DNA of 64,000 nt from Enterococcus wangshanyuanii. GTDB lineage: Bacteria; Bacillota; Bacilli; Lactobacillales; Enterococcaceae. How positions within the stretch are numbered: position 1 is the first letter of the stretch; each line of letters starts with the position of its first letter. Location of the stretch: positions 248,001 through 312,000 of the forward strand of contig NZ_CP021874.1 of the NCBI RefSeq assembly GCF_002197645.1. Reading direction: 5' to 3'. Positions 1-64,000 of the stretch are shown here, one piece after another. The notes beneath the pieces were generated by a model. That model saw only the letters and a program-made list of their open reading frames with translations. It was not told the origin of the DNA and ran no database searches. The position numbers and the translations under genes were made by a program.

Positions 1-1
1 T

Positions 2-1126
2 GAACTTCACCAAATACTTGAACAAATGCGGGAGACACGAGGAGCGATTTCATTTGAAGATCGTGAAGCTAAGGTATTGGTTGACGGGCAAGGTCATCCA
101 CAAGACATCTTATTGCGAACACGTGGTGTTGGTGAACGTTTGATCGAGTCCTTCATGCTGGCTGCTAATGAAACAGTGGCGAAGCACTACCATGATCTTA
201 AATTACCATTCATTTATCGGATCCATGAACAGCCGAAAGAAGAAAAGATGCAACGATTCTTCGATTTTGCAGCAGTCTTAGGAATTTTAGTTAAGGGAAC
301 AAAAACAGATATCACACCAAAGGATCTTCAAAGAGTATTAGAGCAAGTGGCTGATAAACCTGAAGAAGCAGTCATCAATACAATGCTGTTGCGCAGTATG
401 CAGCAAGCGCGTTACTCTGAGGATAATTATGGACACTATGGTCTAGCCGCCGAATATTATACGCATTTTACGTCACCGATCAGACGATATCCAGATTTGA
501 TCGTTCATCGTTTGATCCGCAGTTATGAAGGAAATGTTTCTGAAAAACTAAAAGAAAAATGGGAACAACATTTACCTGATATCGCAGACCATAGTTCAAA
601 GATGGAGCGACGTGCAGTTGAAGCGGAACGCGAAGTCGATGCAATGAAGAAAGCCGAGTTTATGGCTGATAAGATCGGTGAAGAATATGTCGGTGTAATC
701 AGTTCTGTCACTCGTTTTGGTCTTTTTGTAGAATTGCCGAATACGATCGAAGGATTGATCCATGTCAACAATTTGAAGCAGGATTATTTCCATTATATCG
801 AGAATCATATGGCTCTTGTGGGTGAACGTACGGGTATGACACTGAAAATCGGTCAAAAAGTCAAAGTCAAAGTCGATAAGGCTGATCCCGAAACAAGGGA
901 AATCGATTTTGAGTTCTTAGAAGCGGAAGAAGTTGAACGAATTGAAGCGCCGAAGCAACAAAAACGTCAAGATGGACGTAAACGACGTGATGATCGTAAA
1001 AATCGGGAACGCGGTCGTGACAAGAAGCCGTTTACTCAAAAGAAAAACAAGAAAAAAGGTAAAAAGCCTTTCTATAAAGAAGTTGCCAAGAAAAAAGGCA
1101 AAGGGAAGAAACCGAAGAAAAAATAG
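2..1126 (+). CDS. rnr: Ribonuclease R, 3' part (5' end outside window)
   Basis: This is a 3'-to-5' exoribonuclease that degrades structured RNA and works with SmpB/tmRNA in quality control. The reading frame is open from base 2, so the N-terminal cold-shock domains and the front of the RNB domain lie outside the window; an internal ATG at 26 is not the true start. Visible are the end of the catalytic RNB domain ([14 protein letters not shown] is the family signature), an S1 domain beginning near [19 protein letters not shown], and a long Lys/Arg-rich tail typical of RNase R. smpB follows after 17 bp, the usual Firmicutes rnr-smpB order, so the two are probably co-transcribed. The assignment is firm; only the missing 5' end is uncertain. 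Confidence 0.96.
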
Positions 1127-1143
1127 AAATTGGAGGTACAGCT

Positions 1144-1608
1144 ATGCCAAAAGGAGAAGGCAAATTGATTGCCCAAAATCGAAAAGCTAGGCATGACTAT
1201 ACTGTTGTTGATACAATGGAAGCAGGAATGGTTTTACAAGGAACAGAAATCAAGTCGATTCGTAATAGCCGTATCAATTTAAAAGATGGGTTTGTACGTA
1301 TCAGAAACGGCGAAGCCTACCTACTCAATGTACACATCAGTCCGTATGAGCAGGGAAATATTTTTAATCATGATCCTTTGCGCACTAGAAAACTGTTATT
1401 GCATAAAAAGCAAATCGCAAAATTAATGACGGAAACGAAAAACACAGGAATCACAATTATTCCTTTAAAAGTTTACATTCGAAACGGCTATGCGAAAGTC
1501 TTGATCGGGCTGGCTAAAGGGAAAAAACAATATGACAAACGAGAAGACTTGAAACGCAAAGAAATCAATCGCGAAATCGATCGTACATTAAAAAATAATT
1601 TGCGATAA
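1144..1608 (+). CDS. smpB: SsrA-binding protein SmpB
   Basis: SmpB binds tmRNA and brings it to stalled ribosomes for trans-translation. The protein is 154 aa, the normal family length. It carries the family signatures [21 protein letters not shown] and [18 protein letters not shown] near the N-terminus and the basic C-terminal tail ([18 protein letters not shown]) that inserts into the ribosomal A site. The start is ATG 1144, preceded by TTGGAGG at good spacing. It lies directly downstream of rnr and is likely in the same operon. No ssrA gene was seen in the window. Confidence 0.97.
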
Positions 1609-1946
1609 ATGATTAAATTTTTTGTTGTTTTTTGATGAAAAAAGTGCTTTTAAGTGGTTATTTTATTCTTTTTCGCATATTTCATTTCTTTGCTTTATCT
1701 TATGCGAAAAATTTGATAGAGTGTAAGGGCACTGATGAGTTTTCATCGTTTTTTCAGTAACTCGTCTTCATGCCGTCAGATACCATTAAGACCCTATTCT
1801 TTTAATCTTTTGTCAGATCAAAAGATGTGTCTTATTTTCATAGATTTTTTTTGATATTATTCATCGATGGTGGTATGATACGTGTGATTAAAACGAGAAG
1901 CACTTGATGCTTCTTACAAGGTTTGTTGGAAAAGAGGTGAAATAAG
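1609..1946 (+). promoter_or_regulatory. atp operon promoter and leader (338 bp gap)
   Basis: This gap between smpB and atpB holds a near-consensus sigma-A promoter: TTGATA at 1851-1856, a 17-bp spacer, then TATGAT at 1874-1879 with an extended -10 TGG. The short 5' leader contains a 7-bp hairpin (AGAAGCA 1896-1902 with TGCTTCT 1908-1914). Further upstream, around 1732-1760, GATGA/TCATC followed by a T run could be a weak terminator for rnr-smpB. I saw nothing else convincing here. Confidence 0.8.
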
Positions 1947-2663
1947 TTGGAAGAGAAGACACTACTCTTCAAAATTGGGCCGATTTGGTTTGATGGCACC
2001 ATTTGTTTAATGGTACTGTTGACATGTGTCATTGTCTTTGGGATCGTTTATTTCTGTACAAGAAATCTTCAAATGAAACCAAAAGGCAAGCAAAATGTGA
2101 TTGAGTATCTCATTGATTTTGTTCGGGGGATCATTACCGACAATATGCCAAGTAAAGAAGTATCGAATTTTCACCTACTTTCATTTACAATGTTTATGTT
2201 TGTCTTAGTTGCCAATATTATTGGCCTGGTGACAAAAGTTGTGATCGGTGATTATACGTATTGGAAGAGCCCAACGGCCGATCCATTAGTTACCTTGACA
2301 CTAGCATTGATCATGATCGTATTGACGCATTTCTTTAGTGTGAGTCGATTTGGACTAAAAGGTTATTTTAAAAATAGCTTTTTAAGCCCGGTAGCATTTT
2401 TGATGCCGATCAAGATCATGGAAGAATTTACGAACTTACTAACATTGGCATTACGTCTATATGGTAATATTTTTGCCGGAGAAGTTTTACTGGGATTGAT
2501 CGCAAGTATTGTTTCAAGCACAGGTCTGTGGGCAATTCCGCTAGCGATACCGTTAGAAATGATCTGGCTGGCATTCTCAATATTTATCGGAGCGATCCAA
2601 GCATTTATCTTTGTAACATTATCAATGGTTTACATGGCTCATAAAGTTGAAGTCGAAGAATAA
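1947..2663 (+). CDS. atpB: ATP synthase Fo subunit a
   Basis: This is the membrane subunit a of the Fo proton channel. It has 238 aa and about five or six hydrophobic segments. The conserved stretch LTLALRLYGNIFAGE contains the essential arginine at about R170 that faces the c-ring carboxylate. The start is TTG 1947, the only start placed correctly behind the ribosome binding site GAGGTGA (1934-1940); nothing in frame upstream fits better. It is the first gene of the atp operon and follows the promoter at 1851-1879. No atpI-like gene precedes it. Confidence 0.96.
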   Translation: MEEKTLLFKIGPIWFDGTICLMVLLTCVIVFGIVYFCTRNLQMKPKGKQNVIEYLIDFVRGIITDNMPSKEVSNFHLLSFTMFMFVLVANIIGLVTKVVIGDYTYWKSPTADPLVTLTLALIMIVLTHFFSVSRFGLKGYFKNSFLSPVAFLMPIKIMEEFTNLLTLALRLYGNIFAGEVLLGLIASIVSSTGLWAIPLAIPLEMIWLAFSIFIGAIQAFIFVTLSMVYMAHKVEVEE

Positions 2664-2685
2664 ATAATAAAAACAATCATTTTAG

Positions 2686-2919
<234 letters not shown>

Positions 2920-3484
2920 TTTCTTAGAAGGCAGGGCGCACAAAGTTTGAGAGAATGCGTGCTGCTTTCTTTGCTGCGAAACACAGCGATTGCTAAAAGC
3001 AGAGCTGATGTTGAGCAGTACTTGGCGAACGAAGGTGAGCGAAGTGACCAAACTAGGAAACACAGTGATTGCCAGAGGCAGAGCTGATGATGAGCAGTAC
3101 TTGACGAACGAAGGTGAGCGAAGTGACCAAACTAGGAATCACTGTGGTTACCAAAGCCAGAGCGGATGTTAAGTAGCACCAACAGAAAACTCATCGTTAG
3201 CTATATCAATAAAAGAATAATTAACAGCAAATATTACAAGTGAATCAGTTACTAGAAACCATTGGCAGTTGGAATGAATGGCAAACAACGTTTGTTCATT
3301 AATCATAGTTAAAAAATTCTAAACCTTTTTAATTTGCCAAAAGTAAACAAGTAATAAATACTCACTAACAATAAATGATTCATCGATCATCGTAGACAAG
3401 TCGATCTATATGAGAAAATATGAATCAGTTTAAAGTAAAACACAATCACCACCGAGAATTGCAGAGAAAGGAAGTTGATACTTC
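2920..3484 (+). repeat. atpE-atpF gap with 79-bp tandem repeats
   Basis: This 565-bp gap lies inside the atp operon. It contains two near-identical 79-bp tandem units (2978-3056 and 3057-3135) and a partial third (3136-3180). Each full unit carries AAACACARYGA, a spacer, and a conserved 20-nt core (GAGCTGATG...GCAGTAC). The same core recurs at 9528-9677 and 22940-23093 in this window, so this is a local expansion of a dispersed intergenic repeat. A 60-codon open frame across it (2990-3172) is only a by-product of the repeats. The rest (3181-3484) is AT-rich with no clear promoter or gene; the atpF ribosome binding site AAAGGAAG sits at its end. Confidence 0.8.
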
Positions 3485-4012
3485 ATGCTAGATCATTTAG
3501 TTATCGGCGAAGCGACTCCAAGTACAACACTTGGAACCATGATCGTCGTAAGTGGCGCTTTCCTTATTTTGATGCTTCTGATCAAGAAGTTTGCCTGGGA
3601 AGCAATCAGCGAAATGTTGAAAAAACGTGAAGATAAAATTGCCAACGATTTAGATTCTGCAGAACAATCTCGACTAGCAGCAGCTAAGATGGAAGAAGAA
3701 CGTCATGCAAAATTACTTTCTTCTAAATCTGAAGCAGCAGAAATCATCAAAGATGCGAAAGAGAGTGGAGATCAGAACCGCCAAAAAATCTTAACAGAAA
3801 CGAATAATGAAGTGTCACGTTTAAGAGAAAAAGCACGTCAAGATATTTCTCAAGAACATGATGAAGCATTAGCTTCTGTAAAAGATGAAGTAGCGAGCCT
3901 ATCTTTACAAATTGCAGAGAAAATTTTAAATAGAGAATTGACGCCAGATGCTCATGAAGCATTGATCGATTCTTATATTGAAGGCTTAGGTAAGTCAGAT
4001 GAAGTTAGATAA
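3485..4012 (+). CDS. atpF: ATP synthase Fo subunit b
   Basis: Subunit b is the peripheral stalk linking Fo to F1. It has 175 aa with one N-terminal hydrophobic helix (about residues 16-36) followed by a long charged, coiled-coil-like helix rich in E, K, A and R, the standard architecture. The start is ATG 3485 after AAAGGAAG. Its 3' end overlaps atpH by 14 nt, which suggests translational coupling. Length and order are normal; only the long gap upstream is odd. Confidence 0.95.
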   Translation: MLDHLVIGEATPSTTLGTMIVVSGAFLILMLLIKKFAWEAISEMLKKREDKIANDLDSAEQSRLAAAKMEEERHAKLLSSKSEAAEIIKDAKESGDQNRQKILTETNNEVSRLREKARQDISQEHDEALASVKDEVASLSLQIAEKILNRELTPDAHEALIDSYIEGLGKSDEVR

Positions 4013-4541
4013 ATATACAGTAGGTAAACGTTACGGCAAAGCTTTGTTCGAGTTGGCAATTGAAAAGCAAGAAGCCGATGAAGTTTATCATGATTTACTA
4101 ACGTTAAGAGAAATTTTCCATGAAGTTCCTGATTTAGGTGAGATTTTAAGCGATGCTCGTCTTGAACCTTATGAAAAAGATGAGATCATGAATCAGTTGA
4201 TCCGCGGATTTGATGGGACGATGAAAAACTTTTTGTACGTGGTCTATAATTACTCGCGTATGAATGATCTGTTATTGATGATCGATGAGTATGAACGTAG
4301 ATATGATGAGCATAAGAGTCTTTTACTTGGAACCGTATTAACGGCTGTTCCTTTATCAAAAGAACAACATCAACGGATGGAAGAAAAAGCTGCAGCACTT
4401 TTAGGCTACGAACAAGCAAATCTGATCAATCTGATCGAGCCGGCAATCATTGGCGGTGTCGTTATTGAAGCGAATCATAAAGTAATAGATGGCAGTATCC
4501 AAAAGCAACTAGAACGAATCCAAGAATTGTTAGTAAAATAA
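3999..4541 (+). CDS. atpH: ATP synthase F1 subunit delta
   Basis: Subunit delta (OSCP) connects subunit b to the top of F1. It has 180 aa, with an N-terminal helical domain beginning YGKALFELA and the C-terminal signature region IIGGVVIEANHKVIDGS. ATG 3999 lies within the end of atpF and has an AGGT-type ribosome binding site inside that gene. atpA follows after 28 bp. Confidence 0.95.
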   Translation: MKLDKYTVGKRYGKALFELAIEKQEADEVYHDLLTLREIFHEVPDLGEILSDARLEPYEKDEIMNQLIRGFDGTMKNFLYVVYNYSRMNDLLLMIDEYERRYDEHKSLLLGTVLTAVPLSKEQHQRMEEKAAALLGYEQANLINLIEPAIIGGVVIEANHKVIDGSIQKQLERIQELLVK

Positions 4542-4569
4542 CGTTCAGCACAATAAAGAGGTGAATTGA

Positions 4570-6126
<1,557 letters not shown>

Positions 6127-6141
6127 GAGAGGTGACAGGAA

Positions 6142-7059
6142 ATGGGTGCTTCATTAAATGAAATCAAACAACGTATAGCTTCTACTAAGAAAACCAGTCA
6201 AATCACGAACGCGATGCAGATGGTTTCAGGGGCAAAGCTGACGAAATCAGAAGCAGCTTCTAGAAGCTTTCAAGAATATGCGTCCAAAATCCGTTCGATC
6301 GTTACTCATCTTGTTGCATCACAGTTGAATGATATTGATGATCTAGACAACTTTGATTCTGAAGATTCATCGGAGCTGAATTATCATGCGATGCTAAAAG
6401 CTCGTCCAGTGAAGAAGACTGGCTACATCGTTATCACCTCTGATAAAGGATTAGTCGGTGGTTACAATAGTTCGATCTTAAAACAAACGATGAAGATGAT
6501 GAGTGATGATCACGACTCGCAAGAAGAATTTGTTTTGATCGCAATTGGCGGAACTGGAGCTGATTTTTTCAAGGCTCGCGGCATCAATGTTGCGTATGAA
6601 TTGCGCGGACTAACTGATCAACCAACGTTTGATGAGGTCAGAAAAATCGTTTCAGCAGCAACATCAATGTATGAAAATGAAGTTTTTGATGAATTATATG
6701 TTTGTTATAATCACCACATCAATTCACTGACAAGTCAATTTCGCGTAGAAAAGATGCTGCCGATTTCAGATCTAGATCCGGAAGAAGCAACAACTTATGA
6801 GCAAGAATATATATTGGAACCTTCAAAAGAAGCGATCCTTGACAATTTATTGCCTCAGTATGCGGAAAGTTTGATTTATGGAGCTATTATCGATGCTAAA
6901 ACTGCGGAACATGCTGCTGGTATGACTGCAATGAAAACGGCAACGGATAATGCTCAAAATATTATTAGTGATTTAACGATTTCATATAACCGGGCTCGAC
7001 AAGGAGCAATCACTCAAGAAATCACAGAGATCGTGGCTGGTGCAGCAGCACTAGAATAA
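6142..7059 (+). CDS. atpG: ATP synthase F1 subunit gamma
   Basis: Subunit gamma is the rotary central shaft of F1. It has 305 aa, with the N-terminal coiled-coil start ([21 protein letters not shown]) and the C-terminal signature region [23 protein letters not shown]. The central part (about residues 65-85, [19 protein letters not shown]) looks a little longer and more acidic than in many homologues. GAGGTGA lies before ATG 6142. It is followed by an unusual 281-bp repeat region before atpD. Confidence 0.95.
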
Positions 7060-7076
7060 GTAGGATGAGACACTAT

Positions 7077-8747
<1,671 letters not shown>

Positions 8748-8762
8748 AAGGAGGGAGCACAG

Positions 8763-9182
8763 ATGGACTGTTTAACTGTAAATGTGGTTACTCCTAATGG
8801 TTTAGTTTATGATCACCGAGCAACGATCGTTGTGGCTAAAACGACGGATGGCGAGATCGGTATTTTGCCAAAACATGCGCCGATCATTGTTCCTCTAGCG
8901 ATAGACGAGGTTCGTGTGAAAAGAACAGATTCCGACACTCACGTTGATTGGATCGCAGTCAATGGCGGTATCATGGAAGTTCGTGATGATGTTATCTCGA
9001 TCATCGCAGATAGTGCGGAACGTGAACGAGACATTGACGTTAGCCGTGCTGAGCGAGCAAAACAGCGTGCTGAACGGATGATCCAAGAAGCGAAGGAAAA
9101 TGCTAATACAGATGAGTTGCGTCGAGCAACAGTTGCTCTACATCGAGCAATCAATCGGATCAATGTATCTAAACATACGTAA
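8763..9182 (+). CDS. atpC: ATP synthase F1 subunit epsilon
   Basis: Subunit epsilon couples gamma to the c-ring and can inhibit ATP hydrolysis. It has 139 aa, with an N-terminal beta-sandwich ([31 protein letters not shown]) and a two-helix C-terminal domain ([13 protein letters not shown]...). AGGAGGGAG precedes ATG 8763. It is the last gene of the operon and is followed directly by a strong terminator. Confidence 0.96.
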
Positions 9183-9189
9183 TAAGGTG

Positions 9190-9253
9190 GCTGGATTGAG
9201 ACACTTACTCTAATGTATATTTTAGAGTGAGTCTCTCGATCCAGCATTTTTTT
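9190..9253 (+). terminator. atp operon terminator
   Basis: A long hairpin with GCTGGAT at the left and ATCCAGC at the right encloses a second stem (ACTCTAA with TTAGAGT) and is followed by a T run (ATTTTTTT). It starts 8 bp after the atpC stop codon. The GAGACAC/GAGTCTC segment adds to the stem. Confidence 0.9.
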
Positions 9254-9426
9254 ATAAAATTTATACATAAATTTTGAGGATAAAAAGTAATTAATTAAAA
9301 AATAAGAAACATTATTTTTTGTTTTTGCTGATTTGTGATAAACTGGTTTTATGTTACTTAGTTAGAGAGATACATATTATTAAAAAATAAAGTTAGTGAT
9401 GAACATTTTTTGTGGGAAAAAGTTCG

Positions 9427-9524
9427 ATATCTCTCGAGAAAGAGATAAAACCTGAGTGAGGTAAAAGCCCTCAGGCATGCTTTCCTATTTTCTGGTCGAG
9501 ATTAAGCAGGTTCATTCCGCTTTT
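9427..9524 (+). other. Structured element R, copy 1
   Basis: This approximately 98-nt element has an outer stem ATCTC (9429-9433) with GAGAT (9498-9502). Inside are an AAAAC-type arm, a GAGG/CCTC hairpin with loop GTAAAAGC, and a conserved TTTCCTATTTTCT strand. The 3' part is AGCAGG-loop-CCGCTTTT. It matches copy 2 (9697-9795) closely and copy 3 (17510-17604) more distantly. The function is unknown; it may be a structured RNA or a small non-autonomous repeat. Confidence 0.6.
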
Positions 9525-9696
9525 GTTGAGAATCACAACGAGAGTATTTGAGTTGATGATGAACAGTACAAGACTTTCGTAAGAAAGTGTTGATCATTTG
9601 CTGAGAAACACAACGAAAATGATTGAGTTGATGTTGAACAGTACAAGACTTTCACATGAAAGTGTTGATCATTTACGTTATCCAGCTGCATGAGCC

Positions 9697-9795
9697 AGTC
9701 TCTCGAGAAAAAGATAAAACCTGAATGAGGCCAAAAGCGCCTCAGTCATGTTTTCCTATTTTCTAGTCGAGACTAAGCGGGCTCATTCCGCTTTT
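9697..9795 (+). other. Structured element R, copy 2
   Basis: The same element as at 9427, here in the immediate 5' leader of the DUF1146 gene. The outer stem is AGTCTC with GAGACT, the inner hairpin TGAGGC with GCCTCA around CAAAAGC, and the 3' hairpin AGCGG with CCGCT followed by TTTTAATTT, which resembles an intrinsic terminator. Stem bases differ from copies 1 and 3 while pairing is kept. Confidence 0.6.
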
Positions 9796-9812
9796 AATTT
9801 AAGGAGTATATT

Positions 9813-10049
9813 ATGCAATTTTATGGAATCGATGCGTTGATTCGGATCATTTGTCACATGCTGTTTATTTATGTAAGTTTTTGGGCGATGCAGTCTATTC
9901 GGATCGAGCAGTTTTTTAAGGCGCAATTAACGAATCAAGTGCGTTTGCTAATTGTGTTATTTTCAATTGTGATCGGTTATACAGTCAGTTCATTTTTCTT
10001 AGAATTTATTGCGCTATGCCGGAATTTATTCATTGTATTTTTCCAATAA
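9813..10049 (+). CDS. DUF1146 (YwzB-like) small membrane protein
   Basis: A 78-aa protein with two hydrophobic segments (about residues 10-28 and 42-72) and the central polar piece IRIEQFFKAQLTNQVRLL characteristic of the DUF1146/YwzB family. Its molecular function is not established. The position between atpC and murA is conserved in Bacilli, which supports the assignment. AAGGAG stands before ATG 9813. The C-terminal hydrophobic stretch runs nearly to the end of the protein. Confidence 0.85.
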   Translation: MQFYGIDALIRIICHMLFIYVSFWAMQSIRIEQFFKAQLTNQVRLLIVLFSIVIGYTVSSFFLEFIALCRNLFIVFFQ

Positions 10050-10090
10050 AAATGAAGAATAAAAAGAAAAGGTACAATTTTTTATAAAAT

Positions 10091-10154
10091 AGTGGTATAA
10101 TAGAAAAGATTTTGGATCGAGACGTCCAATTCTAATTTTTTTGGGGGGAACAAA
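10091..10154 (+). promoter_or_regulatory. Probable murA promoter
   Basis: TATAAT at 10096-10101 is preceded by TGG (extended -10). The matching -35 position (10073-10078, TACAAT) is poor, so the extended -10 would have to carry it. The murA ribosome binding site is GGGGGG, just before ATG 10155. Confidence 0.55.
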
Positions 10155-11453
10155 ATGGAACAAATTATTGTTCATGGTGGTAACCAATTAAAAGGAACTG
10201 TGAAGATCGAAGGGGCTAAAAATGCAGTATTACCTATTTTAGCAGCGACCCTATTAGCAGAAGAAGGTACAACGACATTAAACAATGTACCGATTCTTTC
10301 TGATGTATTTACAATGAACCAAGTAATTAAACATTTAAATGTAGATATTGATTTCAATGAAGAATTAAACCAAGTTAAAATAGATGCGACTCAACCGTTA
10401 GGCATCGAAGCAAATTATGAATATGTTAGTCAAATGAGAGCATCGATCGTCGTTATGGGTCCATTATTGGCTCGTAATGGGCATGCGAAAGTAGCAATGC
10501 CTGGTGGCTGTGCCATCGGTAAACGTCCAATCGATTTACATTTGAAAGGTTTTCAAGCACTAGGTGCGACGATCATCCAGAAAAATGGATATATTGAAGC
10601 TATTGCGGAAGAACTAACAGGAAATACGATTTATTTAGATTTTCCAAGTGTTGGTGCAACACAAAACATCATGATGGCTGCTGTTAAAGCAAAAGGCACA
10701 ACGATCATCGAAAACGTGGCTAGAGAACCTGAAATCGTTGATTTAGCGAATGTCCTTAATAAGATGGGCGCGAAAATCATTGGTGCTGGAACTGAAACGA
10801 TGCGTATCGAAGGCGTTGAAAAACTTCATGCTGTTGAACATTCGATCGTCCAAGACCGTATTGAAGCAGGTACTTTCATGGTAGCTGCGGCAATGACTCA
10901 AGGCGATGTGCTGATTGAAGAAGCTATTCCAGAACACAATCGTCCTTTGATTTCTAAATTGACTGAAATGGGTGCTGTGATCCGTGAAGAAAGAGGCGGT
11001 TTACGAGTTGTTGGTCCTAAAGTGATCAAACCAACTGATGTTAAAACTTTACCTCATCCAGGTTTTCCAACAGATATGCAAGCACAAATGACTGCGATGC
11101 AAATGGTAGCAGATGGCTCAAGTGTGATCACTGAAACTGTCTTTGAAAATCGTTTCCAACATCTGGAAGAAATGCAACGTATGAACGCAGACGTAAAAAT
11201 CGATGGAAATATTGCGATCATCAATGGAACACAGCATTTACAAGGCGCTGCTGTTGAAGCAACTGATTTACGTGCAGCTGCTGCATTGATTTTAGTTGGT
11301 TTACGTGCAGAAGGTATTACTCGTGTTTCTCATTTGGAGTATCTGGACCGTGGCTATTATAAATTCCATGAAAAACTTCAAAAGCTTGGAGCAAAAGTGG
11401 AACGTGTCAATGACGAAAAAGTTGTTGAAAAAAATCTAACTGCAATTCGTTAA
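10155..11453 (+). CDS. murA: UDP-N-acetylglucosamine 1-carboxyvinyltransferase MurA
   Basis: MurA transfers enolpyruvate from PEP to UDP-GlcNAc, the first committed step of peptidoglycan synthesis in the cytoplasm. It has 432 aa. The substrate residues K22-N23 (EGAKNAVLP) are present, and the catalytic cysteine that forms the PEP adduct and is the fosfomycin target is C119 in [10 protein letters not shown]. Low-GC Gram-positives usually carry two MurA paralogues; the position after atpC-DUF1146 corresponds to the MurAA type. Confidence 0.97.
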
Positions 11454-11467
11454 AAGGGGAAAAAGAT

Positions 11468-11647
11468 ATGAGTTCGACACGCTATATTATAGTGACTTTG
11501 TTGAAAGTCCTAGTCGTGATTTCTTTAGTGATCATTCTATTTGTTGCCGGTACGATGATCGGTTACGGTGTGATCGGCGGAGGAAATCCAAAAGATGTGT
11601 TCAAAGAAGAGATTTGGGCTCATATTCTAGACTTTTTTAAATCTTGA
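11468..11647 (+). CDS. epuA: EpuA-like small membrane protein
   Basis: A 59-aa open frame starting at ATG 11468, 14 bp after the murA stop codon, with AAAAGGGGAAAAAG upstream. One hydrophobic helix (about residues 7-36) is followed by a short tail with GYGVIGGGNPKDVF and IWAHILDFF. This fits the EpuA family, often annotated misleadingly as an RNA polymerase beta-subunit-like protein, which also follows murA in streptococci. Its function is unknown. It is short but clearly coding: conserved context, good start and a terminator right behind it. Confidence 0.75.
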   Translation: MSSTRYIIVTLLKVLVVISLVIILFVAGTMIGYGVIGGGNPKDVFKEEIWAHILDFFKS

Positions 11648-11653
11648 TACTGA

Positions 11654-11692
11654 ATCATCACAGACAGCTTATTTGTTTGTGGTGATTTTTTG
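11654..11692 (+). terminator. murA-epuA terminator
   Basis: AATCATCACAGACA pairs imperfectly with TGTTTGTGGTGATT and is followed by TTTTT. It starts 7 bp after the epuA stop codon. Confidence 0.8.
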
Positions 11693-11769
11693 ATTACAAG
11701 TAAAAGTTATAGCGAAGAATAGAAATCTATTTTAATTCAAAATAGTGATGGAGAAAAAATGTTCTATGT

Positions 11770-11775
11770 TATAAT
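11770..11775 (+). promoter_or_regulatory. Probable promoter of the EIIA-like/AI-2E operon
   Basis: TATAAT with an upstream TGT (extended -10) lies about 38 bp before the start codon. No good -35 was found at 17 bp. Confidence 0.45.
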
Positions 11776-11807
11776 TAAAAGTGAATAATGATTGAAGGAG
11801 CGATTAT

Positions 11808-12173
11808 GTGATGAAAGCTGTAGTTACCGAAATTGGTGCAAAAGCATTAGATGAGAAAGAACCGATGATCATTCTGTTTGGTGAAAGTGCCACAGAAGGA
11901 CTGAAGGAATACTCCGTGATTCAAAAATTCCAGGATGTACAATCATTGAAACTGAAACAAGGAGACCTGCTAAAAATTGACGAACAGGAGTACACCATTC
12001 GTTATGTAGGTTCGTTTGCAAATAGTAATTTGAATAGCATCGCCCATGTTACGTTAGTTTTCGTAGATGTTCCTGAGGAAGATCCGATCGTTAATGGTCT
12101 ATATCTTTCTCCAACAATACTTCCGAAGATTCAGATCGGGACAACAATTGAATATGTCTCTTCAGGAGTGTGA
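11808..12173 (+). CDS. PTS glucitol/sorbitol EIIA-like protein, orphan
   Basis: A 121-aa protein resembling glucitol-type EIIA (GutB/SrlB family): the C-terminal half NLNSIAHVTLVF matches the NLRELGHVTLRF region of the E. coli protein. No EIIB or EIIC gene is nearby; the neighbour is an AI-2E-family permease. By recollected alignment, the phosphorylated histidine of E. coli GutB (in EEYCFIHCH) falls on glutamine here (KEYSVIQKF), so it may have lost phosphotransfer and act otherwise. Two starts are possible: GTG 11808, with better spacing from GAAGGAG, or ATG 11811. Family assignment moderately sure; function unknown. Confidence 0.7.
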   Translation: MMKAVVTEIGAKALDEKEPMIILFGESATEGLKEYSVIQKFQDVQSLKLKQGDLLKIDEQEYTIRYVGSFANSNLNSIAHVTLVFVDVPEEDPIVNGLYLSPTILPKIQIGTTIEYVSSGV

Positions 12174-12177
12174 TTGA

Positions 12178-13344
12178 ATGAAAAATGAAAAGGAAAAAGA
12201 AAAGCGTCTTTCGTGGTTTTGGCGCTGGTTTTTGAATAATCAGGTCGTTACTGCGTTATTGATCGTGCTATTGATTTTATTGATTATTTTAGTTTTTACC
12301 AAAGTCTCGTATCTTTTTACACCTGTTTGGCAGTTTATTGGTGTCGTCGGGTTGCCGCTGATCATGGCGGGCATCCTGTATTATCTAATGAATCCGGTAG
12401 TTGATTTTTTAGAAAAAAAACAGGTACCAAGAATTTGGAGCATTATTGGTTTGTTCATTATTGTTGTTGCGTTGATCATCTGGGGATTGGTCGTGATTGT
12501 ACCGAAAATCCAAGAGCAAACCATTAGCTTTGGGAATCATTTCCCCCAATATATCGAAACGATCGATAAAAAGATGCAGGAAATTTTAAGTGATCCGCTT
12601 TTCGCACAATTCCGTACACAGTTAGAGGATATGGGCGACAAACTGACTAATTCGTTAGGCGATGTGATCCGTAATATTTCTACATTTACCGTTCAAGGAT
12701 TAGGAAGTTTTGTTGGTGCTGTAGCGACTGTTTTTGTGGCAATTGTTACCATGCCGTTTATCTTGTTCTATCTTCTAAAAGATGGGAAGCAACTGGCCCC
12801 ATATCTTATGAAATTTTTACCGAATAAAATGCGTAAACCAACATTGAAGGTTTTGAGTGAAGTCAACGAACAAGTGTCATCATATATTCGCGGACAGTTG
12901 ACGGTTGCTTTCGCAGTTGCGGTGATGTTCATTATAGGGTTTTCAGTCATCGGACTTGATTATGCGATCACGTTAGGGATCACAGCTGGATTTTTGAATT
13001 TGATTCCATATCTTGGTTCATTTTTAGCAATGATTCCAGCTATATTTTTAGGGATCGTAGGTGGTCCTATTCTATTAGTAAAAGTTTTGGTCGTTTTTGT
13101 TATTGAACAAACGATCGAGGGCCGTGTGATTTCACCGCTTGTTTTAGGTAGTCAGCTGGATATTCATCCAGTAACGATTTTAGTGGTGTTATTGACTTCT
13201 GGAAAGCTTTTTGGAGTAGTTGGTGTGATTCTGGGGATTCCAGTATATGCGGCGGCTAAAGTTATTATTACGCATATTTTTGAATGGTATAAAGATGTAT
13301 CAAGTTTGTATCATGAGGAAGAAGTGCAGAATCAAGAAGAATAA
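12178..13344 (+). CDS. AI-2E family transporter (DUF20 permease)
   Basis: A 388-aa integral membrane protein with about seven to eight hydrophobic segments and the typical large central polar region (about residues 110-165). The signatures IPYLGSFLAMIPAIFLG and EGRVISPLVLG-LDIHPVTI belong to the AI-2E/TqsA (YdbI/PerM) superfamily. Members export or import varied small molecules, and for this one the substrate cannot be told. It begins 5 bp after the EIIA-like gene, with AGGAG inside that gene's end, so the two are an operon closed by the terminator at 13345. Confidence 0.88.
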   Translation: MKNEKEKEKRLSWFWRWFLNNQVVTALLIVLLILLIILVFTKVSYLFTPVWQFIGVVGLPLIMAGILYYLMNPVVDFLEKKQVPRIWSIIGLFIIVVALIIWGLVVIVPKIQEQTISFGNHFPQYIETIDKKMQEILSDPLFAQFRTQLEDMGDKLTNSLGDVIRNISTFTVQGLGSFVGAVATVFVAIVTMPFILFYLLKDGKQLAPYLMKFLPNKMRKPTLKVLSEVNEQVSSYIRGQLTVAFAVAVMFIIGFSVIGLDYAITLGITAGFLNLIPYLGSFLAMIPAIFLGIVGGPILLVKVLVVFVIEQTIEGRVISPLVLGSQLDIHPVTILVVLLTSGKLFGVVGVILGIPVYAAAKVIITHIFEWYKDVSSLYHEEEVQNQEE

Positions 13345-13383
13345 AAGAAGCTGAAACAGATTTTTTATCTGTTTCAGCTTCTT
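13345..13383. terminator. Bidirectional terminator between AI-2E gene and azoR
   Basis: A perfect 17-bp stem (13345-13361 with 13367-13383) with a 5-T loop. Both strands show T-rich flanks, so it can serve the plus-strand permease gene and the convergent azoreductase gene. It starts immediately after the permease stop codon. Confidence 0.93.
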
Positions 13384-13388
13384 TTATA

Positions 13389-14021
<633 letters not shown>

Positions 14022-14058
14022 TTAAATACCGAAGTATCTTTATTTGTAAACAAGACTT

Positions 14059-14087
14059 ATTTTACTAATAAAAAGTAAGAAAATCAA
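14059..14087 (-). promoter_or_regulatory. azoR promoter (minus strand)
   Basis: On the minus strand TTGATT (14082-14087) is followed after 17 bp by TAAAAT (14059-14064). Between it and the gene lies a small hairpin, ATAC-TTCG-GTAT, near 14026-14037. The spacing is ideal and the hexamers are good. Confidence 0.65.
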
Positions 14088-14317
14088 TGATTTTGCGAAA
14101 ATTACATAAAAATTATTTGTATATAATTTTTGAAAGAAAGACAGAGATTGATAAAATGCAATAAACCTTACTATTTTGAATGATCATTTCAGATGTATAA
14201 ATGTGTTTTTCTTAAACGTAAGCAAAAGTGATCGTTAAATAGATCGTGATTTTCTTATTTTGAGACAGCTTATTACATTCTTTTATTCGTTTCTAAAAAA
14301 ATTCTAAATTCCTTTTT
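14088..14317. other. AT-rich gap between azoR and licT regulatory regions
   Basis: About 230 bp of AT-rich sequence separate the divergent azoR and licT promoters. I see no open frame with a ribosome binding site, no repeat copy and no clear hairpin here. Confidence 0.5.
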
Positions 14318-14355
14318 TGAAAAGGGTTGCATCTGTTTTAAAATAATGGTATGCT
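14318..14355 (+). promoter_or_regulatory. licT promoter with cre-like site
   Basis: TTGCAT at 14327-14332, a 17-bp spacer and TATGCT at 14350-14355 with TGG (extended -10). A cre-like sequence, TGAAAAGGGTTGCA (14318-14331), overlaps the -35 and matches nine of the ten fixed positions of the CcpA consensus, with G instead of the central C. CcpA control of a beta-glucoside operon is expected; this particular site is a guess. Confidence 0.65.
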
Positions 14356-14368
14356 AAGCATGCAATAA

Positions 14369-14441
14369 GGATTGTTACTGTTCGGCAGGCAAAACCAGAA
14401 TCTTCCATAAGTTTGTAGTAGTGGGCGGATTCTAGGTTTTT
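14369..14441 (+). promoter_or_regulatory. RAT antiterminator and terminator before licT
   Basis: A ribonucleic antiterminator (RAT) at 14369-14396 begins GGATTGTTACTG and ends GGCAGGCAAAACC. It overlaps the left arm of a terminator: AAACCAGAATC pairs with GATTCTAGGTTT, followed by a T run ending near 14441. This is the classic LicT/BglG switch: bound LicT stabilises the RAT and prevents the terminator from forming. Confidence 0.92.
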
Positions 14442-14472
14442 TTCATTTGTATTTGTAAAAGTGAGGTTCATC

Positions 14473-15312
14473 ATGTATATTGAAAAAATTTTAAACAACA
14501 ATGTCGTTATGACAAAAAATGAATCAGGTGAAGAAATTGTCTGTATGGGCCGTGGATTAGCGTTTCAAAAAAAAGTCGGTGACTTGATCGATCCAACATT
14601 TATTGAAAAAGAGTTTGTTTTAAAGGATTCTGTTACCTCAGGTCAATTTCAGCAATTATTTGCAGATATTCCTATGGAGGAAGTTGAGGTCGTTAAAAAG
14701 ATCGTTGATATGGCTGAAGCAGATTTGGGTATTGAGCTCTCTTCAAATATCTACTTAACCCTAACGGATCACATTCACTATGCAATAATGCGGGCAAAAG
14801 AGGGATTGGAGATGCCCAATCCGTTGATGTTTGAAACTAAAAAGTTTTATCCTAAAGAGTTTGCGATCGCTAAAAAGGGTGTAGAGTTGATCAAAGAAAA
14901 ATTGGCTGTTGATTTTTCTGAGAGTGAAGCAGGCTTTATTGCTTTTCACATTGTCAACAGTGAACAAGCGAACGGGAATATGGAAGTGACCATGTCAGCA
15001 ACCGAGATGGTACGGGATATCCTAACGATCATCAGTCGTTACTTTGGGAAACCATTTGACGAAGATTCCTTGAATTATCAACGAATCGTGACACATCTGC
15101 AATATTTTGCACAACGTTACTTGCAAAATGAAGCACACGATGAAGAAGATGATTTTCTCTATGAATTGATTCAAAGCAAGTATCCGAAAGCTTTTCAATC
15201 GGTACAAAGAATCAATGATTACCTAGTTAAGACATACCAAAAGCCGATCGATAAGGCTGAACAAATTTATCTAACCATACATATCCAACGAGTGGTTGGA
15301 GATAAAAAGTAG
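14473..15312 (+). CDS. licT: BglG/LicT-type transcription antiterminator
   Basis: An RNA-binding antiterminator controlling the beta-glucoside genes that follow. It has 279 aa from ATG 14473; an in-frame GTG at 14461 is rejected because GTGAGG there is the ribosome binding site. It carries an N-terminal RNA-binding CAT domain (residues 1-55, NNNVVMTKNESGEEIVCMGRG) and two PRD domains. The PTS-phosphorylatable histidines known from LicT are at H100, H159, H208 and H270. It sits between two RAT/terminator elements, so it probably controls its own transcript and that of bglP. Confidence 0.95.
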   Translation: MYIEKILNNNVVMTKNESGEEIVCMGRGLAFQKKVGDLIDPTFIEKEFVLKDSVTSGQFQQLFADIPMEEVEVVKKIVDMAEADLGIELSSNIYLTLTDHIHYAIMRAKEGLEMPNPLMFETKKFYPKEFAIAKKGVELIKEKLAVDFSESEAGFIAFHIVNSEQANGNMEVTMSATEMVRDILTIISRYFGKPFDEDSLNYQRIVTHLQYFAQRYLQNEAHDEEDDFLYELIQSKYPKAFQSVQRINDYLVKTYQKPIDKAEQIYLTIHIQRVVGDKK

Positions 15313-15338
15313 TTTCATCAATGACATTCAATCATAGC

Positions 15339-15451
15339 GGATTGTTACTGAATTAGCAGGCAAAACCTAGATTGAAAAAACAAACGATTCATCTATACGT
15401 ATTTTCTTTATGTGTAGGCGAGTATTGTTTTTTCAGTTTAGGTTTTTTTAT
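15339..15451 (+). promoter_or_regulatory. RAT antiterminator and terminator before bglP
   Basis: A second RAT (15339-15367; GGATTGTTACTG ... AGCAGGCAAAACC) is followed by an overlapping terminator with long arms (AAACCTA...GAAAAAACAA with TTGTTTTTTC...TAGGTTT) and a T run to about 15451. The duplicated switch between licT and bglP would let LicT limit readthrough twice. Confidence 0.92.
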
Positions 15452-15538
15452 ATAAAAAAATCAAAAATATGGACTGTATTCTTTTTATTTAATGAGAAAG
15501 AATACTACGCCTGAAAAATAGGAAAAGGAGAAAAAATT

Positions 15539-17410
15539 ATGAGTAAAAATCAAGAAATCGCTGAACGCGTGTTATCCATGGTTGGCGGAGAAGAGAATGT
15601 GAATAGTGTTGTACACTGTGCAACTCGTTTACGTTTTAAGTTGAAAGATGAGGAAAAAGCAGCAACAGATAAATTGAATGAAGATCCAGATGTCATTCAA
15701 GTTGTTAGAAGCGGAGGACAATATCAAGTTGTTATCGGCAGCCACGTGAGTGATGTTTATAAAGAATTGATGGCTCACAGTGGATTAGGTGACAATAGTG
15801 AAACGAAAGATGAAGGGCCAAAAGGAAATATCTTTAATCAATTGATCGACATTATTTCATCGATCTTTACTCCTTTCTTGGGAGCAATGGCTGGAGCTGG
15901 GGTTTTAAAAGGATTCTTAACTTTAGCTGTAACATTGAATTGGCTAACTGTAGAGTCTGGTGTTTATGTGGTACTCTTTTCAATCGCTGATGGTATTTTT
16001 ACCTTCTTACCGATTCTTTTAGCATTTACAGCAGCGAAGAAATTTAAGACGAATGAATTTTTGGCAGTCTGTTTAGCAATGGCGCTTGTTCATCCAAGTA
16101 TTTCAGCCTTAGCAGGTAATACGCTAAGTTTTGCCGGAATTCCTGTAATTATTGGCGCAAGTGCGTATACATCGTCAGTTATTCCAATTATTTTGGCTGT
16201 TTTTGTACAAAGCTATGTTGAACGCTTTTTCAAAAAAGTTATTCCGTCATTCTTGCAAATCATTTGTGTTCCATTAGCAGTTTTCTTGGTAATGGCACCA
16301 GTGACATTTATCGCAATTGGTCCAATCGGTACAATCTTAGGTGATCTATTAGGTAAAGGCTACAATGGTATTTATGGCTTCAGCCCAATTATTGCAGGGG
16401 CTGTGATGGGTGGTTTATGGCAAGTCTTCGTAATGTTTGGGATGCACTGGGGCTTTGTGCCGATCATGATGCTGAACCTATCAGAAGCAGGTGGTGGTGT
16501 TGATACAATGGCGCCAATGCTTTTACCAGCTGTTTTAGCACAAGGTGGAGCAGCGTTAGCCGTCTTCTTTATTACAAAAAATGTGAAATTAAAAGGGTTA
16601 GCGTTGTCTTCTGCAATGACTTCTGTTTTCGGGATCACTGAACCGACAGTATATGGTGTAACGCTTCCTTTGAAAAAACCGTTTATCGCGGCTTGTATTG
16701 GTGGCGCGATCGGTGGTGCGTATATTGGTTTCAGTCATGTTCAAAACTATGTATTTGGTTTGATCAGCCTCTTGAGTTTACCAGGATTTATCCCGCAAGA
16801 AACGAAAGATACTTCAGGCATGATCGCTGCGATCATCGGAACGGCAATCGCCTTTGTAGTTGCTTTTATTCTAACATTTATCTTGAGATTTGATGACAAA
16901 GTAGAAGCGACTGGCATAGAAACAACAAAAGAAAAGGAAGAAGCATCAAAGGGAGATAAAATTGTTTTATCAAGTCCATTAACTGGAACGATCGTTCCAT
17001 TGGATAAAGTAGAAGATCAAGTCTTTTCATCTGGCGCCTTAGGCAAAGGAATCGCTGTTGAACCGACTTTAGGTGAGCTTTATGCTCCAGCAGATGGTGA
17101 GATCACAACATTATTCCCTACAGGACATGCTGTCGGTATTACTACAGTCGATGGTGCAGAAGTGTTGATGCATATCGGTATGGATACTGTTGAGATGGAT
17201 GGCGATGGCTTTGAAATTCTTGCCAAGCAAGGCGATCAAGTGAAACAAGGCGATTTATTGATCAAATTTGATATCGATAAAATCAAAGCAGCAGGACATC
17301 CAGTGGTGACACCGATCGTCGTGACAAATAGCGCAGATTTTCTTGATGTCCTAGATATGGACCAAGCCGAAGTCCTTCACGGTGAAGACTTCTTAGCGGT
17401 TGTTCGTTAA
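15539..17410 (+). CDS. bglP: PTS beta-glucoside transporter EIIBCA
   Basis: Imports and phosphorylates aryl- and beta-glucosides. It is a 623-aa fusion in B-C-A order: the EIIB domain with phosphocysteine C27 (VVHCATRLRFKL), the membrane EIIC domain (about residues 100-460, about ten hydrophobic segments), and a glucose-type EIIA domain with phosphohistidine H545 (LMHIGMDTVEMDG). AAAGGAG precedes ATG 15539. The product is hydrolysed by the neighbouring GH1 enzyme. Substrate range within beta-glucosides cannot be told from sequence. Confidence 0.95.
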   Translation: MSKNQEIAERVLSMVGGEENVNSVVHCATRLRFKLKDEEKAATDKLNEDPDVIQVVRSGGQYQVVIGSHVSDVYKELMAHSGLGDNSETKDEGPKGNIFNQLIDIISSIFTPFLGAMAGAGVLKGFLTLAVTLNWLTVESGVYVVLFSIADGIFTFLPILLAFTAAKKFKTNEFLAVCLAMALVHPSISALAGNTLSFAGIPVIIGASAYTSSVIPIILAVFVQSYVERFFKKVIPSFLQIICVPLAVFLVMAPVTFIAIGPIGTILGDLLGKGYNGIYGFSPIIAGAVMGGLWQVFVMFGMHWGFVPIMMLNLSEAGGGVDTMAPMLLPAVLAQGGAALAVFFITKNVKLKGLALSSAMTSVFGITEPTVYGVTLPLKKPFIAACIGGAIGGAYIGFSHVQNYVFGLISLLSLPGFIPQETKDTSGMIAAIIGTAIAFVVAFILTFILRFDDKVEATGIETTKEKEEASKGDKIVLSSPLTGTIVPLDKVEDQVFSSGALGKGIAVEPTLGELYAPADGEITTLFPTGHAVGITTVDGAEVLMHIGMDTVEMDGDGFEILAKQGDQVKQGDLLIKFDIDKIKAAGHPVVTPIVVTNSADFLDVLDMDQAEVLHGEDFLAVVR

Positions 17411-17509
17411 ACAATTTCTTAAGTATTTTTGAGTCAGTATTATGAAAAAAAGGTATAATTGTCATGTGACAAAAAGTAGAATCATTCATTTTATCTAGAT
17501 ACACATGAA
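17411..17509 (+). promoter_or_regulatory. bglP-bgl gap with possible promoter
   Basis: TATAAT at 17454-17459 is preceded by AGG. The expected -35 region has no good match, so a separate promoter for the beta-glucosidase is only possible, not shown. No terminator follows bglP, so readthrough is likely. Confidence 0.35.
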
Positions 17510-17604
17510 AGCCTTTCGGAAAAAAGGAAAAATAGAGTAAGGTCAAAAGAGCCTAGTTGATTTTTCCTCTTTTCTATCAAGGCTAAAGGACTGATTACGC
17601 TTTT
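17510..17604 (+). other. Structured element R, copy 3
   Basis: A diverged copy of the element found at 9427 and 9697, here in the leader of the 6-phospho-beta-glucosidase gene. The outer stem AGCCTT (17510-17515) pairs with AAGGCT (17579-17584), replacing AGTCTC/GAGACT of copy 2. Inside are GGAAAAA with TTTTTCC and AGG with CCT around the shared loop TCAAAAGA; the 3' end is again ...ACGCTTTTAA. It ends directly before AAAGGAGG of the gene. Confidence 0.6.
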
Positions 17605-17606
17605 AA

Positions 17607-19076
<1,470 letters not shown>

Positions 19077-19083
19077 TATTTTT

Positions 19084-19128
19084 GCAGCTGAACTGTAACG
19101 TTTAAAGTTATAGTCAGCTGTTTTTTTA
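19084..19128 (+). terminator. Terminator after 6-phospho-beta-glucosidase
   Basis: CAGCTGA pairs with TCAGCTG, with a further AACGTTTAAAGTT-type inner pairing, followed by seven T. Confidence 0.88.
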
Positions 19129-19187
19129 GTTGAAGCGATCGTTCAGCTATTGTATAGTTGTGCTAAGTTTTCAAAGGAGGAAAAGCG

Positions 19188-19763
19188 ATGACAAGACCTT
19201 CGTTACACCATTTATTTTTTATTATTATTGGACCAAGCGGCTCTGGAAAGACAAAAGTTGCAGAAGCTGTATTTCCAAAAGAATACAAAGTGATTTCCCA
19301 TACGACTCGACCAAAGAGGACAGGAGAACAAGAGGGAACTGATTACTATTTTGAAACACAACAACATTTCCAACAATTGATTGAATCAAAGGCGTTAGCA
19401 GAGTACGATACGTATAATGAACAAAAATATGGAGTGGGAATTGATGAGTTGTTGCGGAAAACAACGGAACATTATGCCTATGATGTTTTGACCTTTCAAG
19501 GATTTCAAGCAATTGAAGCGTTGTTTAAACCGATGGTGATTCCGATTTTTTTAGATGTATCTAAAGAAAATGTAATCGCAAGACTGCAGGAAAGAGGAGA
19601 GCTTCCTGAGATCATCAAGGAGCGTTCTGCTTTGTATGATCAAGAGATACAAAATAAAGAAAAAATCATTCGATATTCTCCACACTTCATTATTGATGCA
19701 AATCAGCCGTTTGAACACGTTGTGAATACATTAAAGCAAATTATAGATATTAGTATAAAATGA
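19188..19763 (+). CDS. Guanylate-kinase-like P-loop protein
   Basis: A 191-aa protein with an N-terminal P-loop (IIGPSGSGKTKVAE), the GMP-binding-like stretch SHTTRPKRTGEQEGTDYYF and a C-terminal helical lid, all matching the guanylate kinase fold. Like guanylate kinase it reads TTRxxRxGE...DYxF, so kinase activity on GMP or a related nucleotide is possible. The housekeeping gmk normally lies beside rpoZ or remA-type genes, and this isolated copy is probably a paralogue. AAAGGAGG precedes ATG 19188. Function beyond the fold is open. Confidence 0.75.
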   Translation: MTRPSLHHLFFIIIGPSGSGKTKVAEAVFPKEYKVISHTTRPKRTGEQEGTDYYFETQQHFQQLIESKALAEYDTYNEQKYGVGIDELLRKTTEHYAYDVLTFQGFQAIEALFKPMVIPIFLDVSKENVIARLQERGELPEIIKERSALYDQEIQNKEKIIRYSPHFIIDANQPFEHVVNTLKQIIDISIK

Positions 19764-19879
19764 ATCGTTCAGTTCCTTAAGCACTTCTTGTTCCTCCTTC
19801 TCAATAAGTACGTTTGCTTGCTGAAATCTGGAGACACGTATAAAATAAACTCTAGGAGACATTCGGAGGGGGAAGTCGA

Positions 19880-20707
19880 ATGGAGAAATTTAAACTATCG
19901 AAAGATGTCTATGTAGAAACGGTTGCAATTCGAATAAAAGATGTAGAAACGATGGTCAGCTTTTATAAGAATGTGTTGGGTTTTGTGTTGAAATTAGAAG
20001 AAAATAATTTGTCTATTTTTGGTTCTCAAAAAAGAGATAGCCGATTACTGATATTAGAAGAAGCAGAATCCGAGCAGGTGGAACGAACTAAGAGTTCTAT
20101 TTGTTTTTCTTTGTTGATTCCAACGTTAGAAGAATTTAGCGGTCTTTTGAGACGAATCACCGTTCATGATTATCCGATCACACGTGCAATTCAAAAAGAC
20201 GGTCGGAAAAGTGTTTTTTTAAGCGATCCGGAAGGTAATGACATTGCAATTACTTATAATGATGAAACTGGGCTAACGAGAACGGAATCTCAGGAACTGG
20301 ATATTCAGCGTTTGATCAAGTCTAGCAAAGTATTATATACGAATCTGTCTCCAGAAGTCAGATTGGATCAAGTGAAGTTATATGTCGATGATAGGGTAGA
20401 GCATTATCATTTTTATCAAGAAATTTTAGGAATGGTGCCTAAATCGAATAGCGAGAATACATTAGCGATCAATGATCATAACTTTTTTATTCATTTGGAG
20501 CATTCAGAAGATTTGAACGAGCAAAGAAATGAAAAAGAAACTTTAGGAATTGATTTTTTTGTGCTGAATGTCGATCATGAAGAGGAAATGATTCGCTTGA
20601 AAGGACATTTGGAAAAAGAAAATCAAGAATTTTTTATCGATAATAAACGAAAGATATTGACTATCTATGATCCAAGCCATATTGAATGGTGGTTTGTAAG
20701 AAACTAA
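19880..20707 (+). CDS. Two-domain VOC (glyoxalase-fold) protein
   Basis: A 275-aa protein with two vicinal-oxygen-chelate modules: one at about residues 10-130 (VAIRIKDVETMVSFYKNVLGFVL...) and one at about 165-275 (VKLYVDDRVEHYHFYQEILGMV...). This layout is that of CatE-like extradiol dioxygenases and related proteins, but the metal-ligand pattern is not clear enough to predict catalysis. It starts at ATG 19880 after GGAGGGGGAAG. The serine hydrolase gene begins 14 bp later, so they are probably co-transcribed. Confidence 0.75.
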   Translation: MEKFKLSKDVYVETVAIRIKDVETMVSFYKNVLGFVLKLEENNLSIFGSQKRDSRLLILEEAESEQVERTKSSICFSLLIPTLEEFSGLLRRITVHDYPITRAIQKDGRKSVFLSDPEGNDIAITYNDETGLTRTESQELDIQRLIKSSKVLYTNLSPEVRLDQVKLYVDDRVEHYHFYQEILGMVPKSNSENTLAINDHNFFIHLEHSEDLNEQRNEKETLGIDFFVLNVDHEEEMIRLKGHLEKENQEFFIDNKRKILTIYDPSHIEWWFVRN

Positions 20708-20721
20708 GAGGAAAAAATAAA

Positions 20722-21729
20722 ATGTACGATAAAACAAAAGAAAAAATCAATCAGCTCATGGATGAAGAAACGTTTTCGGGCGTGAGCTTTTCATTCATCT
20801 TAAAAGACTGCAGTGAAGACTATACATGGGGCAATGCTCAAGTTATTCCAAGTACAGAGCCGCTTACCCCTTCACTGCTTTTTGACGTGGCTTCTTTGAC
20901 GAAAGTCGTTTGTACAACAACGGTTGTTCTTCAGCTACTGGAAGCTGGCTTGATTGATCTGGATCAGCCGTTGAATAAATATTTGCCAGCTTTTGATGAC
21001 GAAAAAATAACGATTCGGCATTTATTGACCCATACATCAGATATCCAAAGCTACATTGAAAACCGTGATCGATTATCCAAAGAAGAACTGCGGGAAGCAT
21101 ACTATCATGTTCGATCTGGTGATTTGCTAGGAAAAAAAGTAGCCTACACAGATACGGGAACGATTCTCTTAGGTTTCATGTTGGAAAACATGTTAGGGCA
21201 GGATGCTATTGTCATTTTTAAAGAACGGGTTCTAGAACCTCTGGGTATGAATGAAAGTTGTTTTTTACCAAAAGAGCCTTTGAAAACCGTTCCTACTGAA
21301 AATCATCCAATTAGAGGACTCATTCGTGGGCAGACGCATGATCCAAAAGCGTTGGTTCTAGCTGAACATGCCGGAAATGCAGGACTCTTTTCCAACTTAA
21401 TTGATTTAAAAAAATTTGTTAAAATGTACCTGAATGATGGTGTGTCACAACCGATACAGTTTTTGAAAAAAGAAACGATCGAATCGCTTTTATCGGATCA
21501 AACACCAGATAAAATAGGACACCGTTCACTTGGGTGGGATTTATTGGATGATAGAGAAAGCCGTCCATTATTATTCCATACAGGATATACGGGGACTTTT
21601 TTACTGATTGATGTCCCGAAAAAAGAAGCATTTATTTTTCTTTCAAATCGTGTTCATCCGATCGATCGAAGAGCAGACTATATTCAAAAGCGTGATGAGC
21701 TGATTCAGGTGTATTTAAAAGAAAAATAA
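20722..21729 (+). CDS. Serine hydrolase, beta-lactamase class C family
   Basis: A 335-aa protein of the class C beta-lactamase/penicillin-binding-protein-like esterase family. The nucleophile motif SxxK is in DVASLTKVVCTT and a YxD-type second motif is in VAYTDTGTI. A C-terminal HTGYTGT may serve as the HxG motif. The start is ATG 20722 with AGAGGAAAAAA; an upstream in-frame ATG at 20686 lies inside the preceding gene and lacks a ribosome binding site. No signal peptide is visible, which suggests a cytoplasmic esterase or peptidase rather than a resistance beta-lactamase. Confidence 0.85.
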   Translation: MYDKTKEKINQLMDEETFSGVSFSFILKDCSEDYTWGNAQVIPSTEPLTPSLLFDVASLTKVVCTTTVVLQLLEAGLIDLDQPLNKYLPAFDDEKITIRHLLTHTSDIQSYIENRDRLSKEELREAYYHVRSGDLLGKKVAYTDTGTILLGFMLENMLGQDAIVIFKERVLEPLGMNESCFLPKEPLKTVPTENHPIRGLIRGQTHDPKALVLAEHAGNAGLFSNLIDLKKFVKMYLNDGVSQPIQFLKKETIESLLSDQTPDKIGHRSLGWDLLDDRESRPLLFHTGYTGTFLLIDVPKKEAFIFLSNRVHPIDRRADYIQKRDELIQVYLKEK

Positions 21730-21761
21730 CAAGCAAAGATGAATCGCTTTCTTTTTAGTGG

Positions 21762-21767
21762 TATAAT
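21762..21767 (+). promoter_or_regulatory. Probable manA promoter
   Basis: TATAAT with TGG in front (extended -10), 34 bp before the manA start codon. No clear -35. Confidence 0.5.
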
Positions 21768-21800
21768 AAATTCGAGCAAAAATGGAAGGAGTCTCTAACA

Positions 21801-22775
21801 ATGCAGCAACCTTTATTTCTAACACCTGTGTTTCAAGAAAAAATTTGGGGTGGCGATCGTTTACATACTGTATTCGGATTTGATCTACCTAGTAACAAGA
21901 TTGGTGAAGATTGGGCAATCAGTGCTCATCCTCATGGCGTAAGTGTTGTGGAAAATGGTGAATTTGCCGGGCAGAAATTGGATGAGCTTTGGGCAAATCA
22001 CCGTGAGTTATTCGGCAATGCCAAAGGAGATGTGTTTCCTTTACTGACAAAGATTTTGGATGCAGAGGATGAGTTATCAGTACAAGTCCATCCAGATGAT
22101 GCCTATGGTTTAGCTCACGAAGGAGAATTAGGGAAAACAGAATGCTGGTATATTATTGATGCGGAACCGGGTTCAACGATTATTTATGGTCATAATGCGA
22201 AGACGCGTGAGGAACTTGAAGTGATGATCAAAGAAGGACGTTGGGATGATTTATTGAGAAAAGTTCCTGTAAAAAAAGGCGACTTTTTCTACGTACCAAG
22301 CGGCACGATCCATGCGATCGGCAAAGGTATCATGATTTTAGAAACACAACAAAGTAGTGATACGACCTATCGAGTGTACGACTATGATCGAAAAGATGAT
22401 CAAGGGCAAACGCGTGAATTACACATCCAGCAATCAGTTGATGTGACGACCGTTCCCGCAAAGGATGCGCAATTAACGATTCAGCAACAAAATCAAGGAC
22501 AATCAAGCATCGTTACTTATTTGAAGACAGCATTTTTCAATGTCTATGAATGGCAAGTCAAAGATATCTTGAAGTTAACGAAAAATGCGCCATATACGTT
22601 GGCTACAGTCATCGATGGTGCGGGAAACTTGGTCGTCGAAAATGAAGCTGGAATGAAAGCTGAAAGCTATGAGTTGAAAAAAGGCAGCAGTTTTATTCTA
22701 CCAAGTGATATAAAAAAATGGCGTATTGAAGGTGACGTGACGATCATTGCATCTGAGCCTGGCGAGAATGCGTAG
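21801..22775 (+). CDS. manA: Mannose-6-phosphate isomerase, class I
   Basis: Interconverts mannose-6-phosphate and fructose-6-phosphate in the cytoplasm. It has 324 aa of the short Firmicutes type with a cupin core. Zinc ligands are visible at H97 (QVHPDD), E114 (GKTECWY) and H171 (GTIHAIGKG). AAGGAG precedes ATG 21801. It forms a single-gene unit with an extended -10 promoter upstream and a hairpin terminator downstream. Confidence 0.95.
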   Translation: MQQPLFLTPVFQEKIWGGDRLHTVFGFDLPSNKIGEDWAISAHPHGVSVVENGEFAGQKLDELWANHRELFGNAKGDVFPLLTKILDAEDELSVQVHPDDAYGLAHEGELGKTECWYIIDAEPGSTIIYGHNAKTREELEVMIKEGRWDDLLRKVPVKKGDFFYVPSGTIHAIGKGIMILETQQSSDTTYRVYDYDRKDDQGQTRELHIQQSVDVTTVPAKDAQLTIQQQNQGQSSIVTYLKTAFFNVYEWQVKDILKLTKNAPYTLATVIDGAGNLVVENEAGMKAESYELKKGSSFILPSDIKKWRIEGDVTIIASEPGENA

Positions 22776-23141
22776 ACATATTGGGACTATTTAGAAATGT
22801 TTGAATCATTAGAATATGTGGCTTATTTGAGCGAAAGATAGAAAGGGGACTGGGACTTAACTCTACGAGTTACGACCTAGTCCTCTTTAAAACGGATAAA
22901 CGGTGGAAGCAGAAGTAACTCCTTTGGAAATAAGCTGAAATTGCTGTAAAACACAACGAGGAACGAGTTGATGTCGCACAGTACCTACTTGGTCACAAAA
23001 ATCTGAAGAACAATTTTCGTGAATTCCTTCTTATTGCTGTAAAACACAACGAAGAATGAGTTGATGTTGCACAGTACCTACTTGGTTCTTGGAGTTGAAC
23101 ACTTCTGTCCCATCCTCTTTTCTAACTAGTTGTTTTGCATG
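22776..23141. repeat. Gap after manA: terminator and two dispersed repeat units
   Basis: The 366-bp gap between manA and the convergent ChW protein gene starts with a hairpin terminator (22844-22889), then holds two 93-bp-spaced units of the dispersed repeat (22940-23032 and 23033 to about 23093). Each begins ATTGCTGTAAAACACAACGA and contains the core GAGTTGATG...CACAGTAC. The right edge (GTCCCATCCTC, 23111-23121) is an inverted copy of GGGACTGGGAC at the left edge, so the whole block has inverted ends. This kind of GAGG-TGGGAC end is frequent in Firmicutes terminators. Confidence 0.7.
22844..22889 (+). terminator. manA terminator
   Basis: AGGGGACT pairs with AGTCCTCT (one G-T pair), with a perfect inner hairpin AACTC-TAC-GAGTT, followed by TTTAA. 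The T run is short. Confidence 0.65.
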
Positions 23142-25307
23142 TTATCGAACAACGACGGCTCCTTTAGTAAGGTTATACGCTTTCTCAAAAACAGCATAGT
23201 CGACCCAATATTTTCCTTTAGCTGGATCTGAAACTAAATATTTCTTGGTTTTGCTGTTATAGCCTGCTAAGGTCATGATATGGGCGTTATCTACTCCTTT
23301 GCCCCAAAAATAGTAACCGTAAGTTGGTGATTCAAAATTATAAGTGACATACACAACGATCGGATGTCCTAAGGTTAGCTGCAATTTCAAATCAGAAGCG
23401 GAGCTGCCTGAAATATTTTGTACGTTACCATATTTTTTGCCCCAATTTGCTAATGGTTGTGCAAAAATCGATTGGTAAACCCCATTTGTCATAATTATAT
23501 ACGGATTTCCAGCAAATCCGTTATTGGGGTCATTATTGTATGAGATCGGCATTTCGTTAAGAAATGCTGATAAGGTATAGGTTTTAGCATAGCCTAATGT
23601 TTTGAGAGCTTGTAATAAAGAGGCGGCTTCACACCCCATGGGGGCATTTGAAGCGTATTGGTTGATAAACGGTACATTCAATTCTGCTGCTTTATTTTCC
23701 CAAAAGCTTTTAGAAAGGGTTGGAGCTTTTTGATTTTTTCGCACGAGCTTGATTTTGATAGCCTCTAAACGTAAACTAAACCCTGAACTACCGACGATCC
23801 CGCTGTTTTTACTCCATCCGGAATTTCCTATATTCTCAATATGCCCTCGATAATACACATCAAAATGTTTGGCTAATTCTCCAGTCAAACGGACATCATA
23901 AGCTTCTACACGCTTCGATCGACCTGTGGTTCCGCTCAACTGATCGTTTGCTACATATGTTTGCCAGCCAATGTCTTGAACATGGGTCCTATATTCGATA
24001 TTGCCAGATACCGGGGCATTGCTGACGTTTACTTTGATTGCTTCTACACGCTTGCTTTGACCGATAGAGCCGTTTGTTTGGCCATTCGTACTTGGCGCTT
24101 GCCAGCCTTTATCTTGGACGTGACTTTGATAAGAAACCGTAGGCTGTTTGTATTGAACAAAGGGACGTTTTACTGCGCCAGGTGCAGCTGATCCTTTTTT
24201 GACCAATTGGATTTCAATGGATTCTAATTGATAGCTGAAGTTTGCTGTACCAGCATTTTGTCCGCCACTGGCCCAATCCAGCCAACCAAAATTCTTTGCA
24301 TGAACTCGGTAATAAACGTCGAAGTGCTGAGACATTTCTCCAGTCAAACGAATACTCAAGGCTTCCATGCGTTTTGACTGCTTCATCGTGCCAGTCATTG
24401 CGTTATTGGCAACATACCCTTGCCAGCCAATGTCCTGAACATGACTGCGGTATTCGATCCCGCCTGCAACAGGAAGATTGTCTGTTACGATCTTCATCGC
24501 TTCCATGCGCTTCGATTGACCGGTTGTTCCGCTCAATTGACCATTCGTTTTGACACTTTGCCAGCCGATATCTTGAATATGACTTTGGTACTTTATATTC
24601 GGCTTTTTGTATTGAACAAAGGGGCGCGTAGTTGTACCAGGAGGCGTTTGACCTTTTTCTACTAGTTGAATCTGGATTCCTTTGATCTCATAAGAAAAAC
24701 CAGTTGTACCAGCATTTTGACCATTAGCTGCCCAATCCAGCCAGCCAAAATTTTGAACCTGTAGTCTATAGTAAATGTCATAAGTTGTTTTAAGCGTTCC
24801 GGTTAATTGAATTTGGACAGCTTCCATCCGTTTGCCAGAGACACCGCTAATGCTATCGGCATCAGCAAAATTTTGCCAGCCAACATCGGCTACATGAGCA
24901 CGGTATTGGACAGTACCTAGTTCTGCAGCAGCACCTTCGATAGTTAGTTTAAAAGCTTCAATTCTGCTATTTGGGAATTCGGCGATCGCTCCGTTGCTTT
25001 GTATCGCTTGCCAGCCTGCTTGCTCATTGTAAATAGAGTAATTGAGCGTGATTGGCGCCGCTGCTTTTTCTGCTTCAGGTTCTGGTTCGGACGCGGTGAT
25101 ATTTTCAGAGCTGGTGGTTACTAACTCTATTGTTTCTTTAGTCGCTTCTGAACTTTGTGTTGTCTGTTCACTCGTTGTTGTTTCAGTGATCTCTTCTTCA
25201 ATGGCAGTTTGAGATTCATTGACTACCTCTTCAGATGAAGCACTGACTGTGCCAAATGTAAAAACGACAACAATCCCAATTAACCACAAAAATAGATTCT
25301 TCTTCAT
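23142..25307 (-). CDS. Secreted ChW-repeat protein with C39-like peptidase domain
   Basis: A 721-aa exported protein. It has a Sec signal peptide (MKKNLFLWLIGIVVVFTFG, cut near TVSA-SSEE), a Ser/Thr/Glu-rich linker (about 25-90), nine ChW repeats (about 90-535) and a C-terminal papain-like domain of the C39-like family (about 540-721) with candidate residues Cys in APMGCEAASL, His in DNAHIMTLAG and Asp in YLVSDPAKG. The ChW units form three near-identical A-B-C triads. No LPXTG anchor is seen, so attachment may be through the ChW part. A role in cell-wall or peptide cleavage is inference. GGAGGG precedes the start at 25307. Confidence 0.88.
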   Translation of the reverse strand: MKKNLFLWLIGIVVVFTFGTVSASSEEVVNESQTAIEEEITETTTSEQTTQSSEATKETIELVTTSSENITASEPEPEAEKAAAPITLNYSIYNEQAGWQAIQSNGAIAEFPNSRIEAFKLTIEGAAAELGTVQYRAHVADVGWQNFADADSISGVSGKRMEAVQIQLTGTLKTTYDIYYRLQVQNFGWLDWAANGQNAGTTGFSYEIKGIQIQLVEKGQTPPGTTTRPFVQYKKPNIKYQSHIQDIGWQSVKTNGQLSGTTGQSKRMEAMKIVTDNLPVAGGIEYRSHVQDIGWQGYVANNAMTGTMKQSKRMEALSIRLTGEMSQHFDVYYRVHAKNFGWLDWASGGQNAGTANFSYQLESIEIQLVKKGSAAPGAVKRPFVQYKQPTVSYQSHVQDKGWQAPSTNGQTNGSIGQSKRVEAIKVNVSNAPVSGNIEYRTHVQDIGWQTYVANDQLSGTTGRSKRVEAYDVRLTGELAKHFDVYYRGHIENIGNSGWSKNSGIVGSSGFSLRLEAIKIKLVRKNQKAPTLSKSFWENKAAELNVPFINQYASNAPMGCEAASLLQALKTLGYAKTYTLSAFLNEMPISYNNDPNNGFAGNPYIIMTNGVYQSIFAQPLANWGKKYGNVQNISGSSASDLKLQLTLGHPIVVYVTYNFESPTYGYYFWGKGVDNAHIMTLAGYNSKTKKYLVSDPAKGKYWVDYAVFEKAYNLTKGAVVVR

Positions 25308-25755
25308 TATTCCCTCCAGTTGATTTATTTAAATGCCAGTCACAGATGTATGAGTGTTCTGTGAGTAAAATTCGTTCCTTTCTTAAATAATTCTCATTCC
25401 CTTTTTTAACTTTAGCATATTCTGACTTTTACTGCATCACTTAACATAGGGATAGAGGGGAAAAGGGGGACTTTTTCATGACAAAAAGAGCTATATGCAT
25501 ATAGAGAATACTTAACCTTAGGAATTACTTTTGACCGTACTGAGGTTAGTCGGAATTAAACGAATTGGCGGTTATAAAAGGATTAATAGAGGAGTGTAAA
25601 ATATATCGGCTCAAGTTGAGTGAAAGAACACTGAAGGATTGAAGTGTACCCACAACAATAGAGCCATAAGCAGTCTTTTTAATAACAATCGCTTACGGCT
25701 CTATTTTTAGTGAGAACTCATGTATTTTTGTGAATCATTCCTATAGTGACTGTTA
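25308..25755. other. Gap upstream of the ChW protein gene
   Basis: This 448-bp gap lies between two minus-strand genes. Near 25661-25710 a stem (AGAGCCATAAGC with GCTTACGGCTCT, one mismatch) is followed on the plus strand by TATTTTTAG and on the minus strand by ATTGTTG; it is probably the gatD terminator. At 25491-25504 there is a perfect 14-bp palindrome CTATATGCATATAG of unknown use. The promoter of the ChW gene must lie within 25308-25450, but I could not choose hexamers. No gene seen. Confidence 0.5.
25661..25712 (-). terminator. Possible gatD terminator
   Basis: A 12-bp stem with one mismatch around a 19-nt loop, 44 bp after the gatD stop codon. The T run on the minus strand is poor (ATTGTTG); that on the plus strand is better. 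It is therefore uncertain. Confidence 0.45.
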
Positions 25756-26451
25756 TTAAATAAGAATCATTTCTTCAGGAATGACAAAAGGTTCTCCGTA
25801 TTTTTTTTCTAATGCAGTTTTGATCAATCGGATACCAAGATTTTCATTTCTAGCCAAAATTGGACCATGGAAATAAGAGCCAAAGACATTTTTGTAAATA
25901 ACGCCCTCAGAGCCGTCTTCACTATTGTTGCCTTTTCCTTGAACGACATTACCCAATGGACGCTCACCTTTACCTAAAAAGGTCCGACCATTATGATTTT
26001 CAAAACCATAGTAGGTTTCATTGAACTCTTCGTTATGAATAATGATATCGCCAATATAGCGGTTGTTATCCTGACTTAAAGTATAGTGGTCTAACGCACC
26101 GATACCGTGGATTTTTTCGCCTTTAGCGCCCATATAATAATGTCCAAGCAGCTGGAAGCCGCCGCAGATCGCTAACATGACACCATCATTTTCGATATAT
26201 TCTGTTAAAGATTCTTTTTTTGTCTGGATATCATCTGAGATGATCAGCTGTTCAAAATCTTGACCGCCGCCAATAAAAACTAAATCATATTTTTTTGGAT
26301 CAAAGTCTTCATAAACGCTGACGATCTCCGAACGAAAAGTAACATTCATTTTTTCGGAAAGGTATTTCAGCATCAATAAATTTCCATTATCACCATAGGT
26401 ATTCAGTAAATTACCGTATAAATGACAAACAACTAATTCTTTAGGCACCAT
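25756..26451 (-). CDS. gatD: Lipid II isoglutaminyl synthase, glutaminase subunit GatD
   Basis: With MurT it amidates the D-glutamate of lipid II to D-isoglutamine, an essential cell-wall modification in many Gram-positives. It has 231 aa of the CobB/CobQ-type class I glutamine amidotransferase fold. The nucleophile is C96 in [14 protein letters not shown] and the catalytic His lies in [12 protein letters not shown]. The start codon (26451) overlaps the murT end by 11 bp, so the two are translationally coupled. Size and pairing are normal. Confidence 0.95.
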
Positions 26452-27793
26452 TCATTCCTCCTTGAATATAGCCTTGAGCAGCTAAAGATTTTCGCAATTG
26501 TAAAACTGCAGTGTAGGTTGCTAAAATGTAAACATGATCGGTTGGAAGCTCTTTGATCGTAGTGATCACATCATCTATAGCAGGAATTTCTCTTAGTTTA
26601 TCTTCAGAAATACCCGCGACTTTTAAACGTAGCGCCATATCCTGATGTCGGTCACCACCTGCGATTACTTCTGGAATGTCCATAGTAGCTAGTGCTTCAT
26701 GATTACCATCCCAGATCCAGCTGACATCGATTCCGTCAGCATAATTCGCATTAAGCAATGAGACTAGAGAAAAAGAGTACGGGGCAAGTCCCATCATGTC
26801 GATGACCTGGTTGATACCAACAGGATTCTTCACTAAGATCAAGGTACATTGTTTTCCTTCAATATCGATGATTTCTTGACGTCCAAAAACTTTTTCATCA
26901 TAGCTTAAGCCCGCTCTGATTTTTTCTGGGGCGACCCCATAATGTTCAGCAACTGCCGTAGCAGCCAAAGCGTTATACACATTATACATTCCGCCGACTG
27001 CGATGCCGTATTCTGCGCCATCGATAACAAAATCAGCAGAAACGTTGTCCATTCGAACCATCTCCGTTAATTGAACATCTAATTCAGGGCGATGGAAGTC
27101 GCAATTTGGACAATAGTATTTCCCTAAATTCGCATAGGTGATCATTTTATAGTGTAAGATGTGGTGACATTTTGGGCAAAGTAAGCCATCTGTATTATAA
27201 TGCGCCATCTGTTCTTTATCTGGTTGATGATTGAAGCCGTAATATTTTCTAGGATTGACCGTTTCAACTGAATTGAAGATCGGTGAATCTCCATTACATA
27301 AAATCGTTGCATTTGGTGCTTGTGCTGCACCGTCTACAATTAGTTTATAGGTTGTATAAATTTCGCCATAACGGTCCATTTGATCGCGGAAGATATTCGT
27401 AAATAAAAATAATTTTGGTTCGATATATTTGGTTACACGACTTAAACTAGCTTCATCGATTTCAAGAACAGCAAATTTTTGTTTTACTCCTTTATTTTTA
27501 GCAGATAAAAAGGTTGAAACGATCCCTTGCTCCATATTCGCACCCGTCGGATTCGTTAAAACATGATCGAATTCTTGTCTTAAAATATTAACAGTCAAAG
27601 CCGTTGTCAATGTTTTTCCGTTTGTTCCAGTGACAACGATGATTTCATAATCTTTTGCCAATGTATCTAAAATTTTAGGATCGATTTTTAATGCTAATTT
27701 TCCCGGATAGCTGCTGCCGCCTTTGAAAAATGTTTGTAATACCCATTGAGAAGTTTTTCCAGCGAAAATCGCTGCTTGGCTTCTGATTCCCAT
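26441..27793 (-). CDS. murT: Lipid II isoglutaminyl synthase, Mur-ligase-like subunit MurT
   Basis: The ATP-dependent partner of GatD, using its ammonia to amidate lipid II. It has 450 aa from ATG 27793, chosen over an ATG eight codons upstream because GGAGG lies seven bases before it. Features are the Mur-ligase P-loop GTNGKT (56-61), the four-cysteine zinc ribbon typical of MurT (C206, C209, C228, C231; CPKC...CPNC) and the C-terminal DUF1727 domain. It is the first gene of the murT-gatD operon. Confidence 0.95.
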
Positions 27794-27936
27794 AAAGTGA
27801 CCTCCAATTTGTCTCAATTATTCGTGTCCAAAGACAACAATAAACTCAATCTATAATACCACAACTGAAAAAAAAAATTAATTCCTTTTGCTTTTTCTTA
27901 CTATAATATAAAGAATTTTCATCAATGCATAAAAAA

Positions 27937-27976
27937 GTGACTGATAGTTCCTTAAAAAAAGGAATCCATCAGTCAC
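27937..27976 (-). terminator. Terminator of the YheO-type regulator gene
   Basis: GTGACTGAT with ATCAGTCAC and CCTT with AAGG form a long stem. On the minus strand it is followed by TTTTTT. It starts 10 bp after the gene's stop codon. Confidence 0.88.
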
Positions 27977-27985
27977 CAGCCTCGA

Positions 27986-28627
27986 TTATTTAGCATCAAT
28001 GTAACTATATAACGTGTATTTAGAAATATTAAAGAAACTAGCCACTTTATCACCAGATTTTGTGACCAAAAACGCACCTTTGTTATTTAAAAACTGGATA
28101 CATTTTACTTTGTCATCTTTTGTCATAAGCGGAACAGGTTTGCCAACTAATTTCACTGATTCTTCGATCAGATCATCTAACAGTTCGTTGATGTTTTGAG
28201 GGATGTAATCAGGTTCTTTACTCGTGTCTTCTTTATCATCAATAGCAATCAAGGATTGCAGCGTTGATTCTGCGGCAATCAAAGAGGTGATATCATAATT
28301 GATTGCAAAGATTCCATCCAGTCCGCCGGATTTGTCTTTAAAATAAATTGTACTTGATTTTAAAATCCGTCCGTCATGTGTTCTTGTCAAATAATTGATG
28401 TGGTCAACTAAATCAGCAGGGTCTTTCTTCAAAGCCTCAAGGACAACTTGAGAAGGGCCGTCACCAAGCTGACGTGAAGAAACGTGTCCATTTTCAATTG
28501 AAACAATTGTATTATTTACGTTATCTTCATTGATTTTGTGGATCACGATTTCACAGTTTTCACCAAATTGACCTGCTAAAGCTTTGGCTACCTGAGTAAG
28601 AAAAATTAACTTTTCATCTGTAAGCAT
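27986..28627 (-). CDS. YheO-type PAS/HTH transcriptional regulator
   Basis: A 213-aa DNA-binding protein with an N-terminal YheO-like PAS domain (about residues 8-120; NCEIVIHKI, LDGIFAINYDIT) and a C-terminal HTH_22 domain (about 150-213; DDKVKCIQFLNNKGAFLVTKSG...). Relatives (DauR, YheO) control amino-acid or cofactor catabolism with small ligands. It is divergent from ssnA and shares a 429-bp regulatory region with it, so it is a strong candidate regulator of the purine island; this is inference from position. AAAGGAG precedes the start at 28627. Confidence 0.85.
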   Translation of the reverse strand: MLTDEKLIFLTQVAKALAGQFGENCEIVIHKINEDNVNNTIVSIENGHVSSRQLGDGPSQVVLEALKKDPADLVDHINYLTRTHDGRILKSSTIYFKDKSGGLDGIFAINYDITSLIAAESTLQSLIAIDDKEDTSKEPDYIPQNINELLDDLIEESVKLVGKPVPLMTKDDKVKCIQFLNNKGAFLVTKSGDKVASFFNISKYTLYSYIDAK

Positions 28628-28820
28628 GAGGTTCTCCTTTCTAATGCGTTCAAAATAGTAAAACTCGATAAGTAAGATAGTTCTTTGATTTACGTGTCCT
28701 TTTTATGGAAGCTAAGAACGATTTTATGTATTAGTATCAACAAAGGAAAGTCTATTATCAGTTTCTGTTTGTAATAATATCATGCGTCAATTTATAATAC
28801 AAGACAATGGTCAAGATGAA

Positions 28821-28838
28821 CTAAAAAATATTTTTTAG
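28821..28838. promoter_or_regulatory. Perfect 18-bp palindromic operator candidate, ssnA
   Basis: CTAAAAAATATTTTTTAG is its own reverse complement and lies 6 bp upstream of the -35. Related sequences stand at the xdh promoter (49694-49713) and the flavodoxin promoter (57718-57735). Confidence 0.6.
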
Positions 28839-28889
28839 GTAGCATTGTTTTTTTTTAGGTTAAGTGGTATAATTTACTCGAGTTAGAGG

Positions 28890-28970
28890 AAATAGTTTGC
28901 TGAAAGCAATGATGCGAACGCTTTCATCTGCTTTTAGAATAACAGAAAAAATTTGAACAGCCAACTATTT
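28890..28970 (+). other. Structured RNA leader of ssnA
   Basis: AAATAGTTTGCTG (28890-28902) pairs with CAGCCAACTATTT (28958-28970) at 12 of 13 positions. It encloses a TGAAAGC/GCTTTCA hairpin (28901-28907 with 28920-28926; it competes for two bases) and an A-rich single-stranded part. It does not match purine, xanthine-NMT1 or other riboswitch cores that I can recall. It could be a ligand-sensing leader or simply a stable 5' structure. Confidence 0.45.
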
Positions 28971-29000
28971 ATACTTTCGTGAATATTTGAACTAGTCGTT

Positions 29001-29015
29001 TTGTAAGCGATTACT
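29001..29015 (+). promoter_or_regulatory. cre-like site in ssnA leader
   Basis: TTGTAAGCGATTACT agrees with the WTGNAANCGNWNNCW form of the CcpA consensus. A cre between promoter and start codon would act as a roadblock, giving carbon catabolite repression of purine use. Confidence 0.45.
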
Positions 29016-29056
29016 TATTTAGGGAAAATTAAAAAAATGAATTTATAGGAGGAGCA

Positions 29057-30394
29057 ATGATGTTATTAGTTGGAAATGGACGATTGATTACTAGAGATGG
29101 ACAAGGAGCTTTTTATGAGGACGGTTGTGTTGCGATTGAAGGAGAAACAATAAAAAAGGTGGGTACAACAGCTGATTTGCGTAAAGAATTTCCTAAGGCT
29201 GAATTCATAGATGCTAAAGGTGGCGTGATCATGCCAGGGTTTATCAATATGCATAATCACATCTATAGTACATTTGCTAGAGGATTGAGTATCAATGGGT
29301 ATCATCCAAAGAATTTCATGGATATTCTAGAAGGTCAATGGTGGCGGATCGATCGGACGTTGAATTTAGATGACTCTTATCATAGTGCAAAAATCGCATA
29401 CTTAGATAGTATCAAAAATGGTGTGACAACAGTTTTCGATCATCATGCGAGCTATGGTGCGATTGAAGGTAGTTTAACACAACTGTCAAATGCAGCAGAC
29501 GAGTTAGGTGTGCGAACTTGCTTATGTTATGAAGTTTCTGATCGAGATGGTGAAGAGAAGATGAAAGCAGCAGTAAAAGAGAACGCTGATTTTATCAAGG
29601 CGAGTGCTGCTAGAAATGATGATATGCAAAAAGCAATGATGGGCATGCATGCAGCGTTCACTTTATCAGATAAATCGTTGGAACACTGTGCTGCGTACAC
29701 GCCAAAAGGTGTGGGTTATCACATTCATATTGCAGAAGATATTGCAGATGTGTATGATTCATTGAAAAAACACGGGAAACCGATCATCAATCGTCTCTTC
29801 GATCTTGGCATTTTAGGCAAACAAACGATGGCAGGTCACTGTATTCATATAGGTCCACATGAAATGGAAATTTTACGTGACACTGAGACGATGGTCGTGA
29901 CAAATCCAGAGTCAAATATGGGAAATGCAGTTGGTTGTCCGCCGGCAATGCGGATGTTTAATGAGTATGGCATTTTAATGGGACTTGGGACAGATGGCTA
30001 CACCAATGATGTCACTGAATCCTATAAAGTCGGAAATATCATTCATAAGCATCATTTAGCGGATCCTAACGCTGCTTGGGCTGAAATTCCTGAAATGTTA
30101 TTCAACAATAATCCTAAAATGGCGAATCGCTACTTTGAAAAGAAATTGGGTGTATTAGAGACGGGGGCAGCGGCGGATGTGATCGTTTTAGATTATAAAG
30201 GCCCGACACCAATGACCAAAGACAATTACAATTCTCATATTCTTTTCGGTATGAATGGCGGAGCTGTAACAGATACGATCATTGGTGGAACTATTCGTAT
30301 GAGAAATCGAGAAGTTCAGGGCGTTGATGAAGCAAAAATTTGGCATGATGCACAAGTCCAAGCGCAAAGCCTCTGGAATAGAATCAACGCCTAA
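29057..30394 (+). CDS. ssnA: Putative aminohydrolase SsnA
   Basis: A metal-dependent amidohydrolase of 445 aa, same family as guanine deaminase and chlorohydrolases. The metal motif HNH is in GFINMHNHIYSTFARG, with further His in GMHAAFT and GYHIHIAEDI and Asp in GLGTDGYTND. In E. coli and gut anaerobes ssnA belongs to the purine/urate degradation set; its exact substrate there is still unsettled, probably a purine or ring-opened intermediate. TAGGAGGAG precedes two in-frame ATGs (29057 and 29060). It is the first gene of block 1. Confidence 0.92.
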   Translation: MMLLVGNGRLITRDGQGAFYEDGCVAIEGETIKKVGTTADLRKEFPKAEFIDAKGGVIMPGFINMHNHIYSTFARGLSINGYHPKNFMDILEGQWWRIDRTLNLDDSYHSAKIAYLDSIKNGVTTVFDHHASYGAIEGSLTQLSNAADELGVRTCLCYEVSDRDGEEKMKAAVKENADFIKASAARNDDMQKAMMGMHAAFTLSDKSLEHCAAYTPKGVGYHIHIAEDIADVYDSLKKHGKPIINRLFDLGILGKQTMAGHCIHIGPHEMEILRDTETMVVTNPESNMGNAVGCPPAMRMFNEYGILMGLGTDGYTNDVTESYKVGNIIHKHHLADPNAAWAEIPEMLFNNNPKMANRYFEKKLGVLETGAAADVIVLDYKGPTPMTKDNYNSHILFGMNGGAVTDTIIGGTIRMRNREVQGVDEAKIWHDAQVQAQSLWNRINA

Positions 30395-30404
30395 ATAGTG
30401 CAAC

Positions 30405-30469
30405 AGGCTGAACAGACGCCTTTTTCTTTCAAATACGTAGCTAAATGTCAATAAGGACTTGTTCAACCT
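30405..30469 (+). other. Intercistronic stem between ssnA and ygfK
   Basis: AGGCTGAACA (30405-30414) pairs with TGTTCAACCT (30460-30469) with one mismatch, leaving a loop of about 45 nt. There is no T run after it, so it is more likely an mRNA stability or processing element than a terminator. Confidence 0.35.
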
Positions 30470-30507
30470 AATCTTAAATAAGCAGAAAATTAAAAGGAGT
30501 GACACAC

Positions 30508-33500
30508 ATGAGTGACATCATGCATCCGATTTCGGTCGATGGGTTATTGAACTGGATTTTGAATGAATACAAAAATGAATCAACTATTTTCGGAGTACGA
30601 AAGTTTTATAAAGCAAATCCAACTAAAACGATTCCGCTTTTTGGTGAAAAAATGGAAACACCCTGCGGTCCAGCTGCTGGTCCACATACACAATTAACGC
30701 AAAATATCATTGCTTCTTATTTAACCGGCTCACGTTTTTTTGAAGTGAAAACCGTGCAGATCATCGATGGTGAAGATTTACCTGTGAGTAAACCTTGTAT
30801 CACTGCCGCCGATGAATGCTATAACGTTGAGTGGTCCACCGAATTAAAAGTGCCGCAGGCTTATGATGAATACGTTAAGGCTTGGTTCATTCTAAAATTA
30901 TTGAGTAAAGAGCTGGGGTTAGGTGATCCAGATGGCTTCATTTTTAACATGAGTGTTGGATACGATTTAGCGGGAATTCAGTCTCCAAAAATTGATAAAT
31001 ATATCACTGATATGCAAAATGCACAAGGCACACCGATTTGGGAAGAGTGTATTGAAGCTGCGAATAAGTATCTGCCGAAGTTCAAGCATATTGATAAAGC
31101 ATACATTGACAGCATTAGTCCGAACGTTTGTCGTTCCATCACACTATCGACATTACATGGTTGTCCATCGGATGAAATTGAACGAATCACGACCTATTTG
31201 TTAGAAACGAAAGGACTGAATTCATTCATCAAATGTAATCCAACGATGCTTGGCTATGAATATACACGCCAAACAATGGACGACTTAGGTTTTGATTATA
31301 TGGTCTTTGACGATCACCATTTTCTTGAAGATCTGCAATTTGAAGATGCTGTGCCGATGCTGCAACGTCTTCAAAAATTGGCTGACAGTAAAGGTCTGAA
31401 CTTTGGTGTGAAAATCACGAATACATTTCCTGTAGGAATCGCAGAAGATGAGCTTCCAGGCGATGAAATGTATATGTCCGGGCGTTCGTTATTCCCATTA
31501 AGTATTTCTCTTGCTAAAAAATTATCAGATGCCTTCGATGGCAAACTCCAAATCTCCTATTCTGGCGGGGCGGATATTTTTAATATCAAAGATATCTTTG
31601 ATGCAGGAATTTGGCCGATCACGATGGCAACTACTCTATTAAAACCGGGTGGTTACCAACGGATGAATCAGGTAGCAAATTTACTTGGAGACTCCGAATA
31701 CCCTAAAGATGTGCGAGTAAACTTAGAGAAACTAGGAAAAATCGTTGAAAAGGCAAAATCACAAGGACGTTATAAAAAGTCGATCAAATTACCAGAAAGT
31801 CCCAAACTACGGACTACTGTTCCGTTGACAAATTGTTATACCGCACCATGCCGCAGTGATGGAGGCTGTCCGATCGATCAAGATATTCCAGCATATCTCC
31901 GTTATGTGAGTGAAGGAAATTATTTAGAAGCGCTGAAAGTGATCGTTGATAAAAATCCACTGCCGTTTATCACTGGAACGATCTGTGCTCATCCATGTAT
32001 GACAAAATGTACTCGTCAATTCTATGAAGGTTCGATCAAAATTCGTGAAGCTAAACTGGAAGCGGCAGAACATGCTTATGATGAATTAATGGCTTCAATG
32101 ACGAAACCGATTCGTAAAGAAAATGCAGCGAAAACAGCTGTAGTTGGCGGCGGACCTGCCGGAATCTCTGCTGGATTTTTACTGGCACGTGAAGGAATGC
32201 CGGTAACTGTTTTTGAAAAAGCTGATACGATCGGCGGCGTTTGTAGCCAAATCGTTCCAGAATTCAGAATTTCAATGAAATCTGTTCAAAATGACGTTGA
32301 AATGGCAAAATTCATGGGTGCCGAATTTAAAACAGGTCAAGCAGCCCCAAGCTTAGAAGAGTTGAGAGCACAAGGCTACACCAATGTCATTTATGCGATA
32401 GGTGCCTGGAAACATGGCAAATTAAGATTGGAATCAGGAGAGGCAATCAACTCGCTTGAGTTCTTAAAAGCCAACCGTGAAAACACGCAAATCAATCCAT
32501 ATGGAGAACAAATCGTCGTTGTCGGCGGCGGAAATACTGCAATGGACTGTGCAAGAGCAGCGACTACACTGCCAGGAGTGAAAAAGGTTTCTGTTGTTTA
32601 TCGTCGTGACAAACGAAATATGCCGGCAGATGAAGAAGAATTATACTTCGCATTAGAAGATGGTGTGGAATTTTTAGAACTATTGTCACCAATCAAGTTG
32701 GAGAACGGTTTATTGACTTGTGAAAAAATGCGCTTAGGTGAACGCGATGCTTCTGGTCGTCGTAGACCAGTTGGTACAGGCGAATTAACAGAAGTTCCGG
32801 CGGATACAGTGATTGCTGCAGTTGGTGAAAAAGTTGACACTGATTTCTACCAATCGATCGGTATTACGACTGATCAATATGGAAAAGTTGTCTCAAATCA
32901 AGCAACACTGGAAACAAATCTAAAAGACGTATATGTGATCGGTGATGCAAATTTGGGTCCAGCAACAATTGTTGAAGCGATTGCAGATGCGACAAAAGCT
33001 GCCGGTAATATTTGCCACATCCATAACGATCATTATGAGCAAACAAACTTAAATAGTGATGTTGCTTCAGTTCGCAATAAGCGCGGAATTCTTGAACCAA
33101 ATGAAGCGCTTTGTGGACAAGCCTCAAACTGCTTGGAATGTTCAACGATCTGTGAGTCATGTATGGATGTTTGTCCAAACCGCGCTAATATCGTTGTAAC
33201 AGTCAAAGGTCAGCCACAGATCGTCCATGTAGATCGTATGTGTAATGAATGCGGCAACTGTGAGACCTTCTGCCCATACGCAAGTGCACCTTATAAAGAC
33301 AAGTTCACTTTATTTAACACAGAAGCGGATTTCAATGATAGCACAAACTCTGGTTTCTATGTGATCGATCCGAGAGAAAAAATATGTATGGTTCGTTTGT
33401 GGGGGAATGTTTCAACGATCCGCTTAGATCAAGAAGGTGTTGATATCCCAGAAGATATTATTGATTTAATGAATACGATGATCGAAAGCTATGATTATTG

Positions 33501-33513
33501 TATGCAAATGTAA
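30508..33513 (+). CDS. ygfK: YgfK-type Fe-S flavoprotein oxidoreductase
   Basis: A 1001-aa protein, often annotated as a selenate reductase subunit. The N-terminal half (about 1-430) resembles a dihydroorotate-dehydrogenase-like barrel (GPAAGPHTQLTQN). The central part is GltD-like with Cys clusters (NCYTAPCRSDGGCP, CAHPCMTKC) and two dinucleotide-binding motifs (VVGGGPAGISAG, VVGGGNTAMDCARA). The C-terminus has ferredoxin-type clusters (CLECSTICESCMDVCP, CNECGNCETFCP). In purine clusters it is thought to move electrons for a reductive step. ATG 30508 is preferred over GTG 30499 because AAAGGAG overlaps the latter. Confidence 0.92.
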   Translation: MSDIMHPISVDGLLNWILNEYKNESTIFGVRKFYKANPTKTIPLFGEKMETPCGPAAGPHTQLTQNIIASYLTGSRFFEVKTVQIIDGEDLPVSKPCITAADECYNVEWSTELKVPQAYDEYVKAWFILKLLSKELGLGDPDGFIFNMSVGYDLAGIQSPKIDKYITDMQNAQGTPIWEECIEAANKYLPKFKHIDKAYIDSISPNVCRSITLSTLHGCPSDEIERITTYLLETKGLNSFIKCNPTMLGYEYTRQTMDDLGFDYMVFDDHHFLEDLQFEDAVPMLQRLQKLADSKGLNFGVKITNTFPVGIAEDELPGDEMYMSGRSLFPLSISLAKKLSDAFDGKLQISYSGGADIFNIKDIFDAGIWPITMATTLLKPGGYQRMNQVANLLGDSEYPKDVRVNLEKLGKIVEKAKSQGRYKKSIKLPESPKLRTTVPLTNCYTAPCRSDGGCPIDQDIPAYLRYVSEGNYLEALKVIVDKNPLPFITGTICAHPCMTKCTRQFYEGSIKIREAKLEAAEHAYDELMASMTKPIRKENAAKTAVVGGGPAGISAGFLLAREGMPVTVFEKADTIGGVCSQIVPEFRISMKSVQNDVEMAKFMGAEFKTGQAAPSLEELRAQGYTNVIYAIGAWKHGKLRLESGEAINSLEFLKANRENTQINPYGEQIVVVGGGNTAMDCARAATTLPGVKKVSVVYRRDKRNMPADEEELYFALEDGVEFLELLSPIKLENGLLTCEKMRLGERDASGRRRPVGTGELTEVPADTVIAAVGEKVDTDFYQSIGITTDQYGKVVSNQATLETNLKDVYVIGDANLGPATIVEAIADATKAAGNICHIHNDHYEQTNLNSDVASVRNKRGILEPNEALCGQASNCLECSTICESCMDVCPNRANIVVTVKGQPQIVHVDRMCNECGNCETFCPYASAPYKDKFTLFNTEADFNDSTNSGFYVIDPREKICMVRLWGNVSTIRLDQEGVDIPEDIIDLMNTMIESYDYCMQM

Positions 33514-33563
33514 AAGACATGAGTTGCCCAAAAAACAACTTCTGAATCGATGGAGGTTAAAAT

Positions 33564-34946
33564 ATGTCTATTCTTTTAAAAGGCGGAGTTGTCGTCTCCG
33601 CAAAAGAGCGTCGCCAGCTGGATGTCAGGCTGGACGGTGAAACAATCATTGAAATGGGAACAAATTTAGCAATAGGTGAGTCCGAGGTAGAAGATGTCAC
33701 AGGATGTTTTTTACTACCGGGATTTATCGATGCACATACGCATTTAGAATTAAATAACGGAAAAGGTTCGATGGGGACGGCTGATAATTTTTACACAGGC
33801 AGTAAAGCAGCTGTCGCCAAAGGAACCACCACCGTTATCGATATGGCCACACCAAGCAAAGGCAGTTCCTTAAAAGACTGCCTGGCTGCTTGGGATCATT
33901 TAGCCAAAGGAAATAGTTCATGTGATTATACGTATCATATGTCGATCATTGAATGGACGCCTGAAATCAAAGCAGAGATCAAAGAGATGATCGATGCTGG
34001 CATCACTTCCTTTAAAATGTATATGGCTTACGACAATCTACGAACAAAGGATGCTGAAATTTTTGAAGCCATGCAGGAAATTCGAAAATTTAACGGCATG
34101 CTTGGTATTCATTGTGAAAATGGGGATATGGTCAATGAGATGATCGCAAAGTTTGTTGCAGAAGGAAAACTGAGTCCTCATTTCCATCCACTGACTAGAC
34201 CCGATTCAGTGGAAGCTGAAGCGGTAGAACGCTATTTGATGATTGCAGATTTAGCTGACTTGCCAGTTAATATTGTGCATTTGAGCACAAAACGTTCTTT
34301 AGAAGCGGTTCGTCGAGCCCGTGAACGAGGGCAAAAAGTTTACGTTGAAACTTGCCCGCAATATCTAGTTTTAGATGAACATTTATATGATAGTTCGGAT
34401 TTTGAAGGAGCAAAATATGTTTGCTCACCGCCATTACGTTCTGTCGAAGATCAAGCAGCTTTGTGGACTGGAGTTATTGAAGGGACGATCGATACGATTT
34501 CTACCGATCATTGCAGCTTTAATTTTGAAGGACAAAAAACGATTGGGCGAGCTGATTTTAGCAAAATTCCAAATGGAATGCCTGGCGTAGAGACAAGGCC
34601 GGAGCTGATTTATACACAAGGAGTAACAACAAATAGAATCTCTTTAGAGCGGATGGTCGGACTTCTTTCAGAAGATATTGCTAAACAATTTTCTTTGTAT
34701 CCGCAAAAAGGTGTGATCCAAAAAGGCAGCGATGCAGATATCGTCGTTTGGGATCCGCAAAAGAACGGTGTCATTTCAGCAGCCACACAGCTGCAAAATG
34801 TTGATTATACACCTTATGACGGTTTTGAAACAAAGGGTGCCGCACGTTCCGTCTACCTTAGAGGGCAAAAAGTTGCTGAAGAGGGTCAGATGATCGCTGA
34901 GAAAAAAGGTCAATTTGTTTTTAGAACGATTGCTCAAACTAATTAA
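33564..34946 (+). CDS. hydA: Dihydropyrimidinase/hydantoinase-family cyclic amidohydrolase
   Basis: A 460-aa cyclic amidohydrolase that opens imide or hydantoin rings. Metal ligands are visible in DAHTHLEL, the carboxylated lysine in TSFKMYMAYDN, and His/Asp in GIHCENGDM, VHLSTKRS and STDHCSF. It corresponds to hydA/hyuA of the purine degradation cluster, where it probably opens a purine-derived ring before the diaminopropionate branch. GGAGG stands before ATG 33564. Allantoinase is an alternative, but the surrounding genes favour the hyuA type. Confidence 0.92.
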   Translation: MSILLKGGVVVSAKERRQLDVRLDGETIIEMGTNLAIGESEVEDVTGCFLLPGFIDAHTHLELNNGKGSMGTADNFYTGSKAAVAKGTTTVIDMATPSKGSSLKDCLAAWDHLAKGNSSCDYTYHMSIIEWTPEIKAEIKEMIDAGITSFKMYMAYDNLRTKDAEIFEAMQEIRKFNGMLGIHCENGDMVNEMIAKFVAEGKLSPHFHPLTRPDSVEAEAVERYLMIADLADLPVNIVHLSTKRSLEAVRRARERGQKVYVETCPQYLVLDEHLYDSSDFEGAKYVCSPPLRSVEDQAALWTGVIEGTIDTISTDHCSFNFEGQKTIGRADFSKIPNGMPGVETRPELIYTQGVTTNRISLERMVGLLSEDIAKQFSLYPQKGVIQKGSDADIVVWDPQKNGVISAATQLQNVDYTPYDGFETKGAARSVYLRGQKVAEEGQMIAEKKGQFVFRTIAQTN

Positions 34947-34999
34947 CGGAATCAATCAACCAGTGTTGATTTAAATAATAAATACGGAGGGGAACATTT

Positions 35000-36193
35000 T
35001 TGGAAAAAATAAAATGGACGGCAAATGAAATGCCTAAAACAGACGATCAGTATTTATCACTGATGTCGAAGGATTCGATTGAAAAAGCATTAGCTTTTCA
35101 TCAGAGTTTTCCGCAATATAGCCAAACGCCATTGGCTGAAGTAAAAAATATGGCTGAATATTTAGGATTAAAAGACTTCTTTGTGAAAGATGAATCCTAT
35201 CGCTTTGGATTGAATGCCTTCAAAGTACTTGGTGGTTCATTTGCGATGGCAAATTACATTGCAGAAAAATTAGGGAAAGATGTCGCTGATTTGACCTACG
35301 ATGTTTTAACCTCTGATAAGCTGCGTGATGAATTCGGTCAAGCAACATTCTTTACAGCGACTGATGGAAATCACGGGCGTGGTGTTGCCTGGGCGGCAAA
35401 TAAATTAGGACAAAAATCAGTTGTGCTAATGCCGAAAGGTTCAACACAAACACGGAAGGAAAACATTGAAAAAGAAGGCGCCAAAGTCACGATCGAAGAA
35501 GTCAATTATGATGAGTGCGTTCGGATGGCGAACAAAATGGCTGAAGAAACTGAAAACGGTGTCATGGTTCAGGATACTGCGTGGGACGGCTATGAAAAGA
35601 TTCCGACCTGGATCATGCAAGGCTACGGAACGATGGCTTTAGAAGCATCTAAACAATTAGAAGAAGTAGGAAACAAACGTCCAACACACGTATTTGTTCA
35701 AGCAGGTGTGGGAAGTTTAGCTGGGGCAGTCGTTGGCTACTTTGCAAACTTATATCCAGACAATCCTCCGACAATGGTCGTTGTCGAAGCGCAAGCGGCA
35801 GATTGTTTATATAAATCGGCGATCGAAAAAGACGGCAAGATTCGTTTTGTTGAAGGAGACTTACAAACGATCATGGCAGGGCTTGCCTGCGGTGAACCAA
35901 ATACGATTTCATTCGATATTTTGGAAAATCACACGTCGGTTTTCGTTTCAGCACCAGATTGGGTTTCAGAAAAAGGAATGAGAATGCTCGGAGCGCCATT
36001 AAAAGGTGATCCTCAAGTGATTTCAGGGGAATCAGGAGCTGTTGCAATGGGCTTAGTGGCAACTGCTATGCAAGATCCTGAGTACAAAGAGTTACGTGAT
36101 GTCTTGAAACTGGATGAAAACTCTACTGTCTTGATGTTCTCAACAGAAGGCGATACAGATCCAGATAATTATAAAAAAATCTTATGGGGGTAA
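35000..36193 (+). CDS. ygeX: 2,3-Diaminopropionate ammonia-lyase
   Basis: A PLP enzyme of 397 aa that converts 2,3-diaminopropionate to pyruvate and two ammonia. The PLP lysine is K75 in GLNAFKVLGGS (E. coli enzyme K77), and the phosphate-binding glycine loop is QAGVGSLAGAVVG. The start is TTG 35000, because GGAGGGG lies at the right distance and no in-frame ATG fits. In this island it yields the pyruvate that the PFOR at the window's right end could oxidise. Confidence 0.95.
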   Translation: MEKIKWTANEMPKTDDQYLSLMSKDSIEKALAFHQSFPQYSQTPLAEVKNMAEYLGLKDFFVKDESYRFGLNAFKVLGGSFAMANYIAEKLGKDVADLTYDVLTSDKLRDEFGQATFFTATDGNHGRGVAWAANKLGQKSVVLMPKGSTQTRKENIEKEGAKVTIEEVNYDECVRMANKMAEETENGVMVQDTAWDGYEKIPTWIMQGYGTMALEASKQLEEVGNKRPTHVFVQAGVGSLAGAVVGYFANLYPDNPPTMVVVEAQAADCLYKSAIEKDGKIRFVEGDLQTIMAGLACGEPNTISFDILENHTSVFVSAPDWVSEKGMRMLGAPLKGDPQVISGESGAVAMGLVATAMQDPEYKELRDVLKLDENSTVLMFSTEGDTDPDNYKKILWG

Positions 36194-36199
36194 TGGTAA

Positions 36200-37516
36200 A
36201 TGGATTTCAAAGCAATTAACGCAGCAGCAGAAGGTTACAGAGCAGACATGATCAAGTTTTTACGTGATCTTGTAAAGATTCCGGGAGAAAGTGCTGAAGA
36301 AGGCGCAAAAATGGATCGTGCCAAAGCAGAGATGGAAAAACTTGGATTTGACAAAATCGAAGTTGATCCTCAAGGAAACTTATTAGGTTACATGGGCACA
36401 GGCAAAAAACTGATTGCCTTTGACGGACACATGGATACAGTTGGGATCGGAGAAATGAGTAACTGGGAATTCGATCCGTATGACGGATACGAAACAGATT
36501 CAGAAATCGGCGGCCGCGGCACGTCTGACCAAGAGGGCGGGATCGTTTCAGCTATCTACGGTGCAAAAATCATGAAAGACTTAGGTCTATTATCTGAAAA
36601 ATATACAGCATTAGTTACAGTGACTGTGCAAGAAGAAGACTGTGATGGCTTATGCTGGCAATATATCATCAAAGAAGACAACATTCGTCCTGAATTTGTT
36701 GTGTCGACTGAACCGACAGATGGCGGAATTTACCGTGGGCAACGTGGACGTATGGAAATCAAAGTTGAAGTAAAAGGTGTTTCATGTCACGGCTCTGCAC
36801 CAGAACGCGGAGACAATGCGATTTATAAAATGGCAGATATTTTACAAGATGTGCGTGCATTGAATAATAATGGTGACACAGAAAGTACAGCGATCAGAGG
36901 CTTGGTTCGCATGCTTGATCCAAAATACAATCCAGAATGGAAAGAAGCACGTTTCTTAGGCCGCGGAACCGTTACAGCTTCACAAATTTTCCACTCTTCT
37001 CCAAGCCGTTGTGCGGTTGCCGATGGTTGTACTGTTTCATTAGACCGTCGTATGACTGCAGGCGAAACATGGGAAAGCTGTCTAGAAGAAATTCGTCAAT
37101 TACCGGCAGTTAAAAAATATGGCGATGATGTTGTCGTATCAATGTATGACTACGATCGTCCATCTTACACAGGCTTGTCTTATCCAATCGAATGTTACTT
37201 CCCAACATGGGTGATCCCAGAAGAACATGATGTAACGAAAGCATTGATGGAAACACACAGAAATCTTTACGGGGAAGAACGTGAAGGCTCAAAAGAAACG
37301 ATTGAAATGCGTAAAGCGCGTCCGCTTCTTGATAAATGGACATTCTCAACTAATGGCGTATCGATCATGGGCCGTAACGGCATTCCTTGTATTGGCTTTG
37401 GACCTGGTGCCGAAGCACAAGCACATGCGCCTAATGAAAAAACGTGGAAAGACGATTTGGTTCGTTGTGCAGCAGTTTACGCTGCATTGCCAAGTGTTTA
37501 TTGTGAAAACAACTAA
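36200..37516 (+). CDS. ygeY: YgeY family M20 amidohydrolase
   Basis: A 438-aa M20-type zinc peptidase/deacetylase. Metal residues are seen in [12 protein letters not shown] (His, Asp) and VQEEDCDG (Glu), with further ligands in [13 protein letters not shown] and the dimerisation region [15 protein letters not shown]. In purine-degrading clusters it is thought to release diaminopropionate or a related amine from an acylated intermediate. The start ATG 36200 is 6 bp after the ygeX stop codon, so the two are coupled. Substrate not proven. Confidence 0.93.
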
Positions 37517-37564
37517 TTATTTCGCGGGTAAGTCAGTCTCAAAAAACTAATAGGAATCATCGAG

Positions 37565-37601
37565 TGATCGTCCTGATGAGTAAAGGACATCGGGGCGGTC
37601 A
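37565..37601 (+). other. Strong hairpin between ygeY and ygeW
   Basis: TGATCGTCCTGATG pairs with CATCGGGGCGGTCA across 14 positions, three of them G-U, with the 9-nt loop AGTAAAGGA. It is not followed by a T run. An mRNA processing or stability role between ygeY and ygeW is plausible. Confidence 0.6.
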
Positions 37602-37634
37602 TTTCGCTATGACTAATCAAAAGGGAGAAATAAC

Positions 37635-38828
37635 ATGGAAACTTTTAACGAATATATTGCAAAATTGGACAAATTAGAATTTGATAAAATGTACGAAAAC
37701 GACTTTTTCTTAACATGGGAAAAAACACGTGATGAACTAGAAGCAGTCTTTACAGTAGCTGATACCCTACGTTATTTACGTGAAAACAATATCTCTACGA
37801 AAATTTTTGATAGCGGATTGGGAATTTCTTTATTCCGTGACAACTCAACGAGAACACGTTTTAGTTTTGCGTCTGCTTGTAACCTTTTAGGATTGGAAGT
37901 TCAAGATCTAGATGAAGGGAAGAGCCAAATCTCTCATGGTGAAACGGTTCGTGAAACAGCAAACATGATTTCATTTATGGCAGATATCATTGGGATTCGT
38001 GATGATATGTATATCGGTAAAGGAAATGCCTATATGCACGAAGTATCAGAATCTGTTCAAGAAGGACATAAAGATGGTGTATTAGAACAACGTCCGACAT
38101 TAGTCAATTTACAGTGTGATATCGATCATCCGACACAAGCAATGGCTGATGCCCTTCATTTGATTCATGAATTTGGCGGCGTTGAGAACCTTAAAGGTAA
38201 GAAAATCGCTATGACTTGGGCTTATTCTCCATCTTATGGCAAACCATTATCAGTTCCTCAAGGAATCGTTGGTTTGATGACACGTTTAGGGATGGATGTT
38301 GTTTTAGCTCATCCGGAAGGCTATGAAATCATGCCGGAAGTAGAAGAAGTGGCAAAGAAAAATGCTGCTGAATCAGGCGGTTCATTTACGAAAACAAATA
38401 GCATGGCAGAAGCGTTCAAGGATGCTGATGTTGTTTATCCTAAGAGCTGGGCACCGTTTGCAGCGATGGAAAAACGTACACAATTATACGGTGAAGGCGA
38501 TCAAGCTGGAATCGATGCGTTAGAAAAAGAATTGCTGGCAGATAATTCTAACCATAAAGATTGGGAATGTACGGAAGAATTGATGAAAACGACAAAAGAC
38601 GGCAAAGCATTATATATGCACTGCTTACCTGCTGATATCACTGGGGTTAGCTGTGACGAAGGCGAAGTAGCGGCTTCTGTTTTTGACCGTTATCGTGTTC
38701 CGCTATACAAAGAAGCTAGCTACAAACCATATATCATTGCGGCAATGATCTTCTTAAGCAAAGTGAAGAGCCCGCAACAAACATTGAAAGAGCTTGAACA
38801 AAAAGCAACGCCAAGAGAAGTAAAATAA
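37635..38828 (+). CDS. ygeW: YgeW, carbamoyltransferase-like protein
   Basis: A 397-aa member of the aspartate/ornithine carbamoyltransferase family. The carbamoyl-phosphate site is STRTR (71-75, in FRDNSTRTRFSF), with HPTQAMAD and HCLPAD further on. In this cluster it most likely runs phosphorolytically, releasing carbamoyl phosphate from a ureido intermediate for the carbamate kinase that follows. GGGAG precedes ATG 37635. Which amino compound it produces is not settled from sequence. Confidence 0.93.
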   Translation: METFNEYIAKLDKLEFDKMYENDFFLTWEKTRDELEAVFTVADTLRYLRENNISTKIFDSGLGISLFRDNSTRTRFSFASACNLLGLEVQDLDEGKSQISHGETVRETANMISFMADIIGIRDDMYIGKGNAYMHEVSESVQEGHKDGVLEQRPTLVNLQCDIDHPTQAMADALHLIHEFGGVENLKGKKIAMTWAYSPSYGKPLSVPQGIVGLMTRLGMDVVLAHPEGYEIMPEVEEVAKKNAAESGGSFTKTNSMAEAFKDADVVYPKSWAPFAAMEKRTQLYGEGDQAGIDALEKELLADNSNHKDWECTEELMKTTKDGKALYMHCLPADITGVSCDEGEVAASVFDRYRVPLYKEASYKPYIIAAMIFLSKVKSPQQTLKELEQKATPREVK

Positions 38829-39123
38829 TAGCGTAGTAAACATTGGCATGAAGTGAGATGCTTTTTCTATCAGTGATGATAGTCACTAGTAAAATAATTT
38901 GCTCTCTTTAAGAAAAAAATAAAATGATAATAAGACCTTTCCAAGTCCGTTTATGTAGGCTATCTGTTAAGAAGAATTTGTTTTGAGACGAATCTGCTGT
39001 CCACAGGTTCTGACCACTTCATGCACAATTCAGATTTTTCTTAACACTCATTGACAGGATTTATTGAAGAGAAAGCATCTTGCTTTTTTACTAAAATATC
39101 GAAACAATAAGGTGGATGATTGA
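38829..39123 (+). promoter_or_regulatory. ygeW-arcC gap with structured RNA
   Basis: A 295-bp gap inside the operon. GTTAAGAA (38967-38974) pairs with TTCTTAAC (39038-39045), and inside it AATCTG (38992-38997) pairs with CAGATT (39030-39035), separated by about 30 nt that can form smaller stems (CTGTCCACAG, GGTTCTGACC). The inner stem is followed by TTTTCTT and could act as a terminator if the outer stem opened. I found no promoter with both hexamers. The arcC ribosome binding site is AAGGTGG. Confidence 0.45.
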
Positions 39124-40062
39124 ATGGTAAAACGAGTAGTCGTTGCCCTTGGCGGAAATGCTTTAGGGGATAATTTAACAGAACAAATGACCGCAGTCAA
39201 AGAAACATCAAAAGCAATCGCGGATTTGATCGAAGCAGGCTATGAAGTGATCTTATCTCACGGAAATGGACCGCAAGTCGGAATGATCCAATTGGCGATG
39301 GAAGAACTTTCATTAAGCAATCCTGAAAAATATCCGACAGTTCCATTATCGGTCTGCGTAGCGATGAGTCAAAGTTATATTGGATATGATCTACAAAATG
39401 CTCTTCGTGAAGAATTACTGAGCCGTGATATTACACAACCTGTCGCTACGGTGATCACTCAGGTCGGTGTTGATCCAAAAGATCCGGCTTTTGACCGTCC
39501 GGCAAAACCGATTGGACGCTTTATGTCTAAAGAAGAAGCCGATCAACTAGTCAAAGAAAAAAATGTAACAGTTGTTGAAGATTCAGGTAGAGGTTATCGT
39601 CAGGTCGTTGCCTCACCAAAACCAAAAGAAATCATTGAAGTCGAAACGATCGCATCACTGATCAAGTCTGGTCAAACAGTCATTGCTTGCGGCGGTGGCG
39701 GAATTCCTGTTGTTAAGGAAGGCAATCATTTAAGCGGCGTTCCAGCTGTGATCGACAAGGATTTTTGTAGTGAATTACTAGCAGAATTGGTAGATGCGGA
39801 TTTATTGATCATCCTGACAGCTGTTGAAAAAGTATGTGTCGATTTTGGGAAACCGACACAAAAAGAATTAACGAATGTTACGATCGATGAAATGAAGCAA
39901 CATGCCAAAGATGGTCAATTTGCGCCTGGATCGATGTTGCCGAAAGTTGAAGCAGCGATTCAGTTTGCAGAATCAAAACCAGGACGTAAAACGTTGATCA
40001 CTCTTTTAGAAAAAGCGAAAGATGGTATTCTTGGTAAAACAGGAACAACGATCCAACAATAA
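39124..40062 (+). CDS. arcC: Carbamate kinase
   Basis: Makes ATP from carbamoyl phosphate and ADP. It has 312 aa of the amino-acid kinase fold, with VVALGGNALGD at the N-terminus, HGNGPQVG (44-51), the PVATVITQVGVD region, and ACGGGGIPVV for the nucleotide site. It matches the purine-cluster carbamate kinase (E. coli YqeA) in context, rather than an arginine deiminase operon. Coming after ygeW, it gives the ATP-yielding step of block 1. Confidence 0.95.
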   Translation: MVKRVVVALGGNALGDNLTEQMTAVKETSKAIADLIEAGYEVILSHGNGPQVGMIQLAMEELSLSNPEKYPTVPLSVCVAMSQSYIGYDLQNALREELLSRDITQPVATVITQVGVDPKDPAFDRPAKPIGRFMSKEEADQLVKEKNVTVVEDSGRGYRQVVASPKPKEIIEVETIASLIKSGQTVIACGGGGIPVVKEGNHLSGVPAVIDKDFCSELLAELVDADLLIILTAVEKVCVDFGKPTQKELTNVTIDEMKQHAKDGQFAPGSMLPKVEAAIQFAESKPGRKTLITLLEKAKDGILGKTGTTIQQ

Positions 40063-40101
40063 TATAAAAAACGAATTTAAATAGGAATAGGAGTGAAGTA
40101 G

Positions 40102-40482
40102 ATGACAAATAAAATGATCAATTCAACCAACGCACCAGCAGCAGTAGGTCCATATTCACATTCAGTTTTAGCGGGACAAACACAGTATATATCCGGCCAA
40201 CTGGGACTAGACCCTGTAAGCGGAGAAATGAAAGAAACGGTTGAGCAGCAGGCGGAACAAGCACTAATCAATTTAGGTGCTATTCTTAAAGAGACAGATA
40301 TGACTTATGACAATGTTGTAAAAACAACGGTCTTTTTAAAGAACATGTCAGATTTTGCTAAAATAAATGACATTTATGGGAAATACTTCTCAAACACTCT
40401 TCCTGCTCGTTCGTGTGTAGAAGTATGTGAGTTACCTAAGAACGGACTTTTTGAAGTAGAAGCAATCGCAGTCAAAAATTAA
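40102..40482 (+). CDS. RidA family (YjgF/YER057c/UK114) protein
   Basis: A 126-aa protein of the RidA family, which hydrolyses reactive enamine/imine intermediates made by PLP enzymes. The conserved arginine is in PARSCVEV, and the N-terminal GPYSHSV and C-terminal EVEAIAV signatures are present. In this operon it could clear 2-aminoacrylate formed by the diaminopropionate ammonia-lyase, or act on a ring-opened purine intermediate. GAATAGGAGTG precedes ATG 40102. Confidence 0.88.
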   Translation: MTNKMINSTNAPAAVGPYSHSVLAGQTQYISGQLGLDPVSGEMKETVEQQAEQALINLGAILKETDMTYDNVVKTTVFLKNMSDFAKINDIYGKYFSNTLPARSCVEVCELPKNGLFEVEAIAVKN

Positions 40483-40506
40483 TTTTTGAAAAACTCTCGT
40501 AAAGAA

Positions 40507-40550
40507 AAGGGTTGCGGATTTTTGAGACTCGTGAAGTGCAGTCCTTTTTA
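40507..40550 (+). terminator. Terminator-like hairpin between ridA-like and permease
   Basis: AAGGGTTGC pairs with GCAGTCCTT (two G-U pairs) around a 22-nt loop, followed by TTTTA. It lies between two co-directional genes of one pathway and may lower expression of the permease rather than stop it. Confidence 0.5.
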
Positions 40551-40579
40551 AAATAAAAAGAGAAGAAGGAAACTTGCCT

Positions 40580-41899
40580 ATGAGTGAAAAGGAAGAAAAG
40601 GCATTGTTCGACTATGATGCCAAATTATCGATCAAAGAAGCTGTTCCGATGGGCTTGCAACACGTCGTAGCAGCAGTCGTTGGGATCGTTACACCAGGAA
40701 TCATGATTGCAAAAGTCTGTAATCTGGATTCCGGTGATACAACGATCATGATTCAGACGTCGCTGATTTTTTCAGCAATTGCTACGTTGATCCAATTATT
40801 CCCGATTTTTGGGAAGGTTGGTTCTAGACTCCCTGTGATGATGGGAGCCAGTTTTGCCTACGTCCCGATTTTGATGGCGATCGGCGGAGATTTTGGAATT
40901 GCCGCAATATTCGGTTCACAGTTAGTCGGCAGTATCTTGGTTATTTTAGTTGGTTTGTCAATTAAAAAAATTCGGATATTGTTTCCGCCTTTAGTTACTG
41001 GTACAGTTATATTGAGTATTGGATTATCTTTATTTCCAGTAGCGATCAAATATATGGCTGGTGGTGCCGGCAGTCCTGATTTTGGTTCTGCCCAAAATTG
41101 GTTAGTGGCATTACTAACATTTGCAGTGGTCTTTTATTTTAATTATTTTTCTAAAGGCTTTCTAAAATTATCGTCCATTTTAAATGGAATGATCATTGGC
41201 TATATCGTATCGTTAGTTTTAGGAATGGTCGATTTTGGGCCAGTACAAGAAGCCTCTGTTTTTCAAGTGATCACACCACTGTATTTTGGTCTTGATTTTC
41301 AGCTTGTGCCCATTCTGACGTTAGTAGTCATGTTTATTGTTGATGCTGTTCAGGCAATCGGTCAATTTACTGCGACGACAGTTGGTGCGATGGATCGGGA
41401 ACCGACAGATAAAGAGCTTTCTGGCGGAATTATGGGAAGCGGTTTCTCAAACTTTATTGGTAGTTTCTTTGGTTCTGTGCCAGTCGCTACTTTTGGCCAA
41501 AACGTTGGATTAGTGACCGTAACAAGAGTGATCAATAAATATGTAATGGTTTTTGCTTCAGTCATTCTATTGGTTGCAGGATTTGTTCCAAAAGTCGCTT
41601 CGATTTTGACAACGATTCCTTATGCTGTGATCGGCGGGGCAACAATTTCCGTTTTTGCTTCAATCTCAATGACAGGTATTCGGATGATTTCATCCCAAGA
41701 ATTAACACCAAGAAATACAGGTGTTGTAGGGATTGCCTTAGCTTTTGGGATAGGTGTGACATTATCTGTCGGCAGCTTGAGTGGCTTTCCACCTTGGGTG
41801 ACGACGATTTTTGGAAATTCGGAAGTCATTTTGACAACAATCGTTGCTGTACTCTTGAATGTATTATTAAAAGAGGAGAAAGAAGTGGCAATCGAGTAA
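40580..41899 (+). CDS. NCS2 family purine (xanthine/urate-type) permease
   Basis: A 439-aa membrane transporter with about 12-14 hydrophobic segments. The NCS2 signature QNVGLVTVTRV and the TM8-9 stretch AVQAIGQFTATTVG with its polar residues are present. Homologues (PbuX, PucJ/K, XanQ, UacT) import xanthine or urate with protons. The pathway context makes xanthine or urate the likely substrate, but the sequence alone does not separate them. ATG 40580 is preferred over the in-frame TTG 40574 because of GAAGGAAA spacing. Confidence 0.9.
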   Translation: MSEKEEKALFDYDAKLSIKEAVPMGLQHVVAAVVGIVTPGIMIAKVCNLDSGDTTIMIQTSLIFSAIATLIQLFPIFGKVGSRLPVMMGASFAYVPILMAIGGDFGIAAIFGSQLVGSILVILVGLSIKKIRILFPPLVTGTVILSIGLSLFPVAIKYMAGGAGSPDFGSAQNWLVALLTFAVVFYFNYFSKGFLKLSSILNGMIIGYIVSLVLGMVDFGPVQEASVFQVITPLYFGLDFQLVPILTLVVMFIVDAVQAIGQFTATTVGAMDREPTDKELSGGIMGSGFSNFIGSFFGSVPVATFGQNVGLVTVTRVINKYVMVFASVILLVAGFVPKVASILTTIPYAVIGGATISVFASISMTGIRMISSQELTPRNTGVVGIALAFGIGVTLSVGSLSGFPPWVTTIFGNSEVILTTIVAVLLNVLLKEEKEVAIE

Positions 41900-41934
41900 T
41901 AAGAAAGAGTTTCTCCTTAGAGATAATAAATGGG

Positions 41935-41963
41935 TTGAGGCGAAAAGATGCTTTTTGCCTCAA
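41935..41963 (+). other. Hairpin between permease and NTPase genes
   Basis: TTGAGGC-GAAAA pairs with TTTTT-GCCTCAA around GATGC. There is no T run after it. A weak structure of unknown effect. Confidence 0.45.
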
Positions 41964-42000
41964 TACCGATTGAAACTATATTGCTAAAAAGGAGGACGGT

Positions 42001-42585
42001 ATGAGACACTTTTTTCTGGAAGGGGATAAATTTGTCGGGAAATCGACAATGCTGCAAAAAGTGGTACAGGAAATGGCGATTCCGGTGGGTGGTTTTTACG
42101 TCGAACGAAGACGAGATGCTTTAGGAAATATTACTGGTTTCGAGTTGAAGGCAGCTTCAGAATTATCTGTATCTACAAACAGTCTAGAAAACGTCGACCA
42201 TCACTGTTTTATCCAGACGAAAGATGGAAAACGCAGTCGAAACTTAGCGGTTTTTGAAGAATTTGGCTGTGAACTGCTTCGTAAAGCAAGGCAATCTGGA
42301 CAGATAATACTTTTAGATGAAATCGGCGGAGTAGAGCTCTTGTCAGATCGATTCACCAAAGAATTGCATACAACGATTCAACAAGTTCCAAAAATTTTGG
42401 GAGTATTTAAATCTGAAAAGAATTATCAACGACAAAAACAGCATACAGTCGAAAAACTTGAAATCAGTCATCAGCGAGAATCACTAAAACAAGAAATTTT
42501 TAAAGCTGATGGAGAAATCATCCCATTTACGCATGAGAATCAAGACTCGCTAGAAACAAGACTACGTCTTTTTTTGAAGAAGTAA
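42001..42585 (+). CDS. THEP1-like nucleoside-triphosphatase
   Basis: A 194-aa P-loop protein: GDKFVGKST (8-16) and a Walker B-like region IILLDEIGGVEL (about 101-112). It fits the NTPase family PF03266 (THEP1-like), and the layout ends in a C-terminal helical part. A role in nucleotide clean-up or cofactor handling near molybdenum genes can be imagined, but is not shown. AGGAGGACGGT precedes ATG 42001. It is probably the last gene of block 1. Confidence 0.65.
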   Translation: MRHFFLEGDKFVGKSTMLQKVVQEMAIPVGGFYVERRRDALGNITGFELKAASELSVSTNSLENVDHHCFIQTKDGKRSRNLAVFEEFGCELLRKARQSGQIILLDEIGGVELLSDRFTKELHTTIQQVPKILGVFKSEKNYQRQKQHTVEKLEISHQRESLKQEIFKADGEIIPFTHENQDSLETRLRLFLKK

Positions 42586-42599
42586 TTTTTTTTGCTAGC

Positions 42600-42622
42600 C
42601 GTTATCTTTCTTGAGTATAACG
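42600..42622. promoter_or_regulatory. ModE-box-like operator
   Basis: CGTTAT-N11-ATAACG is a 6-bp inverted repeat with a 23-bp span. The E. coli ModE operator at modA has the same half sites (CGTTAT...ATAACG) with a 24-bp span. It lies 27 bp before the start of a gene that encodes a ModE-type DNA-binding domain, so autoregulation is the natural guess. Confidence 0.5.
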
Positions 42623-42649
42623 AAAAAATCAAAAAAAGGAGGGAACGAT

Positions 42650-43024
42650 ATGGAGGAAAAAGAAAAGTTCAATTACACACTCAATCTGAAGCTGCGAACG
42701 AATCGAATATTTTTTGGCCCAGGCGTTGTCGAGTTGCTCCAGAGGATCTCTCAAACCGGTTCTTTGAATACCGCAGCCAAACAGATGAAAATGTCATACA
42801 ACAAGGCTTGGCGAATGATTCAAAAAGCAGAAGAAGAATTAGGCTATCCATTAGTGCATAAAAGTGTTGGCGGAAATAATGGCGGAGGGTCTGTGGTAAC
42901 AAGAGAAGGAAAACGCTTGACTGCTAAATTTTTACTTTTCCAAAAAAAGACCTACCATATCACGAATCAATATTTTAATGAAATATTCAGTGAGGATTTA
43001 GAAAAGTTGGAGGAAAAAGCATGA
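42650..43024 (+). CDS. ModE-like winged-helix regulator, DNA-binding domain only
   Basis: A 124-aa protein made of one ModE/LysR-type winged-helix domain (about residues 20-95; SQTGSLNTAAKQMKMSYNKAWRMI is recognisable, then VHKSVGGNNGGGSVVTREG). It lacks the C-terminal molybdate-binding domains of E. coli ModE, so metal sensing, if any, needs another partner. AAAGGAGGG precedes ATG 42650. The TGA overlaps the xdhC start (ATGA at 43021), so the two are coupled. A role as molybdenum-linked regulator is inferred from family and neighbours. Confidence 0.85.
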   Translation: MEEKEKFNYTLNLKLRTNRIFFGPGVVELLQRISQTGSLNTAAKQMKMSYNKAWRMIQKAEEELGYPLVHKSVGGNNGGGSVVTREGKRLTAKFLLFQKKTYHITNQYFNEIFSEDLEKLEEKA

Positions 43025-44031
43025 AGGAAATTTTTGACCGATTGTCTCAGGCAGTCAAACAAAACAATGATACCGTTTTAGTTTCTGTTATTGCAAGTTC
43101 TGGCTCAACACCACGAGGAGAGGGCGCACGGATGCTAGTCGATAAAAGTGGGCGTGTTGCAGGAACCATCGGCGGTGGTGCTGTTGAATTCCGATCGGAA
43201 CAATTGGCAAAGGAAGTGCTGGAAACGAAAGAGCCAAGGCTTGAAAAGTTTATCTTAGCACCGAATGACATTGTTGATTTAGGAATGATTTGCGGCGGTA
43301 ATGTAGAAGTTCTCTTTCAATATCTTGATTGTCAAAAAAAAAGTGTGATTGACATTCGTAAGAAGTTCCAAGAGCACTATCAAGAAAATCAACCGTGTTG
43401 GTTGATTTCTGAAATAGGTGAACAACTGTCGAATCGTTTGACTTTTTATAGTCGTGAAACTGGCTTTTATAATGAGGAAACAAAAGAACTTCAGAAGCTT
43501 ACGTTTAAACAAGGAATGGCGATTATGTCCATTTCAGACAAACGATTTTTAGTTGAGTCTCTTATAAATACTGGGAAAGTCTATATATTCGGTGGTGGAC
43601 ATGTTGCACAAGCGTTAGTTCCTGTACTAAAAACATTGGATTTTTACTGTGTTGTATTGGATGATCGTCCTGAATTATTAACAAAAGAATATTTCCCAGA
43701 TGCAGATCAATGTGTTGTGCTCGACTTAAAAAATATCATGGACAAGATCGATATTACCGAAGATGATTATGTAGTAGTTATGACAAGAGGACATCAATTT
43801 GATTTTGACGTATCGAAGCAAGTTCTGGCGACAAAAGCATACTATATTGGTGTCATGGGGAGTAAGCATAAAATAGCAGTACAAATCAAACGGTTAAAAG
43901 AAAGTGGTTACAAGATCGAAGAAATCGATCGGATCAATATGCCGATCGGATTGAAAATCAAAGCAGAGACACCAGCCGAACTTGCGATCAGTGTTGCTGG
44001 TGAGCTGATTATCAAGCGGGCAGAAAAATAA
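43021..44031 (+). CDS. xdhC: XdhC/CoxI family molybdenum hydroxylase maturation protein
   Basis: XdhC proteins bind and sulfurate the molybdenum cofactor before insertion into xanthine dehydrogenase-type enzymes. It has 336 aa, with an N-terminal XdhC/CoxI domain (STPRGEGARMLV, GTIGGGAVE, CGGNVEV) and a C-terminal Rossmann domain (VYIFGGGHVAQALVP, GVMGSKHK). In selenium-dependent systems it would act with the selenium-handling proteins of block 3. The start ATG 43021 overlaps the preceding stop codon. Confidence 0.9.
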   Translation: MKEIFDRLSQAVKQNNDTVLVSVIASSGSTPRGEGARMLVDKSGRVAGTIGGGAVEFRSEQLAKEVLETKEPRLEKFILAPNDIVDLGMICGGNVEVLFQYLDCQKKSVIDIRKKFQEHYQENQPCWLISEIGEQLSNRLTFYSRETGFYNEETKELQKLTFKQGMAIMSISDKRFLVESLINTGKVYIFGGGHVAQALVPVLKTLDFYCVVLDDRPELLTKEYFPDADQCVVLDLKNIMDKIDITEDDYVVVMTRGHQFDFDVSKQVLATKAYYIGVMGSKHKIAVQIKRLKESGYKIEEIDRINMPIGLKIKAETPAELAISVAGELIIKRAEK

Positions 44032-44056
44032 AAGCAGCTGTTTAGGAGTGGACACG

Positions 44057-45088
44057 ATGGAGCAACGACAATCATCATTTAGGCAGAAAAAAATCATTCT
44101 TTTAGGCACGATTCTTCTCTTTTTTATTGTGCTGATCGTTTCTTTTTTATTAGGAAAATATCCAATTACGCTGAATGATTTTTTTGGAGCAGTATTCAAT
44201 AAAATAATTCCACTGGAGCAGACCTGGAGTACTCAGGTAGAAACTATTTTATTTAAAATTCGTTTTCCTAGAATTATTATGGCGGTGGTCATCGGCAGTG
44301 GTATTTCAGTTGCCGGAGCGACGTATCAAGCCTTGTTTCAAAATCCAATGATCTCACAAGATATCTTAGGTGCTTCACAAGGAGCAGCCTTTGGCGCAGC
44401 GGTCGGATTGTTTTTTTCATTGACCTATGAACAAGTGATTTCTCTATCGTTTATCTTTGGCATACTTGCTGTTGGAGCAGTTTTATTATTGAACCGATGG
44501 CTTAAAAGCAATTCTGTGTTAAATATGATTTTGATCGGAATGATGATTGGCTCGTTGTTTTCGTCTGCTGTTTCATTTTTAAAACTGGTTGGTGATCCAA
44601 CCAATACTCTTCCTGCAATTACCTACTGGCTGATGGGCAGTTTATCTGCAATTAAAATGCAGGATCTTCATTTTGCTATTCCCCTTATTTTAGTTGGAAT
44701 GCTACCGATTTTTCTCTTGCGTTGGCGTTTGAATATCCTCTCTTTGGGGGAAGAGGAGGCTTTGAGTTTAGGCGTCAACAGTCGTCAGTTACGAATTATT
44801 TTGATTATAGCGGCAACACTGATTACGGCGGCGGCCGTTTCTGTCAGTGGATTGATTGGCTGGGTTGGTTTAGTGGTGCCTCATTTTTCTCGTCTGCTTA
44901 TAGGAAACGATCATCGCTATACGATTCCGGTGAGTGCTATTTTGGGTGGCACTTTTCTCCTGTTTGTTGATGATTTTTCCCGGTTGATTTCGACAAGTGA
45001 AATTCCGATCGGTATACTGACTTCTTTCATTGGAGCGCCGATCTTTCTTATTCTGATTGTAAAAAGTAGTCGCACTGTTAGTGCTTGA
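44057..45088 (+). CDS. FecCD-type ABC transporter permease
   Basis: A 343-aa membrane permease of the BtuC/FecCD family with about ten hydrophobic segments; GASQGAAFGAAVG and the loop LSLGEEEALSLGVN with GLIGWVGLVVPH are typical. This family usually moves iron complexes or cobalamin, but the MolB type carries molybdate or tungstate. The ModE-like and XdhC genes beside it make a molybdate/tungstate importer the best inference. ATG 44057 is chosen over GTG 44048, which lies in the AGGAG. The ATPase gene follows with a 17-bp gap. Confidence 0.85.
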   Translation: MEQRQSSFRQKKIILLGTILLFFIVLIVSFLLGKYPITLNDFFGAVFNKIIPLEQTWSTQVETILFKIRFPRIIMAVVIGSGISVAGATYQALFQNPMISQDILGASQGAAFGAAVGLFFSLTYEQVISLSFIFGILAVGAVLLLNRWLKSNSVLNMILIGMMIGSLFSSAVSFLKLVGDPTNTLPAITYWLMGSLSAIKMQDLHFAIPLILVGMLPIFLLRWRLNILSLGEEEALSLGVNSRQLRIILIIAATLITAAAVSVSGLIGWVGLVVPHFSRLLIGNDHRYTIPVSAILGGTFLLFVDDFSRLISTSEIPIGILTSFIGAPIFLILIVKSSRTVSA

Positions 45089-45104
45089 TTTGGAGGGAAT
45101 CGTT

Positions 45105-45884
45105 ATGTTGCAAGTTATGGATATAGATTTTTCATATAGAAAAACAAAAATATTATCGAAGATTTCCTTTGAATTGGACTATGGACAGTCCGTTTGTTTA
45201 CTTGGAAAGAATGGTGTTGGGAAAAGTACATTGTTTAAATGTTTATTGAACATCGTACAGCCAACATCGGGGGTGATCAAGATAAATGGACAAGCGCTTC
45301 AACGCTATTCAAGGAGTGAGCTCTCTAAACTCGTTTCTTATATTCCTCAAAAGCAAAAAGGACATATTGGGTTTACTGTTTTTGAAATGGTTTTGATGGG
45401 AACTACCTCTCGCTTAAAACATTTTCGACAACCTGGAAAAGCAGAATACGACTTGGTAGAAGCTGCCTTAGCTGAATTAAATATCATCCACTTAAAACAG
45501 AAGCTCTTTTCTGAACTTAGTGGCGGGGAGCAGCAATTAGTCATTATTGCCCGTTCGGTTGCTCAGCAAAGTAAAATCATCATCATGGATGAACCGTGTG
45601 CGAATTTGGATTATGGAAACCAAATTGTGGTATTGGAAATGATTCGAGCACTTAGTGAAAAGGGCTATTTGATCATTCAGGCAACGCACGACCCAAATCA
45701 TGTCCTGCAATATGGTGATCAGGTATTGATTTTACGAGAGGGACGATTGCTTATTCAAGGAACGCCGAATGAAGTATTAACAAGTCAACGATTAGAGGAG
45801 ATCTATCAGGTTCCAGTCGTAATTAGAGAATTAGGTTCTGACCGACAACGCGTTTGTTTGCCCCAAAAAAGTGAGAATAATTAG
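45105..45884 (+). CDS. ABC transporter ATP-binding protein
   Basis: A 259-aa ATPase: Walker A GKNGVGKST (34-42), signature LSGGEQQ, Walker B IIIMDEP and the switch histidine in QATHDPNH. It is the energy subunit for the FecCD-type permease. ATG 45105 has TTGGAGGG in front; an upstream GTG at 45081 overlaps the permease gene. A separate substrate-binding protein gene comes two genes later. Confidence 0.92.
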   Translation: MLQVMDIDFSYRKTKILSKISFELDYGQSVCLLGKNGVGKSTLFKCLLNIVQPTSGVIKINGQALQRYSRSELSKLVSYIPQKQKGHIGFTVFEMVLMGTTSRLKHFRQPGKAEYDLVEAALAELNIIHLKQKLFSELSGGEQQLVIIARSVAQQSKIIIMDEPCANLDYGNQIVVLEMIRALSEKGYLIIQATHDPNHVLQYGDQVLILREGRLLIQGTPNEVLTSQRLEEIYQVPVVIRELGSDRQRVCLPQKSENN

Positions 45885-45898
45885 AAAGCGAGAATACC

Positions 45899-46633
45899 AT
45901 GTGGAAACTATACGACGAATTGATTGAAGCAATTCCTTCTGGAATCAAAATCTCGGACATGGCGCAGACAGAGCGTTGGACGTTTGTGGTGAATGATCAA
46001 ACGATTGGAACAGCGATGAAATTTTCACGAACGCAAAAGAATATTGAAGACTATCAAAATATACAGCTGCAAGAAGCGGCGGAGTTTATAAAGTCTTGGG
46101 ATTTTGAAAAAGCTAGCTTTGGGTTAGCTGCGATCAATAGTTTTTTTAACGATAGCGAACAAGTACAAAGGCAGTTTCAGACAGAGGCTATTTATCATAA
46201 TGATGCGTTTGACCAATTGATGGATACATCAGATCAGCAAAAAATAGGGATGATCGGTCATTTTCCTTTTGTTGATCGTTACCCAGAGCTTAGTAAAAAT
46301 ATTAGTATTTTTGAATTGGAACCTAGAGCAGGTGATTACCCAGCTAGTGCATGCGAGTTCTTACTTCCACAGCAGGAAATTGTTTATATCACGGCTTCAA
46401 CGATCATCAATAAAACGTTACCTAGATTATTAGAGTTATCAGCAGAAGCACAAGTTATTTTAGTTGGTTCAAGCTGTCCCTTGAGTCAGACTTTATTTCG
46501 GCATGGTATCGATACGCTGGCTGGAACGATCTATGAAGATTCTCTTGCCGAATTACGAACAAAAAAATCAGTAGGGAAATTACCACTTAGTAAATATGGT
46601 CATTCAATCATGATCGAAAAAAGAAAGGATTAG
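45899..46633 (+). CDS. DUF364/DUF4213 domain protein
   Basis: A 244-aa protein with an N-terminal DUF4213-like part and a C-terminal Rossmann-like DUF364 domain (about 110-240; IGMIGHFPFVDRYPE, VYITASTIINKTLPRLLEL), a family predicted to bind heavy metals. It lies inside the ABC transporter operon, between ATPase and binding protein. A metal-handling role beside the importer fits, but no activity is known to me. ATG 45899 has a weak AAGCGAG upstream. Confidence 0.75.
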   Translation: MWKLYDELIEAIPSGIKISDMAQTERWTFVVNDQTIGTAMKFSRTQKNIEDYQNIQLQEAAEFIKSWDFEKASFGLAAINSFFNDSEQVQRQFQTEAIYHNDAFDQLMDTSDQQKIGMIGHFPFVDRYPELSKNISIFELEPRAGDYPASACEFLLPQQEIVYITASTIINKTLPRLLELSAEAQVILVGSSCPLSQTLFRHGIDTLAGTIYEDSLAELRTKKSVGKLPLSKYGHSIMIEKRKD

Positions 46634-46638
46634 GCTAA

Positions 46639-47736
46639 ATGAAAAAGCAATCAATCACACTGTTTCTAGTGATGTTACTCGCATTGTTTCTAACAGGCTG
46701 CTCTGGTACCGATAAGCAAACAGCAGATAGCAGTGAAAACAATCATTCACAACCAGAAAGCGCGAAAAGAGTATTTACCGACTCTGCAGGAAGAGCTGTA
46801 GAAATACCAAATGACATCAAAAAAATCGCTCCTTCTGGTCCCTTAGCGCAAATCGTTTTATATACAAGTTCACCCGATTTATTAGTGGGCTTGGCAAGCC
46901 CGTTTTCAGCAGAAGCGAAAGAATTTATTGATGAGAAATATCAGAAGTTACCAGAATTTGGTCAGTTTTATGGGAAAAATGCCAGTTTAAATATGGAAGC
47001 ACTCAGCGCAGCAGAACCAGATGTTGTGATCGATATTGGCGAAGCGAAAAAGACAGTCAAAGAGGATATGGATAAACTACAGGATCAATTAGATATTCCG
47101 ACGATTTTTATTGAAGCAAATCTAAATAATCTACCTGAAACGTATATAAAGCTAGGTGAACTACTCGGAAATACGGAAGAAACAGAACAATTGAGCGAGT
47201 ACTGTGAAAAAGTCTTATCTCAAGCGAAAGAAGTCAAAGAGAACTTAAAAGCTGTAGATCAAAAAAGTGTTTATTACGCTTCTGGAAATGCTGGTTTAAA
47301 CACAAATGCGGAAGGTTCCTTTCATGCTCAAGTGATCGACGAGGTAGGAGCTAAAAATGCTGCAGTAGGAGTAGATGTTATCTCTAAAGGTGCAGGAAGT
47401 GTTGTCTCGATGGAACAATTGATCCAATGGCAGCCAGATTATATTCTTGCAGATTCAAAAGATGTCTATACATTGATCACAACAGATGATTCCTGGAAGG
47501 AATTAACAGCGGTCAAGGAAAATAGAGTGTATCAAATTCCACTATCTCCTTATAATTTTTTAGGTTCACCACCATCAGTTAATCGAATCATCGGGATGCA
47601 ATGGCTAGGTCAATTGATTTATCCTGAGCAATATCAGCTTGATATCAAGCAATCTATCTCAGAATTTTATAAACTTTTTTATCATGTAAAGCCGACAACT
47701 GAACAGATTTCAGCAATCTTGGAAAACGCCCAATAG
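46639..47736 (+). CDS. ABC transporter substrate-binding lipoprotein
   Basis: A 365-aa lipoprotein: signal peptide ending LFLTG-C with the lipid cysteine at C21, then an acidic linker and a PBP_2/TroA-like metal-complex binding domain (KRVFTDSAGRAVEIPNDIKK). It is the binding protein for the FecCD-type permease and ATPase upstream. By context the ligand is probably molybdate or tungstate (MolA type); iron-siderophore or cobalamin cannot be excluded. AAAGGA precedes ATG 46639. Confidence 0.85.
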   Translation: MKKQSITLFLVMLLALFLTGCSGTDKQTADSSENNHSQPESAKRVFTDSAGRAVEIPNDIKKIAPSGPLAQIVLYTSSPDLLVGLASPFSAEAKEFIDEKYQKLPEFGQFYGKNASLNMEALSAAEPDVVIDIGEAKKTVKEDMDKLQDQLDIPTIFIEANLNNLPETYIKLGELLGNTEETEQLSEYCEKVLSQAKEVKENLKAVDQKSVYYASGNAGLNTNAEGSFHAQVIDEVGAKNAAVGVDVISKGAGSVVSMEQLIQWQPDYILADSKDVYTLITTDDSWKELTAVKENRVYQIPLSPYNFLGSPPSVNRIIGMQWLGQLIYPEQYQLDIKQSISEFYKLFYHVKPTTEQISAILENAQ

Positions 47737-47758
47737 TATCTAAATAAGGAGGAAGAAA

Positions 47759-48919
47759 ATGTTCATAAAAACAGAACTTCCAGAAATTTTTACGGAATTT
47801 GATGAAGCACGACGTCAAGGATTTATTCAAGTCAAAGAATTAAAAGAACAAGGGATTCCCGTGATCGGCGTCTACTGTACCTTTATGCCGGAAGAAATAG
47901 TCATGGCAGCAAATGCCGTTCAAATCAGTCTTTGCTCGACTTCAGATGAAACCATTGCAGCAGCAGAGGAGGACTTGCCTAGAAATCTCTGCCCCTTGAT
48001 CAAATCAAGTTACGGTTTTGGAAAAACAGATAAATGCCCTTTCTTTTATTTCTCCGATCTAGTCGTCGGTGAAACAACCTGTGACGGTAAGAAAAAAATG
48101 TATGAATACATGGAAGAATTTAAACCACTATATTTGATGCAATTACCAAATATGCGCAATTCTGTAGCTTCATTCAATTTATGGAAAGATGAAATCGTTC
48201 GTTTCAAAGAAAAGCTGGAGGAATTTCTTGATGTAGAAATTACGGACGAACAAATTCGTCAAGCGATCTATTTAAAAAACAGAGAACGTGAAGCACGCAA
48301 AAATTTTTATGGTTTAGGAAAATTAAATCCGCCAGCAATTGAAGGTTCGGAAATTTTCAAGGTGATGTACGGCGCTAATTATACGTTTGAAAAAGAAGGC
48401 TTGATCGAAAAACTGACAACAACAACGAATGCTATTCAAGATCAGTATCCTGAAAAACACCAACCACATGGAAAGCCACGGATTTTGATCACAGGCTCTC
48501 CGATGGGCGGCGTCACTGAGAAAGTTATCCGTGCAGTCGAAGAAAACGGTGGAACGATCGTAGGATTTGAAAATTGTACGGTAGCCAAAGCAGTGGAAAA
48601 ATTAGTCGATGAAGAAAAAGAAGATGTCTATGAAGCATTAGCTGAAAAGTATATCGATATCGGTTGTGCCTGTATGTCCAATAATACGAGTCGTTTTGAT
48701 TTATTGGACCAAATGATCGATGAGTATCAAGTAGATGGCGTGCTGGATATGGTTCTTCAATCATGTCATCCGTATTCCATTGAATCATTGAAAGTTCGCC
48801 GTTTTTGCCAAGAAGAAAAGAATGTTCCCTATCTTTATTTAGAAACAGACTATTCGACGGCCGATATTGAGCAGATCAATACACGTGTTGCTGCATTCGT
48901 TGAAATGCTGGAGGAATAG
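47759..48919 (+). CDS. 2-Hydroxyacyl-CoA dehydratase-like (double-cubane cluster) protein
   Basis: A 386-aa protein of the 2-hydroxyacyl-CoA dehydratase D-subunit family, of the group now called double-cubane cluster proteins (E. coli YjiM-like). Cysteines that may carry the cluster include C40, C78, C93 and C108 and those in IDIGCACMSN and LQSCHPYS. Such proteins receive electrons from an ATP-driven activator and reduce small molecules. The activator gene follows 4 bp later. Its presence between molybdenum genes and xdh suggests a reductive step in purine use or cofactor/selenium handling. AAGGAGG precedes ATG 47759. Confidence 0.85.
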   Translation: MFIKTELPEIFTEFDEARRQGFIQVKELKEQGIPVIGVYCTFMPEEIVMAANAVQISLCSTSDETIAAAEEDLPRNLCPLIKSSYGFGKTDKCPFFYFSDLVVGETTCDGKKKMYEYMEEFKPLYLMQLPNMRNSVASFNLWKDEIVRFKEKLEEFLDVEITDEQIRQAIYLKNREREARKNFYGLGKLNPPAIEGSEIFKVMYGANYTFEKEGLIEKLTTTTNAIQDQYPEKHQPHGKPRILITGSPMGGVTEKVIRAVEENGGTIVGFENCTVAKAVEKLVDEEKEDVYEALAEKYIDIGCACMSNNTSRFDLLDQMIDEYQVDGVLDMVLQSCHPYSIESLKVRRFCQEEKNVPYLYLETDYSTADIEQINTRVAAFVEMLEE

Positions 48920-48923
48920 AACT

Positions 48924-49676
48924 ATGCGAGTGATCGGTCTAGATAGTGGCTCTACAACTACTAAAGGCGTTCTTTTTGAACATGGTAAACTTCAAAAGAA
49001 GAAACTCGTATCAACATCTGGTGACCCCAAAGTAGCTAGTGAAAAAATTTTTACGGAATTAGGCAATACGTCAGAAACGTTTATCGTCACAACAGGGTAT
49101 GGACGGAAATTGATTCGGGCAGACAAAATTGTAACAGAGATCACTTGTCATGCAAAAGGAGCCGCTTATTTGAGAGACGACATCAAAAATGTGATCGATA
49201 TTGGCGGTCAGGATAGCAAAGCGATTCGAATGGATCAGTTTGGCAGGGTGCTGGATTTCAGTATGAATGATAAATGTGCGGCTGGCACAGGGCGTTTTGT
49301 AGAAGTACTGATGAGAACGTTAGGTGAAGAAATTGAGCAGATCGATTCATTTGTCGCGCATGCAGTACCAGTAAAAATCAACAGCATGTGTACCGTCTTC
49401 GCAGAATCTGAAGTGATCAGTTTGATCGGAAAAGGAGAAAAAAGAGAGAATATTGCTCTAGGCGTTCTTCATTCGATCGCCAGCCGAATCAGTAATCAAT
49501 TAAGGCAGGTAAATCCAGAAACAGGTCCCATCTTTTTTTCTGGCGGCTTATCTCATAGTCAAACGATGGCAAAATTGATTGAACAGTACACGAAAATGGC
49601 GGTTTATTATGATCAGGAGCTCTCTCAATATGCAGGAGCAATCGGCGCAGCTCAAATCGGTTTGCAACAGAATTAA
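48924..49676 (+). CDS. BadF/HgdC-type ATPase activator
   Basis: A 250-aa ASKHA-fold ATPase (VIGLDSGSTTTKG at the N-terminus) of the 2-hydroxyacyl-CoA dehydratase activator/YjiL type. C118 (NDKCAAGTGRF) and C156 (INSMCTVFAESE) are the ligands for the [4Fe-4S] cluster that bridges the dimer. It pumps low-potential electrons into the upstream dehydratase-like protein. ATG 48924 with TGGAGGA is the start; a longer frame from 48867 overlaps the preceding gene. Last gene of block 2. Confidence 0.93.
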   Translation: MRVIGLDSGSTTTKGVLFEHGKLQKKKLVSTSGDPKVASEKIFTELGNTSETFIVTTGYGRKLIRADKIVTEITCHAKGAAYLRDDIKNVIDIGGQDSKAIRMDQFGRVLDFSMNDKCAAGTGRFVEVLMRTLGEEIEQIDSFVAHAVPVKINSMCTVFAESEVISLIGKGEKRENIALGVLHSIASRISNQLRQVNPETGPIFFSGGLSHSQTMAKLIEQYTKMAVYYDQELSQYAGAIGAAQIGLQQN

Positions 49677-49693
49677 ATAAAATTATTTTTTTG

Positions 49694-49733
49694 CTAAAAA
49701 ATAATTTTTAGCTTAACAATTTGTGTTATAATC
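49694..49733 (+). promoter_or_regulatory. xdh promoter with palindromic operator candidate
   Basis: TATAAT at 49728-49733 has an extended -10 (TGT). The -35 position (49705-49710, ATTTTT) is weak and lies inside GCTAAAAAATAATTTTTAGC (49694-49713), symmetric at 18 of 20 positions. The palindrome resembles the one before ssnA but stands closer to the -10, overlapping the -35, which fits repression. Confidence 0.6.
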
Positions 49734-49782
49734 ATAGTGATAAAAAGCTATATTATAATAGAAATTGGGGTGTAAAGAAAAA

Positions 49783-52359
49783 ATGTATTCATTCGTAGTA
49801 AATGGCAAACCTGAAACCTGCAGCACAAACAAAAAATTGATGGACTTCCTTCGAGAAGATTTATCACTGACCGGAACAAAAGATGGTTGTAACCAAGGCT
49901 CATGCGGCGCTTGTTCAGTGCTGATAAATGGAAGGGTTTCCAAAGCGTGTTTATTCAATCTGGAAAAGCTTGAAGGTAAGGAGATCATCACGATCGAAGG
50001 AATCAGTCAAAGACAAAAAGATGTTTATGCGTATGCCTTTGCGAAAATGGGCGCAGTTCAGTGCGGATATTGTATACCAGGAATCGTGATTTCAGCACAA
50101 GGACTATTGAACAAAAAAGAAGAACCAAGCGATGAAGAGGTTCGTAAAGCAATCAGAGGCAATATCTGCCGATGCACCGGTTACGTAAAAATCATTGAAG
50201 CTATTCAACTAGCTGCTAAAATGTTTCGTGAAGATTTGAGCATACCAGAAGAAGCCTCAACTGGCAAACTTGGTGAAGACTTTAAACGTGTTGATGCGGT
50301 TGAGAAGACTTTAGGTACGGGGCTTTACGTGGATGATATCACAGTCGAAGGTATGCTGCATGCTTCTGCAATCCGTAGTAAATACCCAAGAGCCAAAGTC
50401 CTAAAAATCGATACATCCAAAGCTTTAGAGCATCCTGAGTGTGAAGCGGTACTGACTGCTAAAGATGTACCGGGAAATAATAAAATCGGGCACTTGGAAT
50501 TTATATCTGATTGGGATGTAATGATTCCAGAAGGGGAAATCACACGTTACGTTGGGGATGCAGTAGCATTAGTTGTTGCTAAAGACAAAGAAGCATTAGA
50601 AGAAATCAAAGAGCTTGTCGAAATTGATTATGAAGAACTGAAACCGATGGTCACTTGTGAAGAAGCATTAGCCGAAGGGGCTCCATTGATCCATGAAAAA
50701 GGCAATATTTTATCTCATGAGCACCTCGTTCGTGGAAACGCAGATGAACAGCTAGCGGCGTCAGTTCATGTCGTCACCCAACATTATTCTGTACCGATCA
50801 ATGAACATGCATTTATGGAGCCTGAATGTGCAATCGCAATGCCGGAAGGCGAAGATGGAATCTTGCTTTATAGTGCTGGGCAAAGTATTTATGATGAACA
50901 AAGAGAAGTTGCAAGAATGCTTGGCGTAGAAAAAGAAAAAGTTCATGTTCAAGCAAAATTAGTCGGCGGCGGCTTTGGCGGAAAAGAAGATATGAGTGTA
51001 CAACATCATGCGTCCCTTGCCGCTTGGTGCTTGCAAAAACCCGTTAAAGTATTACTTAGCCGCCAAGAAAGTTTGATGGTTCATCCAAAACGTCATGGAA
51101 TGGAGATGGACTTCACAACTGGCTGTGATGCAGAAGGAAATCTGACAGCAATGAAAGCTGTTATCTATTCTGATACTGGAGCCTATGCTTCATTGGGCGG
51201 TCCAGTCTTGCAAAGAGCATGCACTCATGCGGCAGGTCCGTATAAATATCAACATATCGATGTTGAAGGGTTTGCCGTCTACACGAATAATCCACCGGCT
51301 GGAGCGTTTCGTGGCTTTGGTGTTTGTCAGACAGCCTTTGCAATTGAGAGTAATCTAAATCTATTAGCAGAAAAAGTAGGGATTTCGCAATGGGATATCC
51401 GCTATAAAAATGCCGTAGCACCAGGAGACTCGTTACCAAATGGACAACTTGTATCAAATAATGCCGCATTAAAAGAGACCTTGTTGGAAGTCAAAGAAGC
51501 ATACGAAAATGCTGAAATTGCTGGTATTTCTTGCTTCTTTAAAAACAGTGGGATCGGTGTTGGCTTATCCGATGTTGGTCGTTGTATTGTTTCAGTAGAA
51601 GAAGGTAAAGTTCACGTCAGAACGAGTGCCGCTTGTATCGGACAAGGAATGGCGACAGTTACTACGCAAGTGGCCTGTGAGACACTGAATCTGCCGCCGG
51701 AAATGATCATAGCAGAAGCACCAGATACTCGTCGTACACCAGATTCCGGGACAACAACTGCTTCTCGTCAGTCTTTATTTACGGGTGAAGCGACAAGAAG
51801 AGCGGCGATGCAGTTACGTTATGAGCTGGATATGGGACGTTCGTTATCAGATTTAGAAGGGCAAGAATTTTATGGTGAATATTCTGCTAAAACAGATCCA
51901 TTGATCAATGACAAAACCAATCCTGTCAGTCATGCTGGCTACGGTTATGCTTCTGAGGTAGCGATTTTAGATGAAAAAGGTAAAGTCGAAAAATTTGTTG
52001 CTGCTTATGACATGGGACAAGTTGTAAATCCTAAAGCCGCTGAAGGGCAAATCGAAGGTGGAATCGTTATGGGCATGGGTTATGCTTTGACAGAAAAATT
52101 TGCGATGGAAGACGGATACGTGAAAGCGAAGTATGCCACATTAGGATTACTGAATGCGGCACAAGTACCGCCGATCGAAACGATCTTAGTTCAAGCAGAA
52201 AACATCCATGATGGTTTGGCATATGGAATCAAAGGAGTGGGAGAATTAGCAACCATTCCGACAGCTCCTGCATTAGCGGGTGCGTATTATGCACTTGATG
52301 GTAAGTTGCGTCCGACATTACCTATGGAAGACACCTTCTATCAAAAAAAGAAAAAGTAA
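49783..52359 (+). CDS. xdh: Selenium-dependent xanthine dehydrogenase, fused Fe-S/Mo subunit
   Basis: An 858-aa molybdenum hydroxylase. The N-terminal [2Fe-2S] domains carry C36, C41, C44 and C56, then C94, C97, C129 and C131. The Mo domain (about 180-858) has GGGFGGKED, AFRGFGVCQ and GVGELATIP with catalytic E821. There is no FAD domain, so electrons leave through the Fe-S part to an unknown partner. It is XdhD/SDMH-like: selenium would be a labile Mo ligand, not selenocysteine, since no in-frame TGA occurs. ATG 49783 after GGGGTG. It opens the operon with mocA, selD, yedF, yqeC and yqeB. Confidence 0.93.
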   Translation: MYSFVVNGKPETCSTNKKLMDFLREDLSLTGTKDGCNQGSCGACSVLINGRVSKACLFNLEKLEGKEIITIEGISQRQKDVYAYAFAKMGAVQCGYCIPGIVISAQGLLNKKEEPSDEEVRKAIRGNICRCTGYVKIIEAIQLAAKMFREDLSIPEEASTGKLGEDFKRVDAVEKTLGTGLYVDDITVEGMLHASAIRSKYPRAKVLKIDTSKALEHPECEAVLTAKDVPGNNKIGHLEFISDWDVMIPEGEITRYVGDAVALVVAKDKEALEEIKELVEIDYEELKPMVTCEEALAEGAPLIHEKGNILSHEHLVRGNADEQLAASVHVVTQHYSVPINEHAFMEPECAIAMPEGEDGILLYSAGQSIYDEQREVARMLGVEKEKVHVQAKLVGGGFGGKEDMSVQHHASLAAWCLQKPVKVLLSRQESLMVHPKRHGMEMDFTTGCDAEGNLTAMKAVIYSDTGAYASLGGPVLQRACTHAAGPYKYQHIDVEGFAVYTNNPPAGAFRGFGVCQTAFAIESNLNLLAEKVGISQWDIRYKNAVAPGDSLPNGQLVSNNAALKETLLEVKEAYENAEIAGISCFFKNSGIGVGLSDVGRCIVSVEEGKVHVRTSAACIGQGMATVTTQVACETLNLPPEMIIAEAPDTRRTPDSGTTTASRQSLFTGEATRRAAMQLRYELDMGRSLSDLEGQEFYGEYSAKTDPLINDKTNPVSHAGYGYASEVAILDEKGKVEKFVAAYDMGQVVNPKAAEGQIEGGIVMGMGYALTEKFAMEDGYVKAKYATLGLLNAAQVPPIETILVQAENIHDGLAYGIKGVGELATIPTAPALAGAYYALDGKLRPTLPMEDTFYQKKKK

Positions 52360-52397
52360 TACTGTGATGTGCTGGGAAATTCGCTCATAACAGGCGA

Positions 52398-52446
52398 GAA
52401 AACGCATCTATTTTGAAAGAACTGGATGCGTTTTTTCTTTTTATAA
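52398..52446 (+). terminator. Terminator after xdh
   Basis: AAACGCATC (52398-52406) pairs with GATGCGTTT around a 27-nt loop, followed by TTTTTC. It may separate xdh expression from the downstream maturation genes, which have no obvious promoter of their own. Confidence 0.85.
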
Positions 52447-52470
52447 AACAGGTGTAAAGGAGCAAAAGTG

Positions 52471-53067
52471 ATGGTAAAGATCAGTGCAATCATTATGGCT
52501 TCTGGTTTTTCTAAAAGAATGGGCACGAATAAATTGTTCCTTGAATATCAGGGAAGGACTTTTTTAGAACACATTCTTTTGTTATCAAAGAAGCTTGGTT
52601 TTTTTGAACAAATTTTAGTCATTTCACCTGAAAATTTAGCAGGAATATCTTTACCTGAAGGAGTCAAAGTCGTACTGAATCATGAAGCTGATCAAGGGCA
52701 AAGTACTAGCGTACGTTTGGGGACGCAGTTTGCTTCTGGAGATGGTTATCTTTATTTAACCGTAGATCAGCCTTTGTTGGATGAACACTTATTTGTACCA
52801 CTTTTAGCAGCGTATACCACAGACAACATTGTTTTTCCAGTAACGGTCAAAGGGAATCCAAGCAGTCCGATCTTTTTCGGGAAACGATTTCGCGCTGATT
52901 TATTGCAGGTTACAGGTAGTTCTGGCGGCCGCGAGGTTCGAAATAAGTATCCTGATACGTGGCAACGAGTACCAGTCAGCGAACCTTACCGGTTAGCAGA
53001 CATCGATACATATAGCGATTATCAAAAGCTGATCGCTAATAAAGTTGATGAAAGGACACGATCATGA
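52471..53067 (+). CDS. MocA/MobA-like molybdenum cofactor nucleotidyltransferase
   Basis: A 198-aa nucleotidyltransferase: IIMASGFSKRMGTNK is the nucleotide-binding signature, and VDQPLLD is the Asp-containing metal site. MocA (CTP) makes the cytosine dinucleotide form of the molybdenum cofactor for xanthine dehydrogenase-type enzymes; in selenium-dependent clusters a MocA/YgfJ-type gene is standard. AAAGGAG precedes ATG 52471 (GTG 52468 is too close). Its TGA overlaps the next ATG (ATGA). Confidence 0.9.
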   Translation: MVKISAIIMASGFSKRMGTNKLFLEYQGRTFLEHILLLSKKLGFFEQILVISPENLAGISLPEGVKVVLNHEADQGQSTSVRLGTQFASGDGYLYLTVDQPLLDEHLFVPLLAAYTTDNIVFPVTVKGNPSSPIFFGKRFRADLLQVTGSSGGREVRNKYPDTWQRVPVSEPYRLADIDTYSDYQKLIANKVDERTRS

Positions 53068-54215
53068 AACAGCCTGTCTATCTAAATTATGCAGCAACCT
53101 CTAACCAGAAATTTGACACAACGATCGATGAGCTTTGTGCATATTTAAAAGAAAATAATAGCACAAATACAAACCGCAGCATCAATACTCTAGGTGATCT
53201 TGGTTCACTTTTTGATGCACGCCAAGTACTTGCTGATTTTTTTCATGCCCCAGATCCAGCACATGTGATTTTTACCTCTAATGCAACGATGGCATTGAAT
53301 ATGGTGCTGCATGGATTACTAAAACCAGGGGATCATGTATTGACAACGATGGTAGAACATAATGCGGTAACCAGACCGCTGCAGCTTCTTGAGACGGAAC
53401 GAAATGTTGTTGTTACGCATTTAGTATGTGCGAAAGATGGTAGTCTTGATCCTGAGCAGATCGAAACGGCTATTCGAGGAGAAACGAAGGTGCTGGTGAT
53501 GACCCATGCCTCGAATGTTTTAGGGACGATACTCCCTGTTAAAGAATGTTTTGAAAAAGCTAAAAAACACGGGATCATCACGATTTTGGATAGTGCTCAG
53601 ACGGCAGGCATTTTACCGATCAATATGGAAGAGTTGTCAATAGATATTTTAACGTTTACAGGACACAAAAGCCTGATGGGGCTGTCTGGAATCGGTGGTT
53701 TTGTTTTAGGAAAAAACATAGAAAAGAAAATCGATCCTTGGCTGACAGGGGGAACGGGTAGTGCTTCTCATTTATTGACGCAGCCGGATTTTTTACCAGA
53801 TAAATTTGAGCCGGGCACCTTGAACATGCTTGGGATCATTAGTTTGAAAAGTGCTGTTACAGAAATACAGCGGCTTGGTTTAGAGCAAATATTAATGCAT
53901 GAACGAATGTTGACGAAAAGATTTTTAGATGGAGTCAAAGGAATGCCGATTGAGATCTTGGGGTGTCAAGATGCTGAACGGTCAGTCCCTGTTGTTTCCC
54001 TCGTTAGTCCCAAAATAGATAGCGGTGAGCTTGCCCAACGATTAGCTGATGCGTTTCAAATTATTACAAGATCTGGCTTACATTGTGCACCATTGGCACA
54101 TGAAACAGCTGGAACTATCAAGACTGGAGCGGTTCGCTTTAGCTTTGGCTGGCAAACAACAACAGCAGAAATCGATTATGCCTTATCAGCATTAGAAAGC
54201 GTTTTATCTCAATGA
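53064..54215 (+). CDS. Cysteine desulfurase-like PLP enzyme (EF2568 type)
   Basis: A 383-aa class V aminotransferase-fold protein. The PLP lysine is K202 in TFTGHKSLMG and the reactive cysteine is C341 in SGLHCAPLAHE. It belongs to the cysteine desulfurase/selenocysteine lyase relatives found with SelD in SDMH clusters (named after E. faecalis EF2568). It probably supplies selenide or persulfide to SelD or to XdhC. It overlaps the MocA gene by 4 bp and selD follows closely. Confidence 0.9.
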   Translation: MKQPVYLNYAATSNQKFDTTIDELCAYLKENNSTNTNRSINTLGDLGSLFDARQVLADFFHAPDPAHVIFTSNATMALNMVLHGLLKPGDHVLTTMVEHNAVTRPLQLLETERNVVVTHLVCAKDGSLDPEQIETAIRGETKVLVMTHASNVLGTILPVKECFEKAKKHGIITILDSAQTAGILPINMEELSIDILTFTGHKSLMGLSGIGGFVLGKNIEKKIDPWLTGGTGSASHLLTQPDFLPDKFEPGTLNMLGIISLKSAVTEIQRLGLEQILMHERMLTKRFLDGVKGMPIEILGCQDAERSVPVVSLVSPKIDSGELAQRLADAFQIITRSGLHCAPLAHETAGTIKTGAVRFSFGWQTTTAEIDYALSALESVLSQ

Positions 54216-54235
54216 TAGAAAGAAAGGAGAGAGCG

Positions 54236-55258
54236 ATGGAATTTTTATCACAATGTACGTCAGGAGGCTGTGGCGCTAAAATCGGCCCCAACGAATTAGC
54301 CGGCTTTTTAAATCATTTACCAACATTTACGGACAAACATATATTAGTGGACTTTGACTCATCTGATGATGCTGCTGTTTATCAAATTTCTGATGATACA
54401 GCACTGATTTCAACTGTTGATTTTTTCTCTCCGATGGTCGATGATCCTAAAACCTTTGGTCGGATCGCCGCCGCGAACGCTATGAGTGATGTGTATGCCA
54501 TGGGCGGTGAGGTGCTGTTTGCTTTGAATTTGGTTTGTTTTCCTGAAAAGATGGATAAGCAGATGCTTTCAGATATCCTTTATGGCGGAGCCGAAAAACT
54601 GAAGGAAGCACAAGCATCTTTGGCAGGAGGACATTCGATTTACGATCATGAACCGAAATATGGCTTGGCTGTAACAGGAAAGGTCGATCCACAAAAAATC
54701 ATCCGCAACAACACAGCAAAGCCTGGAGATGTTTTGATTTTAACAAAAGCTTTAGGTGTAGGGCTCATTCAAGCGGCTGCTAGGGGACAAGTTGCTTCAA
54801 AAAAAGCAGAGCAAGCGGCTATTGACTCGATGGAGCGGCTGAATAAATATGCTGCAGAAAAAATGCGGGGTTTTGCTGTCCATGCTTGTACAGATGTCAC
54901 TGGTTTTGGTCTATTAGTTCATGCTGCTGAGATGGCGGACAAGCATGTAACACTTGTCATAGACACAGAACAACTGCCGTTATTACCAGAAGCTTATCGT
55001 TATGCAGAAGAATTTTTAGCAACAGCAGCTGGACAAAGAAATCGTCAATTTATGGCTGAGAAAATTGATCTATCCACTGTTTCGTCAGCATTTCAAGAGA
55101 TATTGTTTGATCCGCAAACATCTGGAGGGCTCTTATTGAGCGTAGCACCAGAACAGGCAGAGGCTTGTTTGGCTGCTATCCAAAAAGAAGATCCTGTTGC
55201 TGCCATTATTGGGGAAGTCTGTGAAAGAGTCACTGAGCAGCCGTTGATTATTTTATAA
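54236..55258 (+). CDS. selD: Selenide, water dikinase
   Basis: Makes selenophosphate from selenide and ATP. It has 340 aa, with the glycine-rich N-terminal loop SQCTSGGCGAKIGP: C12 and K15 match the catalytic Cys and Lys of E. coli SelD, but the second Cys of the E. coli loop is Ala here. The AIRS-type core has STVDFFSPMVDDP and LAGGHSIYD. ATG 54236 has AAAGGAG; an earlier ATG at 54212 overlaps the previous gene. No selA or selB is in the window, which fits an SelD serving a Mo enzyme, although genes elsewhere cannot be excluded. Confidence 0.95.
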   Translation: MEFLSQCTSGGCGAKIGPNELAGFLNHLPTFTDKHILVDFDSSDDAAVYQISDDTALISTVDFFSPMVDDPKTFGRIAAANAMSDVYAMGGEVLFALNLVCFPEKMDKQMLSDILYGGAEKLKEAQASLAGGHSIYDHEPKYGLAVTGKVDPQKIIRNNTAKPGDVLILTKALGVGLIQAAARGQVASKKAEQAAIDSMERLNKYAAEKMRGFAVHACTDVTGFGLLVHAAEMADKHVTLVIDTEQLPLLPEAYRYAEEFLATAAGQRNRQFMAEKIDLSTVSSAFQEILFDPQTSGGLLLSVAPEQAEACLAAIQKEDPVAAIIGEVCERVTEQPLIIL

Positions 55259-55274
55259 GAAAGAAGGATACAAA

Positions 55275-55865
55275 ATGAATAAAATCAATGCTTTAGGAAA
55301 ACCCTGTCCAATTCCAGTCATTGAAGCAAAAAAAGCCATTCGCGAAATTCAAGCAGAAGGTGGAATAATCGAAATACGGGTCGATAACGAAGTCGCAGTC
55401 AAAAATATAGAAAAGCTGGTCCATGGCCTGAATTTGACGGCTGAGATCAAACAGTTGAATGAAGTAGAATGGGCAGTCCAAATTGCTGTACCCAAAAAAC
55501 TGATACAAACAGATTCAGAGCAACCGGATCATGAGCTCGTGATTGCTTTTGGGAAAAAAACGATGGGTGAAGGAGATCCTGATCTTGGCGAAATTTTGCT
55601 TAAAAATTTTATCTACTCACTGACAGAACTCGAGACACCACCAGAACACCTACTCTTTTTCAATAGTGGAGCCTATCTGACGAATAAAGGATCAAATGCT
55701 TTAAAGGATCTACATAGACTGGAAGAAAAAGGAACGCAAATCAGCACGTGTGGCGCTTGTCTGGACTTTTATCAAATCAAAGAAAGCTTAGCGATCGGTG
55801 AAATCACTAATATGTACGGAATCACAGAAGTGATGGCTCAAGCAAACAAAGTGATCAACTTTTAG
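55275..55865 (+). CDS. yedF: Selenium metabolism protein YedF
   Basis: A 196-aa protein with an N-terminal TusA/SirA-like domain (CPIPVIEAKKAI motif, about 1-70) and a C-terminal DsrE-like domain (about 90-196; STCGACLDFYQI). This layout is the selenium-linked YedF type. Its cysteines could carry sulfur or selenium between the desulfurase and SelD or XdhC. GAAGGA precedes ATG 55275. It is the member of block 3 most directly linked with selenium transfer. Confidence 0.9.
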   Translation: MNKINALGKPCPIPVIEAKKAIREIQAEGGIIEIRVDNEVAVKNIEKLVHGLNLTAEIKQLNEVEWAVQIAVPKKLIQTDSEQPDHELVIAFGKKTMGEGDPDLGEILLKNFIYSLTELETPPEHLLFFNSGAYLTNKGSNALKDLHRLEEKGTQISTCGACLDFYQIKESLAIGEITNMYGITEVMAQANKVINF

Positions 55866-55881
55866 TAAAAGAGGTGTAAAG

Positions 55882-56139
55882 ATGGAATACCTTTTGACTT
55901 TTCAAAATACGCATTATGCCGTTCACAGTGAAAAAGTCTTGGCAGCACATAAGATTCCAGTTTCTGTTATGGCATTGCCGACAAGTTTAGGCGATTTTTG
56001 TGGAATTTGCATAAGATTGGATGATGCTTTTTTTGAGAAAGGACGGCAGTACTTATCACAAGCGGACTTACCCGTTGAAGAAATTTTCATCATTGAAGAG
56101 CAAAATAACGAAAGGAGCTATAGGGTATGGAACGATTGA
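55882..56139 (+). CDS. DUF3343 small protein
   Basis: An 85-aa protein of the DUF3343 family (TFQNTHYAVHSEKVL, ALPTSLGDFCGICIRLDD), regularly found in selenium-dependent hydroxylase and YedF-containing operons. Its function is unknown; the C-x2-C at CGIC could take part in sulfur or selenium transfer. AGAGGTG precedes ATG 55882. It overlaps yqeC by 13 bp. Confidence 0.85.
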   Translation: MEYLLTFQNTHYAVHSEKVLAAHKIPVSVMALPTSLGDFCGICIRLDDAFFEKGRQYLSQADLPVEEIFIIEEQNNERSYRVWND

Positions 56140-56855
56140 TCGATTGCTTTGATTTTGAAGGCAAGCAAGTTGTCTCGCTGATTGGAAGCGGCGGTAAAAC
56201 AAGCCTGATGTGGTATTTGGCAGAATGCTATCGTCAAGAAAAAGTGTTAGTAAGTACGACGACAAAAATCGGTTGCCCTGTGCATCAGCCCTATGATTTT
56301 TTCTACAGTCAAGATTTCTCTAAAGTGGGAACGGATGGTAAAGGGATCACTCTAGCCGGAACTCGTCTGTCGGGTGGACATAAATTAAGTGCGCCACCTA
56401 GCATGATTCAGCAAAGCTTTCCAATGTTTGATAAAATCTTTCTAGAAGCAGACGGCTCAAAGCAATTGCCGTTGAAAGGATGGGAAACATTTGAGCCGGT
56501 GGTCATTCCTGAGACCACTGCAACGATTGGGCTGATTCCGATATCAGTATTGAATGAAAAAATAGATTTGACGACTGTTCATCGCTTGCCTTTATTTTTG
56601 AGAGCTACCGGAACTAAAACGGGAGATGTCATTTGTGAGGAAACGTTAGCTGAGGTCATTTCCAGTCCTAAAGGGCTTTGGGCAAAGAGTCGTGGTCATC
56701 GGATTTTATGTATCAATCAAGTAGAAAGTTCAGAACAGTTAAAACAGGCGGAAAAAGTATTATCTTTGTTGCCATGCATGCTGATGAAGCGGTTGACTAA
56801 AGTAATTGCCTGCAATGTTCAATCTGGAAAAGGAGTCGTTTTATGGGAAAAATAG
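56127..56855 (+). CDS. yqeC: Selenium-dependent hydroxylase accessory protein YqeC
   Basis: A 242-aa protein with an N-terminal P-loop-like VSLIGSGGKTSLMW (about 15-28), matching the YqeC family that occurs only with selenium-dependent Mo hydroxylases. It probably uses a nucleotide to help cofactor selenation, although the step is unknown. AAAGGAG stands before ATG 56127, inside the end of the DUF3343 gene. It overlaps yqeB by 13 bp. Confidence 0.9.
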   Translation: MERLIDCFDFEGKQVVSLIGSGGKTSLMWYLAECYRQEKVLVSTTTKIGCPVHQPYDFFYSQDFSKVGTDGKGITLAGTRLSGGHKLSAPPSMIQQSFPMFDKIFLEADGSKQLPLKGWETFEPVVIPETTATIGLIPISVLNEKIDLTTVHRLPLFLRATGTKTGDVICEETLAEVISSPKGLWAKSRGHRILCINQVESSEQLKQAEKVLSLLPCMLMKRLTKVIACNVQSGKGVVLWEK

Positions 56856-57673
56856 CAGAAGGAGTTGCTGAAACAATTGTTGTTGTTAGAGGCGGCGGAG
56901 ATCTTGCGACTGGTGTAGTTCAAAAACTCCATCATACTGGATTCAAGGTTGTTATTCTGGAAACGGAAAAGCCTCTAGCGATTAGGAGGACAGTGGCTTT
57001 ATGTAATGCTGTTTTTGAAAAAGAACAGCAAGTTGAAGATTTAAACGCACGTTTAGTTACTTCTTTAACAGAATGTGAAGCATGCTGGAATAAAGGGGAA
57101 TTACCTGTATGGGTGGATGCACAAGCAGATTCTTTAAATGAACTAAAACCGTTGATTTTAATTGATGCGATTTTAGCTAAGCGAAATATCGGGACAAATC
57201 GAAAGATGGCGCCGATCACGATTGCATTAGGTCCAGGCTTTTCTGCACCAGAGGATGTTGATGTAGTTGTAGAGACGATGAGAGGTCATTACTTAGGGAG
57301 ACTCTATTTTGAAGGAAGCGCGTTAGCAAATACAGGAATTCCTGGTGAAATTGGCGGGAAAAGTGCAGAACGTGTGATTCATGCTCCTGCTTCTGGTCAA
57401 GTAAAGCATATCAAAAAAATCGGAGATAGCGTTCAAAAGGGTGAACTTTTATTTTACGTTGGAGACCAACCAGTATTTTCACCATTGGAGGGTGTTTTAA
57501 GAGGCTTGATTTCTGATCAAGTTGAATGTAAAAAAGGGTTGAAATGCGCGGATGTCGATCCGAGAGTAGTGGATGAAGTCGATTGTTTTACTATTTCTGA
57601 TAAAGCACGAGCATTAGGAGGCGCGGTTTTAGATGCTATTTTTATGATCGGTCATCAAAAAGAGAGACTATAA
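56843..57673 (+). CDS. yqeB: Selenium-dependent molybdenum hydroxylase system protein YqeB (EF2563 type)
   Basis: A 276-aa protein of the EF2563/YqeB family, a marker of selenium-dependent molybdenum hydroxylases. The N-terminal VVVRGGGDLATGVVQKLH is a Rossmann-like nucleotide-binding segment; the C-terminal part (about 195-260, HAPASGQVKHIKKIGDSVQKG) looks biotinyl/lipoyl-like without a modified lysine in a standard context. It is the last gene of block 3 and is followed by a terminator. Confidence 0.9.
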   Translation: MGKIAEGVAETIVVVRGGGDLATGVVQKLHHTGFKVVILETEKPLAIRRTVALCNAVFEKEQQVEDLNARLVTSLTECEACWNKGELPVWVDAQADSLNELKPLILIDAILAKRNIGTNRKMAPITIALGPGFSAPEDVDVVVETMRGHYLGRLYFEGSALANTGIPGEIGGKSAERVIHAPASGQVKHIKKIGDSVQKGELLFYVGDQPVFSPLEGVLRGLISDQVECKKGLKCADVDPRVVDEVDCFTISDKARALGGAVLDAIFMIGHQKERL

Positions 57674-57978
57674 ATAAGTCTGTCAAGTTAGGCGTTATTG
57701 ATAATCATTCGCCTTTTCTAAAAAATATTTTTTTTACCTAAAAATTATTGTTTTAAACGCTTGATTTATGGTATAGTATAAGTGAAGTTTTTGCTTCTTT
57801 CTGCTTTTGAAAAAGAAAGCGTTTTATCTAGATTTTATATTATGTGAAAAAGGTAATTTGATTGAGAAATGGTGAAGCAACTATTAATTTCGATAATAAG
57901 TATGAGAGAAATGAAAGGGGTTTCGTTCAGCTTTTATACTTTAAAATATTTTGAAAAAAGATGAGAGGATGAGCAAAT
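57674..57978 (+). promoter_or_regulatory. Terminator, flavodoxin promoter and leader
   Basis: This 305-bp gap starts with a terminator (57690-57718). Then CTAAAAAATATTTTTT (57718-57733) and ACCTAAAAATTATTG (57736-57750) repeat the operator-like sequences seen before ssnA. The promoter is TTGTTT (57748-57753)-18 bp-TATAGT (57772-57777, extended -10). The leader of about 190 nt has a short GAAG/CTTC hairpin, then CTTTCT with AGAAAG, and a cre-like AGAAAGCGTTTTAT (57814-57827). Confidence 0.65.
57690..57718 (+). terminator. Terminator of the xdh-yqeB operon
   Basis: AGGCG (57690-57694) pairs with CGCCT (57710-57714), with inner TGAT-A-ATCA, followed by TTTC. It starts 17 bp after the yqeB stop codon. 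The T run merges with the AT-rich operator candidate. Confidence 0.75.
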
Positions 57979-58422
57979 ATGGCACTAGTAAAAATCGTTT
58001 ATGCAAGTATGACAGGAAACACTGAGGAGATTTCAGAAATTTTAGAAAGTACTGTTCAGGACGCAGGCTTTGAGGTTGAAAGAGAAGAGTGTTCAGAGGT
58101 AGATGTAGACTTCTTTGATGACGCAGATGCATGTGTCATCGCGACTTATACTTATGGCGATGGAGAATTGCCCTTTGAGTTTGAAGATTTCTTTGATGAG
58201 CTGGAAGATAAAGACTTATCAGGTAAAATCTTTGGTGTTGTAGGTTCAGGAGATCGAGAATATGGGGACTTGTTCTGTAAATCTGCTCATGATTTTGTTG
58301 AAGCCTTGGAAAAAGCTGGGGCAAAAAAAGTAGCAGAAACCGTTGAAATCGAAAATAATGCTGAGGATGAGGATGTCGAAGCATTGAAGAAGTTTGTCAC
58401 TGAACTGACAGCAGGTTTATAA
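57979..58422 (+). CDS. Flavodoxin
   Basis: A 147-aa FMN electron carrier. The FMN phosphate loop is SMTGNTEEI (residues 10-18), and acidic flavodoxin loops (TYTYGDGELP, GSGDREYGDLF) are clear. GAGAGGATGAG precedes ATG 57979. It is the first gene of a redox block with an NfnA/NfnB-like pair and pyruvate:flavodoxin oxidoreductase, so it is the likely acceptor of the latter. Confidence 0.95.
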   Translation: MALVKIVYASMTGNTEEISEILESTVQDAGFEVEREECSEVDVDFFDDADACVIATYTYGDGELPFEFEDFFDELEDKDLSGKIFGVVGSGDREYGDLFCKSAHDFVEALEKAGAKKVAETVEIENNAEDEDVEALKKFVTELTAGL

Positions 58423-58450
58423 GCTTGTAAATCATATGAAAGAAGGAAAA

Positions 58451-58471
58451 ATGAATGCATTCATTCATTAA
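58451..58471 (+). other. Six-codon mini-ORF before the NfnA-like gene
   Basis: AGAAGGAAAA stands before ATG, which opens MNAFIH and a stop codon. The true gene start (58483) has only a weak ribosome binding site 12 bp later, so ribosomes may re-initiate. TGAATGCATTCA within it is a palindrome. A regulatory role is a guess. Confidence 0.25.
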
Positions 58472-58482
58472 CGGTAAAGCAT

Positions 58483-59316
58483 ATGTATAAGATAACCAAA
58501 AGTGAGGTACTTTCAGCAAATGAATTTGATTTTTGGATCGAAGCGCCACGGATCGCTTCAAAAGCGCAACCGGGTCAATTTGTGATTCTACGCATCAATG
58601 AGGTCGGTGAAAGAATTCCATTAACGATCGCAGATGCAGACTCAGAAAAAGGGCAGATCCGTCTGATTTTTCAAGTTATAGGTAAGACCACTGCGGAACT
58701 GTCAAAACTAAAAGCAGGTGATAGCTTATTAGATTTGACAGGACCTTTGGGGATGCCGACAGAAATCAAAAATTATGGCACAGTGATGATCGTTGGTGGT
58801 GGCGTAGGGATAGCAGCGATTTTTCCAATCGTCAAAGGGTTGAAAAAAGCTGGAAATCGTGTGATTACGATACTTGGTGCAAAAACAGCAGAATTAGTGA
58901 TTCTACAAGAAGAATGCGAACAGTTTTCTGATGAGTTGATCATTACGACAGACGATGGCTCTTTAGGTATGAAAGGTCTAGTCACTGAAGCGATGGAGCA
59001 AGTGATTAGAAGGGAGCCCGTCCATTGTAGCTGGGCGATTGGACCAAGCCTGATGATGAAATTTTGTACTCTAACCGCTGCAAAACATGACTTACCTATC
59101 TATGTTTCCTTAAATCCGATCATGATCGATGGAACGGGGATGTGCGGCGGCTGTCGTGTTACGGTGGATAATAGCATCAAATTTGCTTGTGTCGATGGAC
59201 CAGAGTTCAAAGGAACAGAAGTCAATTGGGATGAATTCATCAACCGCATGAAACAATATAAAGCTGAAGAAGAAACGTGTCTGGCGGATTATGAAAAAGC
59301 GCAGGTGACAAACTAA
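58483..59316 (+). CDS. NfnA-like ferredoxin-NADP reductase alpha subunit
   Basis: A 277-aa protein of the dihydroorotate dehydrogenase electron-transfer/NfnA (sulfide dehydrogenase alpha) family: FAD domain at about 1-100 (PGQFVILRI, RIPLTIAD), NAD domain (MIVGGGVGIAAIFPIVKGL, about 97-220) and a C-terminal [2Fe-2S] site (GMCGGCRVTV...FACVDGPEF). With the next gene it would form an NfnAB-type complex that couples NADH, NADPH and reduced ferredoxin/flavodoxin. The gene overlaps the next by one base (TAATG). The ribosome binding site is weak. Confidence 0.88.
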   Translation: MYKITKSEVLSANEFDFWIEAPRIASKAQPGQFVILRINEVGERIPLTIADADSEKGQIRLIFQVIGKTTAELSKLKAGDSLLDLTGPLGMPTEIKNYGTVMIVGGGVGIAAIFPIVKGLKKAGNRVITILGAKTAELVILQEECEQFSDELIITTDDGSLGMKGLVTEAMEQVIRREPVHCSWAIGPSLMMKFCTLTAAKHDLPIYVSLNPIMIDGTGMCGGCRVTVDNSIKFACVDGPEFKGTEVNWDEFINRMKQYKAEEETCLADYEKAQVTN

Positions 59317-60743
59317 TGGCGAGAAAAAGCAGAACCAAAACACCTATTTCAGAACAAGCGCCAGAAATTCGAAAAACGAATTTTGAGGAAGTTTGTTTAG
59401 GATATACGATTGAAGAAGGTCAAGCAGAGGCAGAACGTTGCCTTCAATGTAAAAATGCTCCATGTATTGCCAGTTGCCCTGTAATGATCGATATTCCGGG
59501 TTTCATACTAGCAATCAAAGAAGGCAATATGCAGGAAGCCGCAGATGTTTTAGGAAAATATACGAATCTACCAGCAATTTGCGGTCGTGTTTGTCCTCAA
59601 GAAAAACAATGTGAGGAAGTTTGTAAATTAGGTAAAGCGAAAAATTTTGAGCCTGTGGCTATTGGAAAATTAGAACGTTTAGTTGCTGATTGGGCATTAG
59701 AAAATCAAGATTTTTCAAAGAATACATCGAATGATAGAGCAATCATTGGGAAAATTGCAGTGATCGGTTCTGGACCATCGGGACTTACTGTAGCAGGTGA
59801 TTTAGCTAAATTGAACTATGAGGTTACGATTTATGAAGCACTCCATGATGCAGGTGGTGTGTTGACCTATGGCATTCCAGAGTTTCGTTTACCAAAAAGA
59901 ATCGTCAAAAAGGAAATCGAAAGTATTGAAGCTTTAGGGGTCAAGATTGAAACAAATGTTGTCGTTGGGAAAACGATCACGATGGATGAGATCATGGAAG
60001 AATTTGATGCTTGCTATATTTCAGTAGGCGCTGGGGCTCCCAATTTTATGGGTATCCCTGGAACCTCATTGAACGGCGTCTATTCTTCCAGTGAGTATCT
60101 GACCAGAATCAACTTGATGCATAGCTATGAATTTCCTAAATATGATACACCGATCAAAAAATCACAAAATGTCGTGGTCATTGGCGGCGGCAATGTTGCG
60201 ATGGATGCAGCAAGATCAGCGAAACGAATGGGTGCAGAAAATGTAAGCATCGTTTATCGTCGTTCCCTGGAAGAACTCCCAGCCCGCATTGAGGAATATC
60301 ACCATTCTGTCGAAGAAGAGATCGATTACCACTGGCTTACGAATCCGATCGAATACGTAAGTAACGGCAGCGGTGAGCTGACTGGAGTGAAATGTATCAA
60401 AATGGAATTGGGTGAACCTGATGCATCAGGACGTCGGAGACCAATTCCAATTAAAGGTAGTGAATTTATTATCGAAGCTGACACAGTGATCGAAGCAATC
60501 GGTCAAGGATCCAACAAGGTGTTGTTATCCACTTTCCCAGAACTTGCGTTGACGAAATGGGGTTATATTGAAGCGGATCCAAAAACGGGAGAAACATCGA
60601 TTCCCGGCGTCTTTGCCGGCGGAGATATCGTGACAGGCGCAGCAACCGTTATTTTGGCGATGGGTGCCGGAAAAGTTGCCGCGGTTCAAATGGATAAATA
60701 TGTCCAGGAACAAAAGAAAATACCCGCAACAACAAAAGTCTGA
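59316..60743 (+). CDS. NADPH-dependent glutamate synthase small-subunit-like protein (NfnB-like)
   Basis: A 475-aa GltD-like flavoprotein: N-terminal Cys motifs (CLQCKNAPCIASCP, ICGRVCPQEKQCEEVC) for [4Fe-4S] clusters, then FAD- and NADPH-binding motifs (VIGSGPSGLTVAGDL, VIGGGNVAMDAARSA). Annotated elsewhere as homotetrameric glutamate synthase, but next to an NfnA-like gene it is more probably the large Nfn subunit of a transhydrogenase/bifurcating complex. There is no large GltB-type gene in the window. Start ATG 59316 overlaps the previous stop codon. Confidence 0.88.
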   Translation: MARKSRTKTPISEQAPEIRKTNFEEVCLGYTIEEGQAEAERCLQCKNAPCIASCPVMIDIPGFILAIKEGNMQEAADVLGKYTNLPAICGRVCPQEKQCEEVCKLGKAKNFEPVAIGKLERLVADWALENQDFSKNTSNDRAIIGKIAVIGSGPSGLTVAGDLAKLNYEVTIYEALHDAGGVLTYGIPEFRLPKRIVKKEIESIEALGVKIETNVVVGKTITMDEIMEEFDACYISVGAGAPNFMGIPGTSLNGVYSSSEYLTRINLMHSYEFPKYDTPIKKSQNVVVIGGGNVAMDAARSAKRMGAENVSIVYRRSLEELPARIEEYHHSVEEEIDYHWLTNPIEYVSNGSGELTGVKCIKMELGEPDASGRRRPIPIKGSEFIIEADTVIEAIGQGSNKVLLSTFPELALTKWGYIEADPKTGETSIPGVFAGGDIVTGAATVILAMGAGKVAAVQMDKYVQEQKKIPATTKV

Positions 60744-60766
60744 GGAAAGATAAAAGGTGAAAAGAC

Positions 60767-63700
60767 ATGAAAAGAACAAAAACAATGGATGGGAATACAG
60801 CAGCAGCTTACATTTCCTATGCATTTACAGAAGTTGCAGCGATTTATCCAATCACACCTAGCTCTACAATGGCCGAATTAGTTGATGAGTGGGCTGAGAA
60901 TGGATTGAAAAATATTTATGGACAAAAAGTCCAAGTCATTGAAATGCAGTCAGAAGCAGGAGCAGCCGGCGTCGTTCACGGCTCCTTAAAAACGGGTGCT
61001 CTGACAACGACCTATACAGCGTCACAAGGTTTATTACTGATGATTCCTAATATGTACAAAATTGCCGGAGAACTTTTACCCTCTGTATTCCATGTGGCGG
61101 CTAGAGCAATCACAACGAGTGCATTGAGTATTTTCGGTGATCATGGGGATGTTATGGCCACTCGTCAAACTGGTTTTTGTATGTTGGCAGAATCAAGTGT
61201 CCAAGAAGTAATGGATTTGTCTGCTGTGGCTCATTTAGCAAGTATTGAAGGCAGTCTGCCGTTCGTCAACTTCTTCGATGGCTTTAGAACCAGTCATGAG
61301 TTGCAAAAAATCGAAGTTCTGGATTACGATGATCTAAAAGGAATGCTGGATCAAGACGCAGTGGATCGTTTCCGCCGCAGAGGGATGAATCCAAATCATC
61401 CAACCGTTTCCGGAACCGCTCAAAATCCGGATATCCATTTCCAACAACGTGAAACTGTTAATGCAAATTATGAAGCAATGCCGGCAATCGTTCAAAAATA
61501 TATGAAGCAAATCAACGAAATAAGAGGCACTTCTTATGATTTGACAGATTATTATGGTGCAGAAGATGCTACAGAAGTCATTATTTCAATGGGTTCAGCT
61601 TCACCAGTGATTGAGCAAACAGTTGATTATTTGAACGAACAAGGCAGAAAAGTCGGTTTTATCAACATTCATTTATACCGCCCATTCCCAACAGAAAACT
61701 TATTAGAAAAATTACCGAAGACGGTGCAAAAAGTTGCTGTATTAGATCGAACAAAAGAAGCAGGCGCTGATGGTGAACCTTTACTTTTAGATGTCCAAAG
61801 TGCATTATATCAACACGAAAGTCGTCCGATCGTAATCGGCGGACGGTATGGACTAGGTTCGAAAGATGTGACACCAAATCAAATCAAAGCAGTTTATGAT
61901 CACTTGTTATTGCCATTTGCGGATCTGAAACAGCGTTTTACGATCGGGATCGTCGATGATGTGACGTATCGCTCGTTACCGCAAGGCGAAACGTTAGATT
62001 TAACTGCTCCAACAACTTTCCAAGCCAAATTCTGGGGTTTTGGTTCAGATGGAACAGTTGGTGCGAATAAACAAGCAATCAAGATCATTGGTGATAATAC
62101 TGATTTATACGCACAAGCTTATTTCAGCTATGATTCAAAAAAATCTGGTGGCTTGACTATGTCACATTTGCGTTTTGGTGAGGAACCGATCACGTCAACA
62201 TATCTAGTAGAACAAGCTGATTTTATTGCCTGTCATAATGCCTCATACATTCATAATTATGATTTGCTTAAAGGGTTAAAAGATGGCGGAACCTTCTTAC
62301 TCAATACGATTTGGGATAAGGAAAAAGTTTACCGCTTGTTGCCAGCTAAATTGAAAAAATATATTGGAGAACACAATATTCAGTTTTATATCATCAATGC
62401 AGTGGAGCTTGCTCGTGAAATTGGTTTAGGACGACGCATCAATACAGTGATGTCTACCGCATTTTTTGAAGTCACCGATTTAATGTCACGGGATGAATAC
62501 TTGCCATTATTAAAAGCTGAAGTCAAAAAAGCATATGGTAAAAAATCAATGGAAATCGTTGAGAAAAACTATCAGGCCATTGATCGCACCTTTGATTCGC
62601 TACAAAAAGTCGAAGTACCAGCAGAATGGGCAAATATTGAAATTGAACCTGAAGAAGTCGATCCGACATTACCGAAATATATCACGAATATTCTACAACC
62701 GATCAATCGCCAAGAAGGAAACGATTTGACTGTCGGTGATTTGATCGATAATGGCATGAAAACGGGTGAAATGCCAATGGGAACGGCTGCTTATGAAAAA
62801 CGCGGCATCGCATTAGAAGTTCCAGAATGGCAAATGGATAAATGTACGATGTGTAATGAATGTGCCTTTGTTTGTCCTCACGCTGCGATTCGTCCATTTT
62901 TAGCAGACGAAGCAGAAATGGAAGAAGCACCAGAAGGATTCGTTGCAAGAGAAATGCGCGGCGCAGACGGTTTGATGTATCGTATTCAGGTTTCTTTAGA
63001 AGATTGTACGGGTTGTGGTCTTTGTGTCCAAGCTTGTCCAGTCAAAGAAAAAGCCATTTTGATGAAACCATACGAAGAGCAAAAAGAGCAAGCAATCAAC
63101 TGGGCTTTTGCGATGACGTTACAACAAAAAGAAAATCCAGTCAGAAAATTATCTGTGAAAGGTTCACAGTTCAATCAACCATTGATGGAATTCTCCGGTG
63201 CTTGTGAAGGTTGCGGTGAAACACCGTATATCAAGCTATTGACTCAATTGTTTGGTGATCGAATGATGATGGCGAATGCAACAGGCTGTTCTTCTATTTG
63301 GGGCGGTTCTTCTCCTGTTACGCCGTATACAACAAATGAATGTGGTCAAGGACCAGCTTGGAGCAACTCTTTATTTGAAGATAATGCAGAATATGGTTAT
63401 GGCATGTATGTCGCAAATAACACCAAGCGCCAGTATCTAGCCGATCAAATTCAAGAAGCCATCGATAAAAAGTTAGGCTCAGAAGATCTGCAAGCTTTAC
63501 TTCAAGATTGGCATGAGCATTACCTAGAAGGCGAGGGAACGCAACAGCGGGCAACGAAACTAGCAGCTGTATTAAGTGATGAATATCAATCAGATCCATT
63601 ATTAGAACAAATCTATAAGCAAAACGATTTATTCGTTAAAACAAGTCAGTGGATCGTCGGTGGAGACGGCTGGGCGTATGATATTGGTTTCAGCGGAATC

Positions 63701-64000
63701 GATCATGTCTTAGCTAGCGGGGCCGATGTCAATATTTTTGTAATGGATAACGAAGTGTATGCCAATACTGGTGGACAAACATCTAAGGCAACGCCTGCTG
63801 CAGCAATTGCGAAGTTCTCTGCTGGAGGGAAACAAACCTCTAAAAAAGATTTAGGTATGATGGCGATGACCTACGGCAATGTCTATGTCGCACAAATCGC
63901 ACTTGGTGCAAATTCGATGCAGACGATCAAAGCGATCGATGAGGCAGAACGTTATCCGGGTCCATCATTGATCATCGGTTATACGCCTTGTATCAATCAT
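60767..64000 (+). CDS. nifJ: Pyruvate:ferredoxin (flavodoxin) oxidoreductase, 3' end outside window
   Basis: Oxidises pyruvate to acetyl-CoA and CO2, passing electrons to flavodoxin or ferredoxin. The reading frame is open from ATG 60767 to the window edge: 1078 of about 1200 aa. Visible are the N-terminal thiamine-associated domain (ISYAFTEVAAIYPITPSSTM), two [4Fe-4S] motifs (CTMCNECAFVCP at about 691 and CTGCGLCVQACP at about 746), the Cys pair of the third cluster (GACEGCGETP) and the TPP site (GGDGWAYDIGFSG, about 964; NEVYANTGGQ). GGTGAAAAG precedes the ATG. It links ygeX pyruvate to the flavodoxin and Nfn genes just upstream. Confidence 0.95.
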   Translation, partial: MKRTKTMDGNTAAAYISYAFTEVAAIYPITPSSTMAELVDEWAENGLKNIYGQKVQVIEMQSEAGAAGVVHGSLKTGALTTTYTASQGLLLMIPNMYKIAGELLPSVFHVAARAITTSALSIFGDHGDVMATRQTGFCMLAESSVQEVMDLSAVAHLASIEGSLPFVNFFDGFRTSHELQKIEVLDYDDLKGMLDQDAVDRFRRRGMNPNHPTVSGTAQNPDIHFQQRETVNANYEAMPAIVQKYMKQINEIRGTSYDLTDYYGAEDATEVIISMGSASPVIEQTVDYLNEQGRKVGFINIHLYRPFPTENLLEKLPKTVQKVAVLDRTKEAGADGEPLLLDVQSALYQHESRPIVIGGRYGLGSKDVTPNQIKAVYDHLLLPFADLKQRFTIGIVDDVTYRSLPQGETLDLTAPTTFQAKFWGFGSDGTVGANKQAIKIIGDNTDLYAQAYFSYDSKKSGGLTMSHLRFGEEPITSTYLVEQADFIACHNASYIHNYDLLKGLKDGGTFLLNTIWDKEKVYRLLPAKLKKYIGEHNIQFYIINAVELAREIGLGRRINTVMSTAFFEVTDLMSRDEYLPLLKAEVKKAYGKKSMEIVEKNYQAIDRTFDSLQKVEVPAEWANIEIEPEEVDPTLPKYITNILQPINRQEGNDLTVGDLIDNGMKTGEMPMGTAAYEKRGIALEVPEWQMDKCTMCNECAFVCPHAAIRPFLADEAEMEEAPEGFVAREMRGADGLMYRIQVSLEDCTGCGLCVQACPVKEKAILMKPYEEQKEQAINWAFAMTLQQKENPVRKLSVKGSQFNQPLMEFSGACEGCGETPYIKLLTQLFGDRMMMANATGCSSIWGGSSPVTPYTTNECGQGPAWSNSLFEDNAEYGYGMYVANNTKRQYLADQIQEAIDKKLGSEDLQALLQDWHEHYLEGEGTQQRATKLAAVLSDEYQSDPLLEQIYKQNDLFVKTSQWIVGGDGWAYDIGFSGIDHVLASGADVNIFVMDNEVYANTGGQTSKATPAAAIAKFSAGGKQTSKKDLGMMAMTYGNVYVAQIALGANSMQTIKAIDEAERYPGPSLIIGYTPCINH

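Follow-up and report, generated by a model that had tools for sequence, protein, structure and literature searches.

A link exists between the uric acid levels of a host and the anaerobic breakdown of urate by its gut bacteria. DauR of Pseudomonas, a repressor of a D-arginine operon, is a YheO-type regulator like the one described here but belongs to a different pathway. The catabolic genes of the reductive uric acid degradation pathway are the same as those found here, and the report on this pathway cites Enterococcus termitis UAD1 as a urate degrader that uses formate as co-substrate; its main text contains none of the words regulator, YheO and operon (PMC12507026). In Clostridioides and Clostridium, the corresponding cluster has DioR, a sigma-54 enhancer-binding protein, as its proposed regulator (PMC6615313, PMC11448449). 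According to the accessible text, its proposed targets (dpaL, ygeW-ygfK-ssnA-ygeY, yqeB, pbuX and xdhC) match those reported below (PMC6615313); however, DioR is a sigma-54 activator, whereas here sigma-A type -10 boxes are read at a fixed spacing and a PAS_6-HTH_22 protein is proposed. No regulator of the urate cluster besides DioR is named in the accessible portion of the open-licence literature searched. The ssnA RNA (Rfam RF03031) is likewise a cis-regulatory element upstream of ssnA, but in this case the element is a structured leader RNA, present in some Clostridia-type loci, and no Rfam match was obtained in the 20-64 kb scanned of the window, the 64,000-nucleotide stretch of Enterococcus wangshanyuanii analysed here. 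Cj1387c of Campylobacter jejuni has the same domain architecture as the YheO-like PAS_6-HTH protein of this locus and is linked to a RidA/L-PSP gene, ridA being a member of the target run here; loss of Cj1387c increases expression of the adjacent gene's product. It differs in its role in flagella-flagella interaction, and in the text consulted neither a purine link nor an operator was found, the phrase "binding site" being absent from the main text (PMC4519771).

Proposed operator units in the window

The gene ssnA heads the purine/urate catabolic run ssnA-ygfK-hydA-dpaL-ygeY-ygeW-arcC-ridA-pbuX (NCBIfam assignments), and the features of the locus are collected in Table 1. The initial annotation had noticed AT-rich palindromes at three promoters of this region, and its letters for the perfect 18-bp palindrome before the ssnA promoter and for a half site recurring after 20 bp were confirmed. 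At xdh, the palindrome GCTAAAAAATAATTTTTAGC is symmetric in 18 of 20 positions and overlaps the -35 region as claimed; its position had to be corrected from 49694-49713 to 49693-49712, so that it ends 14 bp before the -10 box. The paired sites described at the flavodoxin (fld) promoter, with ACCTAAAAATTATTG at 57736-57750 as the second, are present as a 20-bp tandem. The conserved element is larger than a single palindrome and comprises a pair of A/T units spaced by about 20 bp, TTTTTAG-N5-CT. We are fairly confident that these palindromes form the units of a two-site operator made of A/T-rich, C/G-flanked sites with this core, a grading that applies jointly to the whole explanation with YheO as binder. 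The PFOR label in the flavodoxin block (gene from 60768 on) is putative and comes from the earlier reader's name and our own reading. In the mechanical list of open reading frames, xdh begins at TTG 49765 and not at the in-frame ATG.

Table 1. Genes, promoter elements and proposed operator units of the locus, in window positions.
Feature	Position	Strand	Basis or remark
yheO, PAS_6 + HTH_22 regulator, divergent from ssnA; proposed binder	27986..28627	-	Pfam PAS_6 2e-33, HTH_22 6e-20
Operator unit 1 at ssnA, perfect palindrome CTAAAAAATATTTTTTAG	28821..28838	.	letters checked; centre 38.5 bp before -10
Operator unit 2 at ssnA, half palindrome, 20 bp on	28841..28860	+	TTTTTTAGGT at 28851-28860 repeats 28831-28840
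ssnA promoter	28845..28873	+	read from sequence; TTGTTT 28845-28850, extended -10 TGGTATAAT, TATAAT 28868-28873
ssnA	29057..30394	+	NCBIfam TIGR03314
ModE-like HTH protein, 137-residue ORF	42611-43024		TIGR00637 77.1 bits, cut-off 98.5; Pfam HTH_1 only
Operator at xdh	49694..49711	.	centre 24.5 bp before -10 TATAAT 49727-49732
xdh, selenium-dependent xanthine dehydrogenase	49783..52359	+	TIGR03311; in-frame ATG 49783
Operator unit 1 at fld, CTAAAAAATATTTTTTTT	57718..57735	.	centre 45.5 bp before -10
Operator unit 2 at fld, CTAAAAATTATTGTTTTA, 20 bp on	57738..57755	.	centre 25.5 bp before -10 TATAGT 57772-57777
Flavodoxin (fld), heads flavodoxin/DHODK-like/GltD-like/PFOR block	57979..58422	+	Pfam Flavodoxin_1

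Specificity and conservation of the motif

The window contains four matches to the motif at up to 3 mismatches against 0.27 expected, a count reached in 0 of 100 shuffles; the fourth match, with 3 mismatches, falls inside gatD. A looser pattern gave a weaker signal (4 matches against 1.18 expected, with 5 of 100 shuffles reaching 4), and ACCTAAAAA occurs five times against 0.90 expected. The home genome (4.16 Mb) holds 27 sites at up to 3 mismatches, 5 at up to 2 and 2 at up to 1; this closest pair comprises the promoters of ssnA and xdh, and the fld site, as one of three with exactly 2 mismatches, is tied for third place. However, a reversed control pattern outnumbers the motif at up to 3 mismatches in the home genome (60 vs 27 sites), and counts of motif and control are similar at up to 2 mismatches across the genus, whereas at up to 1 mismatch 31 motif sites stand against 2 control sites in 22 genomes. 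The motif is therefore specific only at up to 1 mismatch, or when position and conservation are added.

In 22 family islands (839 kb), 34 matches occur at up to 2 mismatches, and every one of them stands before ssnA, xdh, fld or xdhC. Among congeners, 29 of the 30 matches at up to 1 mismatch in the 13 that bear the island are located at ssnA, xdh or the mobA operon, and the nine island-less ones have a single stray match in total. The footprint at ssnA is kept in 22/22 islands, with two TTTTTAG half-sites in 20 of them; in the other two (G091 and G001) the palindrome is perfect and the second half-site has one changed base. At xdh, the operator is found at up to 2 mismatches in 15/22 islands. 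The fld promoter carries the tandem of units, G092 being without a fld site. Where xdhC heads its own operon, its promoter also carries a site (16/18 in L096, 15/18 in L098 and L099), with weaker ones in L095 (14/18) and L097 (13/18). The distances from operator to -10 box are nearly invariant across the genomes scored; that of ssnA unit 1 is 38.5 in 13 of 14, scored without G073, whose ssnA palindrome is two bases shorter. Two outlying values have simple origins: the xdh distance of 12.5 in G073 refers to a second TATAAT within the spacer, the real box giving 24.5, and the fld distance of 23.5 in G083 refers to one unit only, the one within the scanned stretch.

The motif alone led to a fourth, unlinked target, the operon of mobA, a formate channel (FNT) and formate dehydrogenase, where it is perfect in 10/13 congeners; the home-genome site is degraded (13/18), and 7 of 21 mobA-bearing genomes have only 11-14/18 at mobA. 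Formate as co-substrate in E. termitis UAD1 matches this formate dehydrogenase target (PMC12507026, accessible text). In gut bacteria, the operator appears to connect urate breakdown with selenium/molybdenum enzymes as well as with the use of formate. Frequent occurrence at unrelated AT-rich promoters, or loss from relatives, had been named beforehand as speaking against a shared operator; at up to 1 mismatch across the genus and in intergenic scans the former was not observed, and the retention at ssnA and xdh speaks against the latter. As judged from sequence comparison, the AT-rich signal before the purine-breakdown gene groups is a real, conserved control site, beyond a chance AT-rich match, and the proposal of one operator common to the purine genes, the selenium/molybdenum hydroxylase and the flavodoxin/PFOR block is supported by specificity and conservation. 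The predicted two-site architecture, the fourth target and the extension to Clostridia go beyond what had been proposed.

The element in Clostridia-type loci

The two-unit element is also found at ssnA promoters of Clostridia. In Clostridia-type loci it is present in 14/16 genomes with yheO elsewhere vs 0/8 without yheO (Fisher 6e-5), where the eight form a small set, several being less AT-rich and some carrying the ssnA RNA, and where related genomes among those counted are not independent. Since the matrix seed was chosen by eye after most loci, held-out ones included, had been viewed, this test was not blind; the reading of loci by eye covered part of the set. Random EM seeds led partly to the same motif and partly to the yheO coding sequence or promoter, some of these with equally high likelihood. 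Of the 32 loci with adjacent yheO, 10 miss p<=0.01 and 4 of these also miss p<=0.03, based on weaker swap-type shuffles, proper shuffles having been used for the 16 and 8 loci only. The ssnA RNA lies beside an adjacent yheO in L102, L109, L126 and L132, of which only L132 reaches p<=0.01 for the operator (L102 0.017, L109 0.35, L126 0.030), and it occurs without ssnA-type yheO in L112 and L116.

The matrix used for the intergenic and promoter-spacing scans had 400-bp regions as its training set, and these were not truncated at yheO. At our self-chosen cut-off of 10, just 6 of 298 other intergenic regions in these loci score at least 10, and five of the six lie before pbuX, arcC or, in three cases, a divergent xdh/dpaL pair. 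A simple promoter finder placed a -35 box 7-9 bp from the operator in 15/23 loci on the ssnA side, where by eye it is also present in L100, L104, L134, L146 and L151, and 8-10 bp from it in 21/23 loci on the yheO side.

Candidate binding proteins and proposed mode of action

The YheO-type protein, one of two binders suggested by the initial annotation, emerges as the best candidate. Its gene, encoding PAS_6 and HTH_22, is divergent from and adjacent to ssnA in 22/22 family islands and undetected in 9/9 congeners without ssnA, and a site at up to 1 mismatch occurs in 12/13 yheO-bearing congeners vs 1/9 without it. Across 42 sequences the C-terminal helix, which we take for the recognition helix, hardly varies; a search for related solved structures returned none (best E 0.059, FtsH fragments). 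The site thus tracks the regulator gene, with exceptions among the adjacent-yheO loci mentioned and in G099 and G103, which have no ssnA and in which a yheO with the same C-terminal helix adjoins flavodoxin, with no clear operator in the flavodoxin region (best 13/18).

These two genomes, and the fact that the targets are anaerobic redox genes, would suit some other regulator, unrecognised or global (one of redox or anaerobiosis, for instance), with yheO co-occurring merely as a regulon member. We consider this unlikely, as there are hardly any close matches outside the pathway, unlike what a global regulator would show, congeners without yheO and ssnA have only the one stray site, and yheO constantly adjoins ssnA. 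Even less probable is that the sites are UP elements, i.e. A/T tracts contacted by the alpha-CTD of RNA polymerase and kept for promoter strength without a dedicated regulator. The sites are A/T tracts, unit 1 of ssnA lies at about -59 to -42 by hand count, a stretch that coincides with the classical UP zone, and AAAAATATTTT agrees with the UP consensus; however, a fixed place just upstream of -35 is not kept at all promoters, since the xdh unit overlaps -35 and the perfect mobA palindrome lies at about +10 to +27 (counted by hand), downstream of a strong promoter, and the motif is near-absent from other intergenic regions, follows yheO presence and has conserved C/G flanks and N5 spacing. The second binder suggested, the ModE-like protein, is a most improbable one despite being encoded in 21/22 islands and despite the Mo/Se genes among the targets: it falls short of a full ModE with molybdate-binding domain (Table 1), and it dissociates from the operator both ways, being undetectable (E<=1e-5) in 13/24 operator-bearing genomes searched (for L090 and L091, which are among the 13, the operator call was made by eye, and several are metagenome assemblies, maybe incomplete) and present together with ssnA in L116 and L127, which have neither yheO nor operator.

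The two units are most probably bound by YheO as regulator of reductive urate/purine catabolism, which would coordinate the run from ssnA to arcC, the selenium-dependent xanthine dehydrogenase with its cofactor genes, flavodoxin/PFOR and, in relatives, the unlinked operon of mobA, formate channel and NAD formate dehydrogenase. Its PAS domain probably senses a pathway metabolite. In Lactobacillales, the units lie over -35/-10 or just past the start, which would favour repression, presumably relieved by ligand; in Clostridia the operator precedes each of the divergent promoters by about 61 bp, which would favour activation. Both signs, being read from geometry, are tentative. More tentatively, and with less than even confidence, YheO may be a dedicated sensor of a urate-pathway metabolite that uses one code, TTTTTAG-N5-CT, across Lactobacillales and Clostridia with switched geometry, acting from -61 as activator of two divergent promoters in Clostridia and, in enterococci, as a repressor that occludes the promoter; it would couple the reduction of urate to the oxidation of formate, the assembly of selenium/molybdenum cofactors and pyruvate:flavodoxin electron supply. 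If YheO is indeed the binder, a regulator of the urate cluster is named and a YheO-family protein given a testable operator, formate dehydrogenase and the uptake of formate are predicted to be part of the urate programme, and the motif can be used for finding further regulon members. The stray matches left out of the targets are G091:C9:56632, G088:C68:67917, G099:C1:402974, which overlaps the end of a LacI-type gene, and G103:C11:40677, which lies 17 bp ahead of a gene for a PnrA-like substrate-binding protein.

Specificity of the palindrome

The island carries the known anaerobic purine/urate gene set, namely SsnA, YgfK, a D-hydantoinase-like protein, diaminopropionate ammonia-lyase, YgeY, YgeW, carbamate kinase, RidA and xanthine permease, followed by an XdhC-type factor, the Se-dependent xanthine dehydrogenase (XDH), a MocA-like protein, SclA, SelD, YedF, YqeC and YqeB, and ending with flavodoxin (fld) and a PFOR-like gene. 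The initial annotation had proposed one shared operator, an 18-bp AT-rich palindrome, at the ssnA, xdh and fld promoters, and its letters were found at all three, the xdh site being shifted by one base. The window contains four matches with up to three mismatches as opposed to 0.27 expected. In the complete genome of E. wangshanyuanii (4,155,954 bases), the motif occurs at 27 places with ≤3 mismatches, five with ≤2 and two with ≤1; ssnA and xdh are the top two places, and three places, fld among them, have exactly two mismatches. Since a reversed control pattern matched 60 places at ≤3 mismatches, loose matching is unspecific. At ≤1 mismatch, 31 motif places were found in 22 genomes of the genus vs. 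two control places.

The only two exact matches in the 64-kb window to the cre consensus WTGNAANCGNWNNCW both lie in the ssnA leader (see table), which suggests catabolite repression by CcpA. Matches with ≤1 mismatch reach the expected number (45 vs. 44.6) and are therefore meaningless.

Conservation in the Enterococcaceae and a fourth target

SsnA was detected in 22 of 105 family genomes. In each of these 22, yheO, encoding a PAS_6-HTH_22 regulator, is adjacent and divergent, and the ssnA promoter footprint is kept (22/22), with two TTTTTAG half-sites in 20. Genomes G091 and G001 show a perfect palindrome and one changed base in the second half-site. The left half of the palindrome is eroded in distant members, where the two TTTTTTAG half-sites and the -10 persist, so that a two-unit operator rather than the lone palindrome looks like the functional element. 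Pooling the 22 islands (838,944 bases) gave 34 matches with ≤2 mismatches, every one of them in front of ssnA (13), xdh (15), fld (5) or xdhC (1). Unit centre and -10 are 38.5 bp apart at ssnA in 13 of the 14 scored genomes, with G077 at 40.5. For xdh the spacing is 24.5 in 15/15 (with the value for G073 corrected), and the two fld units stand at 45.5 and 25.5 in 13 of the 15 genomes scanned, the exceptions being G083 (23.5 for one unit) and G092, where no fld site was found. When xdhC is the first gene of an operon of its own, the unit at the promoter scores 16/18 in locus L096, 15/18 in L098 and L099, and less in L095 (14/18) and L097 (13/18).

A motif scan of 22 congeners revealed another perfect palindrome that lies beyond the island, upstream of an operon of mobA, a formate/nitrite channel, a 198-residue ORF (no match found), NuoE-like, NuoF-like, formate dehydrogenase alpha and MoeA-like genes, which was read through in the home genome and for its first two genes only in L179 and L185. 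The unit follows directly on a strong conserved promoter. Of 13 congeners, 10 have the perfect form and two score 15/18, and in the home genome it is degraded to 13/18; a probable E. faecalis genome reaches 17/18, and seven further mobA-bearing genomes score only 11-14/18. The three best matches genome-wide in G001 are ssnA, mobA and xdh, and the two best in G092 are ssnA and xdh. Allowing ≤1 mismatch gives 30 sites (29 at ssnA, xdh or mobA) in 12 of the 13 congeners that carry the island, and one in total in the nine congeners without detected ssnA, yheO and mobA. We take EF1390 to be the formate dehydrogenase of this operon. The target set makes metabolic sense: Enterococcus termitis UAD1 is cited as a urate degrader with formate as co-substrate (PMC12507026), and EF1390 is listed as a Mo/Se oxidoreductase (PMC7701990).

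Operator beyond the family and candidate regulator

The best 80 of 377 SsnA loci from a GTDB contig scan comprised 22 Lactobacillales and 58 others, and among these 80 many Clostridia-type loci contain a variant of ACAAAAATTTTTAG-N5-CTAAAAATTTTTGTA between yheO and ssnA. A 34-bp matrix, whose seed was chosen by eye after most loci had been inspected, was trained on 32 loci with adjacent divergent yheO and in leave-one-out recovered 22/32 at p≤0.01 and 28/32 at p≤0.03. Another 28 genomes have ssnA without divergent adjacent yheO; 20 of them hold an ssnA-type yheO (at least 53% identity) elsewhere, 16 being Clostridia-type. The operator was found at p≤0.01 in 14 of these 16 vs. none of eight without yheO (Fisher, 6.1e-5), a comparison in which related genomes are not independent, L139 and L142 were left unclassed, and several yheO-less genomes are less AT-rich, composition being controlled by shuffling each region. 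Generic A/T tracts of promoters were controlled for by scoring 298 further intergenic regions from the same 58 loci; six reached ≥10, five of them in front of pbuX, of arcC or, in three cases, of a divergent xdh/dpaL pair.

Of the two binders initially put forward, the YheO-type protein fits in the adjacency of its gene, its co-occurrence with the operator and its near-invariant C-terminal helix, and is the most likely binder. Genomes G099 and G103 keep yheO beside flavodoxin (56% and 49% identity, same helix), which still ties it to one of the three window targets, but no clear operator was found in this region, which counts against YheO. The ModE-like protein is disfavoured, because its gene and the operator dissociate (operators in L090 and L091 judged by eye).

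DauR of Pseudomonas is a YheO-type regulator. In a search of open-licence papers, no operator was found for a YheO-family protein, and DioR was the only regulator named for this cluster (PMC6615313, PMC11448449).

G103, which has yheO and lacks ssnA, carries a one-mismatch site 17 bp ahead of a gene for a PnrA-like (nucleoside-type) substrate-binding protein; the site may be an additional target or a chance match. In those Clostridia and Blautia-type genomes whose yheO and ssnA are unlinked, yheO often diverges from a hydantoinase-like gene, and A/T units were seen by eye between the two (L265, L266, L269-L274, L276 and L279).

Promoter geometry and ssnA RNA

In Lactobacillales the units overlie the -35/-10 region or the transcription start, most clearly at mobA, a position typical of repressor sites; for enterococci, we consider repression relieved by a ligand moderately likely. 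In Clostridia the spacing between operator and -35 is 7-9 bp towards ssnA (15/23 loci) and 8-10 bp towards yheO (21/23). By our count in L145, this places the centre of the operator near -61, as would be expected of activator sites, and here we lean slightly towards activation.

The ssnA RNA (RF03031) was also observed upstream of ssnA in L102, L109, L112, L126, L132 and L116; it coexists with adjacent yheO in L102, L109, L126 and L132, and is present without ssnA-type yheO in L112 and L116.

Coordinates of sites, genes and RNA elements
Feature	Location	Remark
cre, exact match	28913-28927 (-)	window
cre, exact match	29001-29015 (+)	window
mobA operon, home genome	G000:C1:115060 onwards (L251:3058-10769)	outside window
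yheO divergent from flavodoxin, ssnA-less genome	L253:8289-9919	PFOR follows
yheO divergent from flavodoxin, ssnA-less genome	L254:8487-9823	
One-mismatch site, G103	L286:1501-1518	
ssnA RNA, two copies	L116:9707-9754 and 9836-9883	upstream of ssnA
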